Assembly: GCA_029582155.1 (NCBI GenBank)
Contig: CM055907.1
Coordinates: forward strand, 29,032,432 to 29,096,431
Length of the DNA: 64,000 nt
Source: Panopea generosa
Taxonomy: Eukaryota > Mollusca > Bivalvia > Adapedonta > Hiatellidae
Direction: 5' to 3'
Part shown: positions 1-64,000 of the stretch, in pieces
How the letters are laid out: each line of letters opens with the position of its first letter
Position numbering within the stretch: the first letter of the stretch is position 1
Made by a program: the position numbers and the translations under genes
The notes under the pieces: model-generated
The model's database searches: none
What the model was told of the DNA's origin: nothing
What the model saw: the letters and a program-made list of their open reading frames with translations, nothing else

Positions 1-299
1 GCAGAGCAAAAGAACCATAATTCTATCCAGAATTATGACAGAATTATCTTCCCTTTCATACCTGATTTTCAGATATATTTATATAATACAGTATTCACTA
101 GTATATAACCATAAAGTCTCGGGTATATTTCTAATGGGCCTAATTTGATTTGGCCTCCATCTTGACCTTTTGTTTTTTATCTGAATGAACCACTGTCAGG
201 AAGTTGGTTCTTTATGCAATATCAATGTTGATTTACCTCTATGGAACATGTCATGTCTTCATGAATTAAGTGTGCTCACATTGTGGTCCTGTGTTTCAG

Positions 300-388
300 G
301 CGTACCAAGCATATCACGATAGCAAAGGAAGATGAACTGTTGGAAGCTAGAAAGATGCAGGAGGCGCTGACAGACTTGAAACAGGAAG
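300..388 (+). CDS. MYO16: MYO16-like exon 1 of window (linker after ankyrin region)
   Basis: Acceptor TTTCAG ends at 299 and donor GTGTGT begins at 389. The exon starts with the last base of a codon and ends one base into the next. It encodes a charged, probably helical segment ([20 protein letters not shown], then EALTDLKQE). The segment has no own domain signature; it is assigned because its phase fits exon 2 and because MYO16 proteins have a charged linker between ankyrin repeats and motor. Confidence 0.65.
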
Positions 389-3300
389 GTGTGTGTACCT
401 GTAACTTTGCATGTATTACCGTACATAAATATTATATTTAAATTTTTAATCTAATTATACCTGCCAAAAGTATTTACTGCTGTAATATAGTAAACTTATA
501 TAAAGTTTCCTTCTAAAATGAGCGTCTTGCCTTGTTGAGTAACGTAGTGGCACTGTAAGGGTTTGTAGGTATATGATACCCTCATATACATAAAACTACA
601 TTTACTTCTGGATATGACTTGATTTCAGTGAAGGTAAATCAATTCAATGTACAATTGCTTCTTCCAAATCGATTTTAACTACATGTGTAACCTAAAAGCC
701 ATTATATTAATTATTAAATATTCAGTAACAGTTTTCCATGATTTCACTTAGTTCTCCATCTTTGAATAATACTGAAAGACCAAGTACATGAAATTGGGAG
801 TGGAGTGGACTTATCTCTTATTAATATTTATCAGAGTATTTGGTAGTTTGATGAGAAAACAGATAGAAGAGAGGTTATTCTTACGAAAAGCTGTCATATA
901 AACTCTGTGATGAAATAAACAACAAAAGTAGCATCCATATATACAAATATGAAACAAGGTTACTGTATATCAAGTTTACCTACATCTACTTACATTGTAG
1001 ATACTATCAAGCTTCAAATATTAATTTCAGAAAAGGAAGCACTTGTAACAACTGATGAAACTGATGGTGATGAAGATGATAATGACTATGTCTCCAGTGC
1101 TATATGGAAAGCAGGTGCACAAGAGCAGGTGTGTACAGTGTGATTCAGATTCTGAGTTTTTGTTCATAACCAAAGTCTCATTTGGAACATCTAAAATACA
1201 AACAGTGTGTTGGCATTGAATTTACAGTTATATGTAGCAGCCTGTCACTTAGGTAGTAATCATCACGTACCAATCAAAGTTCAGGTGACAGGTTGGAGCT
1301 AAGCTCAATCCATAAAATGTTTACATGAGAAGGTTATCCTTGTACTTGAGGAGGGATGGTACATGTACTTGTGGAGGGATGTACTTGTGGAGGGATGACA
1401 CATGAACTTGTGAAGGGTAAGTACATGTACTTGTGGAGAGATGGTACATGTACTTGTGGAGGGTAGGTACATGTACTTGTGGAAGGATGGTACATGTACT
1501 TGTGGAGGGTAGGTACATGTACTTGTGGAGGGATGGTACATGTACTTGTGGAGGGTAGGTACATGTACTTGTGGAGGGATGGTACATGTACTTGTGGAGA
1601 GTAGGTACATGTACTTGTGGAGGGATGGTATATGTACTTGTGGAGGGTAGGTACATGTACTTGTGGAGGGATGGTACATGTACTTGTGGAGGGTAGGTAC
1701 ATGTACTTGTGGAGGGATGCACATTTACTTGTGGAGGGATGTACATGTACTTATGGAGGGATGGTACATTTACTTGTGGAAGGAAGGTACATGTACTTGT
1801 GGAGGGATGGTACATGTACTTTTGGTGGATGGTACATGTACTTGTGGAGGGATGGTACATGTTCTTGTGGAGGGATGGTACATGTACTTGTGGAGGGATG
1901 GTACATGTACTTGTGGAGGGATGGTACTTGTACTTGTGGAGGGATGGTACATGTACTTGTGGAGGGTAGTTCATGTTCTTGTGGAGGGATGGTACATGTA
2001 CTTGTGGAGGGATGGTACATGTACTTGTGGAGGGTAGGTACATGTACTTGTGGAGGGTAGGTACACATACTTGTGGAGGGATGGTACATGTACTTTTGGT
2101 GGATGGTACATGTACTTGTGGAGGGATGGTACATGTTCTTGTGGAGGGATGGTACATGTACTTGTGGAGGGATGGTACATGTACTTGTGGAGGGATGTAC
2201 ATGTACTTGTGGAGGGATGGTACATGTACTTGTGGAGGGATGGTACATGTACTTGTGGAGGGATGGTACTTGTACTTGTGGAGGGATGGTACATGTACTT
2301 GTGGAGGGTAGTTCATGTTCTTGTGGAGGGATGGTACATGTACTTGTGGAGGGATGGTACATGTACTTGTGGAGGGTAGGTACATGTACTTGTGGAGGGT
2401 AGGTACACATACTTGTGGAGGGATGGTACATGTACTTTTGGTGGATGGTACATGTACTTGTGGAGGGATGGTACATGTTCTTGTGGAGGGATGGTACATG
2501 TACTTGTGGAGGGATGGTACATGTACTTGTGGAGGTTAGTTACATGTTTTTGTGGAGGGTAGGTATATGTACTTTTGGAGGGATGGTACATGTTCTTGTG
2601 GAGGGATGGTACATGTACTTGTGGAGGGATGGTACATGTACTTGTGGAGGGATGTTCATGTACTTGTGGAGGCATGTACATGTACTTTTACTTGTGGATG
2701 CATGTACATGTACTTGTGGAGGCATGTACATGTACTTGTGGAGGGATGGTACATGTACTTGTGGAGGGATGGTACATGTACTTGTGGAGGGATGGTACAT
2801 GTACTTGTGGAGGGTAGGTACATGTACTTGTGGAGGGATGGTACATGTACTTTTGGAGGGATGGTACATGTATTTGTGGAGGGTAGGTACATGTACTTGT
2901 GGAGGGATGTACATGTACTTGTGGAGGCATGTACATGTACTTGTACTTGTGGAGGGATGTACATGTACTTGTGGAGGCATGTACATGTACTTGTACTTGT
3001 GGAGGCATGTACATGTACTTGTGGAGGGATGGTACATGTACTTGTGGAGGCATGTACATGTACTTGTGGAGGGATGGTACATGTATTTGTGGAGGGATAG
3101 TACTTGTACTTGTGGAGGGATGTACATGTGGAGGCATGTACATGTACTTGTGGAGAGATGTACATGTTCTTGTGAAGAGATGGTACATGTACTTGCGGAG
3201 GGATGGTACATGTACATGTGGAGCGATGGTACATGTATGTGTTGAGGGATGGTACATGTACTTGTGGAGGGATGGTACATGTACTTGTGGAGGGATGGTA

Positions 3301-6300
3301 CATGTACTTGTGGAGGGATGGTACATGTACCTGTGGAGGGATGGTACATGTACTTGTATAAGCAAAACTAGACATTTCTCATGTGATCTTATAATCTCTT
3401 TCCAACAGGGTGAAATTGTTCCATGTATGGACAATGACAACCTTGTGTCCATGGCAACAGAAAAAGAGGATGAAATCCTGGCAGAAATACAGCGACGATA
3501 TGCAGCCAGTCAAATTTATGTAAGATTATATGTCTGTAAAGATATTGTTACTAATATAAGAAACAACTTCTTGTCATATGACTTGCCTTCCGCAATTTCT
3601 GTAGGATATCTGTAAAGATAATGTGTTACTAATATTAGAAACAACTTCTTGTCACATGACTTGTCTTCTGCTACTTCTGTAGGATATGGGTATAGATAAT
3701 GTGTTACTAATATTAAAAAACAACTGCTTGTCACATGACTTGTCTTCTGCTACTTCTGTAGGGTATCTGTAAAGATAATGTGTTACTAATATTAGAAACA
3801 ACTTCTTGTCACATGACTTGTCTTCTGTTACTTGTGTAGGATATCTGTAAAGATAATGTGTTACTAATATTAGAAATAACTGCTTGTCACATGACTCGTC
3901 TTCTGTTACTTGTGTAGGATATCTGTAAAGATAATGTGTTACTAATATTAGAAATAACTTCTTGTCACATGACTCGTCTTCTGTTACTTGTGTATGATAT
4001 CTGTAAAGATAATGTGTTACTAATATTAGAAATAACTGCTTGTCACATGACTTGTCTTCTGCTACTTGTGTAAGAGAGTTATTTCTTGCATACAGGATAA
4101 GGATATCTGCATTTGTGACCTTGAGTTGGTTCTGAAATCGTGGTAAACTCTAACACAGCTTCTCAGAGAATTGTAATACTTCTTTCTTCTTTGCGTATAT
4201 TCTTTTATTGATAGGGGAAAATATAGTTCAACTTTGAGTCATTCATTTAAAAAAAAAAATTGTTACATAAAAAAATAAGCTCATTAATCCTCAATATTAT
4301 TTTTAGTTAAACAACTTTTAATCCTATGTTTCAGACATACATTGGAGATGTTTTGATTGCTGTCAACCCATTTAAAGACCTTCACTGTTATGCCAGAGAT
4401 GTAAGTGGTAATACTTATTGTTGTTAACACACAGCTGAAGAGATTGTCAGGAAATTTACATTTTATCTCTGTTTCATTGCTAACTAATTCATTGTTTCGT
4501 CACTTAACATTTTACTTTTATCATTGTTAGCTCTACTGGCCAAAGGCCAGCAGGGCTTATGTCATGGTAAATTGTCAACCATCTGTTGTAATCCATCTGT
4601 TAACCTTTTTCTTGTAGGTGCGATAGCACCTTCATTTTTCATTGAATCTTTATTACGGTAAACTTGGTCAGCAGTTATATTACCATAAGATCTCGGATGT
4701 CATTCGATGACAAATGCCCCCACCACAGAGCTTATAAACACATTTCAAAAAACATTTTCTCTAAAAGTTCAAGGCCTAGATATTTTACATGTAGCATTGC
4801 ATTGAGGTTCTGTAAAAGATTTGTTGAAGTCGGGTTGCCGGGGTCAAATTTGGGGCCACCGCAGGTGTCACTGTTTTACATAGAGTTATATAGGTAAAAT
4901 GTTGTAGACGTGGTAGCACCTTCATTCTTCATTGAATCTTAACCAAACATGCATAGCAGTTATATAACCACACAATCTTGGACAAGTTCTTGAACTAGCA
5001 TGATTTTACCTTCAATACCCCTGCCACAGGGCTTATAAGCACATTTTAAGTAAAATTTAAAAAAACATTTTCTCTGACATTTTAAGACCTAGACCTTAGA
5101 TATTTTACATGTAGCATCTGTTGCAAGTAGAGAGGTCCTCTTGGGCCTCTTGTTGTCTATTGGTACAGTCATTTCACTTCAATTCCAAATCAACCTTTAT
5201 TTCATTGTTTTCCGTTGTGGTGGTTATTTCACTTCAATTTCCTTTTAATCTCTATTTCCTTATTTTTATTGATAACTTCACTTCAGTTTCCAATTTACCT
5301 CTTTTTCATTGTTTTCCAATTGGATTTCACAATCAATTTACATTTAACCTCTATTTTATTGTTTTCACTTTACATTTAACCTCTATTTTATTGTTTTCAC
5401 CTGACATTTAACCTCTATCATTGTTTTCACTTGGCATTTGACCTCTATCATTGTTTTCACTTGACATTAAACCTCTATCATTGTTTTTACTTTACATTTA
5501 ACCTCGATTTTATTGTTTTCACTTAACGTTTAACTTCTTTCATTGTTTTCACTTGACATTTAACCTCTATCATTGTTTTCACTTGACATTTAACCTCTTT
5601 CATTGTTTTCACTTGACATTTAACCTCTATCATTGTTTTCACTTGACATTTAACCTCCTTCATTGTTTTCACTTTATATTTAACCTCTATCATTGCTTTC
5701 ACTTTATATTTAACCTCTATCATTGCTTTCACTTTATATTTAACCTCTATCTTTGCTTTCACTTTATATTTAACCTCTATCACTGTTTGATTGTTTTCAC
5801 TTTACATTTAACCTCTATCATTGTTTTCACTTAACATTTAGCCTCTCTCATTGTTTTCACTTTACATTTAACCTCTTTCATTGTTTTCAATATACATTTA
5901 ACCTCTATCATTGATTTCACCTGTTTGGAAGTGAATTTGAATTGTTTCTTTATTATCAGACATGGATTTCCATATATTTTTCAGCAGAGCCTCGTTCCCT
6001 CGGGATGGAATTGTCTATCCAAACCTCCAACCAATGTAAGATTGTAACAGTATAAACTAACACTCTGTTTCAGATATCTACAAAATATCACTCAGCAGAA
6101 ACCATAGCTGGTCTCCCACCACATATCTATGGCAATTGCCAGATTTCATACCAGAGCATGCTACGTGACAGGAGGTCACAGTGTCATGTGATCTCTGGTG
6201 AGAGCGGTTCCGGCAAGACAGAGACATGTAAATATATTGTACAACATCTGCTTCGAGTGTCAGGAAGTGAAGAGACAAACTTAAACACCAAAATAAATCA

Positions 6301-9300
6301 GGTACAGTAAGGCAAACCAGTTTGTTTCAATATTTAGCCTAATTTTTATGTCATCAAGGGCTAACAGAATATCATTCAAACTAATCACATTTTCCTAGGA
6401 TCCTGAATGGTTAACCAGTGCTGAAGCACACCTTTTTCTGCAAGAAACTGATACCTTTTCCACTTGAATTAGTGGTGAGGGTATCATGGAGACTGGGCGG
6501 GGAATCAAACTTATGACTGCTGTATTGATAGTCAGACACACTACAGAGTGAGCTAACCTTGTCAGATAAATCTGTAAACACCAAAACAAATTGGGTATAA
6601 TAAGGCAAACCTAAATACTAAGAGAAATGGATTCAGACTTGTGAAGACTTAAATTGTATTTAAAAATCAGGCACAGTATTGCTTAGGAAAACCTGTAACA
6701 CAAAAATAAATAGGAATGAAGAGGTTAAATAAGTATCACATACATACTGCTTGACAACCTTCACCTTTCATTCGGACATTTCAAAAATGATCCTTATATA
6801 GGCATGACATATGGAAATATTAAATATTCCAATTTTAAAAGCCTTTAAACTATTGAATAATATAATTACAGGAATTACTATAGTTGCAAGATTTATGTTT
6901 GTCTTATCAATTATTATGCAATTGTTTGCTTTATTTCTTGACATTTGGGTCTATAAAGAAACTGTTAACTTCTGTTTGCATCAAAAAATCTGACTTTTGT
7001 AGAAATAAATAATTCTGACTTGTGTATAAAAAAATGACTTCGGTATGCATAAAATCTCTGAAAACTATCAACTTTTGTGTGCATAAATATATTCTACCTT
7101 TACTTCAAATGACCTTGACACTAGAAGGTTACTGCTGTTCATTTCAGGTGACCTGACACTAGAAGGTTACTGCTGTTTATTTCAGGTGACCATGACACTA
7201 GAAGGTTACTGCAGTTTATTTCAGGTGACCTTCACACTAGAAGGTTACTGCTATTTATTTCAGGTGACCTTCACACTAGAAGGTTACTGCTGTTTATTTC
7301 AGGTGACCTTCGCACTAGAAGGTTACTGCTGTTCATTTCAGGTGACCTGACACTAGAAGGTTACTGCTGTTCATTTCAGGTGACCTGACACTAGAAGGTT
7401 ACTGCTGTTTATTTCAGGTGACCTTGACACTAGAAGGTAACTGCTGTTTATTTAAGGTGACCTTCACACTAGAAGGTTACTGCTGTTTATTTCAGGTGAC
7501 CTTCACACTAGAAGGATACTGCTGTTTATTTCAGGTGAATCCTCTATTAGAAGCCTTTGGTAATGCGGCAACAGTCAGGAACAACAACTCTAGCAGGTTT
7601 GGAAAATACGTACAACTCAACTTTGCGGAGAATGGCAAGGTTGCAGGAGGTAATTTCATTTTATAGATTCATGAATATAATTAGAACTTTCTGCTTTTCA
7701 TTGAGTTCCATTAGATTGAACTCATCACATGATCTTTTTAATACATATTGAAATATATGTGTTAGATAATGGTGCACACGTGTCACTGGGCTTGTGTTTG
7801 CTGCTTCATCTCAATATTTACTGCAGCCATTGGGTTCTGATGGTGCAGTAGTAGTCTTGTATGTAGAAGGTTATGGATTCAATCCTTATGGCCTTATTGC
7901 ATTTTCACTTGATGCTTGGCATGTCTGCCATTTGTCATGTGTCAGTGTTATATTACACAAGTATGGAAGAACAGTATAATACAATAGCAGATGTCAATGA
8001 CATGTTTTCAAAAACTGCTGAAAATGCAATAAACAATATACTTCAGCCAATATCTCAGAGTACCTACTGGAGAAGTCACGTGTGGTGTGTCAAGGGAGTG
8101 GTGAGTGTAACTTCCATATCTTCTACTGGATGATGGCAGGGCTGTCGCACGAAGAAACACTTATATACAAACTACAGAATATGGAAAACTTCAGGTGAGG
8201 GTTTAAAAGGATTTTTTCAAATGTTCAACTATATATTTTATTAGTAGCTAAATCTCTATCTTCTTTCATCAATCCTTTTTTAAGGTTTTCTGAAATGACT
8301 TCTTCTATGAATCTACTGAACAAGTTTTATTTAAACTTGACTTTAAATATATTAAAGTAAAAAATGCATTTTACACTGTATGACATAGATATTCATAAAT
8401 ATGCTAGTGTTACCACAGTTATTCCCCTTTGACAAGTAGAATGTAGTTTAGAGTATCTATACATTTAGATATCATAATAAATATATCATATAGATATATC
8501 ATATAAAATATATATAAATATATCATATAAATATATCTTATGAACATATCTTATTAATATATTATATAAATATATCATATAAAAATATCATATAAAATAT
8601 ATAAAAATATTTCATTATAAATATATCATTTAAATATATTATATGAAACGAAGAAACACTTTTAAACAAACTACAGAATTTGGAAAATCTCAGGTGCCCC
8701 CCCCCCCTCCCCCCCACCCTCCATGTGTCTGGTTTCTGGCATATAATAATTGCAGTGTCTGTCTGTCTGTCCGTCTTTCTGATATTTCGTGTCCGGCCTG
8801 AAACTTTATGCATAGATTGATGTTATTAATACTTGCTACAAATGATCAACATAACATGATAACGTGTCTTGCATAAGACCCACACATGTATCTCATAGGT
8901 CAAGGTCACAATTTAACTTTGTTTGACGACACATTCAGTCTGGGATTTCGTGTCCGGTCTGTAACTTTGTCATGGAAAGATGGATTTGATAAATACTTCC
9001 TACAAAATTATCAACATAACATGACAATGTGTTGTGCATAACACCCAGACGCCCACTTCAAAGGTCAAGGTCACAATGTAACTTCATTGATGACACTTTC
9101 AGTCTATTTGAGATTTCGTGTCCGGTCTGTAACTTTGTCACCTATGGATAAATTTCAAATAATTTGGCTCATTTCATCAGCATAGCATAATGACATATCG
9201 CGTGTAAGACCCACACTCATACCTTAAAGGTCAAGGTCACACTTTGAGTTTTGTATGACAACACTTTTGTTTGAGATTTTGTGTCTGTCCTGTATGTTTG

Positions 9301-12300
9301 TCATGGAAAAACGGATTTCATGATCAACATAACATGATGACATGTTGTGCATAAAACCCAGACTTCCACTTCAAAGGTCTAGTCACATATTTCATAATAA
9401 ATATATCATATAAATATATCATAATAAATGGATCATAATAAGGATATCATATAAATATATCATAATAAATATATCATTTGAATATATTATAATAAATATA
9501 TCATATAAATATATCATAATAAATATATCATTTGAATATATTATAATAAATATATCATATAAGTATATCATAATAAATATATCACAAATATATCATAATA
9601 AATATATCATATAAATATATCATGATAAATATATCATATAGATATATCATAATAGATATATCATATAAATATATCATATAGATATATCATAATAAATATG
9701 TCATATAAATATATCATAATAAATATATCATATAAATATATCATTATAAATATATCATATAAATATATCATATAGATATATCATAATAAATATATCATAT
9801 AAATATATCATAATAAATATATCATATAAATATATCATATAGATATATCATAATAAGTAATATTCATGAAAAGTAATAAAATTGCATTTTTTTCTCTTTA
9901 AACCACTGCTTCAGTTTTCTCCTCCTTCTGTTAAGGATATGACACATGTTTTGTGTTGACATGATACAGTTTTGTATATGTTGTGTTGACATGACACATG
10001 TTTTGTATATACATGTATTATGTTGACATGACATATGTTTTGTATATATTGTGTTGACATGAAACATGTGTGGTATATATTCTGTTTACGTGACACATGT
10101 TTTGTATTGATTGTGTTCACATGACACATGTTTTGTATTAATTGTGTTCACATGACACATGCTTGGTATAAATTGTGTTCACATGACACATGTTTTGTAT
10201 TGATTGTGTTGACATGACACATGTTTGGTATATATTGTGTTGACATGACATATGTTTTGTATATTTTGTGTTGACATGACGCATGTTTGGTATATATTGT
10301 GTTGACATGGCACATGTTTGGTATTGATTATACTCACATGAAAAATGTTTTGTATATATTGTGTTGACATTACACATGTTTTGTATTGATTGTGTTGACA
10401 TGGAACGTATTTGTTATATATTTTATTGTGTTGACATGACACATGTTTAATATATAGTGTGTTTACATGACACATGTTTTGTATTAATTGTGTTGACATG
10501 ACACATCTTTGGTATATATTGTTATGACATGACACATGTTTTGTATTGATTGTGTTGACATGACACATTTTTTGTATATATTGGGTTGACATTACACATG
10601 TTTTGTATTGATTGTGTGGACATAACACATGTTTGGTATATATTGTGTTGACATGACACATGTTTGATATATAGTGTGTTGACATCACACATGTTTTGTA
10701 TTATTTGTGTTGACATGACACATGTTACGTATATGTTGTGTTGGCATGACACATGTTTTATATTGATTGTGTTGACATGACACACATTTGGTATATATTA
10801 TGTTGACATGACACATGTTTGGTATATAGTGTGTTGACGTGACACATGTTTTGCATTGATTGTGTTGACATGACTCATGTTTGGTTTATATTGTGTTGAC
10901 ATGACATGTGTGGTATATATTGTGTTGACATGAAAAATGTTTTTTGTTGACATGACACTTGTTTTGTGTGGACATGACACATGTTTTGTGTTGACATGAC
11001 ACAGTTTTGTATATATTGTGTTGACATGACACATGTTTTGTGTTTACATGACACATGTTTGGTATATATTGTGTTCACATGACACATGTTTTGTATTGAT
11101 TGTGTTGACATGAAACATCTTTGGTATATATTGTGTTGACATGACACATGTTTTGTATTGATTGTGTTGACATGACACATGTTTTGTATATATTGTGTTG
11201 ACTTTACACATGTTTGGTGTATAGTGTTCTGACATCACACATGTTTTGTATTATTTGTGTTGACATGACACATGTTTTATATTGATTGTGTTGACATGAG
11301 ACATGTTTGGTATATATTGTGTTGACATGACACATGTTTGATATATAGTGTGTTGACATGACACAGGTTTTGTATTGATTGTGTTGACATGACTCATGTT
11401 TGGTATATATTGTGTTGACATGACATGTTTGGTATTTATTGTGTTGACATGAAAAATGTTTTGTGTTGACATAAAACATGTTTTGTGTTGACATGAAACA
11501 TGTTTTTTGTTGACATGACACATGTTTTGTATATATTGTGTTGACATGACACATGTTTTGTGTTTTCATAACACATGTTTGGTATATATTGTGTTGACAT
11601 GACACATGTTTTGTATTGATTGTGTTGACATGACACATGTTTTGTATATATTGTGTTGCCATTACACATGTTTGGTATATAGTGTTCTGACATCACACAT
11701 GTTTTGTATTATTTGTGTTGACATGACACAGGTTTTATATTGATTGTGTTGACATGAGACATGTTTAGTATATATTGTGTTGACATGACACATGTTTGAT
11801 AAATAGTGTGTTGACATGACACATGTTTTGTATTGATTATGTTGACATGACTCATGTTTGGTATATATTGTGTTAACATGAAAAATGTTTTGTGTTGACA
11901 TAACACATGTTTTGTGTGGACATGACACAGTTTTGTATATATTGTGTTGACATGACACATGTTTTGTGTTTACATGACACATGTTTGGTATATATTGTGT
12001 TGACATGATACATGTTTTATATTGATTGTGTTGACATGACACATGATTGGTTTATATTGTGTTGACATGACACATGTTTGGTATATAGTGTGTTAACATG
12101 ACACATGTTTTGTATTGATTGTGTTGACATGACTCATGTTTGGTATATATTGTGTTGACATGACATATTTGGTATATATTGTGTTGACATGAAAAATGTT
12201 TTATGTTGACATAACACATGTTTTGTGTGGACATGACACATGTTTTATGTTGACATGACACAGTTTTGTATATATTGTGTTGACATGACACATGTTTTGT

Positions 12301-15300
12301 GTTGTCATGACACAGTTTTGTATATATTGTGTTGACATGACACATGTTTTGTGTTGACATGACACATGTTTTGTATTGATTGTGTTCACATGACACATGT
12401 TTGGTTTATATTGTGTTGACATGACATTTGTTTTGTATATTTTGTGTTTACATGACACATGTTTTGTGTTGACATGACACAGTTTTGTATATATTGTGTT
12501 GACATAACACATGTTTTGTGTTGACATCACACATGTTTGATATATATTGTGTTGACATTACACATATTTTATATTGATTGTGTTGACATGACACATGTTT
12601 GGTATCTATTGTGTTGATATGACACATGTTTGGTATATAGTGTGTTGACATGACACATGTTTTGTATTTATTGTGTTGACATGACTCATGTTTGGTATAT
12701 ATTGTGTTGACATGACATGTTTGGTATATATAATGTTGACATGAAAACTGTTTTGTGTTGACATAACACATGTTTTGTGTGGACATGACACATGTTTTGT
12801 GTTGACATGACACAGTTTTGTATATATTGTGTTGACATGACACATGTTTTGTGTTGACATGACACATGTTTGGTATATATTGTGTTGACATGAAATTTGT
12901 TTTGTATATTTTGTGTTTACATGACACATGTTTTGTGTTGACATGACACAGTTTTGTATTTATTGTGTTGACATGACACATATTTTGTGTTGACATGACA
13001 CATGTTTTGTATATATTGTGTTGACATGACACATGTTTTGTGTTGACATGACACATAATCATAATGTAACTTATCATTTATAAGTTGATGTTGATATGTA
13101 GTCCTGTTGTTACAGATACCTTGTCTCCACCTTTACTGACTCAGAGGCAAACAACAACGGATCAGATAACAAGGCCAAGTTCTGGGAAGTGAAAGAATGC
13201 CTAAAGTCCATTGGTTTCTCATCTTCGGTAAACATTACTTTGTATATTTTCCTTTTTAGTCTCAGCTATTTGAAGAAAGATGAAGTGGCATTAATCGTTA
13301 CATCTGTCTTTTTATCTATTTGTCTGGCCAAGTGCACTTTCAGCAGCTTAGGTGAGAGGAGGTATGGCCTAAAAGTGTAAGGGTTAGTTAGTTCCTCCAG
13401 TGGTTTTATAAGTACCACTTAAGGTAAATACCATACGGACATCCGTGCATCTCATGTCTGTAAGTCAGAAGTGTTTGTATGGACCTTATCAAACAACATT
13501 TCTGTGTTCAGTCATTCAGTTCAAAACTCCATCTCAAGGTCACTTACCCCTCACCACTGAGGTCATGAGTTCTGTGGTCAGTCAATCAGTTCAAATCTCC
13601 ATCTCAAGGTCATTTACCCCTCACCACTGAGGTCATAAGTTCTGTGGTCAGTCAGTCAGTTCAGATCTCCATCTCATTGTCACTTACCTTTTACTACTGA
13701 GGTCATGAGTTTTGTGGTCAGTTGATCAGTTCAGATCTCCATCTCAAGGTTACTTACCCCTCACCACTGAGGTAATGAATTCTGTGGTCAGTCAATCAGT
13801 TCAAATCTCTATCTCAAGGTCACTTACCCCTCACCATTTAGGTCATTAGTTCTGTGGTCAGTCAATCAGTTCAGATCTCCATCTCATTGTCACTTACCTT
13901 TTACCACTGAGGTAATGCGTTCTGTGGTCAGTTGATCAGTTCAGATCTCCATCTCAAGGTCACTTACCTCTCACCACTGAGGTCATGAGTTCTGTGGTAA
14001 GTTAATCAGTTCAAATCTCCATCTCATTATCACTTACCTTTTACCACTGAGGTCATGAGTTCTGTGGTCAGTTGATCAGTTCAAATCTCCATCTCATTGT
14101 CACTTACCTTTTACCACTGAGGTAATGAGTTCTGTGGTCAGTCAATCAGTTCAAATCTCCATCTCAAGGTCACTTACCCCTCACCACTGAGGTAATGAGT
14201 TCTGTGGTCAGTCAATCAGTTCAAATATCCATCTCATTATCACTTACCCCTCACCACTGAGGTAATGAGTTCTGTGGTCAGTCAATCAGTTCAAATCTCC
14301 ATCTCAAGGTCACTTACCTTTTACCACTGAGGTCATGCGATCTGTGGTCAGTTGATCAGTTCAGATCTCCATCTCAAGGTTACTTACCTCTCACCACTGA
14401 GGTCATGAGTTCTGTGGTCAGTCAATCAGTTCAAATCTTCATCTCAAGGTCACTTACCTCTCACCACTTAGATCATGTGTTCTGTGGTAAGTTGATCAGT
14501 TCAGATCTCCATCTCAAGGTCACTTACAGCTCACCACTGAGGTCATGAGTAAGAGCCCCAAGATCAGTGAGAATGTTTGCCAGTTACTTGTGGTAGGATG
14601 CTCATTCTACTTAGATTCATTCTGAGGTTTTCCTAGGGTGGCATAATAAAACATTATAAAAACATTAAACCCAATTAAAAACAAAACCAATAAACACCTT
14701 AAAGGTATCAGATAAAGCAAAATGTTGAACAAAACAGATAATTCTGCTTACAGGATATACAAAATATGATGTTGACGGTGTCCACGGTTTTACACTTAGG
14801 GGAGATAACCTTTCACGGTGTGGGCAATAATGATGCAGCCCAAGTTACCAACATTGATGTCCTCAAGAAAGGTAGGTAGTCTTTAAATTTATGAACATTT
14901 TATTTTTATGAGCTTAAGAGTACCGGTACTTGTTTTCTTATTACCTGAATAATTTAAAAATAAATAAACAGATTAGAAACCATTTATTTTATTTGACATA
15001 TAAGCATAAAAAATGTATATTACATTGGTTATAAGCGACTGTGTAAACATTCTGATGTGATTGAATAGTATGATGTTAGATTTGAATGTTTAGCATCATT
15101 TATATGCCATTGAGAGCTAACAAATGAGCTGGAAGGTCAACTAATGCTTGAGCACACCCATCTCCGCAAGTGAATTATTATTTTCTCACTTGAATCAACA
15201 GTGAGAGACAAATGACAATTAGACGCAATACCATATAGCAATCATCGGACCCGGAGAATAGAACAAAAATGTGATCATAGGAATTGTCTTCATAGCAAAC

Positions 15301-18300
15301 AATTATAATGTAATAACACATCACCGATTTTTCTGTTTATGCCATGGTTTGTGATTACTGGCGTCTGTCTGTCAGTCAGTCAGTCTTTAAACTTTTGTTT
15401 ATAAGTGACACTGCCCTGAAACTTTCGGCTGGATTTCCATGAATCTGAAACCTTACTGATCATAATGCTTTAAGGTGTAATTCTGCATGTAGCTACCAGA
15501 AATGAAATATCAGGTAATTATAATGAATTGAAATAACCAGTGAGATTTTTTTTTTTCTGATGAATATCTTTTATTCCATGTAAGACATAATACATGTACA
15601 ATGTTATACAGACACTGTTCATGTATCAATACAAGCTATATAATTTCTTAACACATTACAAGATAACTTTAGATAAAATAACATACCGGTACATACAATA
15701 TCTTACAAGTTATATTTTAAGAGTGAATATAAAATAAAATATTAAAAACTGATAAAAGAGTGTAGAGAAAGAGCAAAGATAAGACAAGTAGAAATTTACA
15801 GTTGAGAAGATGAGAAGCTGTGTTCAGTATAGTTTTCGTTATTATAGTTTACATGATTCCCAATTTATTTTTGTGTGACCTAAGTTCGTTTGTAGCTCGG
15901 CTATTCGGAGAATAAAGAGAGCTATTCTACTCATCACGGCGTCAGTATCAGCATCGGCGTCCCACTTTGGTTAAAGTTTAATATGCAAGCCCTTTTCTCA
16001 GTAGCCATTGCATGTATTGCCTTGAAACTTTACACAAGCCTTCTTAGTCATTACCCATACCACAATAACTAAGTTAGATAACTCTTGCATGAATATTATA
16101 CAAATTATTGTCCTTGTTTGATTTAGAAATTGTGGTTAAAGTTTTGCATGCAAGTCCCTATCTCAGTAACCATTGCATGTATTGCCTTGAAACTTTACAT
16201 AAGCCTTCCTAGTCATCAACCCTACTACAATAACTAAGTTAAATAACTCTAGCATGAATATAATACAAACTATTGCCCTTGTTTGAATTAGAAATTCTGA
16301 TTAAAGACCCTATTTCAGTGACTATTGCATGTATTGCCTTGAAACTTTACACAAGCCTTCCGTGTCATCAACCCTACAACAATAACTAAGTTAGATAACT
16401 CTTGCATGAATATTATACAAATTATTGTCCTTGTTTGATTTAGAAATGGTGGTTAAAGTTTTGCATGCAAGTACCACCAAGTCCATTTCACCAACCACTC
16501 AATATATTTGATTGAAACTTTACGCAAGTCTTCCCAGTCATCAACCCTACTACAATACAGACCCTAAACTGCTCAAGTACCCCAATTGCACCAAACAGAG
16601 TGCACTCTGAGCGTAAATGTAGTGCAGATGGAGCGCGAACTGAGCGCAGATTGAGTGCTGACGGAGCGGACCTGGACCGTTATCGAACGCTGGATTTTGA
16701 ATAATAAATGCACTACTGAATGCATGAAATAGATCGAGTGCACTCAGACACGCTGAGTGCACTCAGATATGCTGAGTGCACTCAGATGCGCAGTATATGC
16801 ATTATACGCTAGACACAGTAAGATAACTGATAACTTAACTACAGACCCTAAACCGCTCAAGTACCCCAACTGCACGCAAACAGAGTGCACTCAGAGCGTA
16901 AACGGAGCGTGAACGTAGCACAGACAGAGCACGAACAGAGCGCAGATTGAGCGCTGACGGAGTGGACCTGGACCGTTAGCGAACGCTGGATTTTAAATAA
17001 TAACGCGCTCCTGAACGCATGAAATAGATCTGTGCACTCAGATGCGTAGTATATGCATTATACGCTAGACACAGTAAGATAACTGATAACTAAAGTATTC
17101 GTGCGCTACTGAGTGGACTCGTTCATTCGGATACACTCTTCTTTCATTATTTGAGCGTGAAGTCAATAATCAAAATCGAGATAAGTAACATATTTTCTGT
17201 ACACATAAATATAAACCATGTAGTATATATAAATGTTTTTTGGTATAACGCATGATAAAACTAATTTTGGTCAACAATTTGTCAATTATATCATAAATAT
17301 CAATATTGAGCTAATCAATATAATAAAGTTTAAAAACCTATTATACAATAGACGACGCATCAATGGTTATCTATGGTTTCAAGGCAAATTTAGTTGCACA
17401 TTTAAACATGATTTGGTTTGCGCAACAAAAATATAAATAAATTTATATATTATGTAAATAACAATTCGAAAATATGTAATATGAAATCACTATTTGCCTT
17501 GCTATTTCAATATAAATTAGTTATAGAACATACAGAACATATATTTCAATTGGATTTAAGCGTACACAGCTCTAAACACAAAAAAAATCAATGCATTTGT
17601 GAATCAAACAAAACATAGATATGTGGAAAATTATATGATTATGATTCTATTTGTTTGAGTATTTTGGTAAAATAAAAATTACCCATTTTAAATTCAAGTT
17701 ACAAACATAGTTACACCGAGTCTGTGCGTAGTTGTGATAAAATGCATGTAAAACTGTTATATTGTAATTAAAGTGAAAACAGTATACTCGTGCACATCTC
17801 ATTAAAATATGAAAATAAAAGTACCAAATTAATATCATTCTTGAATATAAAGTGGGTCAGTAGTGCAGTGGATAGAGCTGGCTTCAGATGGTAGAGGTCA
17901 CGAGTTTGACCCGCGATCTACCTATGACCTCTCGAAACACAATTCAGTACCAGATCTCATAAAGGAATGCACTGGAGAATGATATGCATAAGCTCCGAGC
18001 TTGCTTCACAATCAAGCTAAATTAAATTAATGTAAAATAAATGTATGTATGCCAAAACAACAGGCAGAATAATAATGATAATAATAATATTATGAAAAAA
18101 TTTGTGTTTTTTTTAGTATTGATTTTGACTATTTATTTCTTATTGAAACACATGTCATGGGTTAAATTAAGATTCATTTATCTGGTACAAATTATAATCA
18201 AAATACACGCACGCACATATCCAATATAAAAACTGTGACAAATCAAGAAGTCAATATATATCTCTTATGATAATAATATTAAAAAAAAAAATAAAACAAA

Positions 18301-21300
18301 TAATAACAATACAAATAAATACTACAGTTTCATTAGTTTTAAAATTGTAGGATTGTTTTTATCTTGTGAAATTAACAATTCTGATTTTTAGTTTTATCTG
18401 TTTTTTTATCAAAAGATATGCTGACATTCATCTCCTGCAGATTGGGAATGTAATTGACTTGTTTATTTAACCCACGGGACTAATGACAGATAATTAACGG
18501 ACAAAAACTGCAAACTGTCAAAACTGTCAAATATGTTCGTAATTTATAATAAATGCATTTGTTATGTAAAATAAAGCAACTAAATTGTAAGTATATTGCC
18601 CATGCATGGACGTTGATTTATTTTTGTTTTAAATGTATTTATTTTACATCAAAAGTCAAGATCCAGAATGCTAGCTGTGGTAAATTGACAGCCCTAGATA
18701 CACATCCCTTAATAATGTGTGTCACTCTTTCTACCATTCAATCAGTACTGGTTATATTCTATAACGTAGGGTTTTCGTTTCGTTAATTTAATGATATTAA
18801 AATCATGGGTTTACATACTAAAGTATCATTCTGAAACCTGGAATAACCAATATCTTTAATGAATTAGTTTGATTTGTTGTTAATTGGCTAGCAGTTTTCT
18901 TTTCTTTTCAATCACATACTGCGGGTTCAATTAAGATTTGTCCATCTGGCACTAATTACAATAAAAATGAAGCATCCGCAGGGTTCTTCCATGGTCAATA
19001 GACTGGTACATGTAAGTCACCGGTTTGGCATATAATTAAATTGACATGACTCTCACTGGCATGTGACATAACGTAATTAACAGCACGGATGTCTGTATTG
19101 TTACTTGTCATATAAGTAGCGGTATAGCACAGTGGGTATATTTTCAAACAAGTGTAATATAGTTTGTATTTTAAATAATATATTAACATGAATCATACTA
19201 TCAGTAAAAAAATAATTTGAGAAACACTGAAAAAAAGTTAATTTCAGGTACATATATATATATAATTATATACATAATGATAACGAAAATATTTATTAAA
19301 TCTTATAATATCAGAATATCTTTTTTAAGTTTAGTAAAGCCACATTTAGACTCAAATCGAGAAAAAACACTACAAGGTTATTATTTTTCAAAAATCATTT
19401 ATTATTTTATATGTCAAATTCCATCGCAAGAAATATAATAAATTTTTCATCACCCATGCAGTGCATAATTTTATTATTGATTATAAAGCTGATTTTAGTT
19501 TGAACATTAACAAAAACCAGTGACATATACACATATTGTTAGGTCACTGCTTATACTGATCAAATGAATGGATTACTGTTAATCCAAAGATGTGTAAGCG
19601 GTATTGAATTATAAATAACAATTGCAATATATTTAGTTTATGTTAATGATGTATCTGTAAATTTTGTGGACAACTTTTTTTGCCTTCCTGTAACAAACGG
19701 TTTACGATATATCAAAGAAGTTACTGACGCAAAAACATTATGGTCTGGATAGTAGAAGTCGGTAGAACGTAGAACTCTTGCATGAATATGATGCAAATTA
19801 TTGCCCTTCTTTGTCTTAGAAATTTGGTTAAAGTTCTGTCAAGTTCAAATTACACCAACCGCTCAATGTATTTGATTGAAAATTGACATATAGCTTTGTA
19901 GTCATGAAATCAACTAAATGAATCAAGTCAGATAACTCTTGTCAGATTGTTTTGCAAATTAGGGCCTTTGTTTTACTTAGAAATTTATAACTCTGCAGTC
20001 ACTGAATGTATTTGATTGAAACTTCATACAAGATATTGCAGTTATAAGACCTACTTAATTTTGTCAATTTTGTAAGTTAGATAACTCCTATTTGCTTGGA
20101 TTTGTCATCAGTCTCAATCAAATTTGTACTTCTGTGACAAATATTCAAATAGTCAGTGTGCTGTCCCTCTGACAGCTCTTGTTGTTTATTGCAATAAGTT
20201 TTTCTATTTGCTTGTTTTTTTTTGTAGATATGGTACCAGTGAGATTTTATGTGCCACAAGTATTTGAGAGCTTGATTTTCCATTTATGTTTATCTTTCAG
20301 TATCTGATATATTGGAGGTTTCTGCAGATGACCTAGGATCCGCTCTGGTTGAGGATTTCACAGTGGCTAGAGGTACATGTGTACATTGATAAAACATAAA
20401 AATAAGTATATCAGGACTTCCCAGTGGCTAGAGGTACAGGTATACATTGTGGCTAGAGGTACAGGTATACATTGTGGCTAGAGGTACAGGTATACATTGA
20501 TCCAACATTAAAATAAGTATATCTGGATTTCCCGGTGGCTAGAGGTACAGGTATACATTGATCCAACATTAAAAGAAGTATATCAGGATTTCCCAGTGGC
20601 TAGAGGTACAGGTATACATTGATCCAACATTAAAAGAAGTATATAAGTATTTCCCAGTGGCTAAAGGAACAGGTATACATTGATCCTACATTAAAAGAGG
20701 TATATCAGGATTTCCCAGTGGCTAGAGGTACAGGTATACATTGTGGCTAGAGGTACAGGTATACATTGTGGCTAGAGGTACAGGTATACATTGATCTAAC
20801 ATTAAAAGAAGTATATCAGGATTTCCCGGTGGCTAGAGGTACAGGTATACATTGATCCAACATTAAAAGAAGTATATCAGGATTTCCCGGTGGCTAGAGG
20901 TACAGGGATACATTGATAAAACATTAAAATAAGTATATCAGGATTTCCCAGTGGCTAGAGGTACAGGTATACATTGATAAAACATTAAAATAAGTATATC
21001 AGGATTTCCCAGTGGCTAGAGGTACAGGGATACATTGATAAAACATTAAAAGAAGTATATCAGGATTTCCCAGTGGCTAGAGGTACAGGTATACGTTGTG
21101 GCTAGAGGTACAGGTATACATTGATAAAACATTAAAAGAAGTATATCAGGATTTCCCAGTGGCTAGAGGTACAGGTATACATTGATAAAACATTAAAAGA
21201 AGTATATCAGGATTTCCCGGTGGCTAGAGGTACAGGTATACATTGTGGCTAGAGGTACAGGTATACATTGATAAAACATTAAAAGAAGTATATCAGGATT

Positions 21301-24300
21301 TCCCAGTGGCTAGAGGTACAGGTATACATTGATAAAACATTAAAAGAAGTATATCAGGATTTCCCAGTGGCTAGAGGTACAGGTATACGTTGTGGCTAGA
21401 GGTACAGGTATACATTGATAAAACATTAAAAGAAGTATATCAGGATTTCCCAGTGGCTAGAGGTACAGGGATACATTGATCCTACATTAAAAGAGGTATA
21501 TCAGGATTTCCCAGTGGCTAGAGGTACAGGGATACATTGATCCAACATTAAAATAAGTATATCAGGATTTCCGGGTGGCTAGAGGTACAGGGATACATTG
21601 ATCCAACATTAAAAGAAGTATATCAGGATTTCCCGGTGGCTAGAGGTACAGGGATACATTGATCCAACATTAAAAGAAGTATATCAGGATTTCCCAGTGG
21701 CTAGAGGTACAGGGATCAATGCTAGAGGTACAGGTATACATTGATCTAACATTAAAAGAAGTATATCTGGATTTCCCGGTGGCTAGAGGTACAGGTATAC
21801 ATTGATCCAACATTAAAATAAGTATATCAGGATTTCCCGGTGGCTAGAGGTACAGGGATACATTGATCCAACATTAAAAGAAGTATATCAGGATTTCCCG
21901 GTGGCTAGAGGTACAGGGATACATTGATCCAACATTAAAAGAAGTATATCAGGATTTCCCAGTGGCTAGAGGTACAGGTATACATTGATCCAACATTAAA
22001 AGAAGTATATCTGGATTTCCCGGTGGCTAGAGGTACAGGGATACATTGATCCAACATTAAAAGAAGTATATCAGGATTTCCCAGTGGTTAGAGATACAGG
22101 TATACATTGATAAAACATTAAAATAAGTATATCAGAATTTCCCAGTGGCTAGAGGTACAGGTATACATTGATCCAACATTAAAAGAAGTATATCAGGATT
22201 TCCCAGTGGCTAGAGGTACAGGTATACGTTGTGGCTAGAGGTACAGGTATACATTGATAAAACATTAAAAGAAGTATATCAGGATTTCCCAGTGGCTAGA
22301 GGTACAGGTATACATTGATCCAACATTAAAAGAAGTAAATCAGGATTTCCCAGTGGCTAGAGATACAGGTATACATTGTGGCTAGAGGTACAGGTATATT
22401 AAAAGAAGTATATCAGGATTTCCCAGTGGCTAGAGATACAGGTATACACTGTGGCTAGAGGTACAGGTATACATTGTGCCTAGAGGTACAGGTTTACATT
22501 GATCCAACATTAAAAGAAGTAAATTGATTGAAAAATCTAAACAAAATCACAAAGCTTTTTTGTCTCGTAACGTTTTTGCTGTTGTCTTTTTGTGCATCTG
22601 TTACACCTAATTTATCCAGACTGACATGATAATAACTACTGATGGCTATACACAACATCGCTTTTAATTGAAGTACATCAACAAACTATAGTGTGTGTTG
22701 TTTATCACACATCAATTATCAAGTTTTTCAGGAAGTCAATATTGTTTACACTTTGGCCGGATATAGGGAGCTATATAATATAGAATGTTTTTATTTCAAA
22801 ACATATGCATTTTTGTACAGCTTATTGGTATATATGATATAAAAATATAATAAGACACCAGAAACAGTGGAGAAATATTTTCATAATAAGTTACACAATA
22901 TATTGAAAGAAACAGAATGAAAAATGTTAGCATAAAGTTCCAAAGGTGTTGTCTCATTCCACATGTGGGACTTCCAATAGCGCGACATTTATAACATGGT
23001 TTTGTCTGTATCGCGGTCTGACTCTCAATAACTGCATTATATTGCAGTGTATTTAAACGTGACAAAATCATGTATTGAAAAGGGATTTCCTAACTTGGCC
23101 TACATGCCAAGGTTGAACTTAGATAAATTTCCAACTTAAAATTGCAACTTACTTTGTGAGGTATCAAATAAATCACATGACATCATACTGGTTTAAATAT
23201 TGCAGAATTTGTTTCATCTTAGAAAGAGTCAGAATGACGATTGGAAGTCGTCAAGCAGAACTTGAGTGTTATCTATTTTTACAATATTGATTTTGTTTTT
23301 TCAATCTGTTTTAAAATATTGTTTTTGCCATGTTTTGGTGGATTTGATATAGCAAACAATTCAGATTTATATTATTTATTTATATAATGAGATGCTTTGC
23401 TTTGTATTTTTTAAGACATTGATATAGAACTTTTTCCTGATATTCTACCTTTAATGAGAAAGCAGGCATTTTAGGCCATTTTGTTGTGTAATGCACCATC
23501 CCCAAAAACAGGGATTGTGAACTTTCACTCTTAACTATGATATCAAAAGAACAAAAAATGAACTGCAATTTCATTGGAAAAAAATATCATTGTTTGTATT
23601 ACACCAAAATATAATTTTTATGAAAATGAATTTCTAAAAATTTAGAAAATATTCAAATTTTGATCTCAAAATCTTCGAAAATTTTTTTTTTAAAATTTTA
23701 AAACTTTCTGTTTTTTTTTTGTATTTCGAAGACCTACCCATACCCAAAATCCATAAACTAGCATTCTCTTTATGGTATGCTTGCTTATTTTAAGAATTCT
23801 ATTGAGTATTATATCCATACTTATATATCATTCATATCTCTGCCAAAAACATTTAGGAGAATAATGTTTCTATATAACTTGATAGTTCCTTTGACAAGTG
23901 TTTGAAAATTAAAGCTTTCTTAAAAATGTTCTTTAACAAGCTGTATGGCTGTTGTAGATAAAACTGAGTAAATAGGTTGGAATTTATAAGACTATAATGA
24001 GAGTAAATAATTGTTTAAAAAGAGTTCTGAAAAAGCAGAACGTCCCTGAAAAACTCAAGAACAATAAATCTTCTTATCCTCTTATTCACTTATCATTTAT
24101 ATACACAAGAGTTGTTATCATTTATTATTGCATATTGTTGCTTTGAGTTTCCATTCTCATTTCTAAATTCATGACATTGTCTAATGGATGTATTCAAAAT
24201 TTTACGACAATGTTCTCACTTCATCTTCGTTAAATCACCTACTGACTTATCAAGTATCAGTTTTTGTTATAAATTTGGCCTGGTTTACTCAGTTGATAGC

Positions 24301-27300
24301 ACGTTTGACAATCAATTCACGGGTTGTGAATTTGAATCCCCATCCAGATGCAATTTCCGTGATGATTGATATACAACATTGCATCTCATTGTCAGTCCTC
24401 TCTTACTGCTGTTTCAAGTGGGAAAGTTATCAGTTACTTGAAGAGATGGGTTTGCTCAAATACTGGTAAACCTTGCAGGATCCCAGCGAAAAGTTAACTG
24501 ATTGCCTAGCTAGCTGTTTGCCCCTGATAGCATAAATTGACGCTAAATAAACGATACCGTACTGGTCAATACAAACTCATGTACTTAGAAATGCTTTATT
24601 TTGTCACTATGACAGGTGCAGATGACCACTTTTATTGTAAGCCACATTTCAATTATTGAGTTATTAATTCCGTAAGCTGTGCAGAGTGATGTATCTTCCA
24701 GCTTATGTCTGCAATAGTACATGTTTCATACTATTTAAAACAGAGGTCAGAATATGTTATAAATCTGGTAATATTTGAATGAGGTCAGAGGGGTGTATCC
24801 ATATTGTTATTGTGAAAATGCAAATGATCTTATTATTGGAGCTAACTGTGATAATGATTTCCTTACAAAGAAATACAGTTATGGCACTCAGTGCAGCCAG
24901 TAACACGCTATATACATTACACACAGTACAGCCAGTAACACTCTATATACAATACACTCAGTACAGCCAGTAACACTCTATATACATTACACTCAGTGCA
25001 GCCAGTAACACTCTGTATACCCTACAATCAGTACAACCAGTAACACTCTATATACAATACACTCAGTGCAGCCATTAACACTCTATATACATTACACTCA
25101 GTGCAGCCAGTAACACTCTATATACATTACACTCAGTGCAGCCAGTAACACTCTATATACAATACCCTCAGTGCAGCCAGTAACACTCTATATACAATAC
25201 ACTCTGTACAGCCAGTAACACTCTATATACATTACAGTCAGTACAACCAGTAACACTCTATATACATTACACTCAGTGCAGCCAGTAACTCTCTATATAC
25301 AATACACTCAGTATAGCCAGTAACACTCTATATACATTACACTCAGTGCAGCCAGTAACACTCTATATACACGACACTCAGTACAGCCAGAAACACTCTA
25401 TATACATTACACTCAGTGCAGCCAGTAACACTCTATAAACATTACACTCAGTGCAGCCAGTAACACTCTATATACATTACACTCAGTGCAGCCAGTAATA
25501 CTCTATATACAATACACTCAGTGCAGCCATTTACTCTATATACAACACACACAGTGCCGCCAGTAACACTCTATATACATTACACTCAGTGCATCCAGTA
25601 ACACTCTATATACATTACACTCAGTGCAGCCAGTAATACTCTATATACAATACACTCAGTGCAGCCAGTAATACTCTATATACAATACACTCAGTGCAGC
25701 TAGTAACACTCTATATATATTACACTCAGTGCAGCCAGTAACACTCTATATACTACACTCAGTACAGCCAGTAACACTCTATATACAATACACTCAGTGC
25801 AGCCAGTAACACTCTATATACAATACACGCAGTGCTGCCAGTAACACTCTATATACATTACACTCAGTACAACCAGTAACACTATATACAATACACTCAG
25901 TACAGCCAGTAACACTCTATATACAATACACTCAGTGCAGCCAGTAACACTCTTTATACAATACACTCAGTGCAGCCAGTTACACTCTACATACAATATA
26001 CTCTGTACAACTAGTAACACTCTTCATACAATACACTCAGTACAGCCAGTAACACTCTATACATTACACTCAGTGCAGCCAGTAACACTCTATATACACT
26101 ACACTCAGTACAGCCAGTTACACTCTATATACAATACACTCAGTGCAGCCAGTAACACTCTATATACATTACACTCCGTACAGCCAGTAACACTATATAC
26201 AATACACTCAGTAAAGCCAGTAACACTCTATATACAATACACTCAGTGCAGCCAGTAACACTCTATATACATTACACTCAGTGCAGCCAGTTACACTCTA
26301 CATACAATACACTCTGTACAACTAGTAACACTCTTCATACAATACACTCAGTACAGCCAGTAACACTCTATATACAATACACTCAGTACAGCCAGTAACA
26401 CTCTATATACATTACACTCAGTGCAGCCAGTAACACTCTACATACAATACACTCAGTAGAGCCAGTAACACTCTACATACAGTACATCTGTACAGCCAGT
26501 AACACTCTATATACAATACACTCAGTGCAGCCAGTAACACTCTACATACAATACACTCAGTACAGCCAGTAACACTCTACATACAATACACTCAGTGCAG
26601 CCAGTTAACTCTATATACAAAAGACTCAGTGCAGCCAGTAACACTCTATATACATTACACTCAGTGCAGCCAGTAACACTCTATATACAATACACTCAGT
26701 ATAGCCAGTAACACTCTATATACATTACACTCAGTGCAGCCAGTAACACTCTATATACATAACACTTAGTGCAGCCAGTTACACTCTATATATAATACAC
26801 TCAGTGCAGCCAGTAACACTCTATATACATTACACTCAGTGCAGCCAGTAACACTCTTTATACAATACACTCAGTGCAGCCAGTTACACTCTACATACAA
26901 TACACTCAGTGCAACCACTAACACTCTACATACAATACACTCTGTACAGCTAGTAACACTCTTCATACAATACACTCAGTAGAGCCAGTAACACTCTATA
27001 TACATTACACTCAGTGCAGCCAGTTAACTCTATACACAATAGACTCAGTAGAGCCAGTAACACTCTATATACATTACACTCAGTACAGCCAGTAACACTC
27101 TATATACATTACACTCAGAACAGCCAGTAACACCCTACATACAATACACTCTGTACAGCTAGTAACACTCTTCATACAATACACTCAGTAGAGCCAGTAA
27201 CACTCTATATACAATACACTCAGTAGAGCCAGTAACACTATATATACATTACACTCAGTACAGCCAGTAACACTCTACATACAATACACTCAGTAGAGCC

Positions 27301-30300
27301 AGTAACACTCTACATACAGTACACTCAGTACAGCCAGTAACACTCTTTATACAATTCACTCAGTACAGCCAGTAACACTCTACATACAATACACTCAGTG
27401 CGGCAGTTAACTCTATATACAATATACTCAATGCAGCCAGTAACACTCTATATACAATACACTCAGTACAGCCAGTAACACTGTATATACAATACACTCA
27501 GTACAGCCAGTAACACTTTATATACACTACACTCAGTGCAGCCGGTTACACTCGTCATACAATACACTCAGTACAGTCAGTAATACTCTATATACAATAC
27601 ACTCAGTGCAGCCAGTAACACTCTATATACAATACACTCAGTTCAGCCAGCAACACCCTATATACAATACACTCAGTACAGCCAGTTACACTCTATATAC
27701 AATATAAAAGATGTGACAAAAAAATGTCAAGACTTATTTCACAATAAGGAAAAAACTATATTTGCATTTTATCACCAGCAGAAAAAACAAACAATAACAT
27801 GATAATATAAACCGATAGTAAAAATTTGATTATTTAAAATTTCAGCTAATTTTGTTCAAGAAAGATATGAGAAAGCCATACTGATAAAAAATGCTGCCTG
27901 TAATATTATTAGCATTATTATTTGCATGTGTGTTGCCTTGTGCATGTTGTGTGATGGGATGCATGTTTGAATCTCCAGGAGAGCAGATTAAGAAGGAACG
28001 GACAGTTCAGCGTGCTGAGGACTGTAGGGATGCCCTTGCCAAGACCCTGTATAGCCGTCTGTTCAGCTGGATTGTTAATGGCATTAATCAACTCATCCAG
28101 CCAGCTGATGAACAAGGGTAAAACCACCTGACTTCACCTTATATCATACAAAACACTTTATCTGCATACTGTATTCCCTAAAATAAACACGCTCACCAAC
28201 ACCACCAGTTTGAGTCCAAGAAATCAATTTTTGCTTAAGGACAAACCTGCAAACGGTTACTGTCACTTTAAGGTTAAGTAATGGTAATGTGAATTGTTTT
28301 GTTTGGTGAAAGAATCATCCAACAAGATAGTTTGTAACACACTTCAGAAGAAAAAAAATCATAGAAGTGAAAATTCAAATGAAACTGATGACACACAACA
28401 GACAGAACATATCTTGACTATTTTTCATCAGATTTTGAAGTGAAAACTGTTTTGAACAACTAAATTTGGTTAAAAAAAAGGAAGAACAGGTGCAGAAACC
28501 TGTACCACTAATATAAATGTGATGTGTTATAGAACTCCAGTAGTGGCAGTTACCTGTTGTAGATATAGTATAAGCTGCTCACACCAGAGGTTGCAGGTTT
28601 GATAACCTAAAAAAACAACACTTTGTACTGGTTTGGCCCGGTAAACGAACTGAAACAAACTAAAACCATATCAAATTTACAAAAAAACAAGTGATGGCCA
28701 CTATGTTTTCCTTGAAATCTATTGTCAGTATTGTATATACATGAACCTGGCAGTCTGCATGTGCATGTGATTGGATGAACATTTGTGCTATATGTCTAAA
28801 ATTATACAAATTAAATAAAATTTATGTTTATAAAATGCATGCACTGTAGTGTGACATCATGTTTTTTCTCAGAAGATAGTATATCAGACTTATACCCACA
28901 AAAGTTGCTGTTTTTTTGCATGATATTAATTAATTAGTTATATTTCTTTATTTCATCAGGAATGAAATGCAGATTGGGATACTGGATATATTCGGATTTG
29001 AAAATTTCCCTCATAACAGTTTTGAACAGGTATAAACTTTTCTGATGTAGAATTTTTGTTAATTTTCAATACATGGGAAGAAAAAATCCATGATTATGAT
29101 TATACCATTTTAATGGAGTACCGTATATATATAATATAAATTTGGCCATTTAGGATATCAGTTTGTGCTGGTTCTCGAACCAGATGTTTAGCCTGGATTT
29201 GCAATTAGGTCCTTAAAGCTTTACTTAAGGAACACTAACTTGTGTAGTTTTGAATAGGTTCATACCAAATACTAGAAAAATGGTACTAGAAGCTTCCACG
29301 CTTAATGCTTAGCATTTGAGGGTAGTTAAAGTAGGGGTATCATATCATGTGTCTGCTACAATATACTCCAGTGTGGGTATCATACCATGTGTCTGCTACA
29401 ATATACTCCAGTGTGGGTATCATACCATGTGTCTGCTACAATATACTCCAGTGTGGGTATCATACCATGTGTCTGCTACAATATACTCCAGTGTGGGTAT
29501 CATACCATGTGTCTGCTACAATATACTCCAGTGTGGGTATCAAATCATGTGTCTGCTACAATATACTGCAGTGTGGGTATCATACCATGTGTCTGCTACA
29601 ATATACTCCAGTGTGGGTATCATACCATGTGTCTGCTACAATATACTCCAGTGTGGGTATCATACCATGTATCTGCTACAATATACTGCAGTGTGGGTAT
29701 CATACCACGTGTCTGCTACAATATACTCCAGTGTGGGTATCATACCATGTGTCTGCTACAATATACTCCAGTGTGGGTACCATACCATGTGTCTGCTACA
29801 ATATACTGCAGTGTGGGTACCATACCATGTGTCTGCTACAATATACTCCAGTGTGGGTATCATACCATGTGTCTGCTACAATATACTGCAGTGTGGGTAT
29901 CATACCATGTGTCTGCTACAATATACTCCAGTGTGGGTACCATACCATGTGTCTGCTACAATATACTCTAGTGTGGGTACCATACCATGTGTCTGCTACA
30001 ATATACTGCAGTGTGGGTACCATACCATGTGTTTGCTACAATATACTCCAGTGTGGGTACCATACCATGTGTCTGCTACAATATACTCTAGTGTGGGTAC
30101 CATACCATGTGTCTGCTACAATATACTCCAGTGTGGGTACCATACTATGTGTCTGCTACAATATACTCCAGTGTGACAGCACTTAGAATACTGTCTCAAG
30201 TAGACACTGCTGCAATATGAACAATTATTGAAGTGATGCTAAACACCATACAACAACAAATTAGTTTTGAACAAACTTGACAAGCGTTATCAAGTGTAAG

Positions 30301-33300
30301 TATACAAATGATTTTAGTGCCTCTGACCTTCCAAGCAGCTACATATATAGTTATTTGTACATAGTAGATGTTGTAGTTACTTGTCTGAATTCTTAAATAG
30401 TGTTTGATTTAATAGACAGCTGATTTAATGCATTAAAATTGCAAACAATTTTATTTTAATATTTGACATAATAGTGTGAATGCTAAGAAATTGCTCCAAA
30501 GTCACTTACATCAATGGCATGAATATTTTTCTTTTGCAGATGTGTATAAATGTAGCCAATGAGCAGATCCAGCTCTACACCAATGATAACATCTTTTATA
30601 AAGAGCAGCAGGATTGTTTGTTAGAAGGTGTACCATTGGTCGATCTGAATTATGCCAGTAACCAGGCTATTCTGGATCTGTTTCTTGAGGTATAGTAACA
30701 AAACAAGTTGTCTTCTGAGGTATAGTAACAATACAAGTCGTCTTCTGAGGTATAGTAACAATACAAGTTGTCTTCTGAGGTATAGTAATAATACAAGTTG
30801 TCTTCTGAGGTATAGTAACAATACAAGTTGTTTTCTGTGGTATAGTAACAATACAAGTTGTCTTCTGAGAAATAGTAACAATACAAGTTGTCTTTTGAGG
30901 TATAGTAACAATACAAGTTGTCTTATGAGGTATAGTAACAATACAAGTTGTCTTCTGAGAATATTAACAATAATATTTGTCTTCTGAGGTATAATAACAA
31001 TACAAGTTGTCTTCTGAGGTATAGATACAATACAAGTTGTCTTCTGAGAAAAAATAACTATACAAGTTTTCTTCTGAGGTATAGTAACAATATAAGTTGT
31101 CTTCTGTGGTATAGTTACAATACAAGTTGTCTTCTGAGGTATAGTAACAATACAAGTTGTCTTCTGAGGTATAGTTTCCTGAGAATAGTAACAATACAAG
31201 ATGTCTTCTGAGGTATAGTAACAATACAAGTTGTCTTCTGTGGTATAGTAACAATACAAGTTGTCTTCTGAGGTATAGTAACAATACAAGTTGTCTTCTG
31301 AGGTATAGTTACAATACAAGTTGTCTTCTGAGAATAGTAACAATACAAGTTGTCTTCTGAGGTATAGTAACAATACAAGTTGTCTTCTGAGAATAGTAAC
31401 AATACAAGTTGTCTTCTGAGGTATAGTAACAATACAAGTTGTCTTCTGTGATATAGTTACAATACAAGTTGTTTTCTGATGTATAGTAACAATACAAGTT
31501 GTCTTCTGAGATATAGTAACAATACAAGTTGTCTTCTGAGAAATAGTAACTATACAAGTTTTCTTCTGAGGTATAGTAACATTACAAGTTGTCTTCTGTG
31601 GTATTGTTACAATACAAGTTGTCTTCTGTGGTATTGTTACAATACAAGTTGTCTTCTGGGGTATAGTAACAATACAAGTTGTCTTCTGAGGTAAAGTAAC
31701 AATACAAGTTGTCTTCTGAGTTATAGTTACAATACAAGTTGTCTTCTTAGGTATTGTAACAATACAAGTTGTCTTCTGGGGAATAGTAATAATACAATAT
31801 GTCTTCTGAGGTAAAGTAACAATACAAGTTGTCTTCTGAGGTATAGTAACAATACAAGTTGTTGTCTGAGGTATAGTAATGATACAAGTTGTCTATTGAG
31901 GTATAGTAACAATACAAGTTGTCTTCTGAGGTAAAGTAATGATACAATTTGTCTTCTGAGTTATAGTAACAATACAAGTTGTCTTCTGAGGTATAGTAAC
32001 AATACAAGTTGTCTTCTGAGAAAAAGTAACTATACAAGTTGTCTTCTGAGGTATCATAACAATACAAGATTTTTTCTGAGGTATAGTAACAATACAAGTT
32101 GTCTTCTGAGGTATAGTAACAATACAAGTTGTCTTCTGAGGTATAGTAACAATACAAGTTGTCTTCTAAGGTATAGTAAAAATACAAGTTGTCTTCTGAG
32201 AAATAGTAACTATACAATTTGTCTTCTGTGGTATAGTTACAATACAAGTTGTCTTCTGAGGTATAGTTACAATACAAGTTGTCTTCTGAGGTATAGTAAC
32301 AATTCAATATGTCTTCTGAGGTAAAGTAACAATACAAGTTGTCTTCTGAGGTATAGTAACAATTCAAGTTGTCTTCTAAGGTATTGTAACAATACAAGTT
32401 GTCATCTGAGGTATAGTTACAATACAAGTTGTCTTCTGAGGTATAGTAACAATTCAGGTTGTTTTCTGAGGTATAGCAACAATATAATATGTCTTTTAAG
32501 GTATAGTTACAATACAATATGTCTTCTGAGGTATGGTTACAATACAAGTTGTCTTCTGAGGTATAGTAACAACACAGTTTGTCTTCTGAAGTATAGTAAC
32601 AATACAAGTTGTCTTCTGAGGTATAGTAACAATACAAGTTGTCTTCTGTGGTATAGTAACGATGCAAGTTGTCTTCTGATGTAAAGTTACAATACAATTT
32701 GTCTTATGAGGTATAGTTACAATACAAGTTGTCTTCTGAAGTAAAGTAATAATACAATTTGTTTTCTGAGGTATAGTAACAAAACAAGTTGTCTCATGAG
32801 GTAAAGTAACAATTCAAGTTGTCTTCTGAGAATAGTAACAATACAATTTGTCTTCTGAAGGATAGTAACAATACAAGTTGTCTTCTGAGGTATAGTTACA
32901 AAACAATTTGTCTCATGAGGTATAGTAACAATTGAAGTTGTCTTCTGAGAATAGTAACAATACAATTTGTGTTCTGAAGTATAGTAACAATAAACTTGTC
33001 TTCTGAGGTATAGTTACAATACAATTTGTGTTCTAAAGTATAGTAACAATACAAGTTGTCTTCTGAGGTATAGTTACAATACAATTTGTCTCATGAGGTA
33101 TATTAACACTACAAGTTATCTTCTGAGGTATAGTTACAATACAAGTTGTCTTCTGAGAAATAGTAACTATACAATTTGTCTTCTGAGGTATAGTAACAAT
33201 ACAAGTTGTCTTCTGAGGTATAGTTACAATACAATTTGTCTTTTTTAAAAAGAATCCAAAAGCGAGGTCAGCAAGCTAGGTGAATAGAGATGATTTTGGT

Positions 33301-36300
33301 AAAATAGGTGAAGAGTGGCATGTCCACCAAATAACCATCAGAATGATTGGTAAAATAAAATTTTTGGGTCAATTTGCACCATTCTTCACCTAAACAAACC
33401 AGACTAAAATAATAAAGACTTTCCCCCCAATGTTTGATAAGTTTGAATAGGTGACGCTACAGCTCACTGAACTGTGATAAAAAATTGTGTGCAACGGGGA
33501 AAGACCCCAGGACAGACCATTTTTTTTTTTTTTTTCTTCCACAGTTCAAATTTATTAAAATTTCGTACTCGACAATAACAATATAAAACATAATCTATGC
33601 AATTTTCATTGATATATATCGCAATAATGAGCACATAACATCCTATATACTAACGGTTGTTCATGTCAAATTACCAAATAAATACTACGTCTCTGATCCC
33701 CCGCTCGCAATACAAGAAAATAAAGGACAGACTATTCATGAAATGGAAATGTCAGACAGTCACAGGAATATATCTTCTTTAAGTCTTATCTGTAAGTTGT
33801 AAAAACGCTTTTTGACCCGGTGGGTAGCAGAAAGTTGCAGCACTAAAGGAAGACCAATGAAAATCAATGACACAATAATCAAGCGAGTTCAAGGCAGACC
33901 ATCATCAATGCAGACCATCATCAATGCAGACCATCATCAAGGCAGACCATCATCAAAATAAATCATTCATGCAAAATTTCTTACTGAAAATGTATCAATG
34001 TCTTGTGTATGTGTGAAGTGTGTATCTCTTTGAGAAGAACTAATAAATGATGTCAATATATTATTAATGATGTTACATAACCTGGGCCGTAAAGCAATGT
34101 AACCTCGCATTGTGGTTTTGTCTGTAAAGTTCACATTTTTATGTATATGTTGACATTTTAATGATAAATGATTATACTATCAAAATATCAAGTTTTTAGA
34201 TTTCAGTATGTGTCATTAAATCTGCACAGTATTAACCTTTTATATGCTCTTTTGTGACAACCTTCTATACATATAAAAGTAACAACAAGTATTTTGGACA
34301 GAATTTAATCACTTTTATAGTAAAAATAAAAAATCAAATAATCATTCATGGTAACATTGTTATAAGTCAGCTATTTATTTTATTTACAGAAACATACAGG
34401 GGTGTTGGGGATCTTAGATGAAGAGAGTAACTTCCCGAAGGCTACAGATAAATCCTTGGCCACCAAACTTCACCAAAACTCTGGTATAAATAAAATACTG
34501 ACAAACTGTCAGGTCATCCAAACTTCACCAAAACTCCGGTATAAATAAAATATTGACAAACTGTCAGGCCACCAAACTTCACCAAAACTCTGGTGTAAAT
34601 AAAATACTGACAAACTGTCAGGTCATCCAAACTTCACCAAAACTCCGGTGTAAATAAAATACTGACAAACTGTCAGGCCACCAAACTTCACCAAAACTCT
34701 GGTATAAATAAAATACTGACAAACTGTCAGGTCATCCAAACTTCACCAAAACTCTGGTGTAAATAAAATACTGACAAACTGTCAGGTCATCCAAACTTCA
34801 CCAAAACTCCGGTATAAATAAAATACTGACAAACTGTCAGGCCACCAAACTTCACCAAAACTCTGGTGTAAATAAAATACTGACAAACTGTCAGGTCATC
34901 CAAACTTCACCAAAACTCCGGTGTAAATAAAATACTGACAAACTGTCAGGCCACCAAACTTCACCAAAACTCCGGTATAAATAAAATACTGACAAACTGT
35001 CAGGTCATCCAAACTTCACCAAAACTCTGGTATAAATAAAACACTGACAAACTGTCAGGTCATCAGCACAAAACAAAAGTGTCTCCACATAGGCTTTGAA
35101 AGTACTAAAGAGAATTTTATAAAACTCCTTAAAATTAGAAGGTGTTTAGTATTCAAAAATTAGGTCTGTACCTCAAAAGTCAAGGTCACATTTGGCAGTA
35201 ATGGTCAGATATGTAAAATAAAATCATGTCTCCATCGTAACTTACAGCTGGTCATTAAATCAGTCAGAATTGTTTCTAAGTTTTAACTGTGAAGTTAATG
35301 GAGGAAACGTCATGTAACATCACACAAATATTAAGTAAAATTATATTTATTAATATAAACATTTTGATATTAAGTCAGCATTTTAATTAGATGTACTTTG
35401 GTACCAAAATGAATACATTCAGACAATAGTTTGGAGAGTTTATAAACAACTGCTAAATTTCCCATTTGCTATTTTGGCACTAAATATAATGTGGTTTTTA
35501 GCTTCCCATAGGTATAACTTAGTCCCACATAACATATAAGGATTTTTGCCATTTAATTAATGTGCAAAATTTCAATACAACCCTTAGGTAGAGGTGAAAT
35601 TCATGTCATAAAATGCATGGGCTATTACGACTTCACACTTCTCTGTGACACTTTATCAATATATTTGTTTAGAAAAACAAAAATCTCTGTGACAATGCAA
35701 CAAAAGGAATCAGTCATAAATATACAATTGAGATAATGAAACTTTCGGTATCGGCAACCTCATCAGAGCCTCAATTCTGATAATAAAGGTGAGATCTCTG
35801 TTTTGAATATATTATCTCAATCTCATTAAGCATGAAAGATTCTTATACTCTCTTTAATTCATAGTATTACATGTATCCTCAATATGTCCACATGTATACT
35901 TCAATTTACCAAGAGATTAATAAGAACTAATTGTAATAAAAAACTTGCAGTACATTTCATAGTGTCCAAATTCAGTCCAGTGAGAATGGAATGTTCTCTC
36001 AGATATGTTTTTACTCTTTTTTTCTGGGGTTTGAGCATTTACATGTATTTTGACATTTGTTTATTTTTGTGTGTATCTTCAGGGAAGAAACATAGTGAGT
36101 ATTACAAGACGCCCAAAGATGGCGGGCTGTGCTTCACAGTGATACATTACGCAGGTAGTGTGTCCTATAACGTCACCGGAATGTTGGAGAAGAACAGAGA
36201 TACTCTGCCTAACAGTGTCTTGTACACAATGAAAAGTAAGTGTAGGCGGTGACACAACACTAGTATTTACAGTTAAACCTGTCAGTTTATATTTTACACC

Positions 36301-39097
36301 GAATATATATATACCACTGATGTAAATCAAGCTCAGGCTGTTTTCCTTGATGAAATAAGTACTAAGAAACTGGTGAAAAAAAGATTTTCTAAAGAAAATA
36401 TATAAAAGAATATATAAAGGCCAGGAGGCCAGAAATTAAAAGCCAGGTGGCCGGAAATTAAATAAAGGCCAGGTGACCGAAAATTAAATATTGAGTGAAT
36501 TAAATTGAACTTGTATATATAAAAGAAATATGGTCCTTGTTGTGCTTAAACTCACTAATTAGTACATTGTGGTCTCAATGTGGCTGATGATTGGTTGATT
36601 AGTACATTGTGGTCTCAATGTGGCAGATGATTGGTTGATTAGTACATTGTGGTCTCAATGTGGCAGATGATTGGCTGATTAGTACATTGTGGTCTCAATG
36701 TGGCAGATGATTGGTTTAATCAACCAATCATCTGTACATTGTGGTCTCAATGTTGCGGATGATTGGCTGATTAGTAGATTGTGGTCTCAATATGGCAGAT
36801 GATTGGTTGATTAGTACATTGTGGTGTCAGTGTGGCAGATGTTTGGCTGATTAGTAGATTGTGGTCTCAATGTGGCAGATGATTGGTTGATTAGTACATT
36901 GTGGTCTAAATATTGAAATAAATGAATAAAACTTTCATCATGAAACTATGCATGCAACTGCTACAGTTGTTATGTCAGTAATAATGAAATTATATGGACA
37001 GTACATCAAGTTGACATACACAAGTCATATCTTCTTCACTTAAGGTTCATCATATTTTTTTCATACCCCTTCTACATTTGTAACCTAATATTACAATGCA
37101 AATTGTCCCAGAGGGAGATAGAGCCACTGACATTCCGACAAATTTTGTACCCCACCCAGCTCTCATGTCATACTCATGTTGAGAGAATTCAAAAGGTTTT
37201 CCAATGAAAAATTTTAAAAGAGTTAGTGATATTTCTTAAATTAAGGAACTGAAATTCCTGTAGATACATATTTATACATGTATCGACGTCTTCTACAGTT
37301 AGCCAACAATACTGACTGTCTTTTATGATTTGATGTCTTTTAAAAATAGTTTGAAGACCTTTTCTCAGTAAATCGGTTATTGCATGTATTGTTTTAAATT
37401 GGAACAATTTTCTTGCATGTGGTCAGCTTTTTTATATATTTTGACAAATTCAGTTGGTGGATAATATAAAATTAATGCAAATGTATTTAGGTTATTTAAT
37501 TTCATGATTTGTACTGTTGACTATTTCAGCCAGCAACAGACTGCTTATCAAAGAGTTATTCCAGTCTCGCGTGACAAGAACTGGCTCCCTAGCCCCTAGT
37601 GCCCGGCAAAGAAGGTCACGACGTACAACCACAAAAAAGTCATCATCGCCTTTTGAATTCTTTAAGAAGTTGAAAGGAAATAACAAGGAGCCTAAGAAAC
37701 CACAGAAAACTATTGCATCAGAGAGGAAAGGTCCATCAACAATGGCCTACCACTTCAGGGTATTTAATACATAAGTTATGATTTATACCGTAAATATTTC
37801 CCCATAACTGGGACAGTGTGAACCATAAGCTGATACCGGGAGTGGGAGTTCACCTCTGACTGAAACTTGGGTGCAAAGAACTGGAGTGTGTAGTCTGGTT
37901 TTAGAGCAGGATGGGATGCTCATGGGTTCGATCCTTTATCACGGCTATGTGTTGTGACCTTGAGCAAGTCACTTTATCTACATATGCTTAGTACTGGTTC
38001 TACCCAGGAAGACTTCGAGCTTGATTTGCCTAAGTTGTGAGAACTTGTTTCTTAATTGATGTAAAATAAATAAACATCTGCCCATTAAATGGCGGATAAT
38101 ATATTACACCCCCTAAAATTGTATTTGTCTGAATGGGAAATTTCCCTTAAATCTACACCCACCCTCAATATGAAATCCTGAATTCCCCTCCAGTTGATGA
38201 TGACACCTTTCAAAACTCTATACAGGGAACTGCAATATGAATTTTTCCTTTCCAGTAAGAACACTAAAAATATCTATTCATTTTTAGTGTTATTAATTTT
38301 TGTTCAATTCAGAATTCCTTAAGTGACCTGGTATGTAAACTTCAATCTGCTAGTCCCAACTTTGTACGTTGTATTAAACCCAACACCCAGAAGATGGCCA
38401 TGAAGTTTGATGCGCAGTATGTGTTGGCCCAACTACGTTACACGGGTGTATCAGACATCGTGAAGATTCGCAAGTTTGGATACGCCATGCGGCTAACTTA
38501 CCACGAGTTACTAATGAGGTTAGTGGGTTTTCAAATTTCTATTGTAAAGATAAAGAGAATGAATATCAACTGTATCAATTGTGGATAAGAAAATCCCAGG
38601 TTAAGTTAAATGTTAAAGATTCTGACAACTGAGGTGAGATTTTTGTGTTTCACATGGATGCTCATGATGGATTCTTGTAGAGAAAGATATCAGTTACTCA
38701 TACAGTGGACTCATAATATACATACTCAGTTCCTGTAGTTGTATGCTTCTGATTGTGTAGCATGTCAGAGTTCTGGGTAGTAGAACCAGTAATGGGTGTT
38801 GCCAATAATCTGGCATGAGCTTCCAACATCCTATCCACTTCACTGTGGTCTCACCTATATGTTGATGTTTGTCTGTAAAGTTATTTAATACAAGTCCGGT
38901 TGGCTGACTGAAAACTTATTTAATAATTGTTATTGGTAAATATTCTTCTATATAATATGTGTACTGATGTTTAGTTTGTTGATTCTGTAGGTACTCGGTT
39001 CTGGTGCAATGTTGTCTGCCCAAGTTTTCTCCAATGACGAAGGAGTCCAAGTGCCAGTATCTACTACAGTATTACAAAATATACAATGTCAAGGTAC

Positions 39098-39165
<68 letters not shown>

Positions 39166-42100
39166 CGTCCGTCCGTCCGTCTCTCTCTCTCTCTCTCCCT
39201 GTCTCTGTCTCTGTCTCTGTCTCTATCTTTGTCCCTGTCTCTCTCTCTCTCTGTCTCTCTCTCTCTCTGTCTCTCTCTCTCTGCAGTATTTGACCTTGTG
39301 TGCACTTTAACATCCACAGTTTTCATTGGTTTCACAAACTTACCCAGTATCTGTATATTCCTTAAACCATTATTATGTTACATTGTTTTATTGAAAATCT
39401 TTAAACACCTAAATCATTTACACAGTTTGGAAAGACCAAAGTTTTCTTCAAGAAGGAAGAAGTAGACAGAATTGATCAGTTGACTGTCCAGTTACAGCGC
39501 AAAGTGGTTACTGCCCAGTCAGGTAGTGATTTATTTATTATTAAATGATTTCATGATTTCTACCAGTCTTGTCTTTTCAGCAGAGTTTCACAAAGATGTA
39601 GTTTTCTTTCTTTTGTAAGAAATAATAGAATAAGCATATACAGTTAAACCTGTGCAAGTGGTCACCACTATTAAGCAGCCACCTGTCTTAAGCAACCATA
39701 TTTTCTATTCCTATGCTTTCAGAGCAAATTAACCTGTATTAACAACAATCTGTATTAAAAGGCCACTTTTTCTCCTTCCATTGACTTGTTGCTTAAAAAA
39801 GGTTTGACTGTACATTTTTTTTGTATTCCAAATTAATCATTTAGAATATATATAAAACAAGGAAGATGTCAGTGTAGAAATTTGAGGAAGTTAATGGTAA
39901 AAGTTGTCCTTGGAACTAAAGTTTATGTCAATGTTATTATCCTTTGAACTATAGTTTCTGTCAAAATTACTATCTTTGGAACTAAAGATTCTGTCAAAAG
40001 TACTATCCTTAGAACTAAAGATTCTATCAAAAGTACTATCCTTGGAACTAAAGATTCTTTCAGTATTATTATCCTTGGAACTAAAGATTCTGTCAGTGTT
40101 ATTTTTCAAGATATTAAAGTTTCTGCCAACAAAGTAATTTTCCTTCTATCAACATAAGTATCCTCGGAATTTAAATTTCTATTTGGAACTATCCTTGGAA
40201 CTAATTTTTTCTGTCAGTGTTACTATCCTTGGAACTGAAGTTGCTGTCCATGTTACTATCCTTTTAACTCAATTTGCTGTCACTGCTACTAAATTGGAGC
40301 CTTCCTTAGAACCAAACTTCTGCCCATGTTACTACATGTACACAAGTTAGTTATACACTATTTAGATATATCCGTGTATTATAATGATGGTTTCTCTCCT
40401 CAGTGGTACGTGGTTTCCTTGGTCGAAAGAAATCTAGAAAGTTATCATCAATCAGAGATGAGCAAAACAAAGCTTTAACATCATTTCTGCATGGAGTCTC
40501 CAACCAGACAAACGTCCTGGTGACATGGATGAGGGACTCGAGTCTTCATGATGATAAACAATATCAACTGAAGTTGAAGAAGGATGAGTAAGTATTGTAA
40601 AATAAAGCCATAACTTCATCCTGAAAAAAGTCAATTAATAAGTTAAGGTGTTTAGTAACCACTGCCCTTTCAAGGGACATTAATAGTGGTCCTGTTGCCA
40701 GTAGTTCTGTTGTCCATTCATACTTGACTCTGCCAACAAACTCTTAAAACTTTGATGCATTTTAAAAGAAACTTAGAGATAGTTCGAACATACTGTATAC
40801 CCATGAATAAACACCCAAGGGGAGGGCAAGGGTGGTGGTGATGCATATTGTAATAATGTGTGTGAAAATGAAAAAAAAAACAGACAGCAGTAATGGAGCT
40901 TTATTCAACAATCCATGTGCATTTATTTTGTTTAAAGACTAGCTTCCACAGGGTTTAATCATTTTATAAAAATGGGTGGGTCGGTGCCTTTATTTGGAGT
41001 GATACGGTGGGTTTCGCCATATTATCAGATCACATGTTTAACAGAAAATTGTCAATATGTAACCAAAAATATAAGTATTGTACGAGTATTCAGGAATTTT
41101 AAATATGCATTTAAAAGTCAAGATATATACTTGCCTTAATCTGATTTGCTGCATGTTTTGTCATACATTATCTACTGAGTTAATGAGTTCCAGTCGATAT
41201 GAAAACTTTACAAGCATTTTCAATAAATTGCAAAATTAATTGAATGTTATACTGTAAATAGAAACTACCTAATAGCCTTCACATGTATTACAGACCCTAA
41301 ACTGCTCAAGTACCCCATAATTGCACTCCGTTCGCGCTCCGTTTGCGTGCACTCGATTAAACACGGTTAATTTAATGCACTCACAAACACAAGTATTCGC
41401 TCACGAGCGCTGTATATCTGAGTGCTGTATTTAATACTCCTCTTAGCGTTCGCTTCGTTCAGCATTCACTCAACGCTCAGTTCGCTCAGTTCGGTTTCCG
41501 GCCCATAACCAATCGCAACATCTCAACTTTTAAAATGATTCTATATATTGCCTTTTTAATTTAATCTGTTCCGATGGAGCAATAAAATGTATCCATGGGA
41601 TTTAGTCAAGGTAAATTAATTCATAATCCGATTGTTTGTCTACATATTATGTCACCAGCTGGGCGAAAGGTTGTAAATTTCCGATAAACTTGTATCGATA
41701 GTAGGCATGTTTAACGGAAGAATCTATGTTTTGATATGTGATCAGTGGTCTGGGTGATAAAAAAATATTGCGTGTTATACCGGCTTCTGTTATCCAGACC
41801 GACATGTGTTTGCGTCAGTATTTCTTTGATATACCATAAGCTGTTTGTTACAGGAAAGCAATAAAGTTTGTCCACAAAATTTACAGATACATCATCAACA
41901 TAAACTAAACGTATTGTTATTTATAATTAAATTTAATTAATAATTCCATACTTTTGATACCTCTTTGACCTTATAGTAATCCATAAATCTGCTCAGTGTA
42001 AGCAGTGACTTAACAACATGTGTTGTTAATGTTCAAACTAAAATAAGCTTTATAATCAATAATATGCACTGCATGGGTGATGAAAAATTTATTATAATCT

Positions 42101-45100
42101 GTGGGATGCAATTCGACATATAATAAATGATTTTTGGAAAATAATAATCTTTTAGTGTTTTTCTCATTTTGGGTCCAAATGTGGCTTCACTAAACTTAAA
42201 AAATATATTCTGATATTTTAAGTTTTTATAATTATTTTCGTAATCATTATGTATATAAATATACTTGCAATGAACTTTTTTCAGTGGGTTTCTCAAATTA
42301 TTCTTTTACTGATAGTATGCTTTATGTTAATATATTATTTGAAATGACAAACTATATTTAACTTGTTTGAAACTACATCCACTGTGCTATACCGCTAATT
42401 ATATGACACGCAGCAACACACCCATGGTGTTAATTACGTTATGTCACATGCCAGTGAGAGCCGTGTCAATTAAGTTATACACTAAAGCGGTGACTATCAG
42501 TCTATTGACCACGGAAGATATGTATGATTTCATTTTGATTGTAATTAGTGCCAGATGGATGAATCTTAATTGAGCCAACATTATGTGATTGAAAAGAAAA
42601 GATAACAAACTGCCAGCCAATTAACAACAAATAAAAAAATCATTTAAGATGTTGGTTATTCGAAGTTTCAGAACGCTTTAGTATGTAAATATCATGATGT
42701 TAATATCATTAAATTAACGAACCGAAAACCCCACGCCAGTTCTGAATGAATGGTAGAAAGTGTGACATACACGTATTAAGGGATGTGTATTCAGGGCTGC
42801 CATTTTACCACAGCTACACGTACCATAGCGATTTCGCATAAAAAACAGATACAACTAAAAATCAGAATTGTTAATTTACAAAATAAAAACAATCCTACAA
42901 TTTTAAAACTAATAAAAATCAAAGACTTGTCTCTAAAAAGCTCCTTGTAAAAATGTAGTATTTTATTTGTATTATTTTTTACTTTCATTATTTGTTTTAT
43001 TTTTTTTAAATATTATTATCATTGGAGCTATTATTATAATATACATATTGACTTATTGATTTGTCACAGCTTTTATATTGGATACGTGCGTATGTGCATC
43101 TGGTCAGTTGTTCATAATTAATATAACAATTTAATTACTATTATGAAGGCAGAGTTGCATGGCAATCATCAAAACAGATACCCATGGTGAGAACCACATG
43201 TGTGTCAATAAATAGTTAATTGGTGATTTATCAGTCCATTGATCACGAAGAATCCTGCCGGTGTGTAATTTTCATTTTGATTATAATTTGTGCCAGATGA
43301 ATGAATCTTAATTGAACCCACGGCATATGATTGGATAAGAAATATATAGTCAAAATCAATACTAATATACGCAGATTTTTTATAATATTATTATTATCAT
43401 CATTATTACTAATATATATTATTAATATTATTATCATTATCGTAGCATTTTATTTTATTATTATTTATTACTATTATTACTAATATTATTTTCATCAGTA
43501 TTAATATTATTGTTATTATTGCTATATTACTTTATCATTATATTATTATATTATTATTATCTGAGTATTTTTTTTTCTTTATTATTATTATTTTCATTAT
43601 TATTATTGTTGTCATTTCTTACTTGTTGCCCCTTTCACAGCTTTTATAATGGCTTAATTGTTACGTGCTTACGTGCATGTGATCATGCGTATCGATTTTG
43701 TAGGAAAGCGGGAAAACAATATATTAACTATTTTATAGGCAGTGAATACATGTTCTTTTTTGATTATTTAAACCATCTTCATGATCAAAAGCTGTTCTTT
43801 AGTCAATATAAAATTACAACCTCAAAAAGGTCACCTAGAAATTTACGTTTACTAGTTTTTATTTCCTGTGTCTAATGTGTTATTTCGGTCTGTCGTGTTA
43901 TTTTGGCATACATACATTTATTTTTAAATTAATTTAATTTAGCTTGATTGTGAAGTAAGCTCGGAGCTTATGCATATCATTATCCAGTGCATTCCCTTAT
44001 TAGATCTGGTACTGAATTGTGTTTCGAAAGGTAGGGTAGAGCCTGGGTCAAACTCGCGACCTCTGCCGTCTGAAGCCAGCACCCTATCCGCTGTACTTCT
44101 AACCCACTTTATATTTTAGAATACAATTAATTTATTACTATTATTTGCATATTTCAATGAGATGTGCATGAGTATAATGTTTCCACTTTAATTGCAATAT
44201 AACAGTTTTACATACATTTGTTCACAACTAAGCACAAACTCGGTGTAACTATGTTTGGGGAAAATATAAAACTAAAGTTCAAATTAAATTGAAAATTGGT
44301 AATTTTTATTTTGCCAAAATACCCAAACAAATAGAATCATAATCATATAATTTTCCGCAAATAGTGAGTTCATATTACATCTTTTTGAATTGTTATTTAC
44401 ACAATATATATAATTATTTATATTTTTGTTGCGCAAACCAAACCATGTTTAAACATGCAACTAAATGAGCCTTGAAACCATAGATAACCATTGATGTGTC
44501 GTCTATTGTATAATAGGTATTTCAAACATTATTGTATTGATCAGCTAAATATTGATATTTATGCTATAATTGGTAAATTGTTGACCAAAATAAATTTTAT
44601 CATGCGTTTTACAATAAAACATTTATATAAACTACATGGTTTATATTTGTGTGAAAGAACATTTCTTTTTTATCTCAATTTTAAGTATCGAATTTACGAT
44701 CAAATAATGAAAAAAGAGTGTATCAGAATGAACGAGTGCACTCAGTAGGGCACGAATAGTTATGTTATCAGTTATCTTACTGTGTCTAGTGTATACTGCA
44801 TATACTGCGCATCTGAGTGCACTCAGCGTATCTGAGTGCATTCGGCGTGTCTGAGTGCACTCGATCTATTTCATGCGTTCAGGAGTGTGTTAATTATTGA
44901 AAATCCAGCGTTCGCGAACGGTCCAGGTCTGCTCTGTCAGCGCTCAATCTGCGCTCCGTTCGCGCTCCTCTTACGCTCTGAGTGCACTCCGTTTGCATGC
45001 AATTGGGGTACTTGAGCGGTTTAGGGTCTGTAACATCAGTCCTCAGTGGCTGGGTTGTCTAATACACTGGCTCAACATTACTTACCACTTACTCCTGAGG

Positions 45101-45610
45101 TCAGAGGTTTGAGCCCAGCTTGGACCAAGAACTTCATGATGTAAAATTTACAATTATTTGTGGAAGAATGGTGGTTATACTCAGATTAATTCCTCCTGCA
45201 GTAAAAGCAGGCTTGTTACTATTACATCCTGTAATGTGTTGAAAATGTTGGTAAACTCATAACAATTTTAACTAATGTAATGCTTATGTACATATATACA
45301 TTATATACTACCATATTTGGATTATCCACTGTATATAACAAGCTGCCTGGACCTGAACATGTCTCTAGAAGTGAAATCTAGTCATGTCTCCATTACAGAA
45401 TAGCAGAGATCACCAAGTCGTTGGACTCACTGGATGATGTCATACATGTGTATGAAGACACTTTTTCATTGTCAAAGTCACAAAGCCCTACTTTTGCTTC
45501 CACTGCTGTTGTTGATGATGATGATTTGTATGATGATGCCTTCAGTGTGCAGAAATATACTGAAGAAAATTTGTATGATGTTGCATCTAGCTATATGCTA
45601 TCCGCAGGAG
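300..45610 (+). CDS. MYO16: Unconventional myosin XVI-like (MYO16 ortholog), partial, 21 exons
   Basis: An actin-based motor assembled from 21 exons whose splice phases agree at every junction, giving about 931 residues with no in-frame stop. In order (residues of the partial protein): acidic linker 1-70; motor from about 72, with [15 protein letters not shown] around 99-113, P-loop GESGSGKT 163-170, switch [10 protein letters not shown] 213-221, Glu387 at the TEDS position (16 residues before DALAK), switch II DIFGFE 441-446, EKNRDTLP in the transducer, Arg/Lys-rich loop 2 in exon 16, FVRCIKPN in exon 17, FGKTKVFFK in the converter; one IQ motif ([13 protein letters not shown]) across exons 19/20; acidic Tyr-containing tail start. 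The choice of MYO16 over MYO3 rests on the [12 protein letters not shown] segment after the transducer, the LQLQRK..RGFLGR neck followed by an SIRDEQ..ALTSFL helix, and a pre-motor linker without kinase sequence. The ankyrin repeats expected upstream and the rest of the tail are outside or not recognised. In vertebrates MYO16 is a neuronal myosin; its role here is unknown. Confidence 0.82.
389..1030 (+). other. Intron 1, no recognisable element
   Basis: AT-rich sequence between exons 1 and 2. I see no repeat array, SINE or open frame in it. Confidence 0.6.
1031..1128 (+). CDS. MYO16: MYO16-like exon 2 (acidic linker)
   Basis: Acceptor ATTTCAG and donor CAG|GTGTGT. Encodes [20 protein letters not shown] followed by [13 protein letters not shown], a strongly acidic linker before the motor. 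It begins by completing the Glu codon from exon 1 and ends in phase 0, which fits exon 3. Confidence 0.72.
1340..3356 (+). repeat. 23-bp minisatellite, intron 2
   Basis: About 85 copies of a 23-bp unit (ACATGTACTTGTGGAGGGAT plus GGT) with variants lacking a few bases. It contains the self-complementary ACATGT. It fills most of intron 2 and stops about 50 bp before the exon 3 acceptor. Because the unit length is not a multiple of three and has no stop in several frames, it gives long false open frames on both strands (up to 392 codons on the minus strand). These are not genes. Confidence 0.95.
3409..3519 (+). CDS. MYO16: MYO16-like exon 3 (start of motor domain)
   Basis: Acceptor CCAACAG, donor TAT|GTAAGA, phase 0 on both sides, 37 codons. 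Contains MDNDNLVSM (equivalent to the myosin DDL..L start), [18 protein letters not shown], and joins exon 4 to read QIYTYIGD, the conserved beginning of the myosin head. Confidence 0.88.
3520..4075 (+). repeat. ~78-bp minisatellite beginning exactly at the exon 3 donor
   Basis: Seven to eight copies of a unit of roughly 78 bp, each starting GTAGGATATCTGTAAAGATA or similar. The first copy starts with the authentic donor (GTAAGATTATATGTCTG), and the sequence before each later copy (e.g. CAATTTCT) resembles the exon end CAAATTTAT. Every unit therefore carries a donor-like site. Using the second one (GT at 3601) would add 81 nt, in frame and open. Confidence 0.9.
4335..4400 (+). CDS. MYO16: MYO16-like exon 4 (motor, nucleotide-pocket start)
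   Basis: Acceptor GTTTCAG, donor GAT|GTAAGT, 22 codons, phase 0. Encodes [20 protein letters not shown] plus RD. The NPFK segment is the conserved purine-binding strand of myosin heads. Confidence 0.92.
4540..5125 (+). repeat. Two diverged copies of an unclassified interspersed repeat, intron 4
   Basis: Two related blocks share 'GGTAGCACCTTCATTCTTCA', a 'GCAGTTATATAACCA' segment, 'CAGGGCTTATAAGCACATTT' and 'TTTTCTCT..AAGACCTAGA'. The second follows the first after about 280 bp. No coding capacity or termini are visible, so the class is not assigned. Confidence 0.6.
5325..5935 (+). repeat. 30-bp minisatellite, intron 4
   Basis: About 19 copies of a 30-bp unit (TTTCACTTGACATTTAACCT then CTATCATTGT) with a Tyr/Phe-rich frame on plus and a Lys/Val-rich frame on minus that are repeat artefacts. 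It lies about 140 bp before the exon 5 acceptor. Confidence 0.93.
6074..6301 (+). CDS. MYO16: MYO16-like exon 5 (P-loop exon)
   Basis: Acceptor TGTTTCAG, donor CAG|GTACAG, 76 codons, phase 0. Contains [16 protein letters not shown], then [20 protein letters not shown], the canonical myosin P-loop with the Lys/Thr that bind ATP phosphates and Mg. The end ([14 protein letters not shown]) is the loop 1 region and runs directly into [10 protein letters not shown] of exon 6. Confidence 0.96.
6390..6575 (-). mobile_element. tRNA-headed SINE, intron 5
   Basis: Read on the minus strand it has a tRNA-like head (GGTTAGCTCACTCTGTAGTG with a B-box-like GTTTGATTCCCCG) followed by a body ending CTTCAGCACTGGTTAACCAT. 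The same family occurs at about 24275-24480. Confidence 0.6.
7105..7534 (+). repeat. 39-bp minisatellite ending exactly at the exon 6 acceptor
   Basis: Eleven units of 38-39 bp. Each runs GTGACCTTCACACTAGAAGG then TTACTGCTGTTTATTTCAG and so ends with an acceptor-like TTTATTTCAG identical to the authentic one. The unit start GTGA(n7)A(n)TAGAAG has the same spacing as the first bases of exon 6 (GTGAATCCTCTATTAGAAG), so each unit looks like a copy of the intron/exon junction. The last three units (7418-7534) are 39 bp, in frame with exon 6 and open ([13 protein letters not shown]). Confidence 0.92.
7535..7649 (+). CDS. MYO16: MYO16-like exon 6 (switch I exon)
   Basis: Acceptor TTTATTTCAG, donor GGAG|GTAATT. 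Encodes [20 protein letters not shown] then [27 protein letters not shown] is a canonical switch I. The exon ends in phase 1; the G joins CC of exon 7 to give GANISEYLL, as expected in myosins. The start could be extended upstream in steps of 39 nt by decoy acceptors. Confidence 0.95.
7838..7985 (+). mobile_element. Probable SINE fragment, intron 6
   Basis: GATGGTGCAGTAGTAGTCTT followed by GTTATGGATTCAATCC resembles the A- and B-box spacing of a tRNA-derived SINE head. The body is not clearly defined. Confidence 0.4.
8047..8194 (+). CDS. MYO16: MYO16-like exon 7
   Basis: Acceptor CTTCAG, donor TTCAG|GTGAGG. Encodes [20 protein letters not shown], then [20 protein letters not shown] and YKLQNMENF. 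These are the conserved [11 protein letters not shown] and NFHIFY segments. An internal GTGAGT at 8101 is inside the coding frame and is not used in this model. The last ~47 bp are copied at 8647-8694. Confidence 0.95.
8455..8645 (+). repeat. AT-rich ATATATCATATAAAT array
   Basis: Irregular tandem copies of ATATCATATAAA/ATATATCAT between exon 7 and the duplicated exon 7 end. Confidence 0.85.
8647..8694 (+). pseudogene. Duplicated 3' end of exon 7 with donor, intron 7
   Basis: The stretch starting CGAAGAAACACTT and ending TCTCAGGTG matches the last 45 bases of exon 7 plus the first three of intron 7 at about 43 of 48 positions. It stays open in the exon 7 frame ([15 protein letters not shown] against [15 protein letters not shown]). 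No acceptor is visible upstream, so it cannot be a complete alternative exon in this form; a poly(C) tract follows. Confidence 0.85.
8755..9385 (+). repeat. Tandem ~165-bp interspersed repeat ('AAGGTCAAGGTCACA')
   Basis: Four diverged blocks containing GAGATTTCGTGTCCGGTCTG, TAACTTTGTCA, ATCAACATAACATGA, and AAAGGTCAAGGTCACA. A related fragment is seen at about 35155-35195. It is non-coding; I associate this type with mollusc genomes (inference). Confidence 0.75.
9390..9856 (+). repeat. AT-rich 12-24-bp array, intron 7
   Basis: Tandem ATATATCATAATAAATATAT / CATATAA units, related to the array at 8455-8645. Confidence 0.92.
9935..13063 (+). repeat. ~31-bp minisatellite, 3.1 kb, intron 7
   Basis: About 100 copies of TGTTGACATGACACATGTTT followed by a variable linker such as TGTATATATTG or TGTATTGATTG. 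It ends about 50 bp before the exon 8 acceptor. The long minus-strand open frames ([14 protein letters not shown]...) come from the absence of stops in the unit and are not genes. Confidence 0.95.
13116..13227 (+). CDS. MYO16: MYO16-like exon 8
   Basis: Acceptor TTGTTACAG, donor TCG|GTAAAC. The first base completes Arg (NFR|YLVSTF). Encodes [20 protein letters not shown], then [17 protein letters not shown], corresponding to the helix before the myosin 'IGF' segment. Phase 0 at its end. Confidence 0.9.
13490..14552 (+). repeat. 70-bp minisatellite derived from a SINE head, intron 8
   Basis: About 15 copies of a 70-bp unit (CAGTTCAAATCTCCATCTCA, AGGTCACTTACCCCTCACCA, CTGAGGTCATGAGTTCTGTG). 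The part TCACTTACC..CACTGAGGTCATGAG matches the B-box part of SINEs at 45040-45275 and 54590-54840, and SINE-like tail sequence (GTTACTTGTGGTAGGATG...) follows the last unit at 14575-14650. It looks like a SINE whose head was amplified in tandem. Confidence 0.88.
14754..14871 (+). CDS. MYO16: MYO16-like exon 9
   Basis: Acceptor GCTTACAG, donor AAAG|GTAGGT. Encodes [20 protein letters not shown], then [19 protein letters not shown]. The 'VLHLGEI.F' segment is a hallmark of the upper 50-kDa domain. Ends in phase 1. Confidence 0.95.
14872..15954 (+). other. Intron 9, left part
   Basis: AT-rich. A SINE-like fragment (CAGTGAGAGACAAATGACAA) lies at about 15115-15235 and a short GTCT/CAGT repeat near 15363. 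I see nothing else. Confidence 0.5.
15955..16557 (+). repeat. ~170-bp interspersed repeat, four units, target of TIR element copy A
   Basis: Units share TGCATGTATTGCCTTGAAAC, TTTACACAAGCCTTC, and TAACTCTTGCATGAATAT. The last unit is interrupted at 16557 by the TIR element; the sequence resumes at about 19771 (AGAACTCTTGCATGAATATG). Confidence 0.7.
16558..19770 (-). mobile_element. TIR element copy A (non-autonomous, one end lost), intron 9
   Basis: Starts after a TA with CAGACCCTAAACTGCTCAAG, the terminus of the complete copy at 41291-45030, and runs in the opposite orientation to it. The first ~285 bp (TIR plus GC-richer subterminal sequence with repeated GAGTGCACTCAGA) occur twice, at 16558 and 16843. 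Homology to copy B ends near 19770, so the other terminus is missing. It carries an internal SINE at 17855-18045. No transposase frame is visible. Confidence 0.8.
17855..18045 (+). mobile_element. tRNA-headed SINE inside TIR copy A
   Basis: GTAGTGCAGTGGATAGAGCT (A box region) and AGGTCACGAGTTTGACCCG (B box region), followed by GAATGCACTGGAGAATGATA and a tail TGTAAAATAAATGTATG. The same insertion is in copy B on the opposite strand (43915-44105), so it predates the duplication of the host element. Confidence 0.75.
19771..20090 (+). repeat. Continuation of ~170-bp interspersed repeat
   Basis: AACTCTTGCATGAATATG, TTAGAAATTTGGTTAAAGTT, and TGTATTTGATTGAAA blocks match 15955-16557, interrupted by TIR copy A. 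Confidence 0.65.
20301..20372 (+). CDS. MYO16: MYO16-like exon 10
   Basis: Acceptor TCTTTCAG, donor TAGAG|GTACAT. Joined to exon 9 it gives [20 protein letters not shown] then DFTVARG, equivalent to the '..DL..AL....' helix in myosin heads. Ends in phase 1. Its last 21 bases and the donor are the template for the following array. Confidence 0.93.
20373..22520 (+). repeat. 61-bp minisatellite copying the exon 10 end and donor
   Basis: About 35 units of 61 bp (GTACAGGTATACATTGATCC, AACATTAAAAGAAGTATATC, AGGATTTCCCAGTGGCTAGA, G). The last 21 bases of each unit match the last 21 bases of exon 10 at 20 positions, and the unit continues with the donor GTAC. Some units also carry an internal 25-bp repeat (GTACAGGTATACATTGTGGC TAGAG). 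Every copy therefore carries a near-identical decoy donor. Use of one would reach TGA within six codons (..GTGIH*). Confidence 0.96.
22521..24877 (+). other. Intron 10 middle part
   Basis: AT-rich sequence without coding signal apart from the SINE at 24275-24480. Short frames here (for example 22796-23071 minus) lack any recognisable motif and I do not call them. Confidence 0.5.
24275..24480 (+). mobile_element. tRNA-headed SINE, intron 10
   Basis: TGGTTTACTCAGTTGATAGC (A box) and GGTTGTGAATTTGAATCCC (B box), followed by GATATACAACATTGCATCTC, ATTGTCAGTCCTCTCTTACT and a GGATCC-containing end. Same family as 6390-6575 (minus) and the likely parent family of the array at 56157-56655. Confidence 0.75.
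24878..27702 (+). repeat. 35-bp minisatellite, 2.8 kb, intron 10
   Basis: About 80 copies of AGTAACACTCTATATACAAT / ACACTCAGTGCAGCC with single-base variants. It is the second array in intron 10, about 275 bp before exon 11. No coding role. Confidence 0.96.
27979..28117 (+). CDS. MYO16: MYO16-like exon 11 (TEDS / DALAK exon)
   Basis: Acceptor ATCTCCAG, donor CAAGG|GTAAAA. Encodes [20 protein letters not shown], then [35 protein letters not shown] is a strongly conserved segment. The residue 16 before DALAK is Glu, so the TEDS site is acidic. Starts by completing Gly and ends in phase 2. Confidence 0.96.
28118..28959 (+). other. Intron 11
   Basis: AT-rich. A weak SINE head (ACACCAGAGGTTGCAGGTTT) lies at about 28540-28680. 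There is no array. Confidence 0.5.
28960..29029 (+). CDS. MYO16: MYO16-like exon 12 (switch II exon)
   Basis: Acceptor TTTCATCAG, donor CAG|GTATAA. Encodes [20 protein letters not shown] then FEQ. DIFGFE is the canonical switch II; the relay helix begins at FEQ. Phase 2 in, phase 0 out. Confidence 0.97.
29333..30176 (+). repeat. 40-bp minisatellite, intron 12
   Basis: About 21 highly uniform copies of GTGTGGGTATCATACCATGT then GTCTGCTACAATATACTCCA. The unit contains the inverted repeat GGTATcATACC. It is open in all three plus frames for nearly its whole length, an artefact of 40 bp being out of step with codons. It shares the core ATCATACCATGT-TCTG with the array at 60421. Confidence 0.96.
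30540..30689 (+). CDS. MYO16: MYO16-like exon 13 (relay helix)
   Basis: Acceptor CTTTTGCAG, donor TTGAG|GTATAG, 50 codons, phase 0. Encodes [20 protein letters not shown], then [26 protein letters not shown] is the relay helix consensus. The initial ATG is internal, not a start. Confidence 0.96.
30690..33240 (+). repeat. 30-bp minisatellite beginning at the exon 13 donor
   Basis: About 85 copies of GTATAGTAACAATACAAGTT GTCTTCTGAG. The first unit begins with the authentic donor (TTTCTTGAG|GTATAGTAAC), and each later unit has TGTCTTCTGAG|GTATAGTAAC, giving about 85 decoy donors. Use of a decoy would hit TAG at the second codon (GTA TAG). The frames on both strands are artefacts. Confidence 0.96.
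33510..33735 (-). mobile_element. Short poly(A) retroposon on minus strand with target duplications, intron 13
   Basis: A run of 15 T at 33521-33535 heads about 200 bp. Read on the minus strand it ends TTTAATAAATTTGAACTGTG GAAG then poly(A), so it carries AATAAA about 15 nt before the tail. It is flanked by GGACAGACCAT (33510-33520) and GGACAGACTAT (33725-33735), an 11-bp target duplication with one difference. It may be a truncated LINE end or a processed 3'UTR copy. Confidence 0.75.
33888..33957 (+). repeat. Short 16-bp tandem repeat
   Basis: Four copies of GCAGACCATCATCAAT / AAG variants in intron 13. Confidence 0.85.
34390..34483 (+). CDS. MYO16: MYO16-like exon 14
   Basis: Acceptor TTTACAG, donor TCTG|GTATAA. 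Encodes [20 protein letters not shown], then [11 protein letters not shown], the myosin 'G.L.LLDEE..FPKATD..L..KL' segment. Ends in phase 1. The last 26 bases are copied in the array that follows. Confidence 0.96.
34484..35062 (+). repeat. 54/55-bp minisatellite copying the exon 14 end, donor and a CAG
   Basis: Ten to eleven units. Each holds ACCAAACTTCACCAAAACTC (identical to the exon 14 end) plus TG|GTATAAATAAAATA, then CTGACAAACTGTCAG. Two versions alternate, one with GCCACC as in the exon and one with GTCATCC. Three copies (starting 34567, 34675 and about 34840) repeat the terminal 26 bases of exon 14 without change. Each unit looks like a 25-bp exon flanked by CAG and GT with a CTGAC branch-point-like motif upstream. 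Confidence 0.96.
35063..36082 (+). other. Intron 14, right part
   Basis: AT-rich; a fragment of the AAGTCAAGGTCACA interspersed repeat lies at about 35155-35195. I see nothing else. Confidence 0.5.
36083..36235 (+). CDS. MYO16: MYO16-like exon 15 (transducer)
   Basis: Acceptor TATCTTCAG, donor AAAA|GTAAGT. Encodes [20 protein letters not shown], then [20 protein letters not shown] and [16 protein letters not shown]...G.LEKNRDTL is the conserved strand/turn/helix. Phase 1 at both ends. Confidence 0.97.
36545..36910 (+). repeat. 40-bp minisatellite with one inverted joint, intron 15
   Basis: About nine copies of GATTGGTTGATTAGTACATT GTGGTCTCAATGTGGCAGAT. At 36704-36734 the series is broken by a 13-bp perfect inverted repeat (CAGATGATTGGTT ... 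AACCAATCATCTG). Confidence 0.92.
36911..37529 (+). other. Intron 15, right part
   Basis: AT-rich. A short block at about 37360-37400 (TTGCATGTATTGTTTTAAAT) resembles the intron 9 interspersed repeat. No other feature. Confidence 0.45.
37530..37759 (+). CDS. MYO16: MYO16-like exon 16 (loop 2, basic)
   Basis: Acceptor CTATTTCAG, donor AGG|GTATTT. Joined to exon 15 it gives [20 protein letters not shown] then [20 protein letters not shown]. The exon continues [16 protein letters not shown] and ends TMAYHFR. The RQRRSRR/KK cluster is loop 2, which contacts actin. The LFQS..T.TGSL motif is the feature that points most to MYO16. Phase 1 in, phase 0 out. Confidence 0.95.
37890..38080 (+). mobile_element. 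tRNA-headed SINE, intron 16
   Basis: CTCATGGGTTCGATCCTTTA is a clear B box. The body GTGACCTTGAGCAAGTCACTTTA and a tail GATGTAAAATAAATAAAC follow. The conserved 'TTGAGCAAGTCACTTTA' body is typical of widespread SINE superfamilies in marine animals. Confidence 0.8.
38313..38518 (+). CDS. MYO16: MYO16-like exon 17 (lower 50-kDa / converter side)
   Basis: Acceptor AATTCAG, donor ATGAG|GTTAGT. Encodes [20 protein letters not shown], then [20 protein letters not shown] and [28 protein letters not shown] and LRY.G....IRK.GY..R are conserved. The position of the usual reactive SH1 cysteine is not Cys here. Ends in phase 2. Confidence 0.97.
38991..39093 (+). CDS. MYO16: MYO16-like exon 18 (converter)
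   Basis: Acceptor GATTCTGTAG, donor AAG|GTACTG. Completes Arg and encodes [20 protein letters not shown], then [14 protein letters not shown], corresponding to the 'RY..L' converter entry. Phase 0 at the end. Confidence 0.95.
39094..39425 (+). repeat. Intron 18: (CTGT)n-(CCGT)n-(CT)n microsatellite starting at donor +4
   Basis: The donor GTA is followed directly by about 17 CTGT units, five CCGT units and CT-rich variants to about 39285, so more than half of this 332-bp intron is simple repeat. The rest up to the acceptor TTTACACAG is unique. Frames rich in CLSV or RQTDRQTD are artefacts. Confidence 0.95.
39426..39522 (+). CDS. MYO16: MYO16-like exon 19 (converter / first half of IQ)
   Basis: Acceptor TTACACAG, donor TCAG|GTAGTG. 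Encodes [20 protein letters not shown], then [19 protein letters not shown] is the conserved end of the converter. The LQLQRK..TAQ.V start of the neck matches what I know of MYO16. Ends in phase 1. Confidence 0.96.
39890..40290 (+). repeat. ~33-bp minisatellite, intron 19
   Basis: About 12 diverged copies of GGAACTAAAGATTCTGTCAA AAGTACTATCCTT. The minus-strand frame ([11 protein letters not shown]) is an artefact. Confidence 0.9.
40404..40587 (+). CDS. MYO16: MYO16-like exon 20 (IQ motif and post-IQ helix)
   Basis: Acceptor CTCCTCAG, donor GATGA|GTAAGT. Joined to exon 19 it completes the IQ motif [13 protein letters not shown] (calmodulin or light-chain site), followed by [40 protein letters not shown] and a Lys-rich end. 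One IQ motif only, as in MYO16. Phase 1 in, phase 2 out. Confidence 0.95.
40588..41290 (+). other. Intron 20, left part
   Basis: AT-rich sequence without a recognisable element up to the TIR element at 41291. Confidence 0.5.
43380..43620 (+). repeat. TTATTA-rich low-complexity tract inside TIR copy B
   Basis: Runs of ATTATTATT/ATTACT variants; the TTA-rich frame from 43510 starts in it and is not considered coding. Confidence 0.85.
43915..44105 (-). mobile_element. tRNA-headed SINE inside TIR copy B
   Basis: Reverse complement of the SINE in copy A (17855-18045), with B-box region CGCGAGTTTGACCCAGG on the minus strand. Confidence 0.75.
45040..45275 (+). mobile_element. tRNA-headed SINE, end of intron 20
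   Basis: CAGTGGCTGGGTTGTCTAAT (A box) and CTGAGGTCAGAGGTTTGAGC (B box), then GGTTATACTCAGATTAATTC in the body. Same family as 54580-54840. Confidence 0.65.
45399..45610 (+). CDS. MYO16: MYO16-like exon 21 (start of tail, last exon recognised)
   Basis: Acceptor CATTACAG, donor GGAG|GTGAGT, phase 2 in, phase 1 out, no stop. Encodes a helical start ([20 protein letters not shown]) and an acidic, Tyr-containing part ([14 protein letters not shown], then [15 protein letters not shown]). The LYDD and LYDV tyrosines in acidic context could be phosphorylation sites; in vertebrates the MYO16 tail carries tyrosine motifs that recruit PI3K, but equivalence is inference. Confidence 0.85.
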
Positions 45611-45639
45611 GTGAGTGTCCGCTGCAGCATGTTTTTCTT

Positions 45640-47670
45640 CACTGGACTATTTTTTTCTACTACTACAATAATATCATCACTGGGCTATATCATTCTTCTA
45701 CCACTATAATATCATCACTGGGCTATATCATTCTTCTACTACTGTTATATCATCACTGGGCTATATCATTCTTCTACTACTGTTATATCATCACTGGGCT
45801 ATATCATTCTTCTACCACTATTATATCATCACTGGACTATAGCTTTCTACTACTACTACTATTATATCATCACTGGACTATAGCTTTATACTACTACTAT
45901 TATATCATCACTGGACTATAGCGTTCTACTACTACTATTATATCATCACTGGACTATAGCTTTCTACTACTGCTACTACTATTATATCATCACTGGGCTA
46001 TATCTTTCTACTACTACTATTATATCATCACTGGACTATAGCTTTCTACTACTACTATTGTATCATCACTGGACTATATCTTTCTACTTCTACTATTATA
46101 TCATCACTAGATTATAGCTTTCTACTACTACTATTATATCATCACTGGACTCTATCTTTCTACTACTAGTTTTATATCATCACTGGAATATAGCTTTCTA
46201 CTACTACTTTTATATCATCACTAGACTATAGCTTTCTACTTCTACAATTATATTGTCACTTGACTATAGCTTTCTACTACTACTATTATATCATCACTGG
46301 ACTATATCATTCTACTACTACTTTTATATCATCACTTGACTATATCTTTCTACTACTACTACTATTATATCATCACTGGACTATAGCTTTCTACTACTAC
46401 TACTATTATATCATAACTGGAGTTTAGCTTTCTACTTATACTATTATATTGTCACTGGACTATATCTTTCTACTACTACTATTATATCATCACTGGACTA
46501 TAGCTTTCTTATACTACTATTATATCATCACTGGAGTTTAGCTTTCTACTTATACTATATTATTGTCATTGGACTATATCTTTCTACTACTACTATTATA
46601 TCATCACTGGACTATATCTTTCTACTACTACTATTATATCATCACTGGACTATAGCTTTCTTCTACTACTATTATATCATCACTGGACTATATCTTTCTA
46701 CTTCTACTATTATATCATCACTAGACTATAGCTTTCTACTACTACTTTTATATCGTCACTGGACTATATCTTTCTACTACTACTTCTACATCATCACTGG
46801 ACTATAGCTTTCTACTGCTACTGTTATATCATCACTGGACTATATCTTTCTACTTCTACAATTATATTGTTACTAGACTATAGCTTTCTACTACTACTTT
46901 TTTATCATCACTAAACTATAGCTTTCTACTTCTACAATTATATTGTCACTTGACTATAGCTTTCTACTACTACTATTATATCATCACTGGACTATAGCTT
47001 TTTACTACTACTTTTATATCATCACTGGAAAATAGCTTTCTACTTCTACAATTATATTGTTACTAGACTATAGCTTTCTACTACTACTTCTATATATCAT
47101 CACTAGACTATAGCTTTATACTACTACTATTAAATTATCACTGGACTATAGCTTTCTACTACTACTATTATATCATCACTGGACTATAGCTTTCTACTTC
47201 TACTATTATATCATTACTGGACTATAGCTTTCTACTACTACTTTTATATCATCACTGGACTATAGCTTTCTACTACTACTATTATATCATCACTGGACTA
47301 TAGCTTTCTACTTATACTATTATATCATCACTAGACTATAGCTTTCTACTTCTACTTTTATATTGTCACTTGACTATAGCTTTCTACTACTACTATTATA
47401 TCATCACTGGACTATAGCTTTCTACTTTTACTATTATATCATCACTGGACTATATCTTTCTACTTTACTATTATATCATCACTGGACTATAGCTTTCTAC
47501 TTCTACTATTATATCATCACTGGACTATAGCTTTCTACTACTACTTTTATATCATCACTGGACTATAGCTTTCTACTTCTACTATTATATCATCACTGGA
47601 CTATATCTTTCTACTTCTACTATTATATCATCACTAGACTATAGCTTTCTACTACTTCTTTTATATAATC
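45640..47670 (+). repeat. ~38-bp minisatellite, intron 21
   Basis: About 53 copies of TTCTACTACTACTATTATAT CATCACTGGACTATAGCT with indels in the CTA runs. It begins 30 bp after the exon 21 donor but does not copy the junction. Confidence 0.96.
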
Positions 47671-47874
47671 AGACTATATTTTTACCTCAGTTACGTTGTA
47701 CATGTATATGATGTTGTTGTTGTTGTATGGTGTTAAGCGTCGCTTTCAACAATTTTTCAGTCATATCGCGATGGTGTCTACATGTATATGAAAGTATAAG
47801 AAATATCTCTTATAGTTTGGGTGCAATATAATTGTTGTGACAAAACATATGATGTCTAGTCAATACTGACTGTA

Positions 47875-49481
47875 GCACAATATAGTTATATACATAGTAG
47901 TGCAATATACATAGCAGTGCAGGAAACTATGCAATATACATAGCAGTGCACAAAACCATGCAACATACATAGTAATACACAAAATCATAAAATATACATT
48001 GTAGTGCACAAAACAATGCAATATACATAGCAGTGCACAAAACCATACAATATACATAGTACAAAACCATACAGTAAACATAGTAGTGCACAGAAATGTG
48101 CAGTATACATAGTAGTGCACAAAACCATGCAATATACATAGTAGTGCACAAAACCATGCAATATACATTAGTACAAAACCGTACAATAAACTCAGTAGTA
48201 CACAAAACCATGCAATATACATAGTAGTGCACAAAACCATTCAATATACATAGTAGTGCACATAAATGTGCAATATACATAGTAGTGCACATAAATAAGC
48301 AATATACATAATAGTACACAAACCTGTGCAATATACATAGTAGTGCACAAACTTGTGCAATATACAGAGTAGTGCACATAAATTTGCAATATATATAGAA
48401 GTGCATATAAATGTGCAATATACATAGTAGTGCATGCAATATACACAGTGCAAGCAAAACAATGCAATAAACATAGTAGTGCACATATATGTGCAATATA
48501 CATAGTAGTGCACAACACTGTGTAATATACAGGGTAGTGCACATAAAAATGCAATATACATAGGAGTGCATATAAATGTGCAATATACATAGTAGTGCAC
48601 AACACTGTGCAATATACAGAGTAGTGCACAGAAATGTGCAATATACATAGTAGTGCACAGAAATGTGCAATACACATAGTAGTGCATGCAATATACATAG
48701 TGCACAAAACTATGCAATAAACTTTACAGTCTAAGAAGACTCCTGACTTTTAACTGGAAAATATACATAGTAGTGCACCAAACAGTGCAATGAACATAGT
48801 AGTGCACATAAATGTGCAATATACATAGTAGTGCACAACACTGTGCAATATACAGCGGAATGCACATAAATATACAATCTACATAGGAGTGCATAGAAAT
48901 ATGCAATATACATAGTAGTGCACAACACTGTGCAATATACAGAGTAGTGCACAGAAATGTGCAATATACATAGTAGTGCATGCAATATACATAGTGCACA
49001 AAACTATGCAATAAACTTTACAGTCTAAGAAGACTCCTGACTTTTAACTGGAAGATATACAAAGTAGTGCACCAAACAGTGCAATAAACATAGTAGTGCA
49101 CATAAATGTGCAATATACATAGTAGTGCACAACACTGTGCAATAAACATAGAAGTACATGCAATATACATAGTACATAAAACCATGCAGTATACATAGTA
49201 GTGCACACAATCATGCAATAGTCATAGTTGTGCAGAAAACTGTGCAATAAAAATAGTAGTGCATGCAATATACATAGTGCATGTAGTCCACAGAAATGTG
49301 GAATATACATAGTAGTGCACAAAACAATGCAATAAACATAGTAGTGCACAAAACTGTGCAATAAACATAGTAGTGCACAAAACCATTCAGTTTACATAGT
49401 AGTGCACAAAACCATGCAATATACATAGTAGTGCACAAAACCATGCAATATACATAGGAGTCCACAGAAATGTGCAATATA
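47875..49481 (+). repeat. 29-bp minisatellite, left part
   Basis: About 55 copies of GTAGTGCACAAAACCATGCA ATATACATA with variants. A 50-bp foreign piece (CTTTACAGTCTAAGAAGACT...) occurs twice, at about 48721 and 49016, so a ~295-bp block was duplicated. The minus-strand Cys/Tyr/Leu-rich frames are artefacts. The array is interrupted by the mariner at 49482 and resumes at 52515. Confidence 0.95.
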
Positions 49482-49694
49482 CAAGGTGATCAGAAAGTTC
49501 ATAGACTTTTGCCATAATTTATTTATATCAATTATACAATGCACAATGGTGTTTTTGTATTTGAAATTATTAAGAAAAAAAGGCACTATTCAAAGCATAG
49601 CAGTTAGATATGTTGGGGCAAATTGATGAAGCCGTATTAAACAAAAAACGACGTCAGTATTTTAAACAGGTGCTTTTGTATCAAATGTACTGAG

Positions 49695-49880
49695 TCACTC
49701 CTTCTCAAAATACTGTCCTCCATGGTCTATACATTTTCGCCATCATTTACAACATTCAGTGAGCATGTTAACAAAATCAGAAGAAGGTATACTGGACACA
49801 AAGTTCTGTAAAACATTCTTTGATTCCAATATGTCTTCAAATCGACTTCCCATTTGCTCTTTTTTAATGACTGATTCCTG
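49695..49880 (-). pseudogene. Mariner transposase C-terminal remnant
   Basis: On the minus strand this reads KKEQMGSRFEDILESKNVLQ, then NFVSSIPSSDFVNMLTECCK, an in-frame stop, WRKCIDHGGQYFEKE and a stop. The spacing of MGSRFEDI, FV..L and W.KCI..GG.YFE is that of mariner-family transposases near their C-terminus. The catalytic region is absent, lost or removed by the nested insertion. It is inactive. Confidence 0.8.
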
Positions 49881-49983
49881 GCTATCTCAAAAACATTAAT
49901 TTTGTGGCATTTAAACATAAGAGACCTTGAAATATAAGATGCACCGTACATACTTTTGTTTCTCTCTTTGAGCAGGTGTATTA

Positions 49984-52055
49984 CAGACCGTAATCCGTTC
50001 AAGTACACCAAAAATGCATTTCAATTGCGTTCGTTTTGCGTGTCAAACGCGTTTGTTTTGCGTTTGAAATGCATTTTAGTTTCGTTAATGGTTTGCATTT
50101 TTTTATCATAAACGTTAGAGAAAATACGAAAATGCAGTTCAAAACGATAGTGAACGCATTTTAACCTGCGTTTGCATTCGATTCATTTAGCGTGTATCAT
50201 TTACCGTGTATCTTTTACCATTTAACATTTACACGACATGTTCACCAATCGCATCATCTCTGGTTGTCCAGTTGTAACACAGCAGTAGAATAAATAATAA
50301 GAACTAGATATTTAAAGAAATCACCGGGTTTTATATGATAATTTATTAATTAAATAAATTAAAATAATATTGATTAAAATCTTTCTGAAATATTGATTAA
50401 AATCATTCTGAAATATTTCTAACTAAGCCACCCTATGTTAGATATGGTCTACCATATAGTTGATGATTTGTAGCGTGACAGCAGATTAATATGTTACATA
50501 AAACTCAATCATTGAAATTTAATACACATGGTATGGGACATGTCAATTACATCAGATAAATACGTTACGGTCATGTAATCATTAGATTGGCCAAACATTG
50601 CCAGACTGGTTTACACTAACGTTAATATTACGGTATCGAAAAAGTATATAGTAAATAAATGTGAACCAGTCCGTGTTTTTTTTTATATCTGCAGTGGTGT
50701 ATAATCTGCTATTATGCATTATTTACAGGTATTTTTCCAATTTTAATTCCAGTTATGAATTTCAATAGACTGTCATGTTAAACAATTATAACAACTCATT
50801 AAACAAAATAATTTATATAATCCGCAAAGATAAATATATTTACAAATACACATGCCTTAATTTATGTAGCGAGCGCACACACTTTATGTCTATTACATCA
50901 ACACAATTTATTTTTGACCCCGTGGCAATGTGCAATGTCGTCACTCTGACAGTTTCTTGCGTCATTTAACGTCGCATTCTATTTCACTATGGTAAATACA
51001 TGGGGGAGGCGAAGATGTTTCCATAACAAAAGATGCCTTTAAGGGTAAAAGTTTTATGTCTTGTAAAAATCGCGGGTACATGTACTACCGTCTGACGCTT
51101 TCAAGGACTTTTATATACATTACACCGATAGAATTCCACTGATATCCTTCCATCAAAAATTTCCAAGATACCCACTTAGTGAATAAAATGTTTGTTTCAC
51201 TGGTGACATCATCGGACATTGGCACAAGGTGATAGTGAAAGGGACAGCGTGTTCATTCTGTACACACATTTAGGTATGTGTAGTTATTAATAACTCTTTC
51301 AGCTTAATAGTAATCTTTTTTTAACAAATGCCTATATTGAAAACAAACATTTTGGAAGACACCCAGTAACAAACAAACACCAACCCTTTACGTGTGTTTG
51401 TTATATATATATATATGAACTATTTTTATATACAATTTTGGAAAAGCCCTAAGGGTTTTTGGTGTAACAAACAGATTTTCTAAAATTGCGTGAAAACTTT
51501 TCCTGATTGGCAATCATATAACAGAACAGCAACATAAAATCGGTGTTCAGATAATTAAATCAGCTAATTGGGGTAGTTGTGTAAGCAGGTCATGCGTCAT
51601 CTGATTGTTTTATCACACTTTTACAAGTAAAGAAATGATGCCCGAGGCAATGTTTTTCACAGGTAATTCGGGATTAAAACTTATAACAAAGGAATTAAAT
51701 TAAAGTTACAGGTATAGCAATTTAAAGATTTTAAATGACAAAGAGAGCAATCATTTTGTTTAATCATTTATTTCATTGTCAATATAACTACGACAATATT
51801 AGAGGATATCCGAATCTTTATTATTTGATGCGTTTAAGTTTGCATTATTGTTTTGTATCGTTCGTGGATCGTTCGCCCTGTTGCGTCCGTGTATCGTTTC
51901 GTTTATCGTTTTGTTTATCGTTTCGTTTCATTTATCGTTTATCATTTATGTTATCGTTTCGTTTGCATTTTTAGTCCGTTTCTATATCGTTTAAAACGCG
52001 TTTGATATTCGTTTCGTTTGCGTCCGTTTGGTGTACTTGAACGGATTACGGTCTG
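49984..52055 (+). mobile_element. TIR element C (2.07 kb, non-autonomous), nested in mariner
   Basis: Between TA dinucleotides. Left end CAGACCGTAATCCGTTCAAG and right end, in reverse complement, CAGACCGTAATCCGTTCAAG are identical over 20 bases and continue TACACCAAA. Subterminal regions carry repeated GCGTTTG and ATCGTTTCGTTT motifs. The terminus resembles that of elements A/B (CAGACCnTAAnC-GnTCAAGTACnCCAA), so they belong to one family group. No transposase is visible. Confidence 0.88.
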
Positions 52056-52514
52056 TACCTAACATGGAACAGAACTTCATGGAACTGCGGTATTTCTCGT
52101 GCTAATCTATTTTCAAGTGCCCCAATGTCATATTGTTTCAAACAAAATGGCATACTGTAACATCATAATATTGACGTCATTTTGAGATGCGCATAATTGG
52201 TGCCATTTTTTTAAAAGATGTAAACAAGCATCGATACAGCATACATTGATATTTTTTATCTAAAAATAAAATGCGTTTTAGTAATGCTACGCTTGTTCGA
52301 ATAGTAGAGGTAGGAAAAAAGCAAAAACTGCCCCAACTACGTAAATCGACATTTCCATAGTTACTATGGAATATAAACTAATGATGAAAAATTATTAATT
52401 TTTTGCAAAATTACTGCAAATATATAGTGGCACAGGCTCCCTGAGAATTATTAGAATACAATGATAAATAAAAAAGTTATTGCAAAAGTCTACAAACTTT
52501 CTGATCCACCCTCA

Positions 52515-53565
52515 TACATAGTAGTGCACAAAACCATGCAATTAACTTAGTGAACAAAACCGTGCAATAAACATAGTGCACAAAACCGTGCAATAAACAT
52601 AGTAGTGTACAAAACCATGCAATATACATAGTAGTGCACAAAACTACAACATACATAGTAGTGCACAAAACCATGCAATATACATAGTAGTGCACAAAAC
52701 TGCAACATACATAGAAGTGCACAAAGCCATGCAATATACATAGTAGTGCACAAAACAATGCAATATACATAGTAGTGCACAAAACTGCAATATACATAGT
52801 AGTGCACAAAACTGCAATATATATAGTAGTGCACAAAACCATGCAATATACATAGTAGTGCACAAAACCATGCAATATTCATAGTATTGCACAAAACTGC
52901 AACATACATATTAGTGCACAAAACCATGCAATATACATAGTAGTGCACAAAACTGCAACAAACATAGTAGTACACAAAACCATGCAATATACATAGTAGT
53001 GCACAAAACTGCAACAAACATAGTAGTGCACAAAACCATGCAATATACATAGTAGTGCACAAAACCATGCAATATACATAGTAGTGCACAAAACCATGCA
53101 CTATACTTAGTAGTGCACAAAACTGCAACATACATAGAAGTGCACAAAGCCATGCAATATACATAGTAGTGCACAAAACCATGCAATATACATAGTAGTG
53201 CACAAAACTGCAATATATATAGTAGTGCACAAAACCATGCAATATACATAGTAGTGCACAAAACCATGCAATATTCATAGTATTGCACAAAACTGCAACA
53301 TACATATTAGTGCACAAAACCATGGAATATACATAGTAGTGCACAAAACTGCAACAAACATAGTAGTACACAAAACCATGCAATATACATAGTAGTGCAC
53401 AAAACTGCAACAAACATAGTAGTGCACAAAACCATGCAATATACATAGTAGTGCACAAAACCATGCAATATACATAGTAGTGCACAAAACCATGCAATAT
53501 ACTTAGTAGTGCACAAAACTGCAACATACATAGTAGTTCACAAAGCCTTGCAATTTACATTGTTG
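52515..53565 (+). repeat. 29-bp minisatellite, right part
   Basis: Continuation of the 47875-49481 array after the mariner, about 36 units. A marker unit (GCAATATTCATAGTATTGCA) recurs at about 52873 and 53269, showing a ~395-bp higher-order duplication. Confidence 0.95.
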
Positions 53566-53945
53566 CATGAAATACATGGGATGTCATCTTCATGATTGTG
53601 CAAAATACATGGTAGGCAATTCACATGGTATTACACTATTCATGGTTGTTCAAAATACATGGTTGTGCAAAATACATGATAGGCAATTCACTTGGTGTTA
53701 CATTATTCATTGTTGTTACAAATATATGGTTATGCAAAATACATGGTAGGCAATTCACTTGGTATTACATTATTCATTGTTGTTACAAATATATGGTTAT
53801 GCAAAATACATTATAGGCAGTTCACTTAATGTTACATTATTCATTGTTGTTACAAATATATGGTTATGCAAAATATATTGTAGGCAATTCACATGGTATT
53901 ACACTATTCATGGTTGGTCCAAATACATGGTTGTGCTATATACAC
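53566..53945 (+). repeat. ~66-bp minisatellite
   Basis: Five to six copies of AAATACATGGTAGGCAATTC ACTTGGTATTACATTATTCA TTGTTGTTAC plus a linker. It directly follows the 29-bp array. Confidence 0.92.
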
Positions 53946-54579
53946 TGTAGCAACATATACAATAGCACAGTTTTCATTGTAGTGAAATATACATAAAATA
54001 TGTTTCATCTAAACTGTAGCTTGTTCCTTCAAGGTACAATATATTTATTATGGCCGGCAAAAAGATGTCACCACCGAATAAGTGATTTAGAGTTTGAGTG
54101 ACTTGACCCCTCTTGTATATTTCTGTTAAATGTTTAGGTTTACCCTTGCAAGCACTCAGATAACCCTTTGAGTGGCTTGTGGTTTGGAGAAGACATTTCT
54201 AAATAATCAAGATGGTTGGGAAGCAAGGAATGAGAACCTTTTGTAGATTACTGGGAACCAGTATTGATTATTGATCTGGTATTGGGATGTCAACTCGCAA
54301 GGGTGGGGTCATAAGTTCATCTGGCCCTTTCCTAATCTACACATTGTTGGGAGCATAATCCAATAGTTCTTCTGTGTCAGTGATGTATTGATCTTGGTAC
54401 TGGAAGCAGGATATCAATATGTTATCATATTATAGTATTAGAAATAAGAACATACAATAGGCTTGATTGTTTCTGTGTTTGATTGAAGAGTAGGATCACC
54501 TCAAAGAAGGGTACAATTCTTTTAAAAGAGTTGCCACAACTTTCTGTGTGTGTGGATTTTGCTGGGTCTCAATCACATT
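53946..54579 (+). other. No recognisable element
   Basis: AT-rich unique sequence; no frame, array or SINE recognised. Confidence 0.45.
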
Positions 54580-54840
54580 AGTTCAAGTGAGTAACGTGAC
54601 ACTACAGTCTTGGGGTTAATGAGTTCAATTCCTTACCAGACCACAGTCTCTGTGATCTTCCACCTCTGACTATTTGGGATTTAGTCTGTGACTTGCAATG
54701 ATTATATAGTACTGATTAACTACCATAACTGACATACTTGTGATAGGATAGTGGTTCTAATCAGATTAATTCTGAGGTCTTTTCCTACCAATAAAACTAG
54801 ATACGCCTTCTATAACAACATTGAAAAAAGCAATATTGTT
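54580..54840 (+). mobile_element. tRNA-headed SINE
   Basis: GTGACACTACAGTCTTGGGG head with GTTAATGAGTTCAATTCC (B box), body TCCACCTCTGACTATTTGGG and GGTTCTAATCAGATTAATTC. Same family as 45040-45275. Confidence 0.65.
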
Positions 54841-55379
54841 GTGAAAATCAAAAACACAAAAAAATGATACAAACAAAATAGAAACTGTTAATTCTTAATT
54901 TATTAAATTATCAAACCCTGGCTTTTTCTGGGGCACTACATGAATGATGGTAAAAACGGGACAACTGTGACAAGTTTCCCTGTGATGGAGACAGTATTAC
55001 TTTGGCTGATAAATATTTCCAGAAGAAAAGAAATGTATCTCTGTAGTATTGGAATATCTTAATCTTATCAATAAGTCACAACGACATGTGCTATCCGACA
55101 TCCGAGTCTGTAACAACATTTCATGGCCATTGTGTTATGTTCTGATAATGTCTAAGTGGTAAATATTGATCTGAGAGTGATTCAGAGGTTCTTATAATAA
55201 TGTTAGTACATAGTATCTGATTTTGTTGTTCGATATTTATGAGAATAAAGGAGATAATGGTACATTAATTTACTCTCTAATACCTGTAGATAAGGCACCG
55301 CATCTGAAATAAGGCTAAAGGGAATCGCAATCTATACTTATTTGATTATTTTAGCTTGCTTGCAAAGTTGGCTCAGAGT

Positions 55380-55515
55380 TTTTGTAAGTCCCTTTGAGTC
55401 TGTTTCTTTGGTTGAACCAGTAGTCTATAGTTTATGACATTGTGCTGACAGCTGGGATTGAACCTGCAACCTCTGGCCTGCAGAACCCCCAACACCCTTT
55501 TGTCCTCAGGTAGGG
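55380..55515 (-). mobile_element. tRNA-headed SINE head, minus strand
   Basis: In reverse complement: GGCCAGAGGTTGCAGGTTCA ATCCCAGCTG (B box). An overlapping minus-strand frame has no recognisable motif. Confidence 0.55.
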
Positions 55516-56156
55516 AATTATAGAATGCCCAATTCACTAATGCCCAGGTTGCATGCAGAGCTCTATTAGTTGACCACACTCTCCGCTGGTTAAAGGATGT
55601 TGAATACATCTTGTAAACAATATAGTCCTGTTATACTCCCCTAATTAGATACCGGACTATATATAACTGTCAGACCCCAACATACATGTAATACTTGACT
55701 AGGATGCATGCAGCATTTAGACTGCATTCCGTGTTTCCACCATACTTTGTTGATTGATTTACAGTCTAGATTGTGTTGCTGACGGCAAGCTAAAAAAAAC
55801 ATCAAAATTACTAAACTTAGTATGTTGCTGTTATAGTAGCCACATCCTATCTAGGCTAGGTCATTTACTATAATTGTAAATTATCTGGACATGTTTTTCT
55901 ATGTTTATGAATTATGATATTGTTTGAATAGTCAGAATGATAGCTGCATTAAAACCAAGTTATAATTGGGAAAAATCTTTACTTTAGTCTAGTATGTTTA
56001 CAAAACATGCAAGTTTACTGACCCAAACTTGGTTTTACTAAATCAGATGACCATTTGGTGGGCAAACATATAACCCTTCACCTGTTTTGCCCCAAACCAA
56101 CCCTTTCAAACTAGCTTAACTACTCACTTCAACTCATATTCTCAACACTCAGCTCG
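55516..56156 (+). other. No recognisable element
   Basis: AT-rich sequence between the SINE and the 71-bp array; nothing recognised. Confidence 0.45.
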
Positions 56157-56655
56157 ACACTGATGGTGATACCCACTGACACAGCAGTGAGAGATGAATG
56201 ACAATGAGACACAATGTTGTATATCAACACTGACCGTGATACCCACTGGAATCAGCAGTGAAAGATGAATGACAATGAGACACAATGTTGTATATCAACA
56301 CTGACCGTGATACCCACTGGAATCAGCAGTGAGAGATGAATGACAATGAGACACAATGTTGTATATCAACACTGACCGTGATACCCACTGGAATCAGCAG
56401 TGAGAGATGAATGACAATGAGACACAATGTTGTATATCAACACTGACCGTGATACCCACTGGAATCAGCAGTGAGAGATGAACGACAATGAGACACAATG
56501 TTGTATATCAACACTGACCGTGATACCCACTGGAATCAGCAGTGAGAGATGAATGACAATGAGACACAATGTTGTATATCAACACTGACCATGATACCCA
56601 CTGGAATCAGCAGTGAGAGATGAATGACAATGAAACACAATGTTGTATATCAATC
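56157..56655 (+). repeat. 71-bp minisatellite derived from a SINE body
   Basis: Seven nearly identical copies of CACTGACCGTGATACCCACT GGAATCAGCAGTGAGAGATG AATGACAATGAGACACAATG TTGTATATCAA. The unit is close to the reverse complement of the SINE body at 24360-24415 (GATATACAACATTGCATCTC..CTCTTACTGCTG), and ordinary SINE-like sequence follows the last copy. Confidence 0.93.
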
Positions 56656-57000
56656 ATCACATAGACGGCATAAAAAACTCTCATTTAACACACATGTGTA
56701 ACAAGTATTGTTCTATCCTTAATGTTCAGTATTTCCAGGATTTATACTGGTGGAAAAATACATCAGGAGGTCTGTATTAACTTCTGTTGAAACAGACTGA
56801 CCTTAACAATGGTCATAAATAACTGTTTTATATTCTGACCTTTACTTGAATTAAAAAGTTTCAAACATGATTGTACTGTTTCTATTTATCTGGAAAATAA
56901 ATATATTACCTTACATTCCTATTGCTGATCTAATTAAAATATAGCTAAAAGTTTAAATTCAAAACTAGACCACTGGAATTCAATCGGCAAATTTTATTAA

Positions 57001-57486
57001 AAAACAGCGGATTCTACTTATTATCAACAATACTTTATATGTAACTGCTCTTCTATTGAAGGTCTTAACTGGTCAAACCAAAGCAAAATACCAACATTTT
57101 ATAAAAATGCCATTTCAGCTTGGGCATCTTTTAGACAATTAGTCACACCAAAAAATTTGAATGACGTAAAAAATCTACTGTTGTTCGGAAACCATGAAAT
57201 TTGCTTCAGAAAAAACACACTTTTCTTTCAATCTTTCTCAAAAAGTAACATCATGATAATTTCTGACATATGGGATTTTGAAAAGAAATCCTTTATCACT
57301 GAAACTGATCTATTAAGGAAACTAAAATATAAACAAAATTGGATAGCTGAATGGCTAATTATTAAAAGCGCAATTCCTCAGAAATACGCCAACACTTTAA
57401 AAGAACAAAATATTGAGACCTCCATAAAATGCTTGTATACATTAGATATAGAGGGAACAAAACTTCTAAATTCTAAAAAAAAATAA
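57001..57486 (+). pseudogene. LINE ORF2 fragment, region after reverse transcriptase
   Basis: Reads ISAWASFRQLVTPKNLNDVK, then LLLFGNHEICFRKNTLFFQS, IMIISDIWDFEKKSFITETD and WLIIKSAIPQKY. The order W..., N..I.F....F, I..I.D......F and AIP matches the region between reverse transcriptase and the C-terminal zinc motif in L1/Tx1-like ORF2. It ends in a poly(A) stretch with a frameshift or stop. Confidence 0.65.
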
Positions 57487-57542
57487 CCTCGCCATGCAAA
57501 TTAAAAACGAAACTAATACAAACGTACATCAATTCCTAAAGT

Positions 57543-58043
57543 ATGACTCAACCAAAAGCACAACGAAACTGGGAAGAAAAGTTAAACTTAAATAATATTG
57601 ATTGGTACACCGTTTGGATAAATATCAAAAAGGCTTACTGCTCAAATAAAGCAAAACAATTTCAATGGAAATTTCTTCACAATTCAATTTTCACTGAACA
57701 CCGATTAAATTTAATGGGAGTATCTAACAGTCTTTGTAATATATGCAAACGGGAAAGAGAAACTATTGTGCACTTATTCTTAAGCTGCGAAATTATAAAA
57801 CCCGTTTTAGCGAACTTTGAGATTATACTTAATAAAGTAATCAACTTACTAGATATAGGCTTGCGCAATTTGCAAATTGCCGACATTGTACTTGGTTATT
57901 ACTATGTTCCAAATAAATGTAATTTATTAAACACTATTGTATTTGAATTGAAATGGAACATATGGAAGTACAGGAATAGCTGTAAATTTGATAAACAAAT
58001 ACATATTTCAGAGACATATTTTTTAATACAATACATTGTATAA
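57543..58043 (+). pseudogene. LINE ORF2 C-terminus with zf-RVT motif
   Basis: Contains QRNWEEKLNLNNIDWYTVWI, then KQFQWKFLHNSIFTEHRLNL and NICKRERETIVHLFLSCEII. C..C-(x7)-H-(x4)-C is the zinc-binding motif at the end of the reverse transcriptase protein in L1/Tx1-like elements. The frame differs from the upstream fragment, so the copy is dead. Confidence 0.78.
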
Positions 58044-58873
58044 AAAACCAGATTGTATTTTTAAAACCAAGAAAAAACAACAACAATGCCGCTATAAATT
58101 ATTTATTGAGAAATGACAGAAACAATTTTTGATTTGTTGAATATTGCATTCCTTAAAAACATCATCTCTTGAAATATAGCTTAACTCTTCTGTTTCGTTT
58201 CGTGAAGGTTGCTTTACACACAGAGGTCTGTGCAAACGTTATCTATATAGGGCGACAGTTGTTTGCTTATAAGTATTATTAGATTACCCCTTTGGTCTAT
58301 AGTATATATATATATATTTATGAAATGTGTAAAAGCATTAATTCAACTAAAAATTCTCGCTATATGCTGAGATGTCGGTAAGGATCAGCTTGTACGTTTT
58401 ATCTGAACCGATATTCCAATATATAGTGAACATTAACGTATTGCAATTATGCAAAATCGAAAAGAACGAAATAATAAATTCCTCAATGCTTTCGTTTCGC
58501 TTTTTTTCAAGTTTACATAACTTATATGAAATGTGAAAAACATTAATTATAATGAATTATTTCGATATATGCTGGGATATCTGTAAGGATCAGCTTGTAC
58601 GTTTTGTCCGAGCCGATATTCAAGTATACATAGTGAATATTCAACGTATAACTATCCTGTTTTGAGATATGTATGGTTAATTTTTTGCACCTATGCAAAT
58701 ATGTTTTTCAAAATGTTGCTAAACTTGTATACATGCTATTATTGTGCGGCCCCTGCAGACCCATTACGGGATAATAAACGGGCAACCTTACGGTAGCTCA
58801 AAAAAAAAAAAAAAAATATAGCTGACAAAAAACATGATTGCCAAATCCAAATAATTATTCTTCCTTTCTGTTA

Positions 58874-59038
58874 GGCCAAAATAAATTAATTGCTAGATTA
58901 TCATCCCTGCCTGCCCCCTAATTTTTCATGCCGCTCTGACCCTTTTTATTTTCATAAAAAAAAAAAAAAAAAAAAAAAGAACCTCCCTGTTTTTAAGAAA
59001 AATTTGGATGATAATCTAGCAATTAATTTATAATGGCC
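58874..59038. mobile_element. 165-bp MITE with ~33-bp inverted repeats, Harbinger-like
   Basis: GGCCAAAATAAATTAATTGC.. at the left is the near-perfect inverse of ..AATTAATTTATAATGGCC at the right; both flanks are TTA. GGCC termini plus a TTA target duplication fit PIF/Harbinger-derived MITEs. An A-run lies in the middle. Confidence 0.8.
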
Positions 59039-59790
59039 TTACGTATGTTTATTTTTTTTTTTTACCACCCATCCAACAATTTTGGAAATAAAAAAAAAAG
59101 CTAACCTCAAGCAAAAATGATGAAAATATATATGTTTGATTTGATTACATTTAATTTAAAACAGTCATCGTTTAAATCTTATTACCTGCAATACTCATAC
59201 CATAATCAATGTATTTTCTTTGTAAAAATAATAAATGACTATCTCTCAAAGTCATTGACAGCTGTTTTTCCTTTCAACATATTGACTACAGGGTGGGTAA
59301 AAAGTTCTTGATTATACCCTACCCTTTAGCAGTTTTAGCATAGATATAATTTTCTCAATGTGTTAAAAATAAGCTTAACAACTGCGTATCTACTCCTGAA
59401 AAAAAACTGGCACACTTAACTCAAATATTTTATTAAAATTCAGTATATTTCAACTAAGAAACATGTGTGCCCAATCAGATTTTGCATTGCGCTGCCCCCC
59501 TAACTACTCCCCCCAATACACTGAAATCATGGATCTGCCCCTGCTTATATCACTGATCACTATATTACATAATTACACTCTCAAGTTTCACCAACATCCG
59601 CTTGATTAATTAAGTAGATACTTAAACAATTATATGTATATTTCAGTTGGTTTTACTTAAATCAGTCTACACATTGCTGCATTTAAGTGTTTAATATTAT
59701 ATTTAACTGAAATCATCTGTCCTCATCATCATGTCTATTCATATTTTAAACACCCTGTAGGTTGCACATCATACTTGAACTTCATTCTAC
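59039..59790 (+). other. No recognisable element
   Basis: AT-rich; poly(T) and poly(A) tracts near 59050 and 59090 only. Confidence 0.4.
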
Positions 59791-59794
59791 AGCC

Positions 59795-59985
59795 ATGAGT
59801 CTCCCGCCCCTGAGTATGTGGGGAAATAGTCAGTCACTTGCAGAGGTAAGATGTGTTTAGTACTGGGAAGTAGTGGATCCCAGGAATCATAATTAGGTGT
59901 GCAGACTATATGTCTCTAAATAATTGAGATTATATAACTATTTAAAAAAATGAGAAAAAAAACAACAACATACAACCAAATTTTG
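59795..59985 (+). mobile_element. SINE tail fragment
   Basis: CTGAGTATGTGGGGAAATAG TCAGTCACTTGCAGAGG followed by TTTAGTACTGGGAAG matches the body of tRNA-headed SINEs in the window (compare 54660-54720). Confidence 0.6.
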
Positions 59986-60420
59986 CAAGTTGAATTTCTA
60001 AACTTTTTAAACAGTCTGTAGGTTGTAGGCTGTACTTATTGTCAGTAAGATTGCTCAAGAACTCCCAAATGTATAACATATGGTCTCATGCAGTATCATA
60101 ATTAAATAGTTACATTGCTGCAGAGAGGAAATCATATTTTCTTACAAATCTCAAGTTGAGAATGAGGTGTGATACACCAGAGCATGTGATTCGTCATGTG
60201 ACTTGATACAGTTTGAAACTTATGAAGTGAAATTGAACGTAATCAGTCCATACAGTCAGTGCTTACATTTTCATTGCCAACACATTATACGGGCAGTCGA
60301 ATGGAAGGAAATAAATAATATCAACAAATAAAAATGCAGAATGAATCTAGAAACTTCATACCATATTAAAGGATACTATTAGGGATTGGTCATCCCAATG
60401 TTTATTTATAATTATAATGT

Positions 60421-62221
60421 GACTGGTCGGGATATCGTACCATGTATCTGTAGTATGGTGCTTCATGACTTGACGGGATATCGTACCATGTATATGTGGT
60501 ATGGTGCTTCATGACTGATCTGGATATCGTACCATATATCTGTGGTATGGTGCTTCATGACTGGTCGAAATATCGTACCATGTATCTGTGGTATGGTGCT
60601 TCATGACTGGTTTGGATATCATACCATGTATCTGTGGTATGGTGCTTCATGACTGGACGGGATATCGTACCATGTATATGTGGTATAGTGCTTCATGACT
60701 GATCTGGATATCGTACCATGTGTCTGTGGTATGGTGCTTCATGACTGGTCGGAATATCGTACCATGTATCTGTGGTATGGTGCTTCATGACTGGTTTGGA
60801 TATCATACCATGTATCTGTGGTATGGTGCTTCATGAGTGGTCAAGATATCGTACCATGTATCTGTGGCATGATGCTTCATGACTGATCTGGATATCGTAC
60901 CATGTATCTGTGGTATGGTGCTTCATGACTGGTCGGGATATCGTACCATGTATCTGTGGTATGGTGCTTCATGACTGGTTTGGATATCATACCATGTATC
61001 TGTGGCATGGTACTTCATGACTGGTCGGGATATCATACCATGTATCTGTGGTATGGTGCTTCATGACTGGTTGGGATATCATACCATGTATCTATGGCAT
61101 GGTACTTCATGACTGGTCGGGATATCATACCATGTATCTGTGGCATGGTGCTTCATGACTGGTCGGGATATCATACCATGTATCTGTGGCATGGTGCTTT
61201 ATGACTGGTTGGGATATCATACCATGTATCTGTGGTATGGTGGCTTCATGACTGGTTGAGATATCATACCATGTATCTGTGGTATGGTGCTTCATGACTG
61301 GTCGGGATATCATACCATGTATCTGTGGCATGGTGCTTCATGACTGGTCGGGATATCATACTATGTATCTGTGGCATGGTGCTTCATGACTGGTCGGGAT
61401 ATCATACCATGTATCTGTGGTATGGTACTTCATGACTGGTCTGGATATCATACCATGTATCTGTGGTATGGTGCTTCATGACTGGTCGGGATATCATACT
61501 ATGTATCTGTGACATGGTACTTCATGACTGGTCTGGATATCATACCATGTATCTGTGGTATGGTGCTTCATGACTGGTCGGGATATCATACCATGTATCT
61601 GTGGCATGGTGCTTCATGACTGGTCGGGATATCATACCATGTATCTGTGGCATGGTACTTCATGACTGGTCTGGATATCATACCATGTATCTGTGGTATG
61701 GTATTGCATCACTGGTCGGGATATCATACCATGTATCTGTGGTATGGTATTGCATGACTGGTCAGGATATTTTACTATGTATCTGTGGCATGGTGCTTCA
61801 TGACAGGTCGGGATATCATACCATGTATCTGTGGTATGGTGCTTCATGACTGGTCAGGATATCATACCATGTATCTGTGGTATGGTATTGCATGACTGGT
61901 CAGGATATTTTACTATGTATCTGTGGCATGGTGCTTCATGACAGGTCGGGATATCATACCATGTATCTGTGGTATGGTGCTTCATGACTGGTCAGGATAT
62001 CATACCATGTATCTGTGGTATGGTATTGCATGACTGGTTGGGATATCATACCATGTATCTGTGGTATGGTATTGCATGACTGGTCGGGATATCATACTAT
62101 GTATCTGTGGCATGGTGCTTCATGACTGGTCGGGATATCATACCATGTATCTGTGGTATGGTGCTTCATGACTGGTCGGGATCATACCATGTATCTGTGG
62201 TATGGTATTGCATGACTGGTA
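60421..62221 (+). repeat. 46-bp minisatellite with a stem-loop in every unit
   Basis: About 39 copies of CTGGTCGGGATATCATACCA TGTATCTGTGGTATGGTGCT TCATGA. CATACCA and TGGTATG can pair around an 8-base loop. Frames on both strands are artefacts. Confidence 0.96.
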
Positions 62222-62330
62222 GTGCTCAGTACCTCAAGATCACTCACCAGTCACAACACATCACTGCAGTTGTGGGTTTGAGTCTGGGTTTGAGTCTGGG
62301 TTTGAGTCATATAAGAAAAATTACCAGGTA
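62222..62330 (+). mobile_element. SINE head fragment with tripled 12-mer
   Basis: GTGCTCAGTACCTCAAGATC and CAGTTGTGGGTTTGAGTC resemble SINE A/B boxes; GGGTTTGAGTCT is repeated three times. It directly follows the 46-bp array. Confidence 0.45.
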
Positions 62331-63590
62331 TCCAAGTATTGGCTTTCCTGTATCACAGTCTTATGGTGTCTGAGATCTCTCTAACAATAAAACAGATTGT
62401 AGCCGTTGCAGATTCTTAAAACCCACATTGATAAAAAAAAAAACACTATTCATACTTGTTTTAATATCTTCAAACTTTTCTTTGATAGTTCCCCAGTTTT
62501 ATGTTTTATCCTTCATAACATGGAGTTAATATCAACACATTATATCAAAGTGTGAGGGTTTCCTCTGTTTACAAATCTCCTACATTAATTGATGCTTTAT
62601 GAGTCACTTTATCCAGTGAACATAACAAAATACCATCTCAGATGAACACATGTGCAGACAAGTGAAACTGATACAAAACTGCTCTTGTGTTTAAAGACAA
62701 AAGCTTCCATTCAGTTTCAACTTTGTGTGTACCATTGTTGTTTTTTTTGTGTGTGTGTGTGTATGCATTGTTTTTTTGTCAATAGACAATTTGCATGTTA
62801 GCAGTCAATCAAGTGAAGCCACCTGTGTACCCTTCAACTTTAATGGTTTCTTCCAATAGCTGCGGAGCCTGAGTGCATGTGTAGTAGACGAATCCATTTT
62901 CTCTATTGTGTTCAAATGACTGTGACCTTAAAATCGTGTCAAGTTCTCTGTTTTCGGAATAATTATTTTGTGATATTGAATGCAACTGAGTGGATAAATT
63001 TTGCAAGGGCTTTTAAATATGTAAGTGTGTATTATCAATCAGGCGCTGAAGGTATGTGTGCAAAACTGTCTTTGTTTGCTGACAAATAGTTGCTATTGAT
63101 TATTTGGAGCTTGTGGTCTCCTGTCACAGTGGTACATTATTATATTGATTATTGTAAAAGCAGAAGTGATGCTGTACTTTGTCTTATTTTGGTTTAAGTC
63201 TTAAAAAATAGCATAAACAAATACTTCAATGGATGTGGCTGACTCACTGTTATTTTTTCTGCAGGTTTCGTTCAGAACTTTTTTTACACACTTTAATAAT
63301 TAACTCAGCTCATGTTCTGAATGTATTTCCCATGTGTGTCAAAGTTAATAGCAATAGTTTAAATGGCTAATAGAAAGAAATAATGAAAATCAAAATATAT
63401 TGCCTGCTTTACAGAATGGAAGATAATATTTGAGTGTTATTATACCTCTGGTAGATGATACCATTAATACAGTTAATTGTTTTACAATATGGACATCTTT
63501 ATTTAATAGTCATCACATTATTAGGGCTCATCATTGTATAAATCAAAGTGACTATGGTTACATGGGTTTGAGGGTTGGGGATGGATTTTA
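62331..63590 (+). other. No confident element
   Basis: AT-rich. One possible exon-like block at 62860-63020 is discussed separately. A short (GT)n tract lies near 62750. Confidence 0.4.
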
Positions 63591-63595
63591 ATGGT

Positions 63596-64000
63596 GATTA
63601 TGAGTGTCAGAATGATGGTTGTGAGACTCAGAATGATGATAATGAGTGTCAGATGATGATTATGCATGTCAGATGATGATTATGTGTGTCAGATGATGAT
63701 TATGAGTGTAAAACTGATGATTATGAGTGCCAAATTGAGAATTGTGATTGCCAGAATGATGATTATGTGTGTCAGAATGATGATTATGAGTGTCAGAAAG
63801 ATGATTATGACTGTCAGAATGAGGATTATGTGTGTCAGATGATGATTATGTGTGTCAGAATGATGATTATGTGTGTCAGAATGATGATTATGACTGTCAG
63901 AATGATGATTATGACTGTCAGAATGAAGATTATGTGTGTCAGATGATGATTATGTGTGTCAGAATGATGATTATGCATGTCAGATGGTGATTATGAGTGT
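63596..64000 (+). repeat. 21/18-bp minisatellite running off the window end
   Basis: About 20 copies of GATGATTATGTGTGTCAGAA T, some lacking AAT. Because 18 and 21 are multiples of three it stays open (DDYECQN...), but it has low complexity and no flanking gene signal. Confidence 0.93.

Follow-up and report, generated by a model that had tools for sequence, protein, structure and literature searches.

Minisatellite copies of splice junctions in a MYO16-like gene of the bivalve Panopea generosa

Minisatellite tandem duplications of exon-intron boundaries, named 'mirages', have been described in amphioxus in Adh3, the globins BflGb6 and BflGb9, PGBD5 and TnC; they lie on the donor or the acceptor side, with units of 10-160 bp that carry AG/GT signals (PMC3087553; PMC3902484). 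In amphioxus the repeats of a cluster are also reported to evolve in concert, the copy at the boundary being exempt; mirages reportedly leave regular splicing intact and vary in length among alleles or tissues. The human IFI6 (6-16) minisatellite contains multiple splice donor sites, with alternative donors supplied by its downstream repeat units (PMC4526556). An intron of the potato RdRp gene was gained via a duplication crossing an intron-exon boundary, and multiplied 24 bp exon segments were found in fission yeast (PMC4974935).

The initial annotation of the DNA studied here, which knew of no described system of this kind, has to be amended on this point, the amphioxus mirages and the human IFI6 donor minisatellite being already described. 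A title by Turri from 1995 names a minisatellite with multiple splice donor sites in human 6-16. Our literature search, with most subscription papers outside its reach, found no molluscan report of such arrays.

The MYO16-like gene and its junction-spanning copies

The window, that is the whole stretch of 64,000 nucleotides that was analysed (C14:29032432-29096431, in a genome of 1.47 Gb and 39 contigs), holds a portion of a single + strand gene, with 21 and probably 22 exons. A Myosin_head match (E 2.6e-197) marks the predicted product as a myosin motor, and the best among at least 120 homologs are bivalve ankyrin-repeat proteins, some of them named myosin-XVI; identities of the best homologs among those listed are 60% (Potamilus), 61% (Sinanodonta) and 54% (Ylistrum). 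By these similarities the gene is identified as a bivalve MYO16-like unconventional myosin.

300..59845, + strand: MYO16-like exons 1-22 with their introns, exon 22 being a candidate
59793-59845, + strand: candidate exon 22, proposed from frame and splice signals only

Exons 1-21 (300-45610) form a single open frame, with GT-AG in every intron. A separate spliced alignment, which covered introns 4-20, reproduced the ends of each of these introns from at least one of the orthologs P0001-P0003, with errors where the chain missed an exon (exon 4 for P0001, exons 19-20 for P0002 and exon 8 for P0003). Junction 3 is placed by the open frame and by a gap-free alignment in 4/5 orthologs. The conservation of exon ends, scored at most six residues from the junction in five orthologs, showed that junctions 5 (9-13 of 13 matches), 10 (9-10 of 12) and 13 (9-11 of 13), all gap-free, are well conserved. 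Junctions 14 (5-8 of 12, gap-free) and 3 (4-10 of 13, with a gap in P0006) are moderately conserved, and junction 7 is not, with only 0-5 matches and gaps in P0004 and P0006. At junction 18 the alignments of P0003 and P0006 are gapped.

The 40 nt on each side of every junction were compared with the rest of the same intron, and copies were retained when they spanned the junction with a score of at least 36. Such a copy was found at 6/22 donors (introns 3, 5, 7, 10, 13 and 14) and at 1/22 acceptors (intron 5, exon 6). At the donors of introns 3, 10, 13 and 14 and at the intron 5 acceptor the copies form arrays, in which the homologous decoy sites number 6 to 64. For the donor of exon 5 there is a single diverged copy, and likewise for that of exon 7.

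3513..4072, + strand: intron 3 array, 78 bp unit, ~7 copies, starting ~7 nt inside exon 3, with 6 weak homologous decoy donors
6564..6611, + strand: single diverged copy in intron 5 of the exon 5 end (29 nt) and 17 nt of intron 5, 40/48 identical to its source at 6273-6318
7099..7538, + strand: intron 5 array, 39 bp unit, ~11 copies, ending 4 nt inside exon 6, with 10 decoy acceptors
8654..8696, + strand: single copy in intron 7 of the exon 7 end and its donor, 38/43
20352..22501, + strand: intron 10 array, built of units of 61 bp and 25 bp, with 21 nt of exon 10 and 41 decoy donors
30681..33242, + strand: intron 13 array, 30 bp unit, ~85 copies, starting 4-9 nt inside exon 13, with 64 near-equal decoy donors
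34458..35064, + strand: intron 14 array, unit of ~54 bp (109 by TRF) holding 26 nt of exon 14, with 10 decoy donors
39097..39282, + strand: intron 18 CTGT/TCTC microsatellite starting 3 nt past the donor; it contains no copied exon and is left out of the junction counts

The copies that the initial annotation had placed at splice junctions are therefore real: its arrays starting at the authentic donors of introns 3, 10, 13 and 14, its array ending at the authentic acceptor of intron 5 and its single copy in intron 7 were all recovered, and the intron 5 donor copy, absent from it, is added here. Copies of the array donors extend over -7..+38 in intron 3 (38/47 with gaps), -21..+40 in intron 10 (57/61), -9..+40 in intron 13 (47/49) and -26..+40 in intron 14 (66/66), so that the 21-26 exon bases claimed for the units of introns 10 and 14 hold. 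The exon 6 acceptor has a copy of 43/44, in which the exon share is only 4 nt, GTGA. Another donor of the MYO16-like gene, 43 kb upstream of the window (-43190), also has a copy (-11..+40, score 92); an upstream acceptor (-23322, copy score 83) was left uncounted, its junction being uncertain.

Exon 6 was considered as a possible source of the whole intron 5 unit: local alignment gave P = 0.21 and the ungapped register 13/29 (P = 0.02), with only GTGA shared firmly.

An origin of the unit from the exon is weakly indicated for three arrays: that of intron 3, a gapped match with 7 nt of exon, that of intron 13, with ~8 nt, and that at the intron 5 acceptor, with 4 nt. These few shared bases, together with the lack of conservation of junction 7, would suit an order of events in which the array came first and the exon edge was recruited from it later. 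Against this order, alignments with five orthologs are gap-free around the exon ends of junctions 5, 10 and 13 and the units of introns 10 and 14 contain 21-26 nt of motor-domain exon, and we hold it to be highly unlikely. Since the exon ends are conserved at junctions 5, 10 and 13, and moderately at 3 and 14, the exon probably came first in most cases. Arrays are also hard to assemble, and array copy numbers may be wrong in the assembly. That the pattern itself is an assembly artefact is scarcely credible: the copies are not identical (on average 0.89-0.95 to their own consensus), the pattern is seen at several loci, and the contigs measure tens of megabases.

The locus holds further repeats. 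Intron 20 contains a stretch of ~3.7 kb (41291-45030) with inverted ends CAGACCCTAAAC...GTTTAGGGTCTG that looks like a DNA transposon, and two more forward copies of its end lie in intron 9 (16558 and 16842). In intron 21, the stretch 49484-52513 lies between two arrays of one 29 bp unit (47888-49483 and 52514-53560). It has inverted ends (49488 and 52482), as though a single array had been split by an element, and encloses a second inverted pair (49984 and 52030). Remnants of a reverse-transcriptase-like frame were seen by eye further on in this intron (57000-58100), and so was, in the intron 15 array (36700-36740), a short piece that repeats the array unit in inverted orientation. The intron 8 array (13500-14550) holds CACTTACCTCTCACCACTGAGG, the reverse of the GTGAGAGGTAAGT motif present in several arrays of chromosome C1, and they perhaps belong to one dispersed family. 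The intron 18 CTGT/TCTC repeat (39097-39282) touches its donor with no exon copy.

Chance expectation at the locus and in other genes

Arrays are dense throughout the region, with a coverage of 42% in the window, 41% upstream and 44% downstream. The 27 arrays, typed from 38 TRF clusters after eight short or weak ones and three of intron 22 were dropped and with the intron 10 start set to the donor, cover 44% of intron bases. Their random placement within their own introns gave a mean of 2.36 junction touches, 1.18 of them at donors. At least four donors (introns 3, 10, 13 and 14) were touched with P = 0.023 and at least five, with intron 18, with P = 0.0033; five or six touches were observed in all, with P = 0.065 for at least five and 0.018 for at least six. 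All P values from the window are post hoc, because the window was chosen for its junction arrays. Judging a junction preference from the window alone was abandoned, as random placement already yields 2.36 touches and the window cannot decide.

A stricter, matched test was then applied, counting a copy with its outer edge 4-60 nt away on the exon side, in targets of 1.4 kb, which replaced 3 kb because short loci needed to be comparable. For the MYO16-like gene it included 21 window introns and two upstream, and the intron 7 copy fails its rule. The donors gave 6/22 (-43190, 3, 5, 10, 13 and 14) vs 112/2764 random intron points (4.1%; P = 2e-4), these points being 25 nt apart and hence non-independent, and the acceptors 1/21 vs 109/2764. 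The earlier version with 3 kb targets gave 6/23 donors vs 14/497 and 1/23 acceptors vs 26/497 random points. The MYO16 donors exceed their own background, in a gene that was picked for looking so.

Outside the MYO16-like gene, the samples comprised the top 30 of 91 dynein matches, four myosin loci plus 16 of 81 myosin matches picked by hand, and 16 of 126 kinesin matches, also picked by hand; exon edges in the dynein loci and in the matched test were chosen by score. We found junction copies at three myosin donors, one kinesin donor and one myosin acceptor.

L012 (myosin), donor: 41 bp unit of 31 nt exon and 10 nt intron, five copies
L057 (myosin), donor: 34 bp unit, of which at least 16 nt are exon
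L060 (myosin), donor: one diverged copy
L073 (kinesin), donor: 43 bp unit, 21 nt of it exon, ~30 copies
L014 (myosin), acceptor: 44 bp array ending ~10 nt inside the exon

L012 also has a diverged acceptor copy with a score of 34, under the threshold. No copy reached a score of 30 in the 30 dynein loci, though 14/30 hold arrays. In the matched test, 0/30 donors were positive in the dyneins, 1/26 in the four myosin loci, 2/16 in the additional myosins and 1/16 in the kinesins. The resulting 4/88 donors, where n = 88 is an upper bound since L062 and L065 have no clear donor, compare with 104/4319 random intron points (2.4%), P = 0.17; the acceptors gave 1/52 vs 65/3433 (1.9%), on a background that leaves out L046-L077. 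For L046-L077 the donors were read by eye from the best copy only, which could hide a weaker spanning copy. The preference of arrays for junctions that had been proposed is consequently not borne out by the other genes, whose donors and acceptors behave like random intron points. The 95% interval of 4/88 is 1.3-11%, with which a modest donor preference outside the MYO16-like gene is compatible. The MYO16 donors (6/22) differ from donors elsewhere with P = 0.004, in a comparison for which MYO16 was picked for its look.

These counts bear on the proposal that tandem duplication is seeded preferentially at splice donors, for example through transcription-coupled breaks or slippage at AG|GT. The 6/22 MYO16 donors against 4.1% agree with it, as do, more weakly, the 5/90 donors outside the window (one upstream MYO16 donor included) vs 2.4%, with P = 0.07; the 4/88 of other genes and the absence of a signal at acceptors speak against it. 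Triple arrays of AGGTAAGT in the genome number 4270, vs 1597 for the reversed motif, which would also point to donors; this count was rejected as evidence, being inflated by matches that overlap within arrays and by what is apparently a single dispersed repeat family, several arrays of chromosome C1, to which the array listing is confined, looking by eye like one tRNA/SINE-like repeat. We consider donor seeding unlikely on this balance.

Origin of the arrays

The units span the junction and include part of the exon, as is clearest in introns 10 and 14, and the seed was therefore a duplication across the junction, as the initial annotation had proposed. The arrays are best read as the result of tolerated tandem duplication, with the hot-spot and the functional readings kept alongside. 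They are mirage-type minisatellites: a segment straddling the junction was duplicated to the intron side, once in introns 5 (donor) and 7, and into arrays of ~30-80 bp units at one acceptor and four donors within the window. In this likely explanation, such duplications are tolerated because splicing keeps to the outermost copy, which exon definition would favour and which, for donors, is also the first transcribed. The inner copies would then stay intronic and multiply like other intronic minisatellites, and the crowding in MYO16 may represent the upper tail of a genome-wide load (41-44% of the locus), with no dedicated junction-seeking process. The excess of MYO16 donors over their own background (P = 2e-4) and over other donors (P = 0.004) counts against the tolerance reading.

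Exon definition is the basis from which the outermost-site rule was reasoned, and a literature search on this rule found nothing. That the authentic site is always the outermost one, as first noted, follows largely from geometry, because an inner copy that was used would itself be the exon edge. If the real donor is skipped, an in-frame stop is reached in introns 3, 10, 13 and 14 and also in L012 and L057; the use of an inner site would therefore be harmful, and the outermost would have to win nearly always.

The strength of the decoys was scored with a matrix trained on the own sites of the MYO16-like gene, which makes the scores partly circular. The 64 homologous donor copies of intron 13, mostly ~30 nt apart, exhibited a mean of 8.2 compared to 8.7 for the real site, the 41 of intron 10 a mean of 7.8 (real site 8.9), the 10 of intron 14 a mean of 4.5 (real site 5.4) and the 6 of intron 3 a mean of 2.5 (real site 6.4). 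In the intron 5 array, the 10 acceptor copies score from 9.1 to 13.5, and four of them equal the real site, whose 13.5 is the top score among 22 acceptors.

U1 snRNP guards long introns from early polyadenylation. The arrays might hence be functional, as ladders of donors that bind U1 snRNP in long introns against early polyadenylation, or as decoy or recursive splice sites. The 64 near-equal donors of intron 13 would fit such a role, and so would the intron 5 units, every one of which couples an acceptor to a donor-like GTGA start; given that the intron 3 copies are weak and that arrays off the junctions are equally common, we judge it very unlikely. It is also doubtful, to about the degree of donor seeding itself, that donors are hot spots of tandem duplication in this lineage which produce ladders of equal-strength donors, hidden from selection by the preference for the outermost site until one is recruited; they would supply new exon ends or introns and perhaps U1 platforms in long introns.

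The intron 10 unit, the sole one tried, has 19 genome matches, all at its own locus, in a search that can miss common words; an introner-like or dispersed element would have its unit in many places, and this is not what was seen.

Comparison with described systems

Such repeats were met in our literature search only in amphioxus and, partly, in one human gene, and the present case extends them to a mollusc, on a larger scale and in several genes. With its 64 near-equal donors, intron 13 is a ready test case for the choice that the spliceosome makes when many sites are near-identical, and it also bears on how intron gain by duplication might begin.

As in the potato RdRp gene, the duplication carries splice signals; a new intron arose there, whereas the copies lie within an existing intron here. 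As in human IFI6, donor sites at the exon edge are supplied by repeat units. The downstream units serve as alternative donors in IFI6; the inner sites here are known from sequence only, and their use would often meet a stop.

The resemblance to the amphioxus mirages is closer. Tandem repeats span the exon-intron boundary in the same way, at the donors of introns 3, 10, 13 and 14 and at the acceptor of intron 5, with a small exon share in 3, 13 and 5. Donor and acceptor boundaries are both duplicated (six donors and one acceptor, of 22 each). Unit lengths of 30-78 bp (for intron 14, TRF gives 109) lie in the range of 10-160 bp, and the units include the splice signals. In introns 13 and 14 the boundary copy deviates more from the consensus than the copies do on average; in intron 10, L012, L057 and L073 it does not. 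Unlike the amphioxus cases, the present one, read from the genome sequence alone, comes from a mollusc and has seven junctions in one window and up to 64 decoys; it is a large molluscan case of a known kind of repeat.
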